NCBI RefSeq assembly: GCF_026151205.1
Contig: NC_087078.1
Span: forward strand, 1,753,675-1,817,674
Length of the DNA stretch: 64,000 nucleotides
Direction of reading: 5' to 3'
DNA from: Bolinopsis microptera
Lineage: Eukaryota; Ctenophora; Tentaculata; Lobata; Bolinopsidae
The stretch's first letter is position 1; each line of letters begins with the position of its first letter. Shown piece after piece: positions 1 to 64,000 of the stretch. Under the pieces are notes generated by a model. The model was not told the DNA's origin and made no database searches. It saw only the letters and a list, made by a program, of their open reading frames with translations. Both the position numbers and the translations under genes were made by a program.

Positions 1-924
1 AATTCTAGAAACTTCTCAAACCTCTGACGGTGTCAGTTCAACACGCCCGCATTCAGCATCTTACACACACATGTACTACAATTACAAGGGGAGCAGGTTC
101 TCTTATCAGTGTTAACACACACACACTCCAGTACAATAATCCCCCTCCTCCCTTGCTGTGAGGGTGTGCTCACATTTAACTCTTATAAAAGGTGACGTAT
201 GAAAGCTATTTGAAACATTTACTGTTGTGAAATCATTGCGGGCACTGCTCCGCATCAAGTGGTGTGGAAACCACGTGATCAGCTCTACGTCGCGTCATCT
301 GAACTTTATCTGCACTTTCACTGCTCTTACTTTATAATAAACAGAACACATTTCTTTGGGAGATAAGGCGGTAAAAATTGTGGAGGACCGTGAGAAAATA
401 ATACCCATTTCCGGGGTGGTGATTAGATTTCAGTGGAGTTATATCAAATATCATTAATTTTAGGGAGTAAGTTGATACTCCTGATCACTTAAATGGACGG
501 GAATTTAATAAGGTCTAGGTAATTATCAATTAAATGATCTCTTAAGGCGTGTTCTAAGGAACTTATAACTTGAGGATGACAGGAATCATGCAAACACAAC
601 GTATTTAAACATTAGTAACAGAAAGCTGAAGCTGGATGTTTATGCTGTTAGCTGTAGTTAATTAATCAATCCACCAATTAATTACAAACATATATTTCAA
701 GATATTTGCAATCTGATTTATTCCCGACTCCTGTAGCATTATGTGAGTCTTTTAAATACGGAACGTTTACAGCAATATTTACCGTTTTACAATATTCTAT
801 TCAATGTTTACAGTGTTTGTTTACAGATTGGGAAAGTTACTTATAATAGAGTTGGGGGAACTCATCCAATGCACACGATTTCGCGCGGGAACATCATTCA
901 CACAATCACATGTTACAATTAATA
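1..924. other. Non-coding stretch left of the 12-bp satellite
   Basis: No exon, RNA gene or transposon end was recognised here on either strand. If the Roquin gene that starts at 8,481 on the minus strand is intact, its remaining exons lie here or beyond the left edge. I looked for the CCCH zinc-finger exon that follows the ROQ domain and did not see it. Confidence 0.4.
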
Positions 925-3144
925 CAGAGTCACGGACAGAGTCACGGACAGAGTCACGGACAGAGTCACGGACAGAGTCACGGACAGAGTCACGGACAGA
1001 GTCACGGACAGAGTCACGGACAGAGTCACGGACAGAGTCACGGACAGAGTCACGGACAGAGTCACGGACAGAGTCACGGACAGAGTCACGGACAGAGTCA
1101 CGGACAGAGTCACGGACAGAGTCACGGACAGAGTCACGGACAGAGTCACGGACAGAGTCACGGACAGAGTCACGGACAGAGTCACGGACAGAGTCACGGA
1201 CAGAGTCACGGACAGAGTCACGGACAGAGTCACGGACAGAGTCACGGACAGAGTCACGGACAGAGTCACGGACAGAGTCACGGACAGAGTCACGGACAGA
1301 GTCACGGACAGAGTCACGGACAGAGTCACGGACAGAGTCACGGACAGAGTCACGGACAGAGTCACGGACAGAGTCACGGACAGAGTCACGGACAGAGTCA
1401 CGGACAGAGTCACGGACAGAGTCACGGACAGAGTCACGGACAGAGTCACGGACAGAGTCACGGACAGAGTCACGGACAGAGTCACGGACAGAGTCACGGA
1501 CAGAGTCACGGACAGAGTCACGGACAGAGTCACGGACAGAGTCACGGACAGAGTCACGGACAGAGTCACGGACAGAGTCACGGACAGAGTCACGGACAGA
1601 GTCACGGACAGAGTCACGGACAGAGTCACGGACAGAGTCACGGACAGAGTCACGGACAGAGTCACGGACAGAGTCACGGACAGAGTCACGGACAGAGTCA
1701 CGGACAGAGTCACGGACAGAGTCACGGACAGAGTCACGGACAGAGTCACGGACAGAGTCACGGACAGAGTCACGGACAGAGTCACGGACAGAGTCACGGA
1801 CAGAGTCACGGACAGAGTCACGGACAGAGTCACGGACAGAGTCACGGACAGAGTCACGGACAGAGTCACGGACAGAGTCACGGACAGAGTCACGGACAGA
1901 GTCACGGACAGAGTCACGGACAGAGTCACGGACAGAGTCACGGACAGAGTCACGGACAGAGTCACGGACAGAGTCACGGACAGAGTCACGGACAGAGTCA
2001 CGGACAGAGTCACGGACAGAGTCACGGACAGAGTCACGGACAGAGTCACGGACAGAGTCACGGACAGAGTCACGGACAGAGTCACGGACAGAGTCACGGA
2101 CAGAGTCACGGACAGAGTCACGGACAGAGTCACGGACAGAGTCACGGACAGAGTCACGGACAGAGTCACGGACAGAGTCACGGACAGAGTCACGGACAGA
2201 GTCACGGACAGAGTCACGGACAGAGTCACGGACAGAGTCACGGACAGAGTCACGGACAGAGTCACGGACAGAGTCACGGACAGAGTCACGGACAGAGTCA
2301 CGGACAGAGTCACGGACAGAGTCACGGACAGAGTCACGGACAGAGTCACGGACAGAGTCACGGACAGAGTCACGGACAGAGTCACGGACAGAGTCACGGA
2401 CAGAGTCACGGACAGAGTCACGGACAGAGTCACGGACAGAGTCACGGACAGAGTCACGGACAGAGTCACGGACAGAGTCACGGACAGAGTCACGGACAGA
2501 GTCACGGACAGAGTCACGGACAGAGTCACGGACAGAGTCACGGACAGAGTCACGGACAGAGTCACGGACAGAGTCACGGACAGAGTCACGGACAGAGTCA
2601 CGGACAGAGTCACGGACAGAGTCACGGACAGAGTCACGGACAGAGTCACGGACAGAGTCACGGACAGAGTCACGGACAGAGTCACGGACAGAGTCACGGA
2701 CAGAGTCACGGACAGAGTCACGGACAGAGTCACGGACAGAGTCACGGACAGAGTCACGGACAGAGTCACGGACAGAGTCACGGACAGAGTCACGGACAGA
2801 GTCACGGACAGAGTCACGGACAGAGTCACGGACAGAGTCACGGACAGAGTCACGGACAGAGTCACGGACAGAGTCACGGACAGAGTCACGGACAGAGTCA
2901 CGGACAGAGTCACGGACAGAGTCACGGACAGAGTCACGGACAGAGTCACGGACAGAGTCACGGACAGAGTCACGGACAGAGTCACGGACAGAGTCACGGA
3001 CAGAGTCACGGACAGAGTCACGGACAGAGTCACGGACAGAGTCACGGACAGAGTCACGGACAGAGTCACGGACAGAGTCACGGACAGAGTCACGGACAGA
3101 GTCACGGACAGAGTCACGGACAGAGTCACGGACAGAGTCACGGA
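925..3144. repeat. Perfect 12-bp satellite, 185 copies
   Basis: The unit CAGAGTCACGGA repeats head to tail over 2,220 bp with no mismatch I can see, which is 185 units. Because 12 is a multiple of three, several frames stay open and give artefact ORFs (TESR and GQSH repeats on the plus strand, LSVT on the minus strand). None has a coding context. It lies just beyond the last visible Roquin exon, so it is probably in an intron of that gene. Absence of variants points to very recent expansion or to an assembler-propagated consensus. Confidence 0.97.
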
Positions 3145-3402
3145 CACGGAGTTATCAATCTGAGCACATGTCCGTGTTAATGTATACTCTGGTGGAATGT
3201 GCTCAACAACAGACTTTACAATGCAAAGCGGAATGTAAGAATAAGTGTTTGTCATTCTCACATTATCAACGAGGGAACTCTCTACAAAGATAAATTCGTG
3301 ACTGTCTGACGTACAGAGCAGGAGAAGAAGCTTTGTTAGTACGTAACAAAGTAGGTGGCTAGGCGCCAGATAATAATCGCGTGTTTAAGAGTTGAAACAA
3401 AC

Positions 3403-6400
3403 CTGTAGCTGGGTTGATCGCTGCTAGAGTATTGAAATCGTTAGACAGTCCTGACAAGTTGTGCGTGTCCTCTGTTCGGGAGAGTGCTATCATCAGCTCC
3501 TGTATACTCTGTGTAAACGAAGCTGGCGTCTGCAACTGAAATGTTGCGATGTTTAGTTGTGATGAATTATATAGATACGTCATAAATCATAACTAATGAT
3601 AAGAATGGAAACATTATTAACTGCTATTGTTAAACAATCAGCGTTTTTAAAATGCAAATTTTAAGAATGTGATGACGAACGTAACATGCGATAAACGTGT
3701 GACACAGAAACGTAAAGCAGCAATCTTCCAGAAAATACGACATTACAAAACTCTGCAGTCTGCTTGTTATTTTACAAGGATAACTACTTAGTTAAAATCA
3801 TTTAAACAACCCTCCAAAGGACCTACCCTATCAATGATACTCTGCATATGCGACTTGTGGGCTGTATCTCCGTATAATAGCTGGCTCCACTGATCGGGCG
3901 GGATCCTGATCCCCGCTTCCTGGGCCATGTTAACGATCTGCGCGTCGTGCTCCCGTCGCAGTGCTTCATATGTCCTGTACTCCTCCTTTAGTTGCATCAG
4001 GGAACTTTCATCATTCCTCTTGGCAACCTGGTGGTGTGATGTTTTTAGATTCTTAGCTTGTTTCGTATTAAACAGTGCTTGAAGGAAAATACGAAGAATT
4101 TTCACATGTTTGATTGTGCTAGAGTAAGATTTCGGGGTAGGAACTTATCTTATAAAATGGATGTTTAGTTAATGATTCTCCAATCCAGTTGTAATGGAAT
4201 TGGCTTAAATACTTCTTGTACTTTTCTTAGTTGATTCTTTTTCAGCCGGGTCTTTTTTACCATACTTTGTTGCCACTATTGTACCTCAAATCTACACTGA
4301 ACGGTCAGCAAAAGGAGGTAGAGATCCAGTAAGAATCAATCACAAGTTCAAGTAATCCAAGGTGCAGTGATAATGATTAATATAGTTATACAGTGTAACA
4401 TTCACAAGAAAACTTTTGAGACAAAGTAGTTACCACACACTGCACCTAATCAGTAATTGACCGTAATTCGATGAATTTAAAATTCTCTGAATCTGTGACT
4501 GTGATCATACTGTTAAATTGTTTCTAAGTGGTACTTCGATATTTTCCCCGTATACCTAGGTCCTAGGCCGTGGTTCGAAGTATATGGCAGGGGAGCCGTT
4601 CTAAGAAACAGATTATTCTAAATCAATTAGACAGATGGCTTCACGGCAATGTGATAATAGACTGAAGTTTCCATCCCGTAGAATAATAGTGATTCCGGCG
4701 GCTTCTGATGAACCCAAGGGAAATGGCAGCCCCGGTCTCATTCATACCTACACTTTTTATCAGGGCCCACCATGTCTAGAATGTGCAGCTTCAGTGCAAC
4801 TTGCAGACAGTTACAACTTTTAAAAGTTACAGTTAAGGTGAAGCTTTGAGTGCCACAAGAAATGGGCTAGACGCTCATTACGAAATGTTTCAAAAACTGT
4901 CTGCAGATGACGAAAATGTAACATCTCCCTTCAGACACATGCGGATATATTAGACAATATCAGGGATATAATTATGCGCATATCCTTAAAAAGGCACCAT
5001 GTTATCCCAGGATTGAATATTAACGGAACGTGTCCCCATGTTGTACAAGTATATTCTTGGATATGATATTATGATGGCGCCAGTCTTCCCTCCATCATAG
5101 CCAAACAACCATTAGCGGCTGTTAAGAAGTGTGATGGTACAATCACACCCACCAGCCCACCACGGCTACGTTACACCTGTTATTTCCGGCAATATAGCAG
5201 CTATATTTATATCATTATATCGGTCTAATATCACTGATTCTCCAGAAATATCATTGGTGTGCGGCGGCCGGAAAGTTTATAGTACAGAGCTATTAAAGCA
5301 GCGCTGGGATTGCGGAGTATGTTGTACACATTGGGTATTATAAAGCGTAGAGCTGGTGTATACTGTATTAGAACAACTGTATTAAACATGTGGTTTGTAG
5401 GTACCTGGTACACAAGTCGGGCGTTTGTTCAATACCAGCTAATTGCAGCATATATTGGGCGGACATTGCGAGATATTCTTTGTGTTATTATATATCATAA
5501 ATGCAATGTATGTTGTTATAATTCTATCTGCATTAAAAATGTACTAAACTATTATTAGAATTTAGGTGTGTGCTATTTTAATTACTTCTAGTAATATTAT
5601 TATTAAGTACTTTAATTTTTAACAAACTGTTCTAAATAACAACTATGAAAATTCAAGAGCTGAGCATAATTCCGAGGGTAAAAAATCATATGCGAGAAAC
5701 CGGAACATTGAATCCTAGAAAGCGAGAAACCGGAACATTGAATCCTAGAAAGCGAGAAACCGGAACCTTGAATCCTAGAAAGCGAGAAACCGGAACCTTG
5801 AATCCTAGAAAGCGAGAAACCGGAACCTTGAATCCTAGAAAGCGAGAAACCGGAACCTTGAATCCTAGAAAGCGAGAAACCGGAACCTTGAATCCTAGAA
5901 AGCGAGAAACCGGAACCTTGAATCCTAGAAAGCGAGAAACCGGAACCTTGAATCCTAGAAAGCGAGAAACCGGAACCTTGAATCCTAGAAAGCGAGAAAC
6001 CGGAACCTTGAATCCTAGAAAGCGAGAAACCGGAACCTTGAATCCTAGAAAGCGAGAAACCGGAACCTTGAATCCTAGAAAGCGAGAAACCGGAACCTTG
6101 AATCCTAGAAAGCGAGAAACCGGAACCTTGAATCCTAGAAAGCGAGAAACCGGAACCTTGAATCCTAGAAAGCGAGAAACCGGAACCTTGAATCCTAGAA
6201 AGCGAGAAACCGGAACCTTGAATCCGAAGATGGGGAGTCCCCATCTTTACAAACAAATTTCTGGCGGGCTTCAACGCTTGGGACAACTCTTATGATAATG
6301 AAAATGAATCTGGGTTTCAGATACAATTTGACGTTTCTTGTTTAACTAGTCATACATGTTACAAGAGCAAAGAACAATAATGACAGGAGGATGGAGGTTA

Positions 6401-8481
6401 CCTTGAAGCAACTGGCACGGTATAGTAGCTGTACCACGTGTCCTATGCTGGTCTTGCTGGCTTGAGGGAAGTGCGGCTCCAGCTGCTGGACCACGTACAG
6501 AACCAGCACTTTCCTGGACAACGCCTGTAAATAAATAAATATATGTTAACACTAATGTAAAAATATGTGTTATATAATCCGTATCCCATATTAGCGCTCA
6601 TAGTTATAGTACAGTATACTATTAGTACAGTGCTGTATCTATAACAGATTTAATTCTTATTGATCAAATAATTTGATAAGGAAAGATTATGGAAATTAGA
6701 CTCAAGACAGATCCAAGAAAAATGAGTTGTTTAATTGAAGTATTACTCAATAATAATGTTAATGCGTACCTCGCCCTGTTCCAGAGAAAGCAGGATGTAT
6801 TTGAGGGCGGCTTCCTGCATGGCTGGCCCTAAGAACTGGCAGCCGCGCGTCCGCACCGCCGCCCACAGCATACTGCTAAGCTGTTGTTGGTTCTGGTGCT
6901 GGAGTATAAGTTCCGTACACGTGCGCTCACCTGCAGAGTAAAGGGTCAGTATACACAATGCAAATGGAGAGTGACACGTAATAGAAACAGGAGTTATAAA
7001 TCAGTACGCCAACAAAAAAGGTAACAGAATGTCTAGGAAAATAGACGACAGACATGGGCAATGATCTAAAGGAAGGTGGGTAAGTCTGTTTTTGGCAGGT
7101 GACCGCAATTAACCAGTGAGCTTGCAGCGTCGACCAATCAAATCCCAGTAGAGCTGTCACGTGTCCAAGTTTTAGTATTTTTTTTTTTTTTATCTAGACA
7201 CTTATTTTACTTCGGTGTATTCCAACAGCCACAATGTTACACAAGTGCAACCAGCCAATTACAGGAAGCCGAAGGATCTTTTTGGCCAGTGACGGTTAAG
7301 GTAGTGTGTACCATACTTTCTTCGTCCGAGACTTTGCTGCAATGTGCAGCTCCTCATTTAACCCTCACACCCGATTTCTCGAGTATTCGGCTGAGTAGAC
7401 CGGGGGGCTGCATAGACCACTCATGATCCTTAGCTGAACGTCGACGACGCTCACCCCACGACCAGGCAGTCAGTGGGTTTCGAACTCGCAACCTAACGAT
7501 TGTAAGACAGGCGTTCTAACCAACTGCGCTACCTGGCCGCTAAAAATTTAAAATACCAATAATCTATTACTATTTCAGTAAACATACCAAGACTGCGAGC
7601 AGCACGAAGGGCTCGTGCTCGTCCTACTGGTTCCGCCAGCTGGCAGTGTACCAGGGCGACAAGCTTACGTTGCATGGGCCGTGATAGTGTGATACTGTTA
7701 CCTGTCTTCTGGTTTCCAGAAGACAAAGGCTTCAAATAGAGGGCTAGCTCGCCTATACACGTTCCTACGACTTTCTGAAATTGAACGAACATTAAAATAA
7801 GACCAATTTTTTATGTAAAATTATGAAGTCATCAATATTATTAAACAAATTCATGTCAACAAATTTGGAGTTTCGTGAGTTGACTATCATATAACAGCCT
7901 GGCTTAAGGGACTTCATAAAGTTTCATAAATCTGGCAAATAGGTCATAATATTAATGTTTAATATATAATATTCAATAGTATGTCAAATGATAATCATCG
8001 CTAAAAATAAAGCAGGGTTGACATACCTCGTCATTTTTACTATCATCTCCATTTTGGAGTGCTTTGGTAGTATTTTCTTCTGTTTTGTTTTCAGTTACAA
8101 GCAGAAGAAGCGCCTGGTTTGTTGGGAAAGAATCTATATCTTCCTGAAAATAATTAAAAATCAATAATTAAAAATAATTAATAATTAGTAAGTACAGTAA
8201 AACGTGTGGTTTCTTCTTTAAATTTAGTTTTTAAGATTAAAACATTCTGAAATCCAGGTTAGGTTCTCTGCTAACAGTGTTGCTGTACATATTACTGTGC
8301 AATGTGTGGTCACCTGTTGAAACGGCGTGGCATCAAGGGGGCACTGCTTTCGGTGCATTAGCTGTAGACATGAGCTACAGCAAGTGTGTCCGCAAAGTAG
8401 CGATATTGGCTTTTTGGTTGTACCATTGAATCGCGTTCGACAGATAGGGCAAAGCAAGAAATCAGGGGTGGGGATGGACAT
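3403..8481 (-). CDS. RC3H: Roquin-family RING E3 ligase / RNA-binding protein, N-terminal part
   Basis: Seven minus-strand exons with consistent phases: 8481-8314, 8143-8027, 7774-7588, 6930-6770, 6524-6402, 4027-3827 and 3535-3403, about 363 residues. Exon 1 carries the RING finger (CPIC near residues 11-14, then CGH and HRKQCPLD). Exons 3-7 carry the HEPN and ROQ regions, with family-diagnostic strings such as [71 protein letters not shown] and [15 protein letters not shown]. Roquin proteins bind stem-loop elements in mRNA 3' UTRs and recruit deadenylase to destabilise transcripts. All donors are GT and all acceptors AG. The C-terminal CCCH finger and tail are not visible and must lie left of 3,403 or outside the window. 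RC3H1 and RC3H2 are vertebrate paralogues, so only the family symbol is given. Confidence 0.93.
4106..5690. other. Roquin intron between exons 5 and 6, unique part
   Basis: Between Roquin exons at 4027 and 6402 this AT-rich stretch shows no exon or transposon end that I recognise. The ORFs in it are short and lack splice signals or recognisable motifs. The rest of the same intron is the 30-bp minisatellite. Confidence 0.6.
5692..6224. repeat. 30-bp minisatellite, about 18 copies, in a Roquin intron
   Basis: The unit is GCGAGAAACCGGAACCTTGA followed by ATCCTAGAAA. The first two units carry a C-to-A change (AACATTG instead of AACCTTG); the others are identical. It lies entirely in the intron between Roquin exons at 6402 and 4027. 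As 30 is a multiple of three, open frames of 216 and 224 residues arise on both strands ([10 protein letters not shown] and [10 protein letters not shown] repeats). They have no gene-like flanks and I treat them as artefacts. Confidence 0.95.
7175..7540 (-). mobile_element. tRNA-derived SINE, copy A
   Basis: Read on the minus strand from 7540, it begins with a tRNA-like head with an A box (TAGCGCAGTTGG) and a B box (GGTTGCGAGTTCGAAACC). A central body containing GGGTGAGCGTCGTCGACG and AAATCGGGTGTGAGGGTTAA follows, then a tail ending in a poly-A run (poly-T at 7179-7191). It sits in the Roquin intron between exons at 7588 and 6930, in the same orientation as the gene. The same body occurs at 17,622-17,870 with a different tRNA-like head. 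Confidence 0.85.
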
Positions 8482-9455
8482 TTATAACATGTGCATCTCT
8501 TCAGCTAATAGAGTATAATCATGTTAGTAAATAGTATAATTTATATGATGAAAATACATTAATAGTAATTATTATTTAAAAACATAACAGGAGAAATATC
8601 TTTATTGATTCAGTTTTTTAGCTTTTTACTTCGGCAATTTTAAATTTCAGTTAACAGTCAGAAAATTTATATTATATAATGATATCTGAAAACCATGAAA
8701 TATTGGCAGGAACAAATTTAAAATCTTGAAATCAGGTGGTGTGTGTAGTGTGTTCAAGAAAAGAAAACTTTGATTGGCATACAGCAATCGAGATAGATAG
8801 GAATGTGTAGGTCGTAACACAGCAGTAATTATAAGCATTGGTATAATATTAACATCTTTGTACATAATAAACTCTTAAATTAACAGTGTGATCTGCATCA
8901 AGGAATAATATAAAAATTAGCATTTTTTGCAACAACAAAAAACCAACATGTTTACAAGGCCAAGGGAAGGCAATAAATTTTAAAATTATGTTCACAGAAC
9001 ACAAAACACATTTACCTACATCTCTTAGGACAGTTATGAAAGGCAGTGTCTATTCAAATGCTAAATATTGAAAAACAATTAGTCTTTGCCTTTGGTTAAT
9101 TTAGTAAAAACCAAAATTTCTAAAAACATGTACAAGTATCTACATTTTACATAATATGTCTACAAGCATTTAACTAAGGTTAACACGATTAGTCACTGCA
9201 TGAAGTTCTCATCTGGTCGAAGGTACCCAATAAACCCATTATATCTGATCAAAATTAAAATATTGTTTACTACTAATAACTTAATACATGATTATACAAA
9301 CAAGCAGTTGTGCTGTTATTCTGAATATGGTACACTGCACTATAACTAGCGCAGCGTATAGTGTCAATGTCACTATGGAATGGTAAACAACCAGAAAACA
9401 ACCAGAAAACAATTGCAAACTTTCCTTATTTGATCTGACTTCATTTTTGAACCCA
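8482..9455. other. Spacer between Roquin and the RING-H2 gene
   Basis: AT-rich and without recognisable coding exons. It must hold the Roquin promoter and 5' UTR and the 3' UTR of the RING-H2 gene, both on the minus strand. No clear TATA box or CpG-rich promoter stands out. Confidence 0.5.
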
Positions 9456-10565
9456 CTATTCCCTCGGTTCAGAGGATGTTAGATCATTCCCATCAGTGAC
9501 TTGTGCAGTGGTTGTGTCTGCATTCTGCTCTGGTGGAGCGGGTACACTTTCTACCACAGGAAACTCTGTAGTGAGTCTAGTGGCTGCTCTGGGAGAGACT
9601 CTAGGCGAAGGATTTTCAACTGAAGGCAAATCAACCACAGTTTGCACTTCTGCTCTATTTTGAGCAGTTTCAACTTCATTTGCTGCTGTTTCAATGTTTT
9701 GTTGCTGGGTTGCTTCAATTATTCCAACTCTGCCACGGCGCTCTCTATCATAAGCTCTTGCGCGTTCCCTAGCAGGACAGGGAGGAGGAACTGGTCGAGG
9801 AGGACGGTTTTTATTGTCAGGAGGAGCACGAACCTGTCTTCGACATTTTGGGCATGTCGTGTGTTGCTTCAACCAAGGATCAACGCATTTAGAATGGTAA
9901 TCATGTTTGCAGTTCAGAACTTTAGTAGTTTCTCCCTTCTGGAAATCATCTAAGCATATGTCACAGCTTCCGCCAGCTTTGGTAACTTTCTTGGTTGGTA
10001 TACGATTGATCTGGGCTAGAGTCAACACACGTGGAGGTATGTGAGGTATTCTGTTTTCTGGAGTTGGTTCATTTGGATCATACCACACTCGTCTGTCAGA
10101 TTGAGGAGCTGGAAACACATGATTGTTGCGATCAAGAAAGTTGCGGAGAGTATTACCACGGCGTCTGGTATTAGAGTTGAACTCCTCTTGTCGGGGATGG
10201 ACAATACCAGGCTCAGATAATTCAAAAACGTTTCCATCAGAATTTCTGTTTCTCCGGTATCTTCTAGGAGCACCCTGGCCACGCCTAGTAACATTTCGAT
10301 CAGAAGGTATAACCGGCAACATTGACATGAGGTTCCTTGAGTTATCTATGAGATTCTCGATTTCATCCTCAAAAGATGCTGTTAAAGGATCATGCTCACC
10401 AAAGAAATTGGACACAGCAGCATTTCTGAAACTGTTCATTTCCATCTCCATCTCTCTAAAAGGACTGTCAATCCTTTGTCCTCTCCCCCGAGATTGGGAA
10501 ACTGCTCCCCACTGTATATGGAACATCCTAAATTCTACAAATTTGTATTTGACAATTGATACCAT
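9456..10565 (-). CDS. RING-H2 finger protein, probable E3 ubiquitin ligase
   Basis: A single uninterrupted minus-strand frame of 369 codons. Residues 201-241 form a canonical RING-H2 finger with spacing C-x2-C-x14-C-x-H-x2-H-x2-C-x10-C-x2-C (starts CDICLDDF, contains CKHDYHSKCVDPWL, ends CPKC), with the usual W after the sixth ligand for E2 contact. Flanks are low-complexity: an acidic and Arg-rich N-terminal half, then a proline-rich stretch and a Glu/Thr-rich tail after the finger. No transmembrane segment is evident. Met14 (MFHIQW) is an alternative start. It has no introns while its neighbours have many, so it could be an old retrocopy or a naturally intronless gene. The substrate is unknown and I cannot assign an orthologue. 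Confidence 0.85.
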   Translation of the reverse strand: MVSIVKYKFVEFRMFHIQWGAVSQSRGRGQRIDSPFREMEMEMNSFRNAAVSNFFGEHDPLTASFEDEIENLIDNSRNLMSMLPVIPSDRNVTRRGQGAPRRYRRNRNSDGNVFELSEPGIVHPRQEEFNSNTRRRGNTLRNFLDRNNHVFPAPQSDRRVWYDPNEPTPENRIPHIPPRVLTLAQINRIPTKKVTKAGGSCDICLDDFQKGETTKVLNCKHDYHSKCVDPWLKQHTTCPKCRRQVRAPPDNKNRPPRPVPPPCPARERARAYDRERRGRVGIIEATQQQNIETAANEVETAQNRAEVQTVVDLPSVENPSPRVSPRAATRLTTEFPVVESVPAPPEQNADTTTAQVTDGNDLTSSEPRE

Positions 10566-10619
10566 GAAACACTACTTTAGATGCTGTACTACACGAAGTT
10601 GTTCAATAAGTTAAACAAG

Positions 10620-12480
10620 TATTTAAATACTAAGTTACACTGTAAAACAATCTTAAATAATTATCTCATAATTTGTGTCTGTGTGTGTGCGCCTGTAATT
10701 TGCGAGCGGCTTAATCAAGAAAACGGTTAGAGTTATGGGATTGGTTTTAGCAGTATAGTGCCGACAAAACTCTGACGAAGCCAGATAAATAAGGTTTTTC
10801 AAATTGGTTGGTGGAAGGTGGATTAATTGATGGTTTTAACTTTTGTACCACTAATGTGACTAAAATGACTCACTTTTTCTCCCTCCTCGCTCTCCCTCCA
10901 ATTACTGCATTAGATGTAGCTGCATATGTAGCGTTGGTACATGAATCATAATTAGGTTAGCCGCATAAGATTCACTGTCATGTAATGCTATAAGCTTTTA
11001 GGGGAGGGGGCACTCATTGCAGTCTGTTTGGACTGTAGAGAGTTCATACTTTCATGCTATGCGTGTTTTAAATATAATAGGGGGTTTATACTTTTGCATT
11101 TCAACTGCGGTAGTGAAGTCCCGGCCGTAGGCACGGGTTACACTAGTTAACAAATAATGCAACAGTTCAGTAACAGACCAGCTATCTTGATCGTACACAA
11201 CAATCATTGAGTAGCTGAATTTACTTCCAGACATTTTCAAACTGCAATTTGATCTGTTCGATCATACATTGAATCTAAATTATACACTTTCTAGTTTATT
11301 CGTAAGTTACTACATTGTATCGGACATTTTTATCTTAAATGTCTACTAGGCAAGATACACAATCTTCAGAATCTAACTCTGCTATACGGCCATTAGCACT
11401 GGTGCTTCAAAAATTTTGTTTCCTTATGTAATTTCTATGAAATCAATGCTAAATTTAGACACTTGAAGCAGTTCAAGGAAGAAATAAAGTTACTCTATGA
11501 CTGTCAAAATAACTGTCAAAACAGTACTATGAAAGAGATAAGATTAGCTCAAGGCAACGGACCAGAAAAGGGGATGATGGAGATGTAAATAAATACGTCG
11601 ATACAAAGATAAAATAAAACAAAATGCAGTCACCAAAATGACTCGTGGCCCACAAGCATTGATCCTTCTCTGTATTTTCTTTCGCGATTGACTCAAATGG
11701 TTTCATCTTCAGCGAGAGCTAGGAACTTAGACCCTTATAAATACGGTGCTGTCACTTATTAAGGCATGTGGACCAGGTGCAGCAAGTAAAACGTAAAATA
11801 TCAACCAAACAGTAAATCACTGGAGGGAAATTTATTAACATTTCAATTGTGGGTTGCTCATATCTCATCGCTCTGCTGTTATGTACTACCAAGAAAGACA
11901 CAAAGCGTCGAATTCTATACTTCATTTTAAAGTGATATGATAAATTAGTCATAGTTCAGACGATAATCAGGGTAGGGTACAAAGTGTAAACCAAAAGATT
12001 TCTCTGTTATTTACTATTTAGACATTCAACAAAGCCTGTGCATGTCCATGTCATGAGTTCTTTTGAACATGACAGATTATGCACCATTCACGCTTTAATA
12101 ATATTACCATAACATAACTATAAGTTTAATGAACTGTGTCTACCCTGGTGACCTTACGGTACTACTCCCAATCTTCATTCTCTCAAAAAATACACTATAC
12201 ATTCATGGATTAAATCTCAATATACTTTGCTGACATTTTAGAAGGATATTAAATAGTTTTCACACCACGCACTGCAAACACTTAACACTGCCCGACTCAT
12301 AATTTCAGAAAAGCCTGCGGTTCGCAGGTAAATAAACTACATTAAAGATATATGGACAAGTGACCGGATCGATGTCGGACTGACGCGCTATAAATTCTTC
12401 ACAGCTCATAGCGGCGGATGATGATTAATCACTCTACACTCGACTGTCATGTGACTTTTTCAACCCCTTCTCTAGCTGGT
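10620..12480. other. Gene-poor spacer
   Basis: No exon with coding character was found. Around 11,084-11,140, on the minus strand, lies a copy of a dispersed repeat (CCCGTGCCTACGGCCGGGAC then a CAGTTGAAATGCAAAAG stretch) that also occurs near 60,430-60,500. The rest appears unique and AT-rich. Confidence 0.5.
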
Positions 12481-12497
12481 CCTGAACGACTATTCGA

Positions 12498-12574
12498 AAC
12501 CCTAACCCTCTAATCTGATCCCAACCCTAACCCTAACCAAATCCTTAACAAAAGCATATGCTGAAACCCTAACC
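12498..12574. repeat. Interstitial telomere-like CCCTAA repeats
   Basis: Three short clusters of CCCTAA (12,498-12,511, 12,521-12,538 and 12,566-12,579), separated by unrelated bases. This matches the TTAGGG motif used by most animals. The runs are only two to three units long, so this is a short interstitial site, not a chromosome end. Confidence 0.8.
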
Positions 12575-13311
12575 CTAACTAGATATTAGACTAACTTCCT
12601 TATACGGTCATATCACGTGATCGAAACAGTTTTTTACCAATATCTCGTCAGGAAAGCATTTTAACCCTATGTCATGGGAGTGATTCGGAATCAGCGTCCG
12701 AAATTGTAGCGCGATGCACTACTGGGTCGCGCGCGCGCATCCAATAATGCTTCTCGCAACCACAGATCGGCGAGATGCGAAGGATTGACATCGTGAATCA
12801 ACGTCCGAAAATACATCGATTGAAGTTGATTTCAACTGTCGGGGGCCCTTTTAGAACAATCTCGAAGATCGACTGTAAAGTGATTTAGCAAGCCCGCATA
12901 GCGGCCCAGTCGCCAGTAGTGCTATTATCTGGCGATCTGTGTGCTGTGGTTGCGACAAATATTGACATACGTTGCATGCCACTTTTCGCGGGGTGATATT
13001 CGCAAAATATTTGTTCCAAATATTAGACCGACACAATAGCGACACAATACAAATGACAAAATTGACCATTGTTAATGGTCTGGCCCGGCGCGCGCTACTT
13101 CGTAGCACTTGCTTTCGAGAAGAAAGCGCAAAGCGGCGCGCTCTACTTCGAAGAAATTTAGACGAGTAACATCCGTCAAGATCAAGTGACAATACCGTCA
13201 ACGAGTCCAACTCGGCGCGCATTTTCGTAGATTATTAGCCTACAGAAGCTGAACCATCATGGATTGTACATTGTCATTATACATTAATTATATATAATAG
13301 ACTGACTCGGT

Positions 13312-13762
13312 CACAGGAGGAGCAAAGTGCAAAGAAACTGCCACAAACTGCTACTCACTACTACATACTAGTTTGTAGCAGTTAGTGCCAGTTTGTAGCA
13401 GTTGCGCGCGGCGTGCGTTGCGCAGTAAAGACACGCGTGCAACTGCTATAAACTTCCTCTAACCAGAGCCCTCTCGCTTGCAGTAGCGCGCGACCGCCGT
13501 AGGCAACAAGCGCGTCACGCAGTACGCGTATACACATGGCTATGTGTAGCTACAAACTGGCACTAACTGCATGCTACAAACTGGCACTGACTGCTATAAA
13601 CTGCTGCAAACGGGGCGCGAATGCGTGGGCGCGATTGCAGCAGTTAGTAGCAGTTAGTAGCAGTTTGTGGCAGTTAGTAGCAGTTAGTGTCAGTTTGTAG
13701 CAGTTAGTAGCAGTTTATAGTAGCAGTTTGTGGCAGTTTCTTTGTACTTTGCTCCTCCTGTG
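13312..13762. mobile_element. 451-bp MITE with ~44-bp terminal inverted repeats
   Basis: The left end CACAGGAGGAGCAAAGTGCA and the following 24 bases match the reverse complement of the right end over about 44 bp with one mismatch. CGGT flanks both sides (13,308-13,311 and 13,763-13,766), a possible 4-bp target duplication. The interior consists of short repeats of the type GTAGCAGTTAGTAGCAGTTT in both orientations around a GC-rich core. It has no coding capacity. The superfamily is not assigned. Confidence 0.8.
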
Positions 13763-15319
13763 CGGTGCGCACTACTTCAATTCAAAGCTTCTTGCCATAA
13801 TATTAAATTAGGCTGTGCGCCATGCCGCTTGCTCTATCCAGAGCCCTTGCAGTGGCGCGCGCCTTGTGAAACAATTGCGCTTCCGCAGTGGCGCGAAAGC
13901 ACATGGTTAAGTGAACCATGCCGCCATAGACAATAAGCCGCGCGAACTGACTGTATGATCGTTTTATAGCGCTAATTTCAGCCAGCAAAAAGTATATAAA
14001 CTAAAATTACATATTTGGTATGAACTTCACTCAGTCCAATCATAATATATAACATAATATATAACAAAATTTTTCGGAGACCTTTGGAGCGCCACTTAAC
14101 GGATTGAATGTATTAAACGGATTAAATGCATTAAACGGATATTATTAAACGATCATGACTGAATTCAAATTGTAAAATGCGTGCGAGCAGCGAGCTTTAC
14201 ATCACGCACGACGATCACAAACATAATATTAAAAAATTTTCACCTCTAGCAAGCTCGCCAGGCAGTGTAGTAAGGTTTCCTGGGAAAGTTGCGCACAGGG
14301 ATTGGTGTGCCAGGCAAGGTTCGACCGGAATCCAGGCTTAATCCCGGTCCCGGCCAAAAATCGACCGGGGCGGCCGGGAATCCCGGCCACGGCTAAAAAT
14401 GTTAGCCGCTAAAATGCAAAATTTTGACCGGGACCTAATCGGGATTTTAATGTTTAAATAATTTTAAAAAAATTATCGAACATTTTTTGCACAAATGAAC
14501 AATTTTTTTGAAAAACTGAAGTTTAAAGCAAAATTCTTAATACCAATTAATCAACAACAAACAAAACACTGTCAGAGTTAAGTGCCAGTTTGTTGGCTGA
14601 GCTGTGCTTGTTAATGTTATCAGTGGCGGATACTAGGTTTTATTATAAGTGTTAAGTTCACATAGCCATGTGTATACGCGTACTGCGGTCGCGCGCTACT
14701 GCAAGTGAGAGGGCTCTGGTAAGATCAAAGTGTTAAGTGCTGGTTTAAAGTAAAAGATACCAGTACCACTAGGTTGTAGTGTCAGAATTAGTAAATTAAC
14801 GCATCCTACCCTATGGCGCAATGTCCTCATCATCTGATTCGTCAGTAAATCTAACGGCATTTATTTGATATTTAGACTCCGTAACCATACTCTTGTCGTT
14901 TGTAGCGCGATGCGTTACTGTGCCGCGCAGCGCACTCAATGAGGCTTCTCACAGCGAGATGCGCTACTGTGCCGCACCGAGCTGCCATGAATTGACATCG
15001 TCAATTAATCTTGTCGTCCGAGTCGTGACAGTCGTCTTTGTTCAGATTGTTCGGGGCAATGTATTGGTAATATAACCAATAACCATCAGGTTGTGACACC
15101 CACGGTCGTTTCACTATCGTCCTGACGATACAGGCGGGTCATACAACGTATGACAAGGAGCTTGAGCATTGAGCTGATATATTTCGTAGTTTATAATTAT
15201 GGCTCATCAGTTGTGTCTGCTATCCCCTACAATGTTGAATGTTTTTCGCCAACTTGAAATACCTTTCACTTGCGGCTGAGCCATGAGAAAGGAGTTGAAC
15301 ACAGATAGATCCAGATAAG

Positions 15320-15640
15320 CTGGTTCATATGGACTCATTATGGAGTACAGAGTGTGATTTTTCCGTTAGAACTCCAGGTGATTACGTTTCTGGGGCTCCA
15401 GCTTGTCCTTCAAATATCTGGTAACTTCGTTCCATACCATTACCAAGTTGTTCGGAGATCCGGACCCGTCTGAAGTACTGCGTAGGAGTTGGTCAGTTGG
15501 TTCCAAGTCGCTGCATCATCGTCAATCTCTGATTTCACTGTCCACACTGATTCTTGTACTCTTTCTTTGTCGGAAGCCCACCTCTCTCTTAGAAACTCTT
15601 TGGCAGCTTGAGATTCCTCTCTAGAAGTAAAAACAGTTGC
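15320..15640 (-). pseudogene. Broken coding-looking stretch of unknown origin
   Basis: On the minus strand this stretch reads like protein-coding sequence rich in charged residues and tryptophan (for example AAKEFLRERWASDKERVQES and, further along, VWNEVTRYLKDKLEP), but no frame stays open across it. It lies close to the right end of the 12,704-15,786 inverted-repeat element and may be remains of that element's own gene. I do not recognise the family. Confidence 0.35.
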
Positions 15641-15789
15641 CTTGTAGATAAAGAGTAGCTCTGATAAACCACAACGCGACGGCTACTCGGACTCTACTAG
15701 ATACGGATAACCAAATTAAATACCAGTAGTATGTTTTACGCTTAAAAATCAAATGTATAATATTCTAGTAGTGCATCGCGCTACAAGCA

Positions 15790-16585
15790 TGTCTGCAAGT
15801 GCAAAGAACAATATATTAGGTTATTATATTACTTGCTACACGTTGTATACATCTTAATCTTTTCTTAGGCCGCGCCGCACGACAAGGGGTATACAGAGTG
15901 TGTCAAGTTATTACTGATTCAATACTGAATGGGCGTGGTCTCAAATACACGAATTTTATATATGATGTATATTCATCCGATTATCATTACGTCCAATACA
16001 AAAAGAAGTTTCAAATTAACAAACATCAAATAATCAATCAATTAGCAATAGCAAGCCATTCCGTACATATCGACTTCTTACATCTCATTTAATTTAAACT
16101 TCAACACCGAAGGTAAACCAAAACCAAGAGTGGTCCAGAGTTGAAAAACTCGAAACAAACCCAATTAAATGTTCAATCAAATTCTCAAAATATATCACAT
16201 AGCTGTGCATGCATGGAGCATGCACTTTGAACTGATCATCAGGTAAGACATGTTTAATTTGGTTATCATACAAAGTGACCATGCCTCCAATTACAATTGG
16301 TATTAATCTTTAAGCAACCTTGGGTAATTAACACTATCTTTAACAGAAAGTTTCATAGAACTATTTTCGTTACACAGCACAAATTGTGTAGAACTTTATA
16401 ATTGTTCCTTTTAAATTCTACCAAGAATGGAGAATAGAAAACTTCAAACAGATATATTTCAGTATTTCATTTTATAAAAAGTAATAAAAATCTTTGCTAA
16501 AACAAAATCAGGGGCTCGTGGAAAACGATCGTAGGCTTTACAATATAAATTACACAATAATCAATTTAAGTTGAAAAAAGAGAAG
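15790..16585. other. AT-rich spacer
   Basis: No coding exon, repeat end or RNA gene was recognised between the inverted-repeat element and the terminal exon of the next minus-strand gene. Confidence 0.5.
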
Positions 16586-16588
16586 TTT

Positions 16589-17481
16589 TCAATATTTAGG
16601 CGTATTATTGAAGTCTTCGACCAGGCTTTCCTCACTTGTTATTCTGAAGCCCCCCATTGAGGTGTCAGCTTGTTCAGCTTGTTTTTCGATCTGGGGTATG
16701 AATTATTTTCAGAAAAAATTTTTACCTGACCACGAATCAGAAAATCAAAATTGATCATAAAAAAGATAATGGGGGTTTTTGATACCTTTTAACGATTGAG
16801 GCATAATTACGAAAACAACAAAGGAAATGATAACATTTCATGGGCAGACTGAACAAATAAAAAAGGCTGGATCACACCTTGTTGCTTGTCAATAAAGTGG
16901 AACGGCCCAGTTTATCGAGGACCGAGGTGCCCGGTATATCGAGGCCAGTATATCGAGGCCAGTATATCGAGGCCGGTATATCGAGGCCGTTATATAAAGG
17001 CCGGTATATAGAGGCCGGTATATAGAGGCCGGTATATTGAGGCCGTTATATAGAGGCCGTTATATAGAGGCCGGTATAGAGAGGCCGGTATAGAGAGGCC
17101 GGTATATAGAGGCCGTTATATAGAGGCCGGTATATAGAGGCCGGTATATCGAGGCCGGTATATAGAGGCCGGTATGTAGAGGCCGGTATATAGAGGCCGG
17201 TAAGTAGAGGCCGGTATGTAGAGGCCGGTATACCGCTAGGCCGGTATATAGAGGTCGGTATGTAGAGGCCGGTATATCGAGGCCGGTATATAGAGGCCGG
17301 TATGTAGAGGCCGGTATATCGAGGCTGGTATATAGAGGCCGGTATATCGAGATTTGACTGTACCTGGTTTATATCAGTCTGAGTAACCGAAGTTTTAGAA
17401 AACACTTCACTCGCATCCTCAGTTCCACAATCCGGTAGTATGGCGTTCGTTTCTTGTTTCGGCAGAGACGCAAGCGTTGAT
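16589..17481 (-). CDS. Last two exons of an unidentified protein
   Basis: Minus-strand exon 17481-17364 (118 bp) has a TTTCAG acceptor and a CAG/GTACAG donor. It is followed by terminal exon 16690-16589 (102 bp), which has a CCCCAG acceptor and ends in TGA. The phases agree, giving about 72 C-terminal residues: a Ser/Thr/Glu-rich stretch (SLPKQETNAILPDCGTEDAS, then TSVTQTDINQ), then EKQAEQADTSMGGFRITSEE and a C-terminus FNNTPKY. The composition resembles a disordered tail. Upstream exons should lie above 17,481, but I could not find them. The intron is almost entirely a 14-bp minisatellite. The function is unknown. Confidence 0.6.
16912..17352. repeat. 14-bp minisatellite filling an intron
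   Basis: About 31 imperfect copies of GGCCGGTATATAGA with variants (TATATCGA, TATGTAGA, GTTATATA). It starts about 12 bp inside the donor of the exon at 17,364-17,481 and fills most of the intron before the terminal exon. Because 14 is not a multiple of three the translation cycles through frames, giving a YTGLYIPASIYRP-type ORF that is an artefact. Confidence 0.93.
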
Positions 17482-17621
17482 CTGAAATTGATTTATTTAT
17501 TAAGGGTCCATATTACACAAAATCTGTCCAGCCCTACTTCAGAGGAAGTCCAGAGACCACAATGCGCACAATTTGCTGTGTAAATTTGATTCTAATTCTA
17601 ATTCTAATAATTGTTATTCTA

Positions 17622-17870
17622 GTAATCGGCTTAGAGGCTCAGTTGATAAATCAGCCTGGCATTTCTCGAGGTACCAGGTTCGATTCCCCGCTCTGTCACT
17701 AGCCCTCAAGCCCTGGGGTGAGCGTCGTCGACGCTCAGCTAAGGGTCCTGAGTGGTCTATACAGCCCCCGATCCACTCCGGGCATAATGCTCGAGAAATC
17801 GGGTGTGAGGGTTAAATGAGGAGCTGCCTATTGCAGTGAAGTCTAGGAGAATAGGCACAATGCCAACCGG
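17622..17870 (+). mobile_element. tRNA-derived SINE, copy B
   Basis: The head has an A-box-like TTAGAGGCTCAGTTGATAAA and a B-box-like GTACCAGGTTCGATTCC. The body GGGGTGAGCGTCGTCGACGC through AAATCGGGTGTGAGGGTTAA and GAGGAGCTGC matches the reverse complement of the SINE at 7,175-7,540. The tRNA-like heads of the two copies are clearly different, so one body has been joined to two heads. Confidence 0.8.
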
Positions 17871-17879
17871 CTAATTTAT

Positions 17880-18170
17880 GTTGGTAATTTATGTCTGAGT
17901 AAATTTCACCCGTGCGACACTTCTACTCGATGTGTTATGTCAGTTAAACTTAACAATAACAGTATAAACACCACTAAATTGCACAGTGTGTCTTGAAACA
18001 GTACTATTGTGGGCTTTTCACATCTCCACGTGCAGGAGTTCTATTTTTCAGGACGGTGCCCTACAGTCTCACGCCCTAGACGAAGCTTATACACAATGTG
18101 TTGGAATCTAGTGTTGTAAAAATCCTTCTATGAGGGCAATTATAGATTTATACATTTTGAATTATTCTCG
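17880..18170. other. Short spacer
   Basis: About 290 bp between the SINE and the duplicated promoter-like block. Nothing recognised. Confidence 0.4.
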
Positions 18171-18171
18171 G

Positions 18172-19220
18172 AAGCTCAGTGTAAGACATTAACCTTGAAA
18201 GTTATTTGTTGTGTTAAACTCAACAGTCGTGTAATGCAACGTTATAGTTATACACTACGCTGTTGACTAATCCAACCTGAGAGTACCTAAAGGCTGCAAA
18301 TTTAGCGAATTATTCAGCTTAATTTTGTTTGTTGTCTTCAAATTAGCAGCATATTGCCATATTTGCCTAGTTTCCTGAATATTCTAGACACGTCTAGAAC
18401 AGCCTACCTAGAAGTTGTGGCCAGAAGTACTAAACTGGCCCCTCTCAGCAATGGATGATTCACGTTGAGTAGGAAACGGGTAAAATTGACGCAAAACATT
18501 GCTCTTTTATTATAATACTAGGAAACCCGTGGTCACAGGGAGGAAGCTAATAGTATTTTTGTTAGTAAGTTTAAAGCGTCAAAAAATATCCTTCACAACC
18601 GAAGATACAGCCAATTAAAAAGATGCTCGTACTAAACACAGCGTAATATCAACAAAACCGATCAAAATGACCTTAAAAGTAAAACAATCATTGCACGTAC
18701 ACGTGCGTGTAACAATCCTCGTTACCATGGTAACTACACAACTTCCTATTTCTCGTTTGATTTGCACGTGGGCGGTCGTACATACAGACAGACAGAAAGA
18801 ATCTTGTGAATTATAGTAGAGAAGAGTATCACCCGTTAAATCTCAACCGAAGATACAGCCGATTTAAATATAAAACACTTTAAACACAACGTAATTACCA
18901 CAAAACCGATCAAAATGACATTAAAACAATCTTTGCACGTGCATGTGTGCATTAAAACACCGTTGCTATGGAACCTTTTGGTTGTTACCTAAATTCCTAT
19001 TTTTCATCTAATTTGCACGTGGGCGGTCGTACAGTGTAGGTACAGACAGAAAGAATTCTCTGAATTATAGTAGAGATAATTCTCTGAATTATAGTAGAGA
19101 TGTAATATTATGGATCTGGAAACTATACAAATACAAGTTTTAACCCTGACTAAAGTGACACAATTTCGATCTGTTGAAGAATTATTACGATCAAGCTCGA
19201 TCGCAGTTATTCACACTTTC
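18172..19220 (+). pseudogene. Partial duplicate of the 30,117-30,510 promoter and exon 1
   Basis: 18,172-18,518 matches 30,117-30,395 closely, and 19,110-19,210 matches the first codons of the 30,401 ORF (MDLETIQIQVLTLTKVTQFR against MDLETIQVQVLTLTKVTQFR). After about 35 codons the two diverge. Between promoter-like block and ATG this copy has an extra ~580 bp (18,520-19,097) that the other copy lacks. It is a truncated duplicate of an unidentified gene, lying on the other side of family copy 1. Confidence 0.6.
18520..19097. repeat. Tandemly duplicated repeat insertion
   Basis: Two diverged ~280-bp units share an AACCGAAGATACAGCC segment, an AAAACCGATCAAAATGAC segment, a TTTGCACGTGGGCGGTCGTA segment and an AGAAAGAAT...TATAGTAGAGA end. 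The last few dozen bases are duplicated once more. The block is absent from the paralogous site at 30,395-30,401, so it is an insertion. The class is not assigned. Confidence 0.6.
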
Positions 19221-19222
19221 AG

Positions 19223-19390
19223 GTACCGTTTTCCCTTTCTTGTTTTGCATCAAAAATCGACCCATTCCTTGGCGAACTCGGTGAATGTCCTTACTGTACG
19301 GCAATGTTAAACAAGGAACTGAGACCAAGGGGTTCCGTTCGGGCCCTTCACAGTTCACACTTTGTTTCTGTCTGGTTCAAATATACTGTT
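19223..19390 (+). other. Coding-looking segment with a CPYC motif
   Basis: Directly after a TTTCAG acceptor-like site, one frame reads through a segment containing CFASKIDPFLGELGECPYCT and LRPRGSVRALHSSHFVSVWF. The composition is protein-like, but no donor, partner exon or known family is evident. It could be an exon of the gene whose first exon copy lies at 19,110, or chance. Confidence 0.25.
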
Positions 19391-20828
19391 ACAATAATGA
19401 CTTTAATATATATATACGCCGATGTTATTTTCCCATCAGTCACATAACCCGTAACCGTAAGGACAAAAGAAAATCGCGATTATTTAGGCCAAAAATCGCG
19501 GCGCCGCGACAAGCCAAACTAGGTAAAATCGAAAGATAATGTATTTGCAGAGTGATGTTAGATGTCATATAAATTCGTTAAACTAGCCAGCGTTAATCTA
19601 GCTAGATTAGGGAGCGATAAGCAAAACAATAGTATATATAACATAATCTCGAAAATATATAAATTGCTATAAAACAGCATACCTTACGAGACATATTTAA
19701 ATGGTACGAAAGTCGGTGGTTTTTCGAAAAAAAAACACCATATTTTCGGACTACAACAAGAAATGCGGCCGCTTTTCTTTTGTGGATGGCCGCTCAATTT
19801 CCCGATCCGTGATGGCGTATTAATCATATTCCATACAACCTGGGGACGGCCCAGTCTTTACTGTTTACATAAACATGCGAATATGTCGAAGTGACATGCC
19901 GACTGCCGCCCAGTCAATATAATTCTATATTGAATTTGAAAATCGTGTATATTTCTATGTAACCATATGTTTATTGGTTATGCAACCTGACACGGATCTG
20001 TGCAAGATAGTACTTCTAACTCAAAATAATAATAATATGCTATCAATTAGTGCCTAGTGGGATACGTACATGATGAAATTAATAATGTACTTGGTTGGTT
20101 CAGCGCCGCGCGCCAACAATTATATAATTCAGATTATCACACAAAATAACTTTGCGCAGGTAGAAACGTGGGCAGGCTCGTACGCACGCACGCTCGCACG
20201 CTCGCACGTTCGCACGGACGCAAAGCTACCATATACAAAAAAAAACCTCGATCGCTAACCCTTGTCCTTGACTCTTTTGTGCCTTCGGCACTTCGAGTCA
20301 TGGATCGGGAAAAAATGTAGGTCACCATCATTGTTTTCCCCAAATTATTATCCTCTTAATTATGACTTTATCGATCTACTATCAACTTATCAATATAGTA
20401 AGTTATAAATATGATTATTCAAACAATTAATGAACACTAGTATTCGATCATGAATCAATTCAAAAATGATTTTGGACCGTTCCATTAAAAATAAGCAAGC
20501 TCTGTCACTACTTTATTATACTGGCGACGGCGGTGATATTTCGGGATTAGTGGAAGATAACAAACACTGTCGGTCTCCTATAACCTCTGGAGGATTATAA
20601 GTTAAGTTGAGGCTAACTTTCAAAGGCTTCGGAGAAATTGTTTACTGGATGGAACAGCTGATCAGAGAAGATTTTTGTATTTAATTTTCTTTCATATTTT
20701 TGTAAAGTAAGAATATGAAAAAAATTCGGTTTTCGGTCAAATTCCAATATTTTCGTTCCCAAATCATTTAGGTCACCGAAATTATGTCGAACATAAATAT
20801 GTATCGTAAGGTAGCTGGTTACTCCTTC

Positions 20829-21144
20829 CAGGCATGGCTCCAGCTTAAAATCTTTGGGGCGGTGCAGCGCGGCGCACGGGGGTGAAGCTCCCTGGAAAAT
20901 TTTGGAATTTCACCCTCCTAAACGTATTTCAATTTCTCTCAAAACAGTCTCAATTGAGTAAAAGTCAGAAGAAAGTAATCAAACAATTGCGTTTGACAAT
21001 TGACCCGTAATTTATACAAAATTTGACAATTTTGGTGTAAAAATTTTCAAATAGTTTGGGTGGGTGCAAGTCCAAACTGAGAGGGTGCAACATCCTTTGG
21101 GTGGGTGCGCAACCACTTGCACCTACACGGTGGAGCCATGCCTG
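20829..21144. mobile_element. 316-bp hAT-type MITE with 8-bp target duplication
   Basis: The ends CAGGCATGGCTCCA and TGGAGCCATGCCTG are perfect inverted repeats. ACTCCTTC flanks the element on both sides (20,821-20,828 and 21,145-21,152), an exact 8-bp target-site duplication as made by hAT transposases. It has no coding capacity. Confidence 0.9.
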
Positions 21145-21389
21145 ACTCCTTCATGAATTAATCTAGTCTACAGACGTTTGAAACCGTTCCGATGTATCAT
21201 GAACACCCTGTACATTGTGAAGTTATGTACGTATAACTAACATTATAAATATAAGCTATTGTATCCGGAGGTAGATGCGAATCGATAAAACGGAGTACGA
21301 CGGAGACTTGAAGTCGTCTATTTCTCGATCAGCGTGCCTTAAGGAATCTCTAATACTCGAATACAAAGCCGAACCGCATGGAGAACAGC

Positions 21390-21725
21390 ACTATGCACAT
21401 TGCACAAGAGAACGGCACCTTGTCTTTATGTATAGCTTGTACAAGCTATTGTATAAGTTGCTGGAGTGGAATCGAAATTCCAAAACACAAGCTGAATAAA
21501 ATTGGTGCAATTGCAAAGCGATGTATAAGACTGCTATTTGGTAACATCCCCAATTTTTATCATAAAGAATACTAGTACTACTTAACATGTGCACGTTCGA
21601 GAACTTATAATAAACATATTATGGCTAGCAAGAACTACTGTCTTGAACACACTAAACCGCTGTTCACTGAGCAGAAAATTATGAATCCGGAGAATCTGCA
21701 CATTTATCATAAATTGATGGAACTA
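21390..21725 (+). mobile_element. LINE reverse-transcriptase C-terminal remnant, part 1
   Basis: The frame from about 21,405 reads LSLCIACTSYCISCWSGIEI then KLNKIGAIAKRCIRLLFGNI. This matches the pattern after the RT domain of jockey/CR1-type LINEs, where a Y-x-x-x-W-x-G-like segment is followed by a basic helix ending in RLLFG. It continues in interrupted form to about 21,720. About 670 bp of unrelated sequence separates it from part 2. Confidence 0.55.
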
Positions 21726-22394
21726 CCTTAGGGCCAAAAAATTTGGGTCACAATAAATTTGGTTACTATAATTTTGGTGACCAAAATTTTGGGCACAAAT
21801 TTCGCAAATTTTTAGTCTACAACAATTTCAGTCGAATTTTTTGACTTTTCGAGACCATTTTCCATTCCATTTATTTGATTTTTCCATTATTAAGCTAGTT
21901 TTTTTAAAATTTTGCATATTAAGTCATACTTTATAGTGAACTAGGTATAGACAACGGAACACATGTATCAGAAATTTCCCATGGGCCAACGTGCACACCG
22001 CGCGCCAAACGATCACGTGGACAAATTATCAACCTCGTGAATCGTGATCCTGTAAATACAGGTCTTACACCATACGGGCGTATTTTGGTACTTAGGAGGA
22101 TATTCTCGATCTGGGAACATTCCAACGGCGAGCCAACATTACATACATTAGTTACATATCATAGCATACAATTTCTTATTACACGCAGTGGGGACCTGTG
22201 TACAGTTAGCGATATTTAACTGTTTATCATAAACATATGATAAAGAATGTAAGCTCAATAAAATTTAACTCATATATGCTCTACTAAAATTTTGGTCTAC
22301 TTCAAAATTAGTCGCCGAAAAATTTAGTCACATGAAATTTGGTTTGCAACAATTTTAGTCAAAAGTTTGACTAAATTTATGGTAGACTGAATTT

Positions 22395-22580
22395 GTCGTT
22401 CTTAAGGTATTCAAAATCCTTAAATTTGATGTCCCTCAGTCCATTAAAGATCTTTTCAAGTTCTGCCCTAAAAATGAAAAACTTCGTCTGATCCCATTAC
22501 TGAGATCAGATATTATGATCCCAACAGAACTTTCTGTACACCTGTACCAAAATTTGGAATGATCTCATCCCTAATAGCAA
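22395..22580 (+). mobile_element. LINE reverse-transcriptase C-terminal remnant, part 2
   Basis: Contains LKFDVPQSIKDLFKF and a KIWNDLIPNS segment in a neighbouring frame, which resembles the PxxWNxLP end of jockey/CR1-type ORF2 proteins. It looks like the continuation of the remnant ending near 21,725, split by an insertion rich in AATTTTGGTC-type words (21,727-22,394). Confidence 0.5.
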
Positions 22581-22794
22581 TATATAAGTATATAGTATAA
22601 GTATAACTATTACTATCAGCAAGGCTCTTCAAACATGCTATTGTCAAAGGCTACTTTGAGAATGACTCAAATATGTTTGTCACCAAAAATTACCTTTAAA
22701 AGTACCAAAAACATAGTTTTCGGGTATTTCGGAAATCGCGATTCCGCACGTGCTGCAATTTCCTTTTGACCTTGTATAACCGAGAGGTCAGCGC

Positions 22795-22985
22795 CGACCT
22801 CTCGATTGCAATCAGTCTCAGGACTGATCCAATGGAATGTCACGTCACAACTCACATTAATTCGTGGGGGGTCTTCAAAATAGGGTGGTAGAACTGTCAA
22901 ATGTGAGATTTTTACATCCTGTAGTTTCCAGTCGACAGATCAGGTCTATGTCAAAGGTTAAATTGACCAATATAAGAATCGGATT
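22795..22985 (+). promoter_or_regulatory. Conserved upstream region of family copy 1
   Basis: GATTGCAATCAGTCTCAGG, GATCCAATGGAATGTCACGT, TTCGTGGGGGGTCTT and TTTCCAGTCGACA are shared with the region 350 to 160 bp before the start codons of copies 3 and 4 (47,770-47,960 and 52,315-52,505). The match stops at 22,990 where the degraded block begins. Conservation could reflect recent duplication instead of function. Confidence 0.5.
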
Positions 22986-22989
22986 TAAA

Positions 22990-25900
22990 GAATTTGGGGT
23001 ACTTAGGAAAAGGAAAACCAAGGGGGGCCCCCTTAAAAATTTTAATATTATAAAATTTTTTAGAAGAAGGGGGAATGAATTTTAAATTTTTATTTTTAAA
23101 AAACAAGAAAAAGAAAAAATAAAAAATTTAAAGGGTTTAAAAGGTTATTTTATGCCGAAAAAAAAAAGAAATTTTTAAAATTTTTCCCCCCCCAAAAAAT
23201 TTGCAAATTTTAAAATTAAAGCCGAAGGTCCTTCAATTTTCTCCTTAGAATTTGTTTTCCCCCTCGGGGTTTTTTGGGTTTTTTTAAGCGCCCAAAAATG
23301 TTCCGGGCCCTTAGGAATAGAAAGGGCCCCAAAAAACACCACCTGCCCCAAGGGCTAAATGAAATTAAAAGGGTAAAGGGAAATTAAGAAATTTTTTTAA
23401 AACAGAACCTTTAAAATGTTTTAAAAGGTATTTAAAATTTAAAAATTTGTACCAAAAAACCCTTTTAAAAAAGGGAAAAAAAAAATTAAATTGGAAGCCC
23501 GGAAAAGGGGGTTTTTTCCCGCCGGCGAAATTTTCCCCTTTTCCTTGGTATCCCATTTACCCACCTTTGAGGAAATACTAAAATTTCCCAAATGGAAGGG
23601 TCATCCAATCACAATTTGGGGGGGTTTCCCAAAAAAGGGTAAACCCAATTTGTGGATTTTAAAAATTGTTTTCCACGAAAACATTTTTAAAAGAAAACCA
23701 ATTTTTAAACGATTTAAAAATTTGGCCACATCAACAAAAAAAATTTTTTTTTACTTTTAAGGAAAACTAATAATTATTTTAAATTTTTTCCCTTCAAATT
23801 TAAAAATTACCCCCCATATTTTAAAATTTTAAAATCTTTTTTTTAAAAGAAAAAACCCCTCCAAAAAATGTTAGATTTAGGGGCGGGAAAACCATCCTAA
23901 TTTACCAAACGGGCGGTGGTATAAAAGGGAAAGTATTCGCTTTTGAAACCCGGGGAATACGTCCCCAATTTTGTTTGCCCCCGGGAGAAGGGGGGGTAAG
24001 TTTCTGGGGAAAGAAACTTTCTTTTAAAGGGAAAATTTCAAATAATTGTTAAGGGGGGGAAAAAATTTTAAAGGCGGAAATAAACAAATTTGTTTCCCCT
24101 TTTTGAGAAAAATTTTAAATCAAAAAATCCCGGGGGGCCAAATTCTTAAAAAAAATTTTGGGGTAAAGGTGCATTTTCCCTTAAGGGGGAAAAAAAAATA
24201 ACTTTCCGGAGTTTTTAAGTTCCCCAATACAAAACCCGGGAAGGGTAAGGGGGGCTTTAAAAATTTAAAAAAGTTATTTCAAGTGGGAGTCTAAAAAGGG
24301 GGGGGGAAAGTTAAAACATTTTTTTAAATTTTTTTTGATTTAAAATTTTGCCATAAAAAAAAAATAAGGGAAGTTAAAAGGGAAAATTTTGATTCAAAAT
24401 TAAAAAAGTTTAACAAAAATTTTTCTTTTCAGGGGAATTTAGATTGAAATTTAACCCAAAAAGAAGGGGGTTATGTCCAAAAAATTTTGGGTTTTTTAAC
24501 CTGGGGGGCCCCCCGTAAAAAGGGAATTTCTCCCAATTTGCAAATTTCTTTTAAAAAAAGGATTTTAAAATTTGAAAGAACCTTGGGGTTTTTCGGGAAT
24601 TTTTAAAAAAGAAAGGAAAATTGGAAAATTTAATAAGATTGATTAAAAAAATAATTGGGCCAACAATGTTTTAACCCAAAATTTTTCACTTTCCCCAATC
24701 CCAATTTAAGGAAAGGGTTAAAAAAAAACATAAAACATTTTACATCCAACCCCCTTTTAAGTTTTCCCGGAAATTACAGAAAAGGGTTTTGGGTCTTGGG
24801 AAACCCGGGGGAATTTTTTTAAACTAAGGGGAAATGCTGCTTTTTTAAACCTTTTGACCAAAAAAAAGGCTACCAAAAAACTCTTTGGATTTTTTTTTCC
24901 CCAAAATTGGAAGTAACAAATTAATTTTAAATTTTTTTGGCCGGGTTTAATTTTAAAAATTTTTTATTTTTTAATTGGAAAGAAAACAATCAAAATAAAT
25001 GGGAAATTTTTTAAAATTTGAACGGAAGAAAACGGGTTGAGGAAAGGTAACTTCAGCCCAAATAAAAGTTTCAAATATTAAATTTAAAAAAAAAATAAAA
25101 ACGGAAAATTAAAAAAACCCCGTCCACCCTTTTTGACCAAAAAAATTCCCAACCCGAAATTTTCTTCTCCTTGTCTTGAATGCCCTATGGTTAAAAATTT
25201 ACATTCAATTTTTGATTTTGGGGGCTTAAAAATGATTAATTAAATAATTGAAGGGGGGGGATTTAATATTACTCGGTAAAAAATTTTATTATTTAAATTA
25301 AAACCCGTTTTTTTCGGCCAGTTGGAAAAAACCCTTTTTTTTCGGGGAAAATTGGGAAAAAGTTTTACCAAAACCAAGGCCGGCCCCAGAAAAAACCATA
25401 AATTTCAAAATACTTTTTTTTAAAATAAGGGGTTAGATTAAAAAACCCAAAGGCCGGGGGTGGATTATCGGGTTTACAAAACCCAGGGGGTTTTTGGGGA
25501 AAAGTTTAAAGGTACGCAAGGTAATCCACTTTTTACCCAAAATAATCCCTTAAAAACCCCATGGAAAATTTTAAATATACAAAACCAAGCAAAGTTTACC
25601 TTTTTGTTTGAAAAGGGGTTGGGGGGGGAAACGGGCCCTTTTCCCTTCCAGGACCCAAAAACTCTCGGAGTTTTCCCGAAACGGCCCAAAAACCCCAAAA
25701 AATTCAGAACCGGTGTTTTTTTTAAATTTCAAATTTGAAAAAAAGGGAAAAATAATTTAAAGGGGTAGAGTTGGTCCTTACGGAAATTTAAGAAAAAAAG
25801 GTTTCAAATATTTGAAACTTTGGCCGTACAGCAAACCCCCCATCCCCCCTTCCCTTTAAGGGCCCGGGGCACTTTTTAACCCCTTTTAAAAAAAACCCCT

Positions 25901-26745
25901 TTTTGGACAAATGTTTCAAAAATTATTGGAAGCCAAAAGTTCCAAGAAATAATTCCTTTTTTGAGAAAAAGGCCTCGTTGGGTTAGGGTTGTCCGGGGTT
26001 CCCTTCAAAAATCCCAATTCCTTCATTTTTTATTTCTATTTTTTTAGGAATTTTTTTATGAACTTGCAAAGTTTTTTAAAAAAATTAAAAATTTGGGATG
26101 AGGATTTGATTTTCAAATTGATCACCCGGGGTTGTTTTGGGGGAAACCCTTTCAGCAGTTGCCATTCAACTTTTTAAAAAAAATGGAGATTTAGACGGGG
26201 GTGTGTAAAAGGAACGTTTTGACAGATGCGGGAATTTTTTACATGGACCCGGGTCGGGCCCAATCCCCAAATTTCGCGATGACTTGGTTTTAAGAGGAAA
26301 TTTTTATTATGAAGCATGGAAATTTTTTTTAAATTATTATAAAAAAAACCTACTTTTTCATTGCATTTTTTTGAGTATTTTTTAAATTTGGGATGGAAAC
26401 TTTTTAAAAAAAACCACAGATCACCCAATTTCCAAAAAATAAATTTTTGGTTTTACCCCCCAGATGAAAACTCTAATAGTCCCTTAATTACATATAAATT
26501 TTTTTATTTTAGATATTAATTTTTTATATTAGAAAGTAATAAATCTAAATTTTTATATTTTAAAGGCCTGTGCGGTTTTCCCCAAATTTTGATATAAATG
26601 CCGACAATGAAACCAAAAAAAAGGGGATTTGATCTCCAAACTGGAGAAAAAGTGTGGTTTAGTGTAGTTTACTAAAATGGACTTTTTTAAAAAAATCTGC
26701 CGAAAAACCAATTTTTTAAAAAAATAAACAAACTCTAGCATGACA
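22990..26745. other. Low-quality sequence block: garbled front of family copy 1
   Basis: The stretch is dominated by homopolymers of A, T, C and G three to nine bases long. It can still be aligned to clean copies. 23,880-24,000 corresponds to exon 6 at 40,490-40,600; 25,055-25,080 to the intron at 41,560-41,580; 25,195-25,240 to 41,700-41,735; and 26,050-26,560 to 41,850-42,340, including exon 11. Error density falls toward 26,745 and sequence is nearly clean beyond 27,400. This fits unpolished or low-coverage consensus. ORFs inside it are not meaningful. Confidence 0.88.
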
Positions 26746-26797
26746 TATTTACCTATCATGCGAAAATTTATTCTATATAATGGATCATTTCTTTCAG

Positions 26798-28980
26798 CTT
26801 ACGTAGTGTCCGGAGGGACTAACATATCATGCTTCGTGCCTCAATTCCATCACCATCCTGTCTGGACAGAAACCCTGAAGAGGAGTCAACAGCTCGAGGA
26901 TGTTCTGTCCTTCTGGACAGTTCCTCCAGATGGTGTTTTGTGTTGAAGCGAGCCAGTGCAAATGTATCTATGAGGGAAAATTCTACAATGTTAGTACAGG
27001 GATACGAGTATTACTAAGTGTCCGTGTAAATTAGATTTTCTTTTTGCCATAAACTTAATCAACATGTGACGACTCAATGAAATTTCCGGGTGTGATTCAT
27101 TTCAAAAATTTGCGACAGAGATACAATCTCGGCCATAAAATTTGAATAATTTTTAAGGTTGGAGACGTCGTTGAGGAACCTGCAGAATGCCAATCTTGCA
27201 CTTGTGCAGGTGAAGGTGCAATGAACTGTGTAGACCTAGCGTGTCCCCGCTCTGAGTTGTGCTGCTAACAGGTACAGGCTCAAAGGATGATTCTTGCTGT
27301 GGTTACTGTGCAGCTGATTGGTCAAGGTCAGTTTTTAAATCAGGCCGAAAAAAGGGTGCAAAACTTTACTTTCTATAAGGTGTTCCCATCATTCACAGCC
27401 AGCCGTTCTGACAAGGTTAGCTACACTTCTTGTGTTGGTGTGTTAATCTTATGAAACATATGTATGAAAGTCAAATAATTTTGATGACATTTCATGAAAT
27501 TTTTCATTAAAACGCCCCAAACAACAGGCAATAAACCCGGATGTGAAAGTGAACAAAGGACAGACAATAGCTCTTACATGTGAAATTGATGTGAACGGAG
27601 TGTTGAAAAGAGACATCACATGGTCAAAAAATGGATCTCCAATAACAGCAGGAATTTCAGAAGACAAGTTTGTACATTCATAACGATTATCTGAATTACT
27701 TCGCGAGAGTGTGGCCGAGTAGCACGTTCATATTAGTAATTCCATATATCTTATATCCGTTCCCTTTTAAAAATAGATCAACTAAGCCCAAACTCTATTC
27801 AGGTTGGTGCTGAAGGTACGCAACGCAGATGCTCCTGATGGTGGAGCATATTCCTGCCAAGCTGTGAAGAACGGAAAATCAGATACTGCTGACTTTAACG
27901 TTGCTGTTGAGATACCTGTAGTTCCCAGGCTGACAGTCAGTCCTGCTAAGTCGATCTTGAATTGCAAGAAAGGCAAAAGAGGATGTAAAGTTCAGTTCAA
28001 AGTCAAAACTACAGATGGCTCGGTAAGATCTCTTATAAAGAAGTCCTTTCACTAATTTATCTTCAAGTAGGTCACAGTTGTAATTACTTGGGGTTCCCGA
28101 ATTTACTAATTTCATGTTCATTAAAAGTAGATATAATATTATAATACCTTGGCTATTGAGTGCTGGGCACGAAATAGCCAAGGTATTATGTATTATAATA
28201 CCTTCCGGGAATTATATCTACTAAAACTCGGGGACACCGAGAGCTGATAATTTGCACATTTTTCCCACAAGGGTAGCGAAGGTATTATCAGCATAGACTC
28301 AGACTGGCTGGCGGCAAGTACTCAAATATTAAAATACAATAATACCTTGGCTGCTTCGGGCCGCTCGTGATAATTCCCGACAGCTTGCTGGAGGGAATTT
28401 GCGGCCCGAAGCAGCCAAGGTATTATTGTATTATAATACCTCCACTACTTCGTGCCCGCGCGTTCCCTTCAGCAAGCTGTCGGGGATTATCGCGCTCAGC
28501 ACTCAGTGGCAGAGGTATTATAGTATTTAAATATTTCAGAAAGTTACCAGAAAGATGGTAAAGATATGTAAGTTAGAGAATGGTGTCAGAAGCCAGTGCA
28601 AGAACGGAAAAGGCAAAAAAGGTTCATACAAGCTTAAACTTAGCAAGAATGTGGAGGATAGCAGTTACATGTAAGTTAATTTGTCTTTTAAATTAGGAAA
28701 TTTGTCTTATTACTTTTGATAAGTCCAATGTAAGATACGAATAAAAAATGGCGGAAACATGAATTCGAACCCTCCGAGACAATCAGGAACACACCTCATT
28801 AGTAAGTATCAAGGCCCTTGCTTTTCAGATTCGTATTTCATTTTGCCTTATATACGTCAAGATGATTACAAATCATATGGATCTTTTATATTTATATTTA
28901 AAGTGTGTTACTTCAGTTGTGTGGTTACACTTGATGGTAAAGAATATGTCTCTGACGCAGCATCAGTAAAAGTCCAATAG
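26798..28980 (+). CDS. Family copy 1: exons 13-18 of the VWD/TIL/VWC/Ig secreted protein
   Basis: Readable exons correspond to copy 4 exons 13-18: about 26,798-26,992, 27,158-27,326, 27,528-27,667, 27,803-28,022, 28,540-28,670 and 28,917-28,980 (stop TAG). They encode the TIL domain, the VWC module and two Ig domains. The last four have exactly the lengths of copies 2 and 4. The first two carry several one-base insertions and losses, clustered next to the degraded block, so I suspect sequence error more than gene death. The intron before exon 17 contains a four-hairpin insertion found in no other copy. Exons 1-12 are buried in 22,990-26,745. Confidence 0.75.
28139..28522. mobile_element. Cluster of four hairpin elements in an intron of copy 1
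   Basis: Four palindromic units lie side by side: 28,141-28,189 (17-bp perfect arms starting ATAATACCTTGGC), 28,195-28,288 (11-bp arms ATAATACCTTC), 28,333-28,432 (32-bp perfect arms, loop 36 bp) and 28,432-28,522 (11-bp arms TATAATACCTC). Each opens with an ATAATACCT-type end and closes with its complement. The loop of unit 3 (CGACAGCTTGCTGGAGGGAA) reappears inverted in unit 4. The block interrupts an intron that reads straight through at the same point in copies 2 and 4. Confidence 0.85.
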
Positions 28981-28989
28981 TGGGGAGTG

Positions 28990-30110
28990 GTAGATAAAAC
29001 GAAGACGGTGATGGTAATAGCATTACTATACCATACAAAAAATATTTTAAAAAGAAAACTGAAAAAGCTGACAGCCTTTGCAGAGATGAAGAAATCTGTT
29101 TACGTCTAGATCAGAACAATGCATTAAAAATACAAAAAAATTAGCTATTAATGCAAAAAATAACTTATGAAAATCCAATTTTTCTAAAATTTAGCTTTTA
29201 TTGTTTAACATAATTATGGGAAAAAATGGAATTATTGTTACAATTATATTTTATTTTAATCAGATGTTTCCCTTGTTTACTACCAATTTAATGAAAATAA
29301 ACATTAAGCAATCATCTTTATAGTTTATTTCATATCAACAATTTCACACATTATTGATGCATTAAAGTTTAGTTCAAACATCAACCCTTGAACAAAATGG
29401 TCCGCAACACTCTTTCGGGGAAAAATGTTCGGTCTTAATTGCTCAGATATAGCACGTTTTTAAAAGTTTGTGAACCCCAAATATAACGATTAACATTTCT
29501 CCTCAACCTTGAGAATAAACACGACATATACCTTCCCTCACGAAACGTGAGTTTTATACACTCAATCGCCGTACACATCTAACTTTCAACAATGCCTTTA
29601 GTTCACAGGCTCACCATACAAAACCGAGACAATGGAAAATGAATCAAGTGCAAAGCTTGAACGATTACACCATTAGATGAGTTACATTGTGTACATTGAG
29701 ACTTGAGTGTTCCTTATGAAGTATTCATAAGATTTGAGGGAGCCAATCGAGGGAGTAGACATGTGTGATGATGTGACGTCACGAATTTTACTTTACTTTA
29801 CTTCATTCGCCGGGTGTGGACTTGTTATGAAACAAGTCGTTCCTGGGGACAGAAATACAATTCCTTAAAACCTGTAAGGAGTATGACAGTAGGTGTACTC
29901 TCACAATGAACACACAGATAGCATTCCCTGGCAATATCAACATTTTAAGTACGCGTCAATCACGATTTAATCACTCAACTTCAAAGCTTCCTGTAGGATT
30001 TTCCCCAAGCTAAAAACGTTGCCTACGAGTGAAATTGAATTATTTATACATTGATAAAGACCTCAAGACCTGTGCTTCAGGAAAAATAATCCTCACTTCC
30101 TGCAGATTTT
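28990..30110. other. Downstream region of copy 1
   Basis: 28,981-29,525 matches the 3' flank of copy 4 (59,840-60,360), including the stretch ending in AACACGACATATACC. From there to 30,110 I see no exon or known repeat. Confidence 0.6.
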
Positions 30111-30116
30111 TACAAG

Positions 30117-30395
30117 CTCAGTATAAGACATTAACCTTGAAAGTTATTTGTTGTGTTAAATTCAACAGTCGTGTAATGCAACGTTATATACTACGCTGTT
30201 GACTAATCCAACCTGAGAGTACCTAAAGGCGGCAAATTTAGCGAATTATTCAGCTTAATTTTGTTTGTTGTCTTCAAATTTGCAGCACATTTGCCTAGTT
30301 TCCTGAATATTCTAGACACGTCTAACAGAGCCCACATGATAGAAGTTGTGGGACGGGTTAAATTGACGCAAAATATTGCTCTTTTATTATATATC
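30117..30395 (+). promoter_or_regulatory. Duplicated upstream block of the 30,401 gene
   Basis: Nearly identical to 18,172-18,518, and in both places it lies upstream of the same ATGGATCTGGAAAC start. It is therefore the probable promoter/5' region of a duplicated gene. Duplication alone can explain the conservation. Confidence 0.4.
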
Positions 30396-30400
30396 ACATC

Positions 30401-31379
30401 ATGGATCTGGAAACTATACAAGTACAAGTTCTAACCCTGACTAAAGTGACACAATTTCGATCTGTTGAAGAATTATCACGATCAAGCTCGATCGCAGTTT
30501 TTCACACTTCTTGTTTTGAAATTGTATCAAATATCGATAGCGACCCTGGTCATCAGGAAAGTTCGCACGAGATGGACCACGTTTTTCCCAATTTAACTTT
30601 AGAAGATTGTCACAGGAAGAACTTTATGATATTTCACATGTCTATAGATGTGGATACTGGCGGGGAGGTGATAATTGTTTGTTTACGTTTTAGTTGGCGC
30701 CTCTATTCAGCAGGTTGAAGAGGTGATGCAAATTTTTATATTATAGAACGCTTGTAACACTTATAACTCCTTTATTGTTACCCCCCTTTGAAGGTCCGAA
30801 TTATTTTCTGAACGAAAACTTAAAAATAACCGAGAATCGACCTTCTTATTAACTCATTTTGATGACTGTTACTGACCTAAAATTGCACGAAAAATCGATT
30901 TAACTAGGTTTCAGAACCTATAAACACTTCCTCATCCTCAAAATGGATGTTTTATATGTTAATACGAGCAACAAGCAACATATATTTTGATCCTTCGGTT
31001 CTACTCATGACCTAGGGCCTAGGGAGTTAAGCTGAAAGCGAAAGATCGAGGCAATCCTCACCTTAACTGATCGAACAGGTACTAACACAATTTTCAGATA
31101 GAAATGTTCGTTGCACTATGTTTATTGCAGCTTTGCAACTTGAGTGAAGAGCAGAGTACGAAAACACATAGCAGGTTAGCAACTCATTTCGGTGACTGTT
31201 TCTCACCTACCATTGTGCGAGACATCGATTTAGGTTGGTTTCACAGCCCAACAACACTCAAAATTCATGTTCTACTCAAACGAGAACATTTTGATTCTGC
31301 AACGAAAGAACAAGGATATCGTCTCGTTAAGACTCGAACAGGTACTATCACAATTTTCAGAGCAAAGCACGATAGCTAA
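30401..31379 (+). CDS. Possible two-exon gene, unknown product
   Basis: Exon 1 30,401-30,667 (267 bp, starts MDLETIQVQVLT, donor GAG/GTGATA) and exon 2 31,098-31,379 (acceptor TTTTCAG, ends RAKHDS and TAG) are both phase 0 and would give about 182 residues. A diverged, broken duplicate of the exon 2 region lies in the intron between them (about 30,830-31,095): both contain a region of the ACTCATTT-GGTGACTGTT type and end in GTACTA-CACAATTTTCAG. No domain is recognised. Exon 1 recurs in truncated form at 19,110. An inverted, badly garbled copy of most of this gene lies at 33,700-34,425. Confidence 0.4.
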
Positions 31380-34300
31380 GTCAAAAGGAGCACAATGAAG
31401 GTAGGTAACCAACACCATGATATAACAATCATAATAACAACTGAATCAAATTGTTTTCTGAACGACGGGCAGCCTATGCACTCCGTGATCCTGACCGAGC
31501 GACCAATTGTAATAGAGGTGTTATGTCACGTGACGCCGATCCGTCCACTCACAAACAGGAAGATTGAGCAGACGGATATTATATATATCGTTTGTTAACT
31601 TTTCTTATCTGTATTTGACCCTCTGTTCAATTTGTTATCTCTACCACAGCTTGGCTCGGCAATTTCAAGGTGCTTATATCTGTACCGCGGTACACACGCC
31701 ATGGTTACGTCATGAACTAGAAATAGTTGTACAGAATACAAGTCACATTCACATTTCACATACTTGAATTAACATTTTAACCCTAATTTTGATAGCTTTG
31801 AGCAACTAAAGTTCGTGGCTTTCAAGTGTCGCCAATCACCATGCCACACTCTAACTACACTAGTGAATTTTATAAATTCATAAGGTAAAACCTACAGGAG
31901 GACATGACAATTAGGGTTAAGTTTGACCCAATTTCCAGAAATTACGAGGTTCTACCATGTGTCAGGAGCCGTTGGGACGCTCAATTAAATAGTCCACCCC
32001 GGGTTTGACCAGGTGACATTTGAATCCACCGCTGTAGTATTGGTTGTTTATCTATCATACGTTCAATAATCACTGTTCTAACAGTAACCTGTTTACTCTG
32101 GTCGGCACCTCTTCTGCATCTGCATGAGATCAAATGAGAAACTGAGAGGGTGCATGTGAACGCTAACACGGGTGCATGTCAGCACTTGACCCATGAAGCA
32201 AATTCTTAGTTGCCTTTTAAATTCCCCTTCCTCATTTACGTTTTTTGGTTTAAAATTCCTTTTTTAACAATCCCTTCCCGTCAGAACTTTTTAACCCCGG
32301 GGAAGCGATTTCCAAAAATTTGGGACCGGGCGGAAAAAATAATTGGGTGTGAAGAGTTTTTAAACCTTCAACAATTTTTTCAGGGTTCACACAATGTTAA
32401 AACTTCTTTGTTAACAATCCCCCGGATGCTAAGGAGAATATTTCAAAAATGTGAAGAAATTTGCTTTAACCATTAAAGGGGCAAAGTTTTTCATTTCTTA
32501 TTTTCCTGCTGGGTTTGGGTTTACCCCGCCTCATAAAAGCTAGCTCTGTGGGCTGGGCATTTTACCACGTTCAACAATTTATTTCTATTTTTACACGCAA
32601 AACCCAACCACTGATGGTCATATTTATTATCATGGGCAAAAAAGTTTATAAATGAATCTGGAAACCCAAATTTAAAAGGGAAATTTTGGCGTGTCCCCAG
32701 TTCAAATTTAGTTAAACCGCCCTGCAGGGTTTTCAAAAGCTGTCCCAGGGTTTTGTTGGCCGGAAATGTAAAAAAACCCCCGGGTTTTGAACCGGGGCCG
32801 GGTTTTTAAATTATCTTTGTTTCCCTCTGTGCATTCCCACGATAGAAAACCTATTTTGGGTTCACGGGCCCTGAAAATTGGATTTCCAGTAGATTTTATT
32901 AATCGAATCACTTCGGTTTTTTGAAAAACTTTTTAGCTATAATTGTAAACCAATTGCTCCCCTCTCACAAAAAACCGGGCCGGGGTTACGTACTAAAAAT
33001 TTTGTAACTGATTTTTGTGTAAAAGGACAGCAAAAGAAAAATTCAAAAAATGGCACCTGGTCAAACCCGGGGGGGACTATTTTCATTACGTCCCAACGGC
33101 CCCCTGACAAATTGGGAAACCTCGTAACTCGGAAATTTGGGGGCCCCAAAATTTAAACCCAATTGTCATGTCCTCCTTTTAAGGGTTTTAAACCCTTTTG
33201 AATTTAAAAATTCACTATTTTAGGGTTTGAGGGGTGGGTGGGTTGGCGAAAACTGAAAGCCACGAAATTTAGGTTTTCCAAAACTATCAAAATTAGGGGT
33301 TTAAAAAGTTTAAATTCCCAATTTTGTGAAATGTAATGGCAAAATTTTGTCCCAAATATTTCTAGTTCTTTGTAACCATGGCGTTGTACCGCGTACAGAT
33401 ATAAGCACCTTGAAAAAATTGGGCCCAGCCAAGCGTTTGGGAAAGGGGTAACAAAAAAACAGAGGGTCAAAAACAGATAAAAAAGTTAAAAAAAAAAACC
33501 CCCTATTTTTTTTAATTAATAAATAAAAAACCGGTTTCCCCGGCGTAAAATTTCTCCTTTTGGGTTTTTGGCGGGGGTTGAGGGGATTTTGGGGGGCTCA
33601 CGGGGACAAACCCCCCTTTTAGTTTTTTCAATTTTGGCCCCTTCGGTCCCAAGGATCACGGAGTGCATCTGCCCGTCGTTCAAAAAAAAAATTTATTCAA
33701 ATTGTTAATTTTGATTGTTTTTATCATGGTGTTGGTTTCCAAATTTTAAAGTTTCCTTTGGGCCTTTGCATCGGGCTTTGGGTCTGAAAATTTGAATTTG
33801 TACCTGTTCGAGTTCTTAACGAGAATAATCCTTTTTCCTTTCGTTTTCAGAATCAAAAAGTTCTTTCCCTTTGGGGTAAAAAAGATTTTTTGAGTGTTTG
33901 TTTGGGGTTGAAACCAACCCAAATCGTGGGTTTGCACAAGGGGAGGAAAGAAACAATCACCAAAAGATTGCAACCTGCTGTTGGGTTTTCGTACTCTGCC
34001 TTCAATCCAAATTAAAAAGCTCAAAATTAAAAAAAATTTCAACGAACATTTCATCCCGAAAATTGTGTTTGTCCCCGTTTCGATCGTTAAGGTGAGGGAA
34101 AAGCCTCGTCGTTTTGGGTTTTACTTAACCCCCCCGGCCCAGGTCTTTAAGAACCGAAAGGGATAATGTTGGGGTTTTTGCCTTAAATTTAAAAATAAAA
34201 CATCCAATTTTTAATAAAAAGGCATTTTTCGGTTTTTTTTAAAACTTCCGTTCGAAAAAAATTCGGGGGCGGGCCAAAGGGGGGGCAAGAAGGTTTTCAA

Positions 34301-34425
34301 GTGGTACAAAAGCTTCTATAATACATAAATTTTCATCACAAACTTCAACCTCTGAATAGAGGGGGCCCCCCTAAACTTTTTCCCAAAAAAGGAAACACCT
34401 CCCCGCCCCGTATCCACATCCCATT
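30640..34425. repeat. Large inverted repeat, arms about 1.37 kb
   Basis: 30,640-32,015 is repeated in reverse complement at 33,055-34,425. Anchors are the GGGTTTGACC site (32,001-32,010 against 33,059-33,068), the AACACCATGA site (31,411-31,420 against 33,724-33,733) and GATGTGGATA (30,647-30,656 against 34,411-34,420). Paired positions sum to about 65,070-65,145. The left arm is clean sequence and the right arm is homopolymer-stretched. A one-sided quality drop in a palindrome suggests a fold-back read or assembly artefact. Confidence 0.8.
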
Positions 34426-37310
34426 GTTTAACTAATTGAATTTTTGGTTAAAAAAGGGGGCTTTTTGGCGAGGCAAATTAACCCAAAGAAAAAAACGGGT
34501 TTGATTTCAAAACAGATCCAAGCTTTCAATAAAGAAAAGGGAAAATTTGTTCCCCCAAAAGGAAAAAAGCAAACCCCCAAACCCAAAAAGTTTGGGGGAA
34601 ATTTTTTGTAACCAACGTCCACCAAATATTCGAAAAAAAAATAGTTTTAATTTTTTTTAGGGCGGGCCCCCCCAATAAAGTTTTCTATTTGGTTTAGTTT
34701 GGGCCCTTTAATCCTTAAAATTTAAATTAAACCCTTACCCGGAAGGAATATATTTTTGGTATTAACCTAGTTTAAGGGGTTTTAATTTTTCCGATACAAT
34801 ACTATTTTTTTTAAAATTTAAAAAATTTTTCAAAAACCAAAATCCCAAACTTGGCGCCTTTGGAGGTTAAAAATTTTGATTAAAACCTTAAAATCGGTTT
34901 ATAACCCCTTGGCTTATAAAAGGGGGGGGCCCCAATTTAAACCACCTAATTAAAATTTTAAAAAAAAGGAAAAATAAGCTTTGGGGCCCAAGAAAACGGT
35001 TGGAGTTCCTTAACTTAAAATTCGGTTTTAAAATTTGGGGAAATGGGTAGCTAGTGGAAACAATTTACCAAAAACCATAAGGGTTGTTCACATTTTAAAA
35101 ACCTAATGGGAAAACTGGGGGGGTTTCCCAAAAAATTAAACCCAAAAACCTAAATTTTAAAAACAAAAGGAAAAACTAAAACTTTTTGGGAAGTGGGGAG
35201 AAAAAGTTCCAAAAAAGTGCCCAAATAAAGGCCATATAATATGCCTAAATTTTAAAGCGTTTTGGAAAGGTTTTTTTTGGGCCATTTAAAATGGGAAAAG
35301 AAATTGGAGTTTTCCCAATTTTTCAAAAGTGGGCCCTTTTTTAAAAAAATTTTTTAAGAAAAATTAAACCCTTCAAGGTTTGGGGTTATCCTCCCAAAAG
35401 GGCCAATTTCTTCATAAATGTTTCCCCTTTACTTTCCCAGATTTTCCTTTTCCCTTTGTTGGTAAATTAACTTGCCCCTCCTTTTTTTGGGAAAAATTTG
35501 AAAACTTGGTTTTTCTTTCAAATTCGCGACAACATGCATATACCTTTGGGGGCAAAAGATTTTAGAAAAAAGGTTTAATTTCTGATTAATATTGAAAAAT
35601 TTTATTTAAAAAACCCTTTCGGTTTCCCGCCTATTTTAAACCCGGACCCCAAAAGAAAACCTCTCAACCAAATTTAAAGGGACGGTCCGTTGTTTTCTCA
35701 TGTTTTTCCCAAATTCCTTCCCTTTCTTTGGGTACCTTTTTTAAATTGGGGTTTTTTCCCCCAATAATTTTTTTTCGAAAAATGGCCCCCCCTAAATTAT
35801 TTGGTTCTGATTTGGTTTAAAATGGCTAAAAAAATGTGCGGAAATTTTTAAAATTTTAGGCTAGGAAGGTCCCCTTAAGGGTTGAGTTTAAATGTTTGGA
35901 AATCGCCAAAAAATCCGGTTTTCCCTTGCCTTTTGGCAAGGGGGCCCCAATTTTAAAATTTATCAAGAACTTAACTTTGATTAGTAACGTTCAAAAAGGC
36001 TTTAAAAGGATTCCCTCAAATTTTTTGGGGGGGGAAACTAGTTTAAAAGTTTTAGAAATTCAAGTTGAAGAAGGCAAAGGGGGTTTTTTTTTCCTCCCCG
36101 GGGGGAAGGGTTGTGTTTTGATATCCAGCTTTTAAAAATTCTTAAGGTTATTTTGGGCAATTTTTGGAAATGGTGGAAAAACAAATTATGGGGTTTTTAA
36201 ACTTGGGTTTTAAAATCCTTAAAACTTTTGGTTTTTTTAATTATAAAAGGATCAAGAAACCTTTTTTAAACGCCCCGCTTCCCCCGTAACCAATTCCAAA
36301 AATAAATAAATTTCACTAAAACCTCTGGGCCCCCAAAACTTATCCATTTTCCCCTTTTTGGTAAAGCCCTTTTAAAACCCCGGGGGCCCTTTACCCCCTT
36401 TAATAAAAAGCTGAGTACTTAAAAAATGTTCCCAATTTTAAAAAAAAATTTATTTTTTGAGAATTTTAAAAATTTTAAAAAACCTAAAATTCCAATGAAA
36501 AATTTTAAAAAACCTTTTTCCCCCCCAATTGGGGGGTTGTGCCCTTTCAAACCCAAAAAAATTTAACTTAAATCAAAGTTTTTTTATACGAAAATTTTAA
36601 ATGATAAAAACCTTTTCAGGGCCCAAAAGAAAAATGGGAATTTTTATAATTATTTAAAAATGGAAATTAAAGTTTTTTAAAAATTTTTTTTTAAACCCCC
36701 TTTTAATGGTATTTGGCCATTTAATTTCCCCCGTACCCCTTTTTTTTCGTAGTTTGGGTATTTAAAAAAATGCTAACCCATTAAAGGGTTTGGGGCCAAT
36801 TTAAAACCCAACGAATTGAAACGCCCTCCAAAATTTAAAAGCTAACTAAAATAGAAATTAAATTACAGAAGGTTTTTTAATTTTTTGGGGGGTTTTTTAA
36901 AGAACAAAGGGCCCAGCAAAATTTATATAAAAACCCATGTTATTTTCCCATCAGTTACATAACCGGGAAGGTTTGGGCCCTCGACCGCTCGATTTTCAAA
37001 CAGTCTCCGGGTTGATCCAATGGGAAAAACACTTCACAAATAACATTTAAATTTGGGGGGGGTCTTAAAAAAAAGGGGGTAGAACGGGGCAAATAAAGAA
37101 ATTGTTTAAAACCTTGTTTCCAGTCGAAAAAATCAGGGCTATGCAAGGGGGTTTAAAATTTACCAACCCTAAAAATCCCGGGTTAAAGAATTTTGGGGGC
37201 CCCCATTCCTTGTTGACCAGTTTTTTTTACATTTCACATTTCAACTTTTTTTTCCCAAGAGTAAACAAGGGCAGTTTTAATTAAAAATTTCAAAACCCCT
37301 CTTTTAAAAA
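32200..37310. other. Low-quality sequence block
   Basis: Same homopolymer-stretched texture as 22,990-26,745. 33,055-34,425 is the garbled arm of the inverted repeat. 36,800-37,280 is a garbled version of the upstream region of the array genes (compare 47,600-47,960, with the TTATTTTCCCATCAGTTACA landmark at 36,941-36,960). For 34,430-36,800 I could not find the parent sequence. No ORF here should be annotated. Clean sequence resumes at about 37,310, 39 bp before the copy 2 start codon. Confidence 0.85.
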
Positions 37311-37348
37311 GGAATATTAACTTGTATAAAGACACATGACCCTACAGA

Positions 37349-40300
37349 ATGGCAATGATTAGAGTAATATTGCTGATAGCACTGCTCTCAGTAACAACGT
37401 GCTCGGTGGTCCAGGTAAGAGCGGAACATTTTATATTTACCACGATGATCACTGCTTATTACTACTGCTTTATGAGACATGTAGTTTCCATTAGTCAATC
37501 ACAGTTTTCTCTTCAAATTATGAGTTCTATCGACCACTCATTTCAGGGGATTGCACCTCGAGGAGAATTGGCTGCTTCAGGGACGCTGCGGACAGAGCGA
37601 TAGCCGGTGGAATCAGGTTACGTTCAAACAACCCCATTGTTGACTGCGCAAACTATGCTGGAGCCAGAGGCTGGACCATATTTGCAGTCCAATACAACAT
37701 TGAGTGTTTCACCGCAGAAAATGCTGGTCAAACATACAACAGATACGGAGGGGCGAATAACTGTGTAAATGGTAGAGGAGGCGGCTATGCACAGGATGTA
37801 TACGAGGTTTCATGTGAACGTGAGTTTATTTAAAACTTTAATTCATTCCATTTGAATTATTAAGAAACTGTTTATGTTTATGTCGGTTGACATTAAAATA
37901 TTCAAAACCCCTAAAAGAAATCAAGTCATTCTAAAATGGTGATCAGTACAGATCAAGAAAGCTAGAGTAAAATTTTGTTTCTCCAAGCAACTCTATCATC
38001 GGCTAATATCTTAAGCTTATTAAGATCATTCAAAGAGTTAAGTTTTAAACCTCTACGGGTCAAATCATTCACAATAATCTTGAACAAATTCTTACGATGC
38101 GCACCGACGCGCCCTTTACAGTTTGTTGTGACAGCATACTTTAACGCTAATGCTGCGGGGGAGTCATCAGCACTACGCAAGATATGACCTAGGTCCTAGG
38201 AGCTTCCACCTTGCTTTAAGGACACGATCTGATAGCTTTACTGAGTTACATCTTAGGTATAAGTTTGCATTGGATATTGTTCCATGAGGCCAATAAATGT
38301 TCAGTAATGTTCTAAGGTGTTTTTTATGGCAAATGTCTAGTTTTTCTAGTGACTTTGCAGTAGGACACCACTTACTGCAATTATACATGATGATTGATAA
38401 AATTTGGGCTTCGTATACTGCTATCTTTCTGGTAACGGAGATATTCTGCTGAGACCAGATCTTGGTGAACTTATAGAAGGCATTGTTCCCAGCAATGCAT
38501 CGAGCAGCTATATCACTTTCACTAAACAACAATGACCCAAGAATCTTACTCTTCCGACAATCCTCATTTCCACGTAACATGGTATCATCACGGCCAGGGA
38601 TTGTTTCCCCAACAGGAGGGAGGAAAACATGGGTAAATTCTGTTTTCTCTGTGTTAATGAACAGGTTAAACTCCTTGAAGACTTCCTTAGCTATTGGTAG
38701 CATTATAGCTTCTAAGGATTCTTTTTCCACGTTCATGAAGTTACAATCGTCTGAATACGCTGACTCCAGTGGCATACCTTCTTTGAAGATAGGGGGATTG
38801 GGTATGTGTGGGGGAGACTCTGCTAGTCAATGGCGAAGTTCAATAAGAGCTTGCCGGAGAGACTGTCACCTTGAAATGGACCCAAGAAGACTCTCGAATA
38901 CAGCAGATAGTTCTCCTTCCACTCTGACCTTGAGCATGGTGTTGGCTAAGAGGAGTCTTACTAGCCTGAGGTCGTCGTCTGTGCATCCAGCTTTGACAAG
39001 AAGGTCAAGTCCCGGTCAAGTATTGTCTGGCGTTTGATTGTATCTTGATGCTCGAGACATATCTATGCCCATCTTGTGATATTGGAATGATTTTATTTTA
39101 TAAATTCAAGTACATTATAACACTTTTGTCTTTTGCAATTAGTTGGTATTAAAGGTTGAGCACTCATTATTCAGTTAAATATATTGATGTATTATCTTTA
39201 CAGCTGAGTTTGAATGTACATCTGAGGAAACGGGACAAACACTGGGGGTAAGTATTTTCAACATTATCGTTTGATTTTAAAATGGGATCTGACCTAATAA
39301 CTCAACAACCTGAAGTATCAAGACTTTAAAACCATGCTCTACCCCACTCAATGTGATGATTCTGACCATTTTAATGCCCAAGATGAGCGCTTAGCTGCAA
39401 TCAGAAGCTGAGATATCTTGAAATAAGTGCGATAATTGTTACTAGCAAGACTGCTAGTATAGTAAGATCGGATTTTTAGCGATTTCTCAAATTTAATTCT
39501 CTTAGGCCTTAAGTATCTTCATAGCACTAAGATAAACACGCATCTTAGGCACATTTGGGTTAAACGCTGAGGTCTGTATCTCAATCAGAAGCCGAGATAA
39601 TTTATAGTGAGAGTCGCGATATGAGTGCGGTCAAAAAGGGCGTGATTCCGAGAAATGCCCCACTGGTGTAAAAGTGTACCCGAGTCAATTATGTTATTTA
39701 GGGTCATATAAGTCGGATTACATCGAGAAACTTAGCGCGAGTCCCAATGTGAGCAGCTCTTTTTCCAGGATTAAAGGGTTATTTTAACTGTCTTGAAAAG
39801 TTAAAAGTAATTAATCAAGAATAATTTGTCAAATATAATCACAATCAGCCGAACGAATCGTACATCAACGACTACGGAAAGAGGTGTGTATGTGGCTCAG
39901 AGGGATTTGTGTGTCTTTGTGATGACGCGTCCATGTCCTGCCCTGCTGGAAGTAGCAAATGGACTGATCAACTCACCTGCACAGCTAAATGCATCAAAGG
40001 TAAGGGATTCAGAGACATTTTTAACGTATATTTCATGTTTTAAAACTGATTAATTCAAATAAATTTGATATCTGAACGGACACCTTTAATAGGATTAAGA
40101 CTTAAGTAGAATTAACTGAAGTCTCGGAACAATGTTGTTTCAGATGCGGCACATTGTTCTAGTTCTGGTGATCCTCATTACCACTCGTTTGATGGCAAGT
40201 ACTACGATTTCCATGGAACATGTACATACCAGGCAGCCAGTTGTGATGATTTCCAGGTATTTACAGTCTACTATTGGAAGTGTTGGTACAGTATGTTGTT

Positions 40301-43300
40301 CAAACACGTCACATTTATTTAGAACACCATATCGTTTTTATCGATTTATTAACTCTTAGCCACATCAAATTCAAATTAAAGGCTATCAAGGCAACTACAT
40401 ATATTCATTTTATTGTTCCTTCAAATTGAATGTACAGCAATAGTTTAAATTTAAAATCTTCTTTATTTCAGGTTAACTTCAAAAATGTAGATTTATATGG
40501 ACGTGCCCCGAGATTCACCAAACGAGCGGAACTGGAATACAAAGGGAAAGTGTTCGCTATTGAGAACGGATACGTAGCAACTGTTGACGGAGAAAGGGTA
40601 AGTTTCTTCGAGAACTTCAAATTAAGGGAATATTTCAAATAGTGGTTAATGAAAAATATAAACGGCGAAATATTTAACAAATTCTTATCTGTGCTATTCG
40701 ACCTGTTGAGCCTAATAAAGTGCCAACTGCCGAGGCATTATTCTTAAAACTCTTTTCTGTCAGGTGCAAGTGCCCTATGTAAAGAAATACACTTCGGGAG
40801 ATTCAGTTCAGATTCAAAACAAGTAAGGGGCTTAAAAAGTGAATAGTATTTCAAGATGGGAGTATGAGTTGGGAGTTCACATTATATCACATCTTGACGT
40901 GCCATAACAATATTAATTAAACCTCTGTTAATTACATTTACTCATTTGGAACTAAAACTTGTTTCTTTTCAGCGGAGAGTTGGAGATTGTATTTTACCAA
41001 AACAGCAAGGGAAGGATTCCTGCTACCAGAATAAGAGCTAACAATGCTGGGCGGTAAGGAATTCTACAATTTGCATATTTCTTTACAGATATTTGGATTG
41101 AAAGAGACCATGGTGGGTCTTTTTCTGGAATTTATCAAAAACACAGATAGGATGATTTTGAGGATAATTTTATAAGAGTGATCTTCAATTGAAAATGGGA
41201 CTATGTTTATCCCAAAATATGTTGGCAGCTTCCAAACAATATCAAGCAGTAAGGTAAAGGAAAATGATACAGGTACATCAACGCAGAGATTTCGTTACAC
41301 GGTTCTTGCTCTGGCGAAACTGAGGGATTGTGTGGAAACTGGAACGGAAATGCTGCTGATGACCTGACCGGGGGCTCACCAAACTCTCTTGGAGTTATTC
41401 ACCAGGTGAGCAGGCAACTAAATCACTAATATTTGGCACGGTAACTTTGGAAATGTTTTATTCGTTAAATTGGAAAGCAAACAAGCTGAAATAAATGGAG
41501 ACATCAATATATAATGCACTGATAGAGCACTGGATCGATCTTACATGGATAACTTCAGTACAAATAAAAGTTCAAATATTAATCACAGCAATACGATGAG
41601 AACTGTCCTGCCCCACCAGCCCCGTACCACCCATGTGACGACATTCCTCAAGGTCACGAATCTGCTGCACTCGTCTGTGATGCTCTGAAAGGTGATTTAC
41701 ACTCTCATTTTATGATTTGGGGGCATGATTATCTCAGTCTAATAAGAAACGATCAGAAATTGTATTGAAAGTTTACCTTGAAAAACTAAGGCCAAGGACA
41801 TCAATAATCATCAATTACTACTACTATTTTATTATGTCTAGGTGTTAGGAATAATTTATAAACTTGCAAAGTTGTTGTAGATTAAAAATTAATATTTTAG
41901 ATGAGGATTTGAGTTTCAAATTGATCACACGTGCTGTTTTTAGGGGCACCGTTCAGCAGTTGCCATTCAACTGTTAGCTATGGAGATTTAGACGGTGGTG
42001 TGTACAGGAACTGTTTGACAGATGTCTGTAATTGTTACATGGATCAGGTCAGTCAGATCGCCAATTTCGCGATGACTTGGATAGAGTGAAATGTTATTAT
42101 GAAGCATGGTATTATTTTTAACTTATTAGTACAACACTACTAATCTATTGCATTTATTGAGTATTATGTAATGGGATGGAAACGTTTTAAACAGCTAGTA
42201 TACACCCAAGCTCCATAAAATAAATAATTTGTTTTACTTCCAGATGAAAATCTCTAATAGTGCCTTAATACTATATCAATATTTTATATTAGATATTAAT
42301 ATTTTATATTAGCAAGTAATGAATCTAAATGTATATATTTTCAGACCTGTGCGTGTTCCCAATTTGATATATATGCCGTACAATGCAACCAAAATGGAGT
42401 AGATCTCTCTAACTGGAGAGAAAGTGTGGATTATTGTCGTAAGTTTACTAAAATTGACAGTTTAAAAAAGATTCTGCCGGATAAAACAATGTTTTAACAA
42501 ATAAACAAACTCAAGCATGACATATTTACCTATCATGCCGAAAATGTTATTCTATATAATGGATCATTTCTTTCAGCTTACGTATGTCCGGAGGGACTAA
42601 CATATCATGCTTCTGCCTCAATTCCATCACCATCCTGTCTGGACAGAAACCCTGAAGAGGAGTCAACAGCTCGAGGATGTTTCTGTCCTTCTGGACAGTT
42701 CCTCCAAGATGGTGTTTGTGTTGAAGCGAGCCAGTGCAAATGTATCTATGAGGGAAAATTCTACAATGTTAGTACAGGATACAGAGTATTACTAAGTGTC
42801 GTGTAAATTAGATTTTCTTTTTGCCATAAACTTAATCAACATGTGACGACTCAATGAAATTTCCGGTGTGATTCATTTCAAAAATTTGCGACAGATATAC
42901 AATCTCGGCCATAAAATTTGAATAATTATCAAGGTTGGAGACGTCGTTGAGGAACCTGCAGAATGCCAATCTTGCACGTGTGCAGGTGAAGGTGCAATGA
43001 ACTGTGTAGATCTAGCGTGTCCCGCTCTGAGTTGTGCTGCTAACGAGGTACAGGCTCAGAAGGATGATTCTTGCTGTGGTTACTGTGCAGCTGATTGGGT
43101 CAAGGTTAGTTTTAAATCAGGCCGAAAAAAGGGTGCAAAACTTTACTTTCTATAAAGTGTTCCCATCATTCACAGCCAGCCGTTCTGACAAGGTTAGCTA
43201 CACTTCTTGTGTTGGTGTGTTAATCTTATGAAAACATATGTATGAAAATCAAAATAATTTTGATGACATTTCATGAAATTGTTCATTAAATCGCCCCAAA

Positions 43301-44379
43301 CAACAGGCAATAAACCCGGATGTGAAAGTGAACAAAGGACAGACAATAGCTCTTACATGTGAAATTGATGTGAACGGAGTGTTGAAAAGAGACATCACAT
43401 GGTCAAAAGATGGGTCTCCAATAACGGCAGGAATTTCAGAAGACAAGTTTGTACATTCATAACGATTATCTGAATTACTTCGTGGCCAAGTAGTACGTTC
43501 ATATTATTAATTCCATATATCTTTAATATTTGTTCCCTTTTTAAAATAGATGAATTAAGCCCAAAATCTATTCAGGTTGGTACTGAAGGTACGCAACGCA
43601 GATGCTCCAGATAGTGGAGCATATTCCTGCCAAGCTGTGAAGAACGGAAAATCAGATACTGCCGACTTTAACGTTGCTGTTGAGATACCTGTAGTTCCCA
43701 GGGTGACAGTCAGTCCTGCTAAGTCGATCTTGAATTGCAAGAAAGGCAAAAGAGGGTGTAAAGTTCAGTTCAAAGTCAAAACTACAGATGGCTCGGTAAG
43801 ATCTCTTGACTATTATAAAGAAGTCCCTTTAATAATTTATCTTCAAGTAGGTCCCAGTTGTTATTACTCGGGGTTCCCGGTTCTACAAAATACTAATTTC
43901 ATGTTCATTAAAAGTAGATATAATTTTAAATCTTTCAGGAAGTTACCAAAAAGATGGTTCAGATATGTAAGTTAGAGAATGGTGTCCGAAGCCAGTGCAA
44001 GAAAGGAAAAGGCAAAAAAGGCTCATTCAAGCTTAAACTCAGCAAGAATGTGGAGGATAGCAGTTACATGTAAGTTAATTTGTCCTTTAAATTAAGAAAT
44101 TTGTCTTATTACTTTTGAAAAGTCCAATGTAAGATACGAATAAAAAATGGCGGAAACATGAATTCGAACCCTCCGAGACAATCAGTAACACACCTCATTA
44201 GTAAATACCAAGGCCCTTGCTTTTCATATTCATATTTCATTTTGACTTATATACGTCAAGATGATTAAAAATTATGTGGATCTTTTATATTTATATTTAA
44301 AGTGTGTTACTTCAGTTGTGTGGTTACACTTGATGGTAAAGAATATGTCTCTGACGCAGCATCAGTAAAAGTCCAATAG
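37349..44379 (+). CDS. Family copy 2: secreted GCFKD-VWD-C8-TIL-VWC-Ig protein
   Basis: Eighteen exons: 37349-37414, 37547-37819, 39204-39247, 39849-39999, 40144-40256, 40472-40597, 40764-40822, 40973-41053, 41273-41405, 41589-41691, 41944-42047, 42345-42438, 42577-42767, 42934-43104, 43307-43446, 43576-43795, 43939-44069 and 44316-44379. Exons 2-18 equal copy 4 in length and keep frame with each other. Exon 1 is 66 instead of 67 bp because one base is missing late in the signal peptide (ACAACGTG against ACAACTGTG), which would put exon 2 out of frame. This lies 50 bp from a low-quality block, so it may be a sequence error. Domain content is as in copy 4. Intron 1 lacks the ~640-bp segment of copies 3 and 4, and intron 2 holds a LINE. 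The exon 3 donor is an ordinary GT. Confidence 0.88.
37857..39081 (-). mobile_element. 5'-truncated LINE in intron 2 of copy 2
   Basis: On the minus strand 38,775-38,173 encodes the end of a reverse transcriptase: the YSDD catalytic box (variant of YADD) in ESAYSDDCNFM, then FNLFINTEKTEFTHVFLPP and KILGSLLFSESDIAARC, then a YNCSKWCP segment. The C-terminal tail continues in another frame at 38,180-37,962 (GRVGAHRKNLFKIIVNDL, WRN). Upstream, near 39,020-38,850, more RT sequence is visible but disrupted by stops and shifts. Copies 3 and 4 lack the insert, and the flanking CCATTTGAAT and GAATGATTTTATTTT join directly there. It belongs to the jockey/CR1-like endonuclease-RT type. It is dead. Confidence 0.85.
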
Positions 44380-44389
44380 TGGGGTTGTG

Positions 44390-44990
44390 GTAGATAAAAA
44401 GAAGACGTCTTGGACGGTGATGGTAATAGTGCGACTAACTAATACCATACAAAAACTTTAAAAAGAAAACTGAAAAACCTGACAGCCTTTGCAGAGATAA
44501 AGAAATCTGTTTACGTTTAGATCAGAACAATGCATTAAAAATACAAAAAAATTAGCTACCTATTTATCGTATTTATGCAAAAAATAACTTATGAAAATTC
44601 TATTTTTCTAAAATTTAGCTTTATTGTTTAACATAAGGGTTCGTTTGGAATTATTGTCACAATTATATTTATAATTATAATTATATTTTATCTAATCAGA
44701 TGTCTTCCTTGTTTACTACTAATTTAATGAAGAAAAAAACATCAAGCAATAATCTTTATAGTTTATTTCATTTCAATAATTTCACACATAATCGATGCAT
44801 TAAAATTAGAAATGATATGTTACTTGTTTGCCTCACTTTGCCCTCCATTAAAAGGAAAAAAGGGGTCAGCTGGGCCGGCTTTCGACCTAAAGCATCCATC
44901 TCGTGTATTTTATGCCAGAGGATACTTTAATAAGGATCGTTATTCAAATATAATTCAAAAATTAGAAATGACTTGTTAGCCTCATTTAGG
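44390..44990. other. 3' flank of copy 2
   Basis: Matches the flank of copy 4 (59,840-60,170), with small differences, for about 400 bp, then diverges. No separate gene is seen. ATTAAAA/AATAAA-like polyadenylation words are present, but none can be singled out. Confidence 0.5.
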
Positions 44991-45007
44991 GGTTGTTCCC
45001 TCAATTA

Positions 45008-45158
45008 GGGGTCGTTCACATATTACGTAATCAGCTGAGGGGGGGGGGGGGGGGGTTCCGAATGATCACGCTAGTGTAATTTGGATTCAATATCTAGGTG
45101 TAAAACTGATTACAGAGGTTAAATGCTAAAAATAATTACGCAATATGTGAACAACCCC
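45008..45158. mobile_element. 151-bp PIF/Harbinger-like MITE
   Basis: The ends GGGGTCGTTCACATATTACG and, inverted, GGGGTTGTTCACATATTGCG match with two differences. TTA flanks both sides (45,005-45,007 and 45,159-45,161). A 3-bp TWA target duplication with GGG-rich ends containing GTTCA fits the PIF/Harbinger superfamily. A long G run (45,039-45,055) lies inside. Confidence 0.75.
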
Positions 45159-45393
45159 TTAGCGAAAAAAGTTTCCTCTTCTCTTCAGATTCTGAAAGAA
45201 ATCGATCTGATGAATCGATTAAACACGTTTAAACTTTTATTTCATGCTTGGAAGCTGTCATTAGAAAACAAAATGTAAAATGACTCGTAAGCCTAAATTT
45301 TCCCTCGTATCGAGTAAATGCTTCAAAAATTGTATTAATAAAAACTCAATTAGTCGAATTATAGACATGTGAAATATCATATGCCTATCTTAA

Positions 45394-46336
45394 AAGGACA
45401 AAAAGAAAGTCGCGATTATATACGCCAAAAATCGCTGCACCGCGACATGCCAAACTAAGCGAAATTGCGGCGAAAATTTCGAAAATCGCGGATCGTTAGT
45501 CTAGTTAGATTAGCTATAAATACTGAGCAGTGCTTGCATTTAGATCAGCCCTTCCAGACGATTTCGAAAGTTCCTCCCAGGTCGCCAGAACGGAACTCGA
45601 TGTTTCACTACTAAAGATTATCTTTTGTGGGGACCGATGGCTCATCGTCCGAGGACCGAGTATAAAGCAGACACTCCTGAGTATGTTCGTAGAAATATTT
45701 CCTTTACCCTCGGCCCGGCCTCATGAGCTGTTGTCCGTACTGAGTTCACTAACGTTTGTTATAAAGTTATGATATATGTTGACTAGTATAACCCGTGCCT
45801 TCGGCCGAGACCACACAGACATTCTGGGATTATTAGTATAGATAGTTTTAACAATATCATGATTCAATGTCACTTAACAACTCCTATAAACTAACCTTAT
45901 TTATGCCTATTTATGCCAGTTTTCCATACATTGATTGGGGTGTTACTGTCGACTAGTGGTCAAGTTTATGTCTAGTGGTTACCTTTATGTCTAGTGTCAA
46001 GTTTTAGGGACGTTTTTTGCTAACAATGTTACGTCAGCAGACGAGTTGGTTAAGAAATGCTTGTGAAAGTGGATCCCTGTAAACCAATTGTTTTCCACAG
46101 TTTATGCTACCCTGATGAGTCTAACATATTTTTTTCGGTTTACTTTACTGAAGTCCTTAGTCCGTACCTATTAGTAGTACCTACCTCTCGATATATGATT
46201 TTGGACTCTGTCATCATAGGTACGTATCGAGAATTACTCGGACCGAAGTTTTGTAAGTCGAAATGTTGTCAACGTTTTTCAATGTGATTGGTTCCATATA
46301 CTTATAAAGAACGTGATATTTGGCCTGACGATTTAA

Positions 46337-46368
<32 letters not shown>

Positions 46369-47513
46369 CACCCTGATTTTTTTGTGAAACTTGTTTTCGA
46401 GATAGCAGTTGACCAACAAACTAAGACCGGTGACCGACCTTTTGAGGGGGTCCCGGACCCCAACCGCCAAAAGGTGCCCTGCGGGGCAGCCACGCCCATA
46501 TTTGGTCCAAATTAGGCCCAATCTAGCCAAATACCCTGAACATTCCCAAAACCCAGATTTTAGGTACTCTACTTGTAGTTAGTGGTCCCCTGAACTCGTA
46601 TATGAATTTTCATCAAAATTGGACAAAAAATGGCTGAGTTATGAGCCAAAAACTTTTAAGTTAGGCCTTTTTTTTTAAAGGCCTAACTTAAAATTCTGTC
46701 CCAGAACTTAAGGTCGAAATGCGATTCTACGTTGATTCTGAAAATTTCATGTAAAAATATTGAAACCCTATAGAGTTCTATTGTTTTGAGCGAAGTCAGT
46801 TTTGCAAATATCGCGAACTGAGATATGGGCAATTTTGTTCATTTTTTGCGATTATTTGAACACAGAATCCACAGTTATGTAGATATTGAGCTGATATTCA
46901 TAGAGAATGTGTAATATAGGCTTACCTTTCATATAAAGTTGGTTTCATTTAAAAATATTGATTTTTGACCAATTTATGGACCAAAATCGATCAAATTTGG
47001 TGTGTATGCCCAAATATGGGCATATGGTTTTTGGCTCATAAATCTTGATGAAAATTCATATACGAGTTCAGGGGACTAGCTACAAGTAGAGCACCTAAAA
47101 TCTGGGTTTTGGGAATGTTCAGGGTATTTGGCTAAATTGGGCCTAATTTGGACCAAATTTGGGCGTGGCTGCCCCGCGGGCACCTTTTGGCGGTTGGGGT
47201 CCGGGACCCCCTCAAAAGTTCTGTCACCGGTCCTAGTTTGTTGGTCAACTGCTATCTCGAAAACAAGTTTCACAAAAAAATCAGGGTGAACCCCCCCCCC
47301 CCCCCCCCCCCCCTTAAAAGAGAATGCGCAAATTTGGTCCTCAGATCTAAAGGAAAATGCGCAATTTGTCGCGGAGAACTGTAATATTCGTTATTTGTCG
47401 CGAGCATCTAAGGAAATCGCGATTTGTCGCCACAAACGTCAAAAAATCGCAATTTGTCGAGGCAACCGTCAAAAATCACGATTCCGCACGTGCCGCGATT
47501 TCTTTTTGTCCTT
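45394..47513. mobile_element. 2.1-kb element with AAGGACAAAAAGAAATCGCG-type inverted ends
   Basis: The left end (45,394, AAGGACAAAAAGAAAGTCGC) and right end (CGCGATTTCTTTTTGTCCTT, ending 47,513) are inverted repeats. Further inverted words such as AAAAATCGC and GTCGCGA recur near both ends. The same right end is at about 52,050 downstream of truncated copy 3, and related ends bound 19,459-22,773. A 977-bp TTAA element is nested inside. No transposase is recognised. Confidence 0.65.
46337..47313. mobile_element. 977-bp MITE with ~300-bp inverted repeats and TTAA target site
   Basis: 46,337-46,640 and 47,030-47,313 are near-perfect inverted repeats that start with a G run, then TTCACCCTGATTTTTTTGTG. 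TTAA flanks both ends (46,333-46,336 and 47,314-47,317). The unoccupied paralogous site is visible at 51,846-51,860 (GATTTAAAGGAGAATG) with a single TTAA. TTAA duplication is the piggyBac signature. A 17-bp-arm hairpin (46,654-46,693) lies inside. No coding capacity. Confidence 0.92.
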
Positions 47514-47599
47514 GCCACGTACCCTTTATAATTATGTCTTTTGATGAAGGGCAAAATAAAGCTAACTATTAAGGTTTTGTTCATTTTAAAGCCGTATCG

Positions 47600-48118
47600 A
47601 TTTTCTATACGCATACCAAAAATCAAATGCGTAGCTAAAACAGAAATGAAATTACGGTGGGTTTTAATTTTTTGTCAAAAAACAAACTTTTAGGGGTGTT
47701 TCTAATGATCAGGGCCTAGCAATTATATTATATACGCCGATGTTATTTTTCCATCAGTCACAACCTTTAATTGCGATCAGTCTCAGGATTGATCCAATGG
47801 AATGTCACGTCACAACTCACATTAATTCGTGGGGGGTCTTGAAAATAGGGTGGTAGAACTGTCAAATATGAGATTGTTTCATCCTGTAGTTTCCAGTCGA
47901 CAGATCAGGTCTATGTCAAGGGTTAAATTGACCAATGTAAGAATCAGATTTAAAGAATTTGGGCCGACATTCTTGTTATACAACAATAGATTTCATTTTT
48001 ACTATTAGCACTATCAACTATTTTTCCGGAGAGTAATCTAAGTCAGTTAATTAAAATTACAACGCCATCTTTAATATCTAGGAATATTAACTTGTATAAA
48101 GACACATGACCCTACAGA
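47600..48118 (+). promoter_or_regulatory. Upstream region of family copy 3
   Basis: Almost identical to 52,130-52,662 before copy 4 and recognisable in degraded form at 36,800-37,300 before copy 2. Immediately before the ATG, all three clean copies read TTGTATAAAGACACATGACC then CTACAGA. TATAAA is too close to the ATG for an ordinary TATA box, while CTACAG next to the ATG could be a 3' splice site for an upstream 5' UTR exon or a spliced leader. This is inference. Confidence 0.45.
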
Positions 48119-48490
48119 ATGGCAATGATTAGAGTAATATTGCTGATAGCACTGCTCTCAATAACAACTGTGTTCGGTGGTCCAGGTAAGAGCGTGATAA
48201 AACAGTATTTTCCTTACAATTTGGTTCAGAAAGGTGATAAGTGAAAGTACTTTAATTTGTATACGTGATTAAGAATTGCAATAACAATGTCTCAATGTTC
48301 CTCAATACAATCTCCAATAAATTCAGATTTCCTAGTTCTCCTGCTGTACTTAAACCAAAAAGGGTAACCTGCCATCCAACAAGCCCACTCTTAAGTATCC
48401 CTAAATAGTATAAACAATCTCCCACTCTAGCATTCTCTATTCTCTAGCAATCTCTAAACAATTCCCAAACTATCCTCCTTGTAACTTTGT

Positions 48491-48735
48491 AACCAAAACA
48501 GAGGTGTTAAAATGAACCCTCTGATAATCAAAACAGAGATGTTAAAGTTAACTCTCTGCTCCCCAAAACAGAGGTTTTAAAATGAACTCTCTGCTCCCCA
48601 AAACAGAGGTTTTAAAATGAACTCTCTGCTCCCCAAAACAGAGGTTTTAAAATGAACTCTCTGCTCTAAACAATTCCTAAACTATCCTCCTTGTCACCAA
48701 AACAGAGGTGTTAAACTGAACTCTCTGCACTACCC
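48491..48735. repeat. 35-bp intronic tandem repeat in copy 3
   Basis: About six imperfect units containing CCAAAACAGAGGTTTTAAAA and TGAACTCTCTGCT. It lies in the ~640-bp segment of intron 1 that copies 3 and 4 have and copy 2 lacks. Confidence 0.85.
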
Positions 48736-49291
48736 TGCTGTACTAAATGTCGTACACTAATGTCTAATATATGCCCTAAAATACTACGCTAAAATACTAG
48801 ACAAATAAGACATGCCTACAAATGACTGTACAGTATACAACAAGCGGAACATTTTATATTACCATCATGATCACTGCTTTATGAGACATAAAGCAGATTC
48901 TACGACTACTCATTTCAGGGGATTGCACCACGGTGAGAATTGGCTGCTTCAAGGACAATTGGAACAGAGCGATAGAAGGTGGAATCAGGTTTAATTCAAA
49001 CAACCCCATTGTTGACTGCGCAAACTATGCTGGCGCAAGAGGCTGGACCATATTTTCAGTCCAAGCCAACTCTGAGTGTTTCACCGCAGCCAATGCTGGT
49101 CAAACATACAACAGATACGGAGGGGCGAATAACTGTGTAAATGGTAGAGGAGGCGGCTATGCACAGGATGTGTACGAGGTTTCATGTGAACGTGAGTTTA
49201 TTTAAAACTTTAATTCATTCCATTTGGATAATTTTATTTTATAAATTCAAGTACATAACACTTTCGTCTTATGTAATTAGTTGGTATTATA

Positions 49292-50058
49292 CAGGGTGGG
49301 CCAAAAGTCAGTACCCATACGTTGGCCTTAATAGCTCCGCCGTGTTTTATATTTGAGAGCTGTTGCTTTGCAGATGGCATACTGTACTTACTGGTTCGAG
49401 GATTCCGTCGTCAAAATTTGAAAATTCGAATATTTTAGACCACGCCCATTCAATATTAAAACACCTATATTTTTTTCTCTGAACATGCTGAACGCCTAAT
49501 TTTTTCAGAGACGGTAGATTATCAAATGTTGCATATGATCTGAAAACATGAGGCAAATCGGATTAGAAATGACGAAGTTATCAATCATTTTCTGTATCTC
49601 GTTAACAATATTGACTGGGTGATTATGTGACATTGTGACACGACACCTTAATTGGGCAGCCTTCACGATTCCCATTATGTTTAACGGGGTAGTTAACGGG
49701 GGCACCTTATCACGTGATTAGGTAAACCAATCACCTGATCACACGTAATGAATAAACTCGTTATGCTTCATATCTCGGTCATCTGAGAAGCTACAGTTCT
49801 AATTCTTTCAGGACAAACGTAATTCGAATGGCCAAACACAATTCAATAACATTTAGCTTGATCCGACTATCCAAACTATCAAATAAATGTGAAAATGAAC
49901 CTCCATTTGAAAAAAATGAACGTGAATATTTTTCAAGTTGACAAATTCCTCGAACCAGTGGTGGTACTAAGCCATACCAGAAAGAAGTATTCAAATTGGG
50001 CACTCAGTGACTGAGCTATAAAGGCCAACGTATGGGTACTGACTTTTGGCCCACCCTG
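49292..50058. mobile_element. 767-bp mariner-type MITE in intron 2 of copy 3
   Basis: The ends are inverted repeats of about 46 bp with one mismatch, starting CAGGGTGGGCCAAAAGTCAG. TA flanks each side (49,290-49,291 and 50,059-50,060). In copy 4 the intron runs through the same site (53,830-53,850, TATTAGATATACAGTT) without it. TA duplication and the CAGGGTGG-CCAAAAGT end are typical of Tc1/mariner elements. No transposase. Confidence 0.92.
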
Positions 50059-50935
50059 TATATACAGTTAAATATACTGATTACTGATGTATTATCTTTA
50101 CAGCGGAGTTCGAATGTACATCTGAGGAAACGGGACAAACACTGGGGGCAAGTATTTTCAACATTATCATTTGAATTTAGATATAATGATAGAATTATAT
50201 TAGGTACAGTATGAAAAATAAAAACTAAGGGTTATTAAAAGGTTATTTTAACTGTCTTGAAAAGTAAAAATTAATTAATCAAAAATAATTTGTCAAATAT
50301 AATCACGATCAGCCGAACGAATCGTACATCAACGACTCCGGAAAGAAGTGTGTATGTGGCTCAGAGGGATTTGTGTGTCTTTGTGATGACGCGTCCATGT
50401 CCTGCCCTGCTGGAAGTAGCAAATGGACTGATCAACTCACCTGTACAGCTAAATGCATCAAAGGTAAGGGATTCAGAATCAGAGACATTTTGAACGTATA
50501 TTTCATGTTTCATATCCGAACGGACATCTTCAAAAGGATTACGACTAAAGTAGAATGAACTGAAGTCTCTGAAGTCTCAATGTTGTTTCAGATGCGGCAC
50601 ATTGTTCTAGTTCTGGTGATCCTCATTACCACTCGTTTGACGGAAAGTACTACGATTTCCATGGAACATGTACATACCAGGCAGCCAGTTGTGATGATTT
50701 CCAGGTAATTACAGTATACTATTGGAAGTGTTGGTACAATATGTTGTTCAAACACGTCCCATTTATTTAGAACACCATATCGTTTTTATCGGTTTATTAA
50801 CTCTTAGCCACATCAAAATTCAAATTAAAGGCCATCAAGGCAACTACATATATTCATATTATTGTTCCTTCAAATTGAATGTACAACAATAGTTTAAATT
50901 TAAAACCTCCTTTATTTCCGGTGAACGTCAAAAAG

Positions 50936-52662
50936 TTAGATTAGCTATAAATACTGAGCAGTGCTTGCTTTTAAATCAGCCCTTCCAGAAGATTTCGAAA
51001 GTTCCTCCCAGCTCGCCCGCACGGAACTCGATGTTCCACTACTATAGATTATCCTTTTTGGGGACCGAGGGCTCATCGTCTGAGTATATAAAGCAGATAC
51101 TCCTGAGTATGTTCGTAGAAATATTGCCTTTACCCTCGACCTCATGAGATGTTGTCCGTACTGAGTTCGCTAACGTTTGTTATAAAGTTATAATATATAT
51201 TGACTAGTATAACCCGTGCCTTCGGCCGAGACCACACAGACATTCTGGGATTATTAGTATAGATAGTTTTAACAATATCATGATTCAATGTCACTCAATA
51301 AATAACCTCCTATAAACTAACCTTATTTATGCCTAACACATTAAATATTTTATTTCCCCATCTTTACCTTGTTCATCTTCTCGCACAATTCCTTAATAAG
51401 TGGGGTACGTCGTCGTCATGTGAATGTTTGCAGTTTTTTATACATTGATTGGGGTGTCTACTGTCGACTAGTGGTCAAGTTTATGTCTAGTGGTCAAGTT
51501 TATGTCTAGTGTCAAGTTTTAGGGACGTTTTTTGCTAACAATGTTACGTCAGCAGACGAGTTGGTTAAGAAATGCTTGTGAAAGTGGATCCCTGGAAACC
51601 AATTGTTTTCCACAGTTTATGCTACCCTGATGAGTCTAACATATTTTTTTCGGTTTACTTTACTGAAGTCCTTAGTCCGTACCTATTAGTAGTACCTACC
51701 TCTCGATATATGATTTTGGACTCTGTCATCATAGGTACGTATCGAGAATTACTCGGACCGAAGTTTTGTAAGTCGAAATGTTGTCAACGTTTTTCAATGT
51801 GATTGGTTCCATATACTTATAAAGAACGTGATATTTGGCCTGAAGATTTAAAGGAGAATGCGCAAATTTGGTCCTCAGATCTAAAGGAAAATGCGCAATT
51901 TGTCGCGGAGAACTGAAATAATCGTGATTTGTCGCGAGCATCTAAGAAAATCGCGATTTGTCGCGGCAAACGTCAAAAAATCGCAATTTGTCGAGGCAAC
52001 CGTCAAAAATCACGATTCCGCACGTGCCGCGATTTCTTTTTTGTCCTTGCCACGTACCCTTTATAATTATGTCTTTTGATGGAGGGTAAAATAAGGCTAA
52101 CTTGAGTAACTATTAAGGTTTTGTTCATTTTAAAGCCGTATTGATTTTCTATACGCATACCAAAAATCAAATGCGTAGCTAAAACAGAAATGAAATTACG
52201 GTGGGTTTTAATTTTTTGTCAAAAAACAAACTTTTAGGGGTGTTTCTAATGATCAGGGCCTAGCAATTATATTATATACGCCGATGTTATTTTTCCATCA
52301 GTCACAACCTTTCAATTGCGATCAGTCTCAGGATTGATCCAATGGAATGTCACGTCACAACTCACATTAATTCGTGGGGGGTCTTGAAAATAGGGTGGTA
52401 GAACTGTCAAATATGAGATTGTTACATCCTGTAGTTTCCAGTCGACATATATCAGGTCTATGTCAAGGGTTAAATTGACCAATGTAAGAATCAGATTTAA
52501 AGAATTTGGGCCGACATTCTTGTTATACAACAATAGATTTTATTTTTACTATTAGCACTATCAACTATTTTTCCGGAGAGTAATCTAAGTCAGTTAATTA
52601 AAATTACGCCATCTTTAATATCTAGGAATATTAACTTGTATAAAGACACATGACCCTACAGA
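50936..52662. other. Duplicated intergenic unit between copies 3 and 4
   Basis: Homologous to 45,505-48,118 with the TTAA element absent. It includes the ACCCGTGCCTTCGGCCGAGA repeat (51,211; also 45,785), shared ORF-free sequence at 51,550-51,800, the right end of the AAGGAC element (to about 52,050) and the copy 4 upstream region (52,130-52,662). The identical 76-codon ORF in both intergenic copies (46,057 and 51,572) is conserved only because the duplication is young. Confidence 0.8.
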
Positions 52663-55600
52663 ATGGCAATGATTAGAGTAATATTGCTGATAGCACTGCT
52701 CTTAATAACAACTGTGTTCGGTGGTCCAGGTAAGAGCGTGATAAAACAGTATTTTCCTTACAATTTGGTTCAGGAAGGTGATAAGTGAAAGTACTTTAAT
52801 TTGTATACGTGATTAAGAATTGCAATAACAATGTCTCAATGTTCCTCAATATAATCTCCAATAAATTCAGATTTCCTAGTTCTCCTGCTGTACTTAAACC
52901 AAAAAGGGTAACCTGCCATCCAAAAAGCCCACTCTTAAGTATCCCTAAATAGTATAAACAATCTCCCACTCTAGCATTCTCTATTCTCTAGCAATCTCTA
53001 AACAATTCCCAAACTATCCTCCTTGTAACTTTGTAACCAAAACAGAGGTGTTAAAATGAACCCTCTGATAATCAAAACAGAGATGTTAAAATTAACTCTC
53101 TGCTCCCCAAAACAGAGGTTTTAAGATGAACTCTCTGCTCCCCAAAACAGAGGTTTTAAAATGAACTCTCTGCTCCCCAAAACAGAGGTTTTAAAATGAA
53201 CTCTCTGCTCTAAACAATTCCTAAACTATCCTCCTTGTAACCAAAACAGAGGTGTTAAACTGAACTCTCTGCACTACCCTGCTGTACTAAATGTCGTACA
53301 CTAATGTCTAATATATGCCCTAAAATACTACGCTAAAATACTAGACAAATAAGACATGCCTACAAATGACTGTACAGTATACAACAAGCGGAACATTTTA
53401 TATTACCATCATGATCACTGCTTTGTGAGACATAAAGCAGATTCTACGACTACTCATTTCAGGGGATTGCACCACGGTGAGAATTGGCTGCTTCAAGGAC
53501 ACCTGGAACAGAGCGATAGAAGGTGGAATCAGGTTTAGGTCAAACAACCCCATTGTTGACTGCGCAAACTATGCTGGAGCAAGAGGCTGGACCATATTTT
53601 CAGTCCAAGCCAACTTTGAGTGTTTCACCGCAGCCAATGCTGGTCAAACATACAACAGATACGGAGGGGCGAATAACTGTGCAAATGGTAGAGGAGGTGG
53701 CTGGGCACAGGATGTGTATCAGGTTTCATGTGAACGTGAGTTTATTTAAAACTTTAATTCATTCCATTTGAATGATTTTATTTTATAAATTCAAGTACAT
53801 AACACTTTCGTCTTTTGTAATTAGTTGGTATTAGATATACAGTTAAATATACTGATTACTGATGTATTATCTTTACAGCGGAGTTCGAATGTACATCTGA
53901 GGAAACGGGACAAACACTGGGGGCAAGTATTTTCAACATTATCATTTGAATTTAGATATAATGATAGAATTATATTAGGTACAGTATGAAAAATCAAAAC
54001 TAAGGGTTATTGAAAGGTTGTTTTAACTGTCTTGAAAAGTAAAAAGTAATTAATCAAAAATAATTTGTCAAATATAATCACGATCAGCCGAACGAATCGT
54101 ACATCAACGACTCCGGAAAGAAGTGTGTATGTGGCTCAGAGGGATTTGTGTGTCTTTGTGATGACGCGTCCATGTCCTGCCCTGCTGGAAGTAGCAAATG
54201 GACTGATCAACTCACCTGCACAGCTAAATGCATCAAAGGTAAGGGATTCAGAATCAGAGACATTTTGAACGTATATTTCATGTTTCATATCCGAACGGAC
54301 ATCTTCAAAAGGATTACGACTAAAGTAGAATTAACTGAAGTCTCTGAAGTCTCAATGTTGTTTCAGATGCGGCACATTGTTCTAGTTCTGGTGATCCTCA
54401 TTACCACTCGTTTGATGGCAAGTACTACGATTTCCATGGAACATGTACATACCAGGCAGCCAGTTGTGATGATTTCCAGGTATTCACAGTCCACTATTGG
54501 AAGTATTGGTACAATATGTTCTTCAAACACGTCACATTTATTTAGAACACCATATCGTTTTTATCGGTTTATTAACTCTTAGCCACATCACAATTCAAAT
54601 TAAAGGCTACCAAGGCAACTACTCGTATAATTGAATGTACAACAATAGTTTAAATTTAAAACCTCTTTATTTCAGGTTAACTTCAAAAATGTAGATTTAC
54701 TGGGACGAGCCCCGAGATTCACCAAACGAGCGGAACTGGAATACAAAGGGAAAGTGTTCGCTATTGAGAACGGATACGTAGCAACTGTTGACGGAGAAAG
54801 GGTAAGTTTCTTCAAGAACTTCAAATTTTGACAATATTTCAAATAGTGATTGATGAAAAATATAAACGGCGGAATATTTAAAAAATTCGGTGCTATTCGA
54901 CTTGTTGAGCCTAATAAAGTGCCAACTGCCGAAGCATTATTCTTAAAACTATCTTCTGTCAGGTTCAAGTGCCCTATGTAAAGAAATACACTTCGGGAGA
55001 TTCAGTTCAGATTCAAAACAAGTAAGGGGCTTAAAAAGTGAATAGTATTTCAAGATGGGAGTATGAGTTGGGAGTTCACATTATATCGCAACTTGACGTG
55101 CCATAACAATATTAATTAAACCTCTGTTAATTACATTTACTCATTTGGAACTAAAACTTGTTTCTTTTCAGCGGAGAGTTAGAGATCGTATTTTACCAAA
55201 ACAGCAAGGGAAGGATTCCTGCTACCAGAATAAGAGCTAACAATGCTGGGCGGTAGGGAATTCTACAATTTGCATATTTCTTTACAGATATTTGGATTGA
55301 AAGAGACCATGGTGGATCTTTTTCTGGAATTTATCAAAAACACAGAAAAAGATGATTTTGAGGATAATTTTATAAGAGCGATCTTCAATTGATAATTGGA
55401 CTATGTTTATCCCAAAATATTTTGGCAGTTTCCAAACATTATCAAGCAGTAAGATAAAATAAAATGATACAGGTACATCAACGCAGAGATTTCGTTACAC
55501 GGTTCTTGCTCTGGCGAAACTGAGGGATTGTGTGGAAACTGGAACGGAAATGCTGCTGATGACCTGACCGGGGGCTCACCAAACTCTCTTGGAGTTATTC

Positions 55601-58600
55601 ACCAGGTGAGCAGGCAACTAAATCAATAATATCTGGCACGGTAACTTTGGAAATGTTTCATTTGTTAAATTGGAAAGCAAACAAGCTGAATTAAATGGAA
55701 ACATCAATAGAGCACTGGATCGATCTTACATGGATAACTTCAGTACAAATAACAGTTCAAATATTAATCACAGCAATACGATGAGAACTGTCCTGCCCCA
55801 CCAGCCCCGTACCACCCATGTGACGACATTCCTCAAGGTCACGAATCTGCTGCACTCGTCTGTGATGCTCTAAAAGGTGATTTACACTCTCATTTTATGA
55901 TTTGGGGGCATGATTATCTCATTATAGTTACTCGTAACGAAACATCAACTTTACTTTATTATAACACCATCATCGGCCAGTCTGATAAAGTGATAAGAAA
56001 CGATCAGAAATTGTATTGAAAGACCTAAGGCCAGAGACATCAATTACTACTAATATTTTATCATGTCTAAGTGTTAGGAATAATTCATAAATTGCAAAGT
56101 TGTTGTAGATTGAAAATTTATATACCTTACTCGGGATTATTATGACCGGGATAAAGTGGCGGGTTTAGGGTAATTTCGCCATATTTTTCCCGAACCACAT
56201 TTTCACCGGTCGTTAATAAACCCGCCGTCTCAGCTTTTAGGGTTCCCAAGGGGTATGGGTGCTCATATTTTAATCGTTGTCTTATATTCACTGCCTACCT
56301 GTCTGCCTAGGTCGGTCCAGATGAAATCTGGAACGAGTTTAAAATTTGTATATTCACTAAAGAAGACTATTGGGACACTTGTTGTAGGTTTTTCGACTTC
56401 ATTTGGCTAAAATTGCAAAAATTCACCTTTTTGCCCAATTCTTGTCATATATCCTTATGGTCAAAGTTGATTTAAATAGGCCAATTTTTAATTTCTTAGG
56501 TATTGACTATCTCTACATAATGAAATAGGACTCAAAGTAAAAGTAACAGTTAAATTAAAACTTGAATTAATTAAAACTGTCATTAACATGAATCAGTTTC
56601 ATCAGTCATTTATTCATAATTCTAAACAATGTGAACGATGCATTCTTTCGAAGAAAATTATTTTCCATCTAGTTTGATTAACCGCGAGTCATTATTTCTG
56701 TCTACTTTCAACAATTATTGATAATTCGACTTGTTTCACAAGTTTTAGCAATGCGAAAATTTCTAAACTGGCTTATCTCTAATAAGGAAATTTACATCTG
56801 TGACAAAATTTTTGAATCTAAAATTGAAAGGTTGGACACCGGTAAAATGGCGACCGGGAAAATGTGGTGGGTTTTGAGCAATTTCGCCATATTTTTCCCG
56901 AACCATATTTTAACCGGTCGTTAATAAACCCGTCGTAATAATCCCGAGTAAAGTATTAGATGAGAATTTGAGTTTCAAATTTGATTGATCACACGTGTTG
57001 TTTTTAGGGGCACCGTTCAGCAGTTGCCATTCAACTGTTAGCTATGGAGATTTAGACGGCGGTGTGTACATGAACTGTTTGACAGATGTCTGTAATTGTT
57101 ACATGGATCAGGTCAGTCAGATTACCAAGTTCGCGATAACTTGGATAGAGTGAAATGTTATCATAAAACATGGTATCATTTTTAAGTTTTAACTTATTAC
57201 AACACTACTAATCTATTGCATTTATTGAGTATTATGTAATGGGATGGAAACATTTTAACCAGCTAGTCCACACCCTAGCTCAATAAAATAAATAATTTGT
57301 TTTACTTCTAGATGAAAATCTCTAATAGTGCTTTACAAGGTTGTTAAATACGTATTAGGAGGGAATACGTATTGGAATACGAATACGTATTAATCCTCGA
57401 AAATTGACGTATTACGAAAATTTCGATAAGCTAACATTAATTTCGCAAAAAATGTTAGCTTATCGGATTATCCATGAAATTTGATTACAAATTTAAGTTA
57501 TCATGTATAACTGCACTCCTTTAATGCATGATCGGTGATGAGGGTGGCGCGCAGCTGTAATGTTTAATTTTGACAAATCAGCGTATTACGGCGTATTATG
57601 GCGTATTCGTGGACGTATTTAACAATCCATAGAAATTAACGTATTACGGCGTATTACGACGTATTCTTTATTAGAACCGAATACGTCGTATTCTTTCACG
57701 AAAATTTGACGTATTTAACAACCTTGGTGCTTTAATACTACATATATTAATATTTTATATTAGATATTAATATTTTATATTATAAAGTAATGACTCTAAA
57801 TTTATATATTATTTCAGGCCTGTGCGTGTTCCCAATTTGATATATATGCCGTACAATGCAACCAAAATGGAGTAGATCTCTCTGACTGGAGAGAAAGTGT
57901 GGATTATTGTCGTAAGTTTGCTAAAATGGACAGTTTAAAAAAGATTCTGCCAGATTAAACAACTCTTTAACAATTAGTTAAACTCAAGTCTCAAGCATGA
58001 CATATTTACCTATCATGCCGAAAATGTTAATCTATATAATAAATCATTTCTTTCAGCTTACGTATGTCCGGAGGGACTAACATATCATGCTTCTGCCTCA
58101 ATTCCATCACCATCCTGTCTGGACAGAAACCCTGAAGAGGAGTCAACAGCTCGAGGATGTTTCTGTCCTTCTGGAAAGTTCCTCCAAGATGGTATTTGTG
58201 TTGAAGCGAGCCAGTGCAAATGTATCTATGAGGGAAAATTCTACAATGTTAGTACAGGACACAGACCATTTCTAAGTTTCGTGTAAATTAGATTTTCTTT
58301 TTGCCATAAACTTAATCAACATGACTACTCAATAAAATTTCCCGTGTGATTCATTTCAAAAATTTGCGACAGATATACAATCTCGGCAATTAATCAATTA
58401 AATTTGAATAATTTTCAAGGTTGGAGACGTCATTGAGAAACTTGCAGAATGCCAATCTTGCACGTGTGCAGGTGAAGGTGCAATGAACTGTGTAGATCTA
58501 GCGTGTCCCGCTCTGAGTTGTGCTGCTAACGAGGTACAGGCTCAGAAGGATGATTCTTGCTGTGGTTACTGTGCAGCTGATTGGGTCAAGGTAGGTTTTG

Positions 58601-59839
58601 AATCAGACCGAAAAAAGGTTGCAAAACTTTACTTTCTATAAAGTGTTCCCATCATTCACAGCCAGCCGCGCTGGGCCGCTCTGACATGGTTAGCTACCTA
58701 ACTTGTGTTGGTCTGTTAATCTTATGAAAACATATGTATGAAAGTCAAACACAACAGTTCATTAAATCGTTCCAAACAACAGGCAATAAACCCCGAAGTG
58801 AAAGTGAACAAGGGACAGACAATAGCTCTTACATGTCAAATTTATGTGAACGGAGTGTTGAAAAGAGACATCACATGGTCAAAAGATGGGGCTCCAATAA
58901 CGGCAGGAATTTCAGAAGACAAGTTTGTACATTCATAACGATTATCTGAATTACTTTGTGGCCGAGTAGCACGTTCATATTAGTAATTCCATATATCTTA
59001 TATCCGTTTCCTTTTAAAAATAGATGAAGTAAGCCCAAACTCTATTCAGGTTGGTACTGAAGGTACGCAACGCAGATGCTCCAGATAGTGCAGCATATTC
59101 CTGCCAAGCTGTAAAGAACGGAAAATCAGATACTGCTGACTTTAACGTTGCTGTTGAGATACCTGTAGTTCCCAGGGTGACAGTCAGTCCTGCTAAGTCG
59201 ATCTTGAATTGCAAGAAAGGCAAAAAAGGATGTAAAGTTCAGTTCAAAGTCAAAACTACAGATGGCTCGGTAAGATATCTTGACTATTATAAAGAAGTCC
59301 CTTCAATAATTTATCTTAAAGTAGGTCCCAGTTATAATTACTCGGGGTTCCCGGTTCTACTAAATACTAATTTCAAGTTCAATAAAAGTAGATATAATTT
59401 TAAATCTTTCAGAAAGTTAACAAAAAGATGGTTAAGATATGTAAGTTAGAGAATGGTGTCAGAAGCCAGTGCAAGAAAGGAAAAGGCAAAAAAGGCTCAT
59501 TCAAGCTTAAACTTAGCAAGAATGTGGAGGATAGCAGTTACATGTAAGTTAATTTGTCTTTTAAATTAAGAAATTTTGTCTTATTACTTTTGAAAAGTCC
59601 AATGTAAGATACAAAAGAATTGGCGGAAGCATGAATTCGAACCCTCCGAGACTATCAGTAACACATCTCAATAGTAAGTATCAAGGCCCTTGCTTTTCAG
59701 ATTCATATTTCATTTTGCCTTATATACGTCAAGATGAATAAAAATTGTGTGGATCTTTTATATTTATTACTTCAGTTGTGTGGTTACACTTGATGGTAAA
59801 GAATATGTCTCTGACGCAGCATCAGTAAAAGTCCAATAG
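52663..59839 (+). CDS. Family copy 4: intact 754-aa secreted GCFKD-VWD-C8-TIL-VWC-Ig protein
   Basis: Eighteen exons: 52663-52729, 53463-53735, 53879-53922, 54088-54238, 54367-54479, 54676-54801, 54963-55021, 55172-55252, 55473-55605, 55774-55876, 57008-57111, 57818-57911, 58057-58247, 58420-58590, 58783-58922, 59050-59269, 59413-59543 and 59776-59839. Total 2,265 bp, open throughout. Order: signal peptide (1 to about 21); GCFKD-type domain (about 24-113, ends GGGWAQDVYQVSCE, resembling WSC-like domains); short cysteine-rich linker; VWD (about 183-350, SGDPHYHSFDGKYYDFHG to GLCGNWNGNAADD); C8 (about 352-450); TIL (about 452-510); VWC (about 505-566, CQSCTCAGEGAMNC, CCGYC); two Ig domains (571-754, DSAAYSCQ and DSSYICVV). 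Such proteins are secreted, disulphide-linked matrix or mucus components; an immune role is possible but unproven. Exon 3 uses a GC donor. Confidence 0.93.
53033..53275. repeat. 35-bp intronic tandem repeat in copy 4
   Basis: Same repeat as at 48,491-48,735, nearly identical, in intron 1. Confidence 0.85.
56125..56953. mobile_element. 829-bp inverted-repeat element in intron 10 of copy 4
   Basis: The ends CCTTACTCGGGATTATTA and, inverted, CTTTACTCGGGATTATTA match over 17 of 18 bases. Just inside are two direct repeats of about 70 bp (56,168-56,236 and 56,866-56,934) sharing ATTTCGCCATATTTTTCCCG and CCGGTCGTTAATAAACCCG. Copy 2 lacks the element (uninterrupted at about 41,888-41,900). The target duplication is a short TA-rich sequence I cannot delimit. 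No coding capacity. Confidence 0.8.
57336..57726. mobile_element. 391-bp hAT-type MITE in intron 11 of copy 4
   Basis: The ends CAAGGTTGTTAAATACGT and ACGTATTTAACAACCTTG are perfect inverted repeats. The 8-bp GTGCTTTA flanks both sides (57,328-57,335 and 57,727-57,734). Copy 2 has the single unoccupied site with one base different (GTGCCTTA, at about 42,260). The interior is rich in ACGTATTA-type words in both orientations. Confidence 0.92.
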
Positions 59840-60369
59840 TGGGGTTGTAAAAACAAGAAAACTGGAAAAGCTGACAGACTTTGCAGAGATGAAGAAATCT
59901 GTTTACGTCTAGATCAGAACAATGCATTGAAAATACAAAAAAAATAGCTAATGCAAAAAAAGAACTTATGAAAATTCTATTTTTCTAAAATTCAGCTTTT
60001 ATTGTTTAACATAACAAGGGTTTGTTTGGAATTATTGTCACAATTGTATTTATAATTATAATCGTATTTTATTTAATCAGATGTTTTCCTTGTGTACTAC
60101 TAATTTAATGAAAATAAACATCACGCAATCATCTTTATAGTTTATTTCATTTCAACAATTTCACACATAATTGATGCATTAAAGTTTAGTTCAAACATCA
60201 ACCCTTGAACAAGATGGTACGCTACACTCTTTCGGGGAAAAAATGTTCAGTTTGTAATTGCTCAGATAGATATAGCACGTTTTTAAAAGATTGTGAACCC
60301 CAAATATAACGAGCAACATTTCTCCTCAACCTTGAGAATAAACACGACATATACCTGAATGGTCAAATT

Positions 60370-60860
60370 ATCAGATTCAAAAATTCTCAAAAATACTCAT
60401 GATCCCCCCCTCCCCCCCCCCCCCCCCCTAGTGAAACCCGTGCCTTCGGCCGGGACTTAACTATCGCAGTTGAAATGCAAAAGTATAAACCCGCCTATTA
60501 TATTCGAAAACACACATTACATTTTAGTAGTTAAAACTGTGCGAAAGTGTCAACTCGCTCTGTCTTAACACACCGCAATTTTAATTCTGAGTGCCCCTAA
60601 TATATATATCTTACAGTAATATTTGATAGCTAATCTTGAGGTCTACTGCCAAATTACAATATATATCGCAAATCTGTTATGGGGGAGAGAGAGATAGGGT
60701 GAGAGAGTACGTGAGATTGAAGAAATGACTCTACGGACTGCTTTATGATGGGTACACTAAATTGTGTACAGTAAAGTTGGAATGTTTCTTCTTAATGTAA
60801 GAGAAAAGTAAACTTTTATAAAACATCAAGTGAGAGTTTAACAACAAGATAAAAAATTAG
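60370..60860. other. Spacer between the array and LAMTOR1
   Basis: Contains a C-rich run (60,404-60,428) next to an ACCCGTGCCTTCGGCCGGGA repeat end, then AT-rich sequence. The missing 3' exons of LAMTOR1 would be expected here, but I do not find them. Array-derived flank ends near 60,358. Confidence 0.5.
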
Positions 60861-60865
60861 CTTAC

Positions 60866-62288
60866 TGATAGATAGATTCCTTATCTCTTGTAGTTCCAAT
60901 GCTGACATCTCTGTCAGAGTTGATATCAACAAACGCTCTGTAATAGGTAGGTGAATAGGAGAAATAAACAAGATTATACACATGTTATGCAGGATATAAT
61001 AATCGATATTGCGCAACAAAATATACATATTTATACAATTATACAATATACATAAATTTCATAGTGGCACGAAATGTCATAAAATGGCATAAATGTATGT
61101 AGACAAAATAAAAAACCTTTCAGTAAATTGACATATATGCCATTTTAGGTCATTGCCCCCCCCCCCCCCAGTGATCCTAGGTTTTTCGAATGGTATTTCA
61201 AACAGGAAATGACAATAAGTTAATTATAAAATCACATATTCATGCAGAAGAAAAGAAAAACACTTACGTAGCGGTACTTCTGACTATTTTATCCAATTTG
61301 CTTTGTTCTGAATCATCGCGGGGGTAATTCAAATCAACATCTACTGGCAATATTCTGAAATTGGAACATCATTAGCAGTAATATCAGTTTGAGTGAATGA
61401 TACCATTTAACCTTTAGCAACCAGAAATTTAAATAACTTTACAAATCAAAATATTTACTCATATCAAACATCGTTGAAAATTAATTGTCCTAAACACGGA
61501 AGTGACAATTTACAATTTGCGCGCGGGTAAACGCGCGTAATTTAGTGCTAATTAACACACGATTGTCTACCGCGCCTTCCAAAAAAGAAAGATTATGTGA
61601 GACAAAATTTGTCACACACGCTGAATCATCTGTCACATGACACGGATTCATCACAGTGGTATCATATCTCAGTCTTTATTGAGTCAAGCTATGATTCATC
61701 TTTGAAGTTTGAGAGCAGGTCGGCAGAATGAGAAATTATTCAATTTCAAAATGGATAGTGGTCGTGGTGACACAATAGCTATGTGGAAAACTGATTACGG
61801 AGGGGGAGGGAGCTTAAAAATTGTCCAAAAAGTGATTACGTAATATGACCCCCTAGCATCATAATATTCAGTAAATGTTCACAGACGTTAAAAAGGAAAG
61901 GAAAAGAAAAACGAAATAACTTTTATTTTAAAAAGAATAAGAATATATGTATTATGACTCTTACCTAGAGCGATCATCAGCTCTTCCCAGTAAAGGAGAC
62001 GATTCTGATGCAATTCCAGAGTCCTGAAACTTTTCATTTAATTTCACGTGTTTTTTGAGCAAAACGAGAAATTGATCAGAAAATGAGCTTAAATTGATCA
62101 GAAAATGAATTGATCAGAAAATGAGCTTAAATTGATCAGATAATGTAAATTGATCAGAAAATGGGCTACTTGAATTTGTATGAATAATACGGACTATTGA
62201 ATCAACTTATTAACTAAATTAGCAATAAACAAATAAATTAGCTAACGTCATCTGGAGGCGGGCAGCACATTCCTATACATTGCCCCAT
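60866..62288 (-). CDS. LAMTOR1: LAMTOR1-like Ragulator subunit, 5' exons
   Basis: Minus-strand exons 62288-62247, 62023-61965, 61354-61268 and 60937-60866 splice in consistent phase to about 86 residues. The N-terminus MGQCIGMCC has Gly2 for myristoylation and nearby cysteines for palmitoylation, as in LAMTOR1 (p18), which anchors Ragulator and mTORC1 signalling to late endosomes and lysosomes. A Ser-rich SPLLGRADD segment (SPLL resembles an acidic dileucine-type sorting signal) precedes KLDKIVRSTATAFVDINSD, which aligns with the animal LAMTOR1 core (human ILAKTASNIIDVSAAD, fly RIVQNTAINIIDVGAMD). Exon 1 has a weak GTTAGC donor. The C-terminal half is not visible below 60,866, either in exons I cannot see or lost at the array boundary. 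Confidence 0.72.
62071..62166. repeat. Short tandem repeat in LAMTOR1 intron 1
   Basis: Five imperfect copies of AAATTGATCAGAAAATGAGC-type units, 14 to 22 bp spacing, directly upstream of the exon at 62,023 on the minus strand. Confidence 0.8.
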
Positions 62289-62817
62289 CCTATAAAATAT
62301 GTTAGTTTACAATCTAAATCAACCGAAACATTCAAATGCTATTATTCGAATTCAGCACTACCAATGTAAATTATAACAGCATTCCCGATCACAATATATA
62401 AAAAATATTCATTCAACTATATAATATATACTCGAATAAAGGAATAACACTATTATGCTGCATAATATGTAAAATGTATGACAATGAAATGTACTACAGC
62501 TCAAGCTCTGTAATAAATAGAATTGCAACAAACAATTCTAATTATATGAACTAAACGTACATAATGCTGTAGTCCATTAATTCGAGTCATTACAATTTAC
62601 AGGTTAAATTACCTCCAGTAGTAGGATAAAGAGCATCCAATCTAAAAGGGTTCAAATTTTGAGATATTATTATATGAGGAAGGTAATTCGATATAAATAG
62701 ATGCTCATTTAAAATTTTGAACCAAAATAATAAATATAAATAATAAATGTTAAAAAGTACAGTTAAAAAGCACTGACAGGCATTGTAAAACAACTCATCA
62801 CGTGACAATCAATTAAT
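62289..62817. other. Spacer between PPWD1 and LAMTOR1
   Basis: AT-rich with no coding exon. It should hold the PPWD1 3' UTR and the LAMTOR1 promoter, both on the minus strand. Confidence 0.5.
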
Positions 62818-63541
62818 CTATTTCACTGTAATACTCATAATCTTCATAGGATCATAGGGCATATCAGTTTTAGGGTGCGTTTTAGCGGCTCCCATTTTAT
62901 CGATCACGTCCATACCCTTAACAACTCTTCCAAACACAGTGTGTTTATTGTCTAACCAAGGGGTAGGTATCAGGGTTATAAAGAACTGACTACCGTTTGT
63001 GTTGGGGCCCCGGTTGGCCATGGACACCGTGTAGGGTCTATCGTGTTTGAGGTTCCGGTGAAATTCGTCCTCAAAGTCTGAACCCCAAATTGACTCCCCA
63101 CCCGTACCATCACCTAGTGGATCACCGGATTGTACCATGAACTGTTTGATGACCCTGTGGAATATAATACCATTGTAGTAATTGTTTTTAGCGTGCGTCG
63201 TAAAGTTCTCAACAGTTCGTGGGCACTCCGCTGAGAATAATCTGAGGTGAATATCGCCCAGGTTTGTGTGGAGGATTGTGGAGGACGCCAGTTTGGCTTT
63301 CTCGTCAGTTTGAGCAGCGATGATGTCCTCACGTGTCGGTCGCTCATTCAGGATATCTCTATCACTGTCCAGGTTGGTCTGGTCAGGTTCACGGAGAGTA
63401 AACAAGTAAAATCTGCTCTTCTTGTGCCCGGTACAGAAGATGGTAGGATCCTGCTGGAGCACCTTCATGTTGGGGTTCACCACAGAAAGTTCTAGGCCCT
63501 GCTTCTTCGTGACGGGATGTGAGAGAGTCAGGGACAGAAAC
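62818..63541 (-). CDS. PPWD1: PPWD1 terminal exon: spliceosome-associated cyclophilin
   Basis: A CTCAG acceptor precedes 63,541, and the frame runs 240 residues to TAG at 62,818-62,820. The first ~75 residues are the end of the WD-repeat/linker part ([20 protein letters not shown] and [14 protein letters not shown] match the family). The rest is a complete cyclophilin peptidyl-prolyl isomerase domain with catalytic and cyclosporin-site residues ([35 protein letters not shown]). PPWD1 is a nuclear cyclophilin found in late spliceosomes. The exon starts with the third base of a codon, so the preceding exon supplies two bases. Upstream WD40 exons lie beyond the right edge or are not visible in 63,542-64,000. 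Confidence 0.95.
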
Positions 63542-64000
63542 CTGAGAAGAGGGAAATTGTGAGAACGGAGGATAATAACTGTTGTTATCAAGAAAACAGA
63601 GTGGTATCAGTATATCCGTGATGGAAATAGAATGTAAAGTGTTGTGGTATTGAATTACGTGTGTTAGAAGTTGGAGCACAAAACATGAATCAGGCAGATA
63701 AGGCGACAACAACAATTGTAATCGTGATTTATAAAGTCATATTGGGCGTTAAAACAGCGGCCAATTGGTTTGCTTAAAAGAGTAATATACCCAGTAAATA
63801 CCATAATTCGCATGGTATTTCCAAGATTAGCAAATTAGATTATAAAAAAATAAAAGAGGCTTCAAAGCTTCAAAGAATTACTAAAATTCTATGAACACAA
63901 TATCCGGATGTATATTTAAAGTGGGATAAATGCGGACCCTGAAATTAAATTGAACTAACATTTAAAAAGTATTTGTTGTTCAAGGGAAAAGTATATTTTA
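63542..64000. other. PPWD1 intron, no exon seen
   Basis: AT-rich, upstream of the terminal exon acceptor on the minus strand. The ORF overlapping the acceptor here is a shadow frame. Confidence 0.6.

What the first reader, a model, noticed from the sequence alone, without database searches (positions are those of the whole stretch)
22800..59839. Tandem array of a multi-domain secreted protein family with an unusual domain order
Four copies of one 18-exon gene encode signal peptide, GCFKD-type cysteine-rich domain, VWD, C8, TIL, VWC and two Ig domains in 754 residues. VWD-C8-TIL is the mucin/zonadhesin module, but capping it with a WSC-like domain in front and two Ig domains behind is not an architecture I can name. 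Clustered young copies of an Ig-bearing secreted protein could be a lineage-specific matrix, mucus, adhesion or recognition system. Exon lengths are identical across copies, and the exons appear much better conserved than the introns.
Basis: partly seen in the sequence, partly recalled or inferred. Interest (0 to 1): 0.8.

Follow-up and report, generated by a model that had tools for sequence, protein, structure and literature searches.

The report
Comb-jelly secreted protein, fast-changing head
In a comb jelly, a gene with broken copies beside it encodes a secreted, probably sticky or recognition protein whose rear part hardly changes while its front domain changes quickly, and related genes elsewhere in the genome carry different front parts on the same rear part.

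Summary
Copy 4 (52663-59839) is an intact 18-exon, 754-residue gene: signal peptide, GCFKD head, Cys-rich linker, VWD, C8, TIL, VWC, Ig and a C-terminal domain not confirmed as Ig. Copy 2 has all 18 exons but a 1-nt deletion in exon 1; copies 1 and 3 are fragments. The genome is a ctenophore, probably Bolinopsis microptera. The head is a WSC domain by fold (Kremen, yeast Wsc1), and two paralogous heads pass Pfam's WSC cut-off. A fully intact relative lies on contig 5.

New points: (1) the head is the fast part. Copy 4 versus the contig-5 gene differ at 20 of 90 head residues plus two insertions, against 31 of about 655 elsewhere; head dN/dS 1.42, core 0.33. Whole-head dN/dS above 1 is not significant. 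(2) The same chassis carries other front parts elsewhere: F5/8C-like (contig 2, below cut-off) and perhaps jelly-roll-like (contig 3, weak). (3) VWD keeps the GDPH self-cleavage motif.

Best reading: a secreted FCGBP/Sfp1-like D-assembly protein with exchangeable ligand-binding heads, used in mucus, glue or defence. New variant of a known kind. Expression is untested.

The parts
52663..59839 (+). Copy 4: intact 18-exon gene, 754 aa
   Evidence: exons 52663-52729, 53463-53735, 53879-53922, 54088-54238, 54367-54479, 54676-54801, 54963-55021, 55172-55252, 55473-55605, 55774-55876, 57008-57111, 57818-57911, 58057-58247, 58420-58590, 58783-58922, 59050-59269, 59413-59543, 59776-59839
52663..52729 (+). 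Copy 4 exon 1: signal peptide (by hydrophobicity)
   Evidence: hydropathy highest at residue 1, no later stretch typical of a membrane span
53463..53735 (+). Copy 4 exon 2: WSC-type head on one exon bounded by phase-1 introns on both sides
54367..55605 (+). Copy 4 exons 5-9: VWD with GDPH motif preceded by Cys
   Evidence: GDPH cleavage chemistry from PMC10880436
55774..57911 (+). Copy 4 exons 10-12: C8 domain
58057..58590 (+). Copy 4 exons 13-14: TIL and VWC
58783..59839 (+). Copy 4 exons 15-18: I-set Ig domain and a C-terminal domain not confirmed as Ig
37349..44379 (+). Copy 2: all 18 exons; 1-nt deletion in exon 1 breaks the frame after the signal peptide
37547..37819 (+). Copy 2 exon 2: WSC-type head
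48119..50704 (+). Copy 3: exons 1-5 only; looks like a partial duplication of the copy-4 5' half with its upstream spacer
48919..49191 (+). Copy 3 exon 2: WSC-type head
22797..22998 (+). Copy 1: fragment of the region upstream of exon 1, 94-95% identical to copies 3 and 4
26148..28980 (+). Copy 1: degraded remnants of exons 11-14 and open exons 15-18

Best explanation
The window holds one intact gene (copy 4) and three broken relatives of a ctenophore family of secreted D-assembly proteins. A WSC-fold head, encoded on one exon bounded by phase-1 introns, sits on a disulfide-rich chassis (Cys-rich linker, VWD-C8-TIL, VWC, Ig, C-terminal domain). Proposed working: the protein is secreted; the VWD cuts itself at GDPH and stays held together by a disulfide; the chassis anchors it in mucus, glue or matrix; the head binds a ligand, probably a glycan, on something outside the animal (prey, microbe or gamete). 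Shown: gene structure, head fold (by prediction), conserved chassis, accelerated head in this subfamily, different front parts on relatives. Inferred: secretion, cleavage, anchoring, ligand binding and its target.
For: Intact frame and intact relative on contig 5, 762 aa. Core under purifying selection, dN/dS 0.33, P 6.5e-5. Copy 4 v contig 5: head nonsynonymous rate exceeds the core (27.5/212 v 32.2/1506 sites, P 2e-11) while synonymous rates do not differ (P 0.27); nonsyn:syn ratio differs, P 0.012. The 25 head positions that vary among four copies avoid columns conserved in 18 other heads (0 of 16 invariant, P 0.003; 2 of 37 at 70% or more, P 3.8e-5), so the head is not simply decaying. Head fold: Kremen TM 0.69-0.76 in four entries and Wsc1 0.59-0.60. 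Contig-2 relative: 297 of 639 aligned chassis columns identical and 45 Cys aligned (47 and 45 present) under an F5/8C-like head. Best solved relative FCGBP, E 1.7e-98. In sea-star adhesive, Sfp1 and Sfp2 combine VWD-C8-TIL and glycan-binding domains (PMC9382459, passages).
Against: No transcript, protein or binding evidence. Head dN/dS above 1 is not significant over the whole head (P 0.26); at externally variable columns it is borderline for this pair (P 0.055 at the 70% cut, 0.013 at 50%), and only 4 of 12 such tests over all pairs give P below 0.05 (pairs not independent, unadjusted). Three of six pairs have head dN/dS below 1. Changed head positions are not enriched in loops (12 of 25 in loops, P 0.64). 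Head dS of copy 2 v copy 4 is also raised (P 0.012) and the copy-2 5' flank is only 71% identical, so part of that pair's head divergence is age or mosaicism. On contig 3, in one pair of paralogues and three of four head exons, the head is more conserved than the VWD (6 of 145 v 23 of 162 differences, P 0.003), so a fast head is not a rule of the family. The non-WSC heads are named from sub-threshold matches.
Confidence: 0.58

Rival explanations
1. Prey-capture glue: the protein is a colloblast or tentacle adhesive and the head follows prey surfaces.
For: vWD and lectin categories are over-represented among Mnemiopsis colloblast candidates; the VWD domain is shared by known adhesives, colloblast and tentacle sets; sea-star footprint protein 1 is the adhesive hit of 2 colloblast and 3 tentacle rows in the part of Table 1 that I saw (PMC6278862, passages). 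VWD-C8-TIL recurs in proposed cohesive proteins of temporary adhesives (PMC9382459, passages).
Against: [quoted passage not shown] I could not link any of its genes to this family.
Confidence: 0.25
2. Mucosal defence: an FCGBP-like mucus component whose head binds microbes.
For: FCGBP is the best solved relative; GDPH is present; a fast head fits an arms race.
Against: FCGBP has 13 D assemblies (PMC10880436) against one here. No immune-induction data. [quoted passage not shown]
Confidence: 0.25
3. Gamete recognition, zonadhesin-like: the head mediates sperm-egg matching.
For: Zonadhesin combines rapid divergence with VWD domains (PMC9275260 and PMC1325057, search listing with abstract starts only); conserved chassis with a fast head fits.
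Against: No MAM domain or membrane span found. No expression data.
Confidence: 0.08
4. Relaxed constraint: the head no longer matters and drifts, or copies are mosaics.
For: Head dN/dS is not significantly above 1; three of four window copies are broken; copies 2 and 4 are mosaic in divergence.
Against: Changes avoid columns conserved in other heads. Recent copies 3 and 4 differ more in the head than in nearby, mostly non-coding DNA (P 7.5e-4). Other WSC matches in the genome are at most 58% identical to the head, so they are poor gene-conversion donors for heads 78-93% identical to copy 4.
Confidence: 0.2

Closest known systems
FCGBP (IgG Fc-binding protein)
   Same: VWD-C8-TIL assembly and GDPH motif; best solved relative, E 1.7e-98
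   Different: 13 D assemblies (PMC10880436); here one, with a WSC head and VWC-Ig tail
Sea star footprint protein 1 and flatworm/limpet cohesive proteins
   Same: Secreted VWD-C8-TIL proteins; glycan-binding domains in Sfp1 and Sfp2; Sfp1 is autocatalytically cleaved (PMC9382459, passages)
   Different: Sfp1 is 3853 aa in four subunits; no WSC or Ig mentioned in the passages seen
Zonadhesin
   Same: VWD-type adhesion protein, rapidly diverging (PMC9275260, listing only)
   Different: MAM domains and mucin repeats besides VWD (PMC1325057 abstract start); none found here
Kremen and yeast Wsc1 (WSC domain)
   Same: Head fold: TM 0.69-0.76 to Kremen entries, 0.59-0.60 to Wsc1 (query-normalised)
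   Different: Different partner domains; both are membrane proteins (recalled)

Membership tests
WSC domain (PF01822) | Match over Pfam's gathering score | tested here: inconclusive
   Copy-4 head 18.9 bits v cut-off 27.8; of two paralogous heads scanned, both pass: 32.4 and 28.1 bits
WSC domain (PF01822) | WSC fold | tested here: met
   AlphaFold2 model pLDDT 92.4; first six Foldseek hits are Kremen or Wsc1, only the first at E below 0.001
[quoted passage not shown]
   (TIL only when scanned as a piece)
GDPH self-cleaving VWD | GDPH motif with preceding Cys | tested here: met
   Exon 5 of copies 2, 3, 4 and of the contig-5 gene
GDPH self-cleaving VWD | Cleavage between Asp and Pro | not testable with these tools
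   Needs the protein
Gel-forming mucin | Ser/Thr/Pro-rich mucin region and cystine knot | tested here: not met
   No cystine-knot family at E up to 5; no Ser/Thr/Pro-rich stretch in the translation, judged by eye
Zonadhesin | MAM domains and membrane span | tested here: not met
   No MAM hit; highest 19-residue hydropathy after residue 25 is 0.99
Immunoglobulin superfamily | Ig domain over cut-off | tested here: met
   I-set 38.2 bits v 23.7 for the first; second not confirmed
Temporary-adhesion proteins (Sfp1/ap1 type) | Secreted in an adhesive | not testable with these tools
   No expression or proteome data

The most novel reading that the evidence does not exclude
A ctenophore exchangeable-head recognition or adhesion system: one conserved self-cleaving VWD-C8-TIL-VWC-Ig chassis fitted with different lectin-like heads (WSC, F5/8C-like, jelly-roll-like), in which the WSC head, carried on a phase 1-1 exon, diversifies under positive selection while the chassis stays fixed.
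Probability: 0.3. Interest if true: 0.75.

Novelty: new variant of a known kind. Interest (0 to 1): 0.5.

Why it matters
[quoted passage not shown] A conserved chassis with different and, in one subfamily, fast-changing heads gives a concrete gene set for testing whether glue, mucus defence or gamete recognition drives it, and shows how D-assembly proteins gain new binding parts.

Tried and rejected
Cnidarian host: my first guess; replaced by ctenophore. A COX1 search found nothing in the assembly. A first glutamate-receptor ORF (L042) matched only kainate-type or unspecified glutamate receptors at the cut-off used, none labelled as ctenophore (18 rows); a second (L043) gave Mnemiopsis ML032222a as its only three hits at E 1e-55 or better.

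Head as a gene-conversion product of other WSC genes: judged unlikely, nearest other WSC is 58% identical. Changed head residues concentrated in loops: not supported, P 0.64. A first conserved-column test was circular because the four copies helped define the columns; it was redone with the other 18 heads. Fold of the Ig and C-terminal region of the contig-2 relative: first ~90 residues well predicted, the rest failed. VIA-align library not on the machine. Contig-3 head: only 3keto-disac_hyd at E 0.072, nothing convincing in PDB, so 'jelly-roll' is a weak reading that rests partly on recall. In checking this report I withdrew a statement that WSC and VWD matches lie within 20 kb only at the window and contig 5: contig 11 has one more such pair.
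Full report
Where it is. The window is contig 7, 1753675-1817674, of a 264.65 Mb assembly of 232 contigs. The lengths of contigs 1-13 are all 15.2-26.2 Mb and sum to about 258 Mb; contigs 14-17 are below 0.2 Mb. Bolinopsis microptera is reported as 265 Mb (table passage of PMC11797021) with n = 13 and 13 scaffolds holding 97.23% of bases (PMC10232365, passages); here the 13 hold about 97.5%. A glutamate-receptor ORF had Mnemiopsis ML032222a entries as its only three PDB hits at E 1e-55 or better; another ORF's 18 hits were kainate-type or unspecified receptors. So a ctenophore is well supported; the species is inferred. The scaffold count differs (346 in that table, 232 here).

The gene. Self-comparison shows four related stretches. 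Hand modelling gave copy 4: 18 exons, 754 aa, consistent phases, all GT-AG save a GC donor after exon 3. Copy 3 shares the GC donor; copy 2 and the contig-5 gene have GT. Copy 2 has 18 exons, but exon 1 is 66 nt to its donor instead of 67; read as spliced it stops at codon 41. Copy 3 ends after exon 5, where the DNA runs into a second copy of the spacer that lies upstream of copy 3. Copy 1 keeps a promoter-side fragment and remnants of exons 11-18, with exons 13-14 broken and 15-18 open. A fifth copy, within contig 5:14727500-14737400, is intact: 18 exons, 762 aa, with 24 more bases in exon 2.

Domains. VWD, C8 and I-set pass on the whole protein; TIL and VWC pass as pieces. The C-terminal ~100 residues and the linker of exons 3-4 match nothing over cut-off. 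The head scores 18.9 bits against WSC (cut-off 27.8); the two paralogous heads that I scanned score 32.4 and 28.1. An AlphaFold2 model from 22 heads (pLDDT 92.4) has Kremen and Wsc1 entries as its first six PDB neighbours, one of them at E below 0.001. So the head is a diverged WSC domain. The genome has 57 matches to it at E 0.001 or better, of 62 candidates scored. Comparing that list by eye with the 99 VWD matches, a WSC and a VWD on one strand lie within 10 kb only at the window and contig 5; one more pair, contig 11 at 15605442 and 15622662, lies 17 kb apart and was not examined. Both lists are lower bounds. Of 20 other WSC stretches examined with short flanks, the best-scoring acceptor is phase 1 in 14, the best donor in 13 and both in 9, by consensus alone and with some tied scores.

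The chassis with other heads. A homologue on contig 2 has a single-exon chassis (297 of 639 columns identical, 45 Cys aligned) under a head that, with its upstream exon joined, matches F5_F8_type_C_2 at E 4.9e-5, 24.3 bits, below the 27.8 cut-off. Clusters on contig 3 carry the chassis module, in places twice in a row, behind a multi-exon head that may be a jelly roll (3keto-disac_hyd E 0.072 only). Contig 11 holds further copies. So the front parts of relatives differ, but only the WSC assignment is firm.

Selection. Counts are Nei-Gojobori, pairs overlap, and P values are unadjusted. Copy 4 v contig 5, both intact: head nonsyn 27.5/212, syn 5.5/58, ratio 1.42; core (641 codons) 32.2/1506 and 25.8/414, ratio 0.33; nonsyn rate P 2e-11, syn rate P 0.27, ratio P 0.012. 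In residues, the head differs at 20 of 90 plus two insertions (left out of the counts); the other 17 exons differ at 31 of about 655, codons split by introns not counted. Head ratios of the other five pairs: 1.43 (2v3), 0.83 (2v4), 0.75 (2v5), 0.54 (3v4), 1.53 (3v5). Whole-head ratio above 1 is not significant in the two pairs tested (P 0.26 and 0.29). At columns not conserved in 18 other heads the ratio for 4v5 is 2.46 (P 0.055) or 3.34 (P 0.013) by cut-off; over six pairs and two cut-offs, 4 of 12 tests give P below 0.05. Changed positions avoid conserved columns but are not enriched in loops. Between recent copies 3 and 4 the head changes faster than the 5' flank, exon 1 and intron 1 together. 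Copies 2 and 4 are mosaic: 71% identity upstream, about 92% over most of the downstream part. In one pair of contig-3 paralogues, the head (three of its four exons) is the slower part.

Mechanism. The VWD carries GDPH after a Cys. In FCGBP this motif cuts itself, the piece stays attached by a disulfide, and protease resistance rises (PMC10880436, abstract and passages). No membrane span appears after the signal peptide. Ligand binding by the head is inferred from the fold class and from lectin-like heads on relatives; a link of WSC to carbohydrate binding was seen only through a section title in a fungal paper (PMC3192844, passages). The nearest working analogues are FCGBP and sea-star Sfp1. 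Colloblast candidates of Mnemiopsis are enriched for vWD and lectin (PMC6278862, passages), but I could not place these genes there.

Print. The listings of searches showed no description of this architecture; 'WSC domain' with 'VWD domain' returned no paper. That library lacks most subscription journals, I read listings and passages rather than whole papers, and no animal protein database was available, so lineage restriction and novelty are only partly tested.

Verdict. A real, functional-looking gene with an unusual order of known domains, a fast head and a conserved chassis: a new variant of a known kind.

Noticed in passing
window 924-3146: 185 copies of a 12-base unit at 100% match; open in five of six frames listed, so it mimics long ORFs.
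   Followed up: no
window 5692-6225: About 18 copies of a 30-base unit at 99% match.
   Followed up: no
window 9456-10568, minus strand: Open frame with a RING-H2 finger (zf-RING_2 3.7e-13).
   Followed up: partly
window 62818-63603, minus strand: Cyclophilin-type isomerase (1e-51); sequence looks like the end of PPWD1 (recalled).
   Followed up: partly
window 30940-32021 and 33048-34210: Two stretches 72% identical in opposite orientation between copies 1 and 2.
   Followed up: no
window 38173-38826, minus strand: 217-codon open frame inside copy 2 intron 2; reads like a retroelement piece (recalled) but matches no Pfam family at E 0.01.
   Followed up: partly
L024 4392-5517: Repeated TIL-end exon fragments at 75- or 150-base spacing between chassis modules on contig 11.
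   Followed up: no
L011, L013, L015, L018, L019 (contig 3): Chassis modules in tandem within a cluster; the second module's VWD no longer reads GDPH (ADPF in four, ADPH in L019).
   Followed up: partly
G000 contig 11, 15605442 and 15622662: A weak WSC match and a VWD match on the same strand 17 kb apart, outside the family described.
   Followed up: no
hits: 32 matches to the glutamate-receptor ligand domain, 22 of them in open frames of 431-989 codons, so many of these genes look intron-poor.
   Followed up: no
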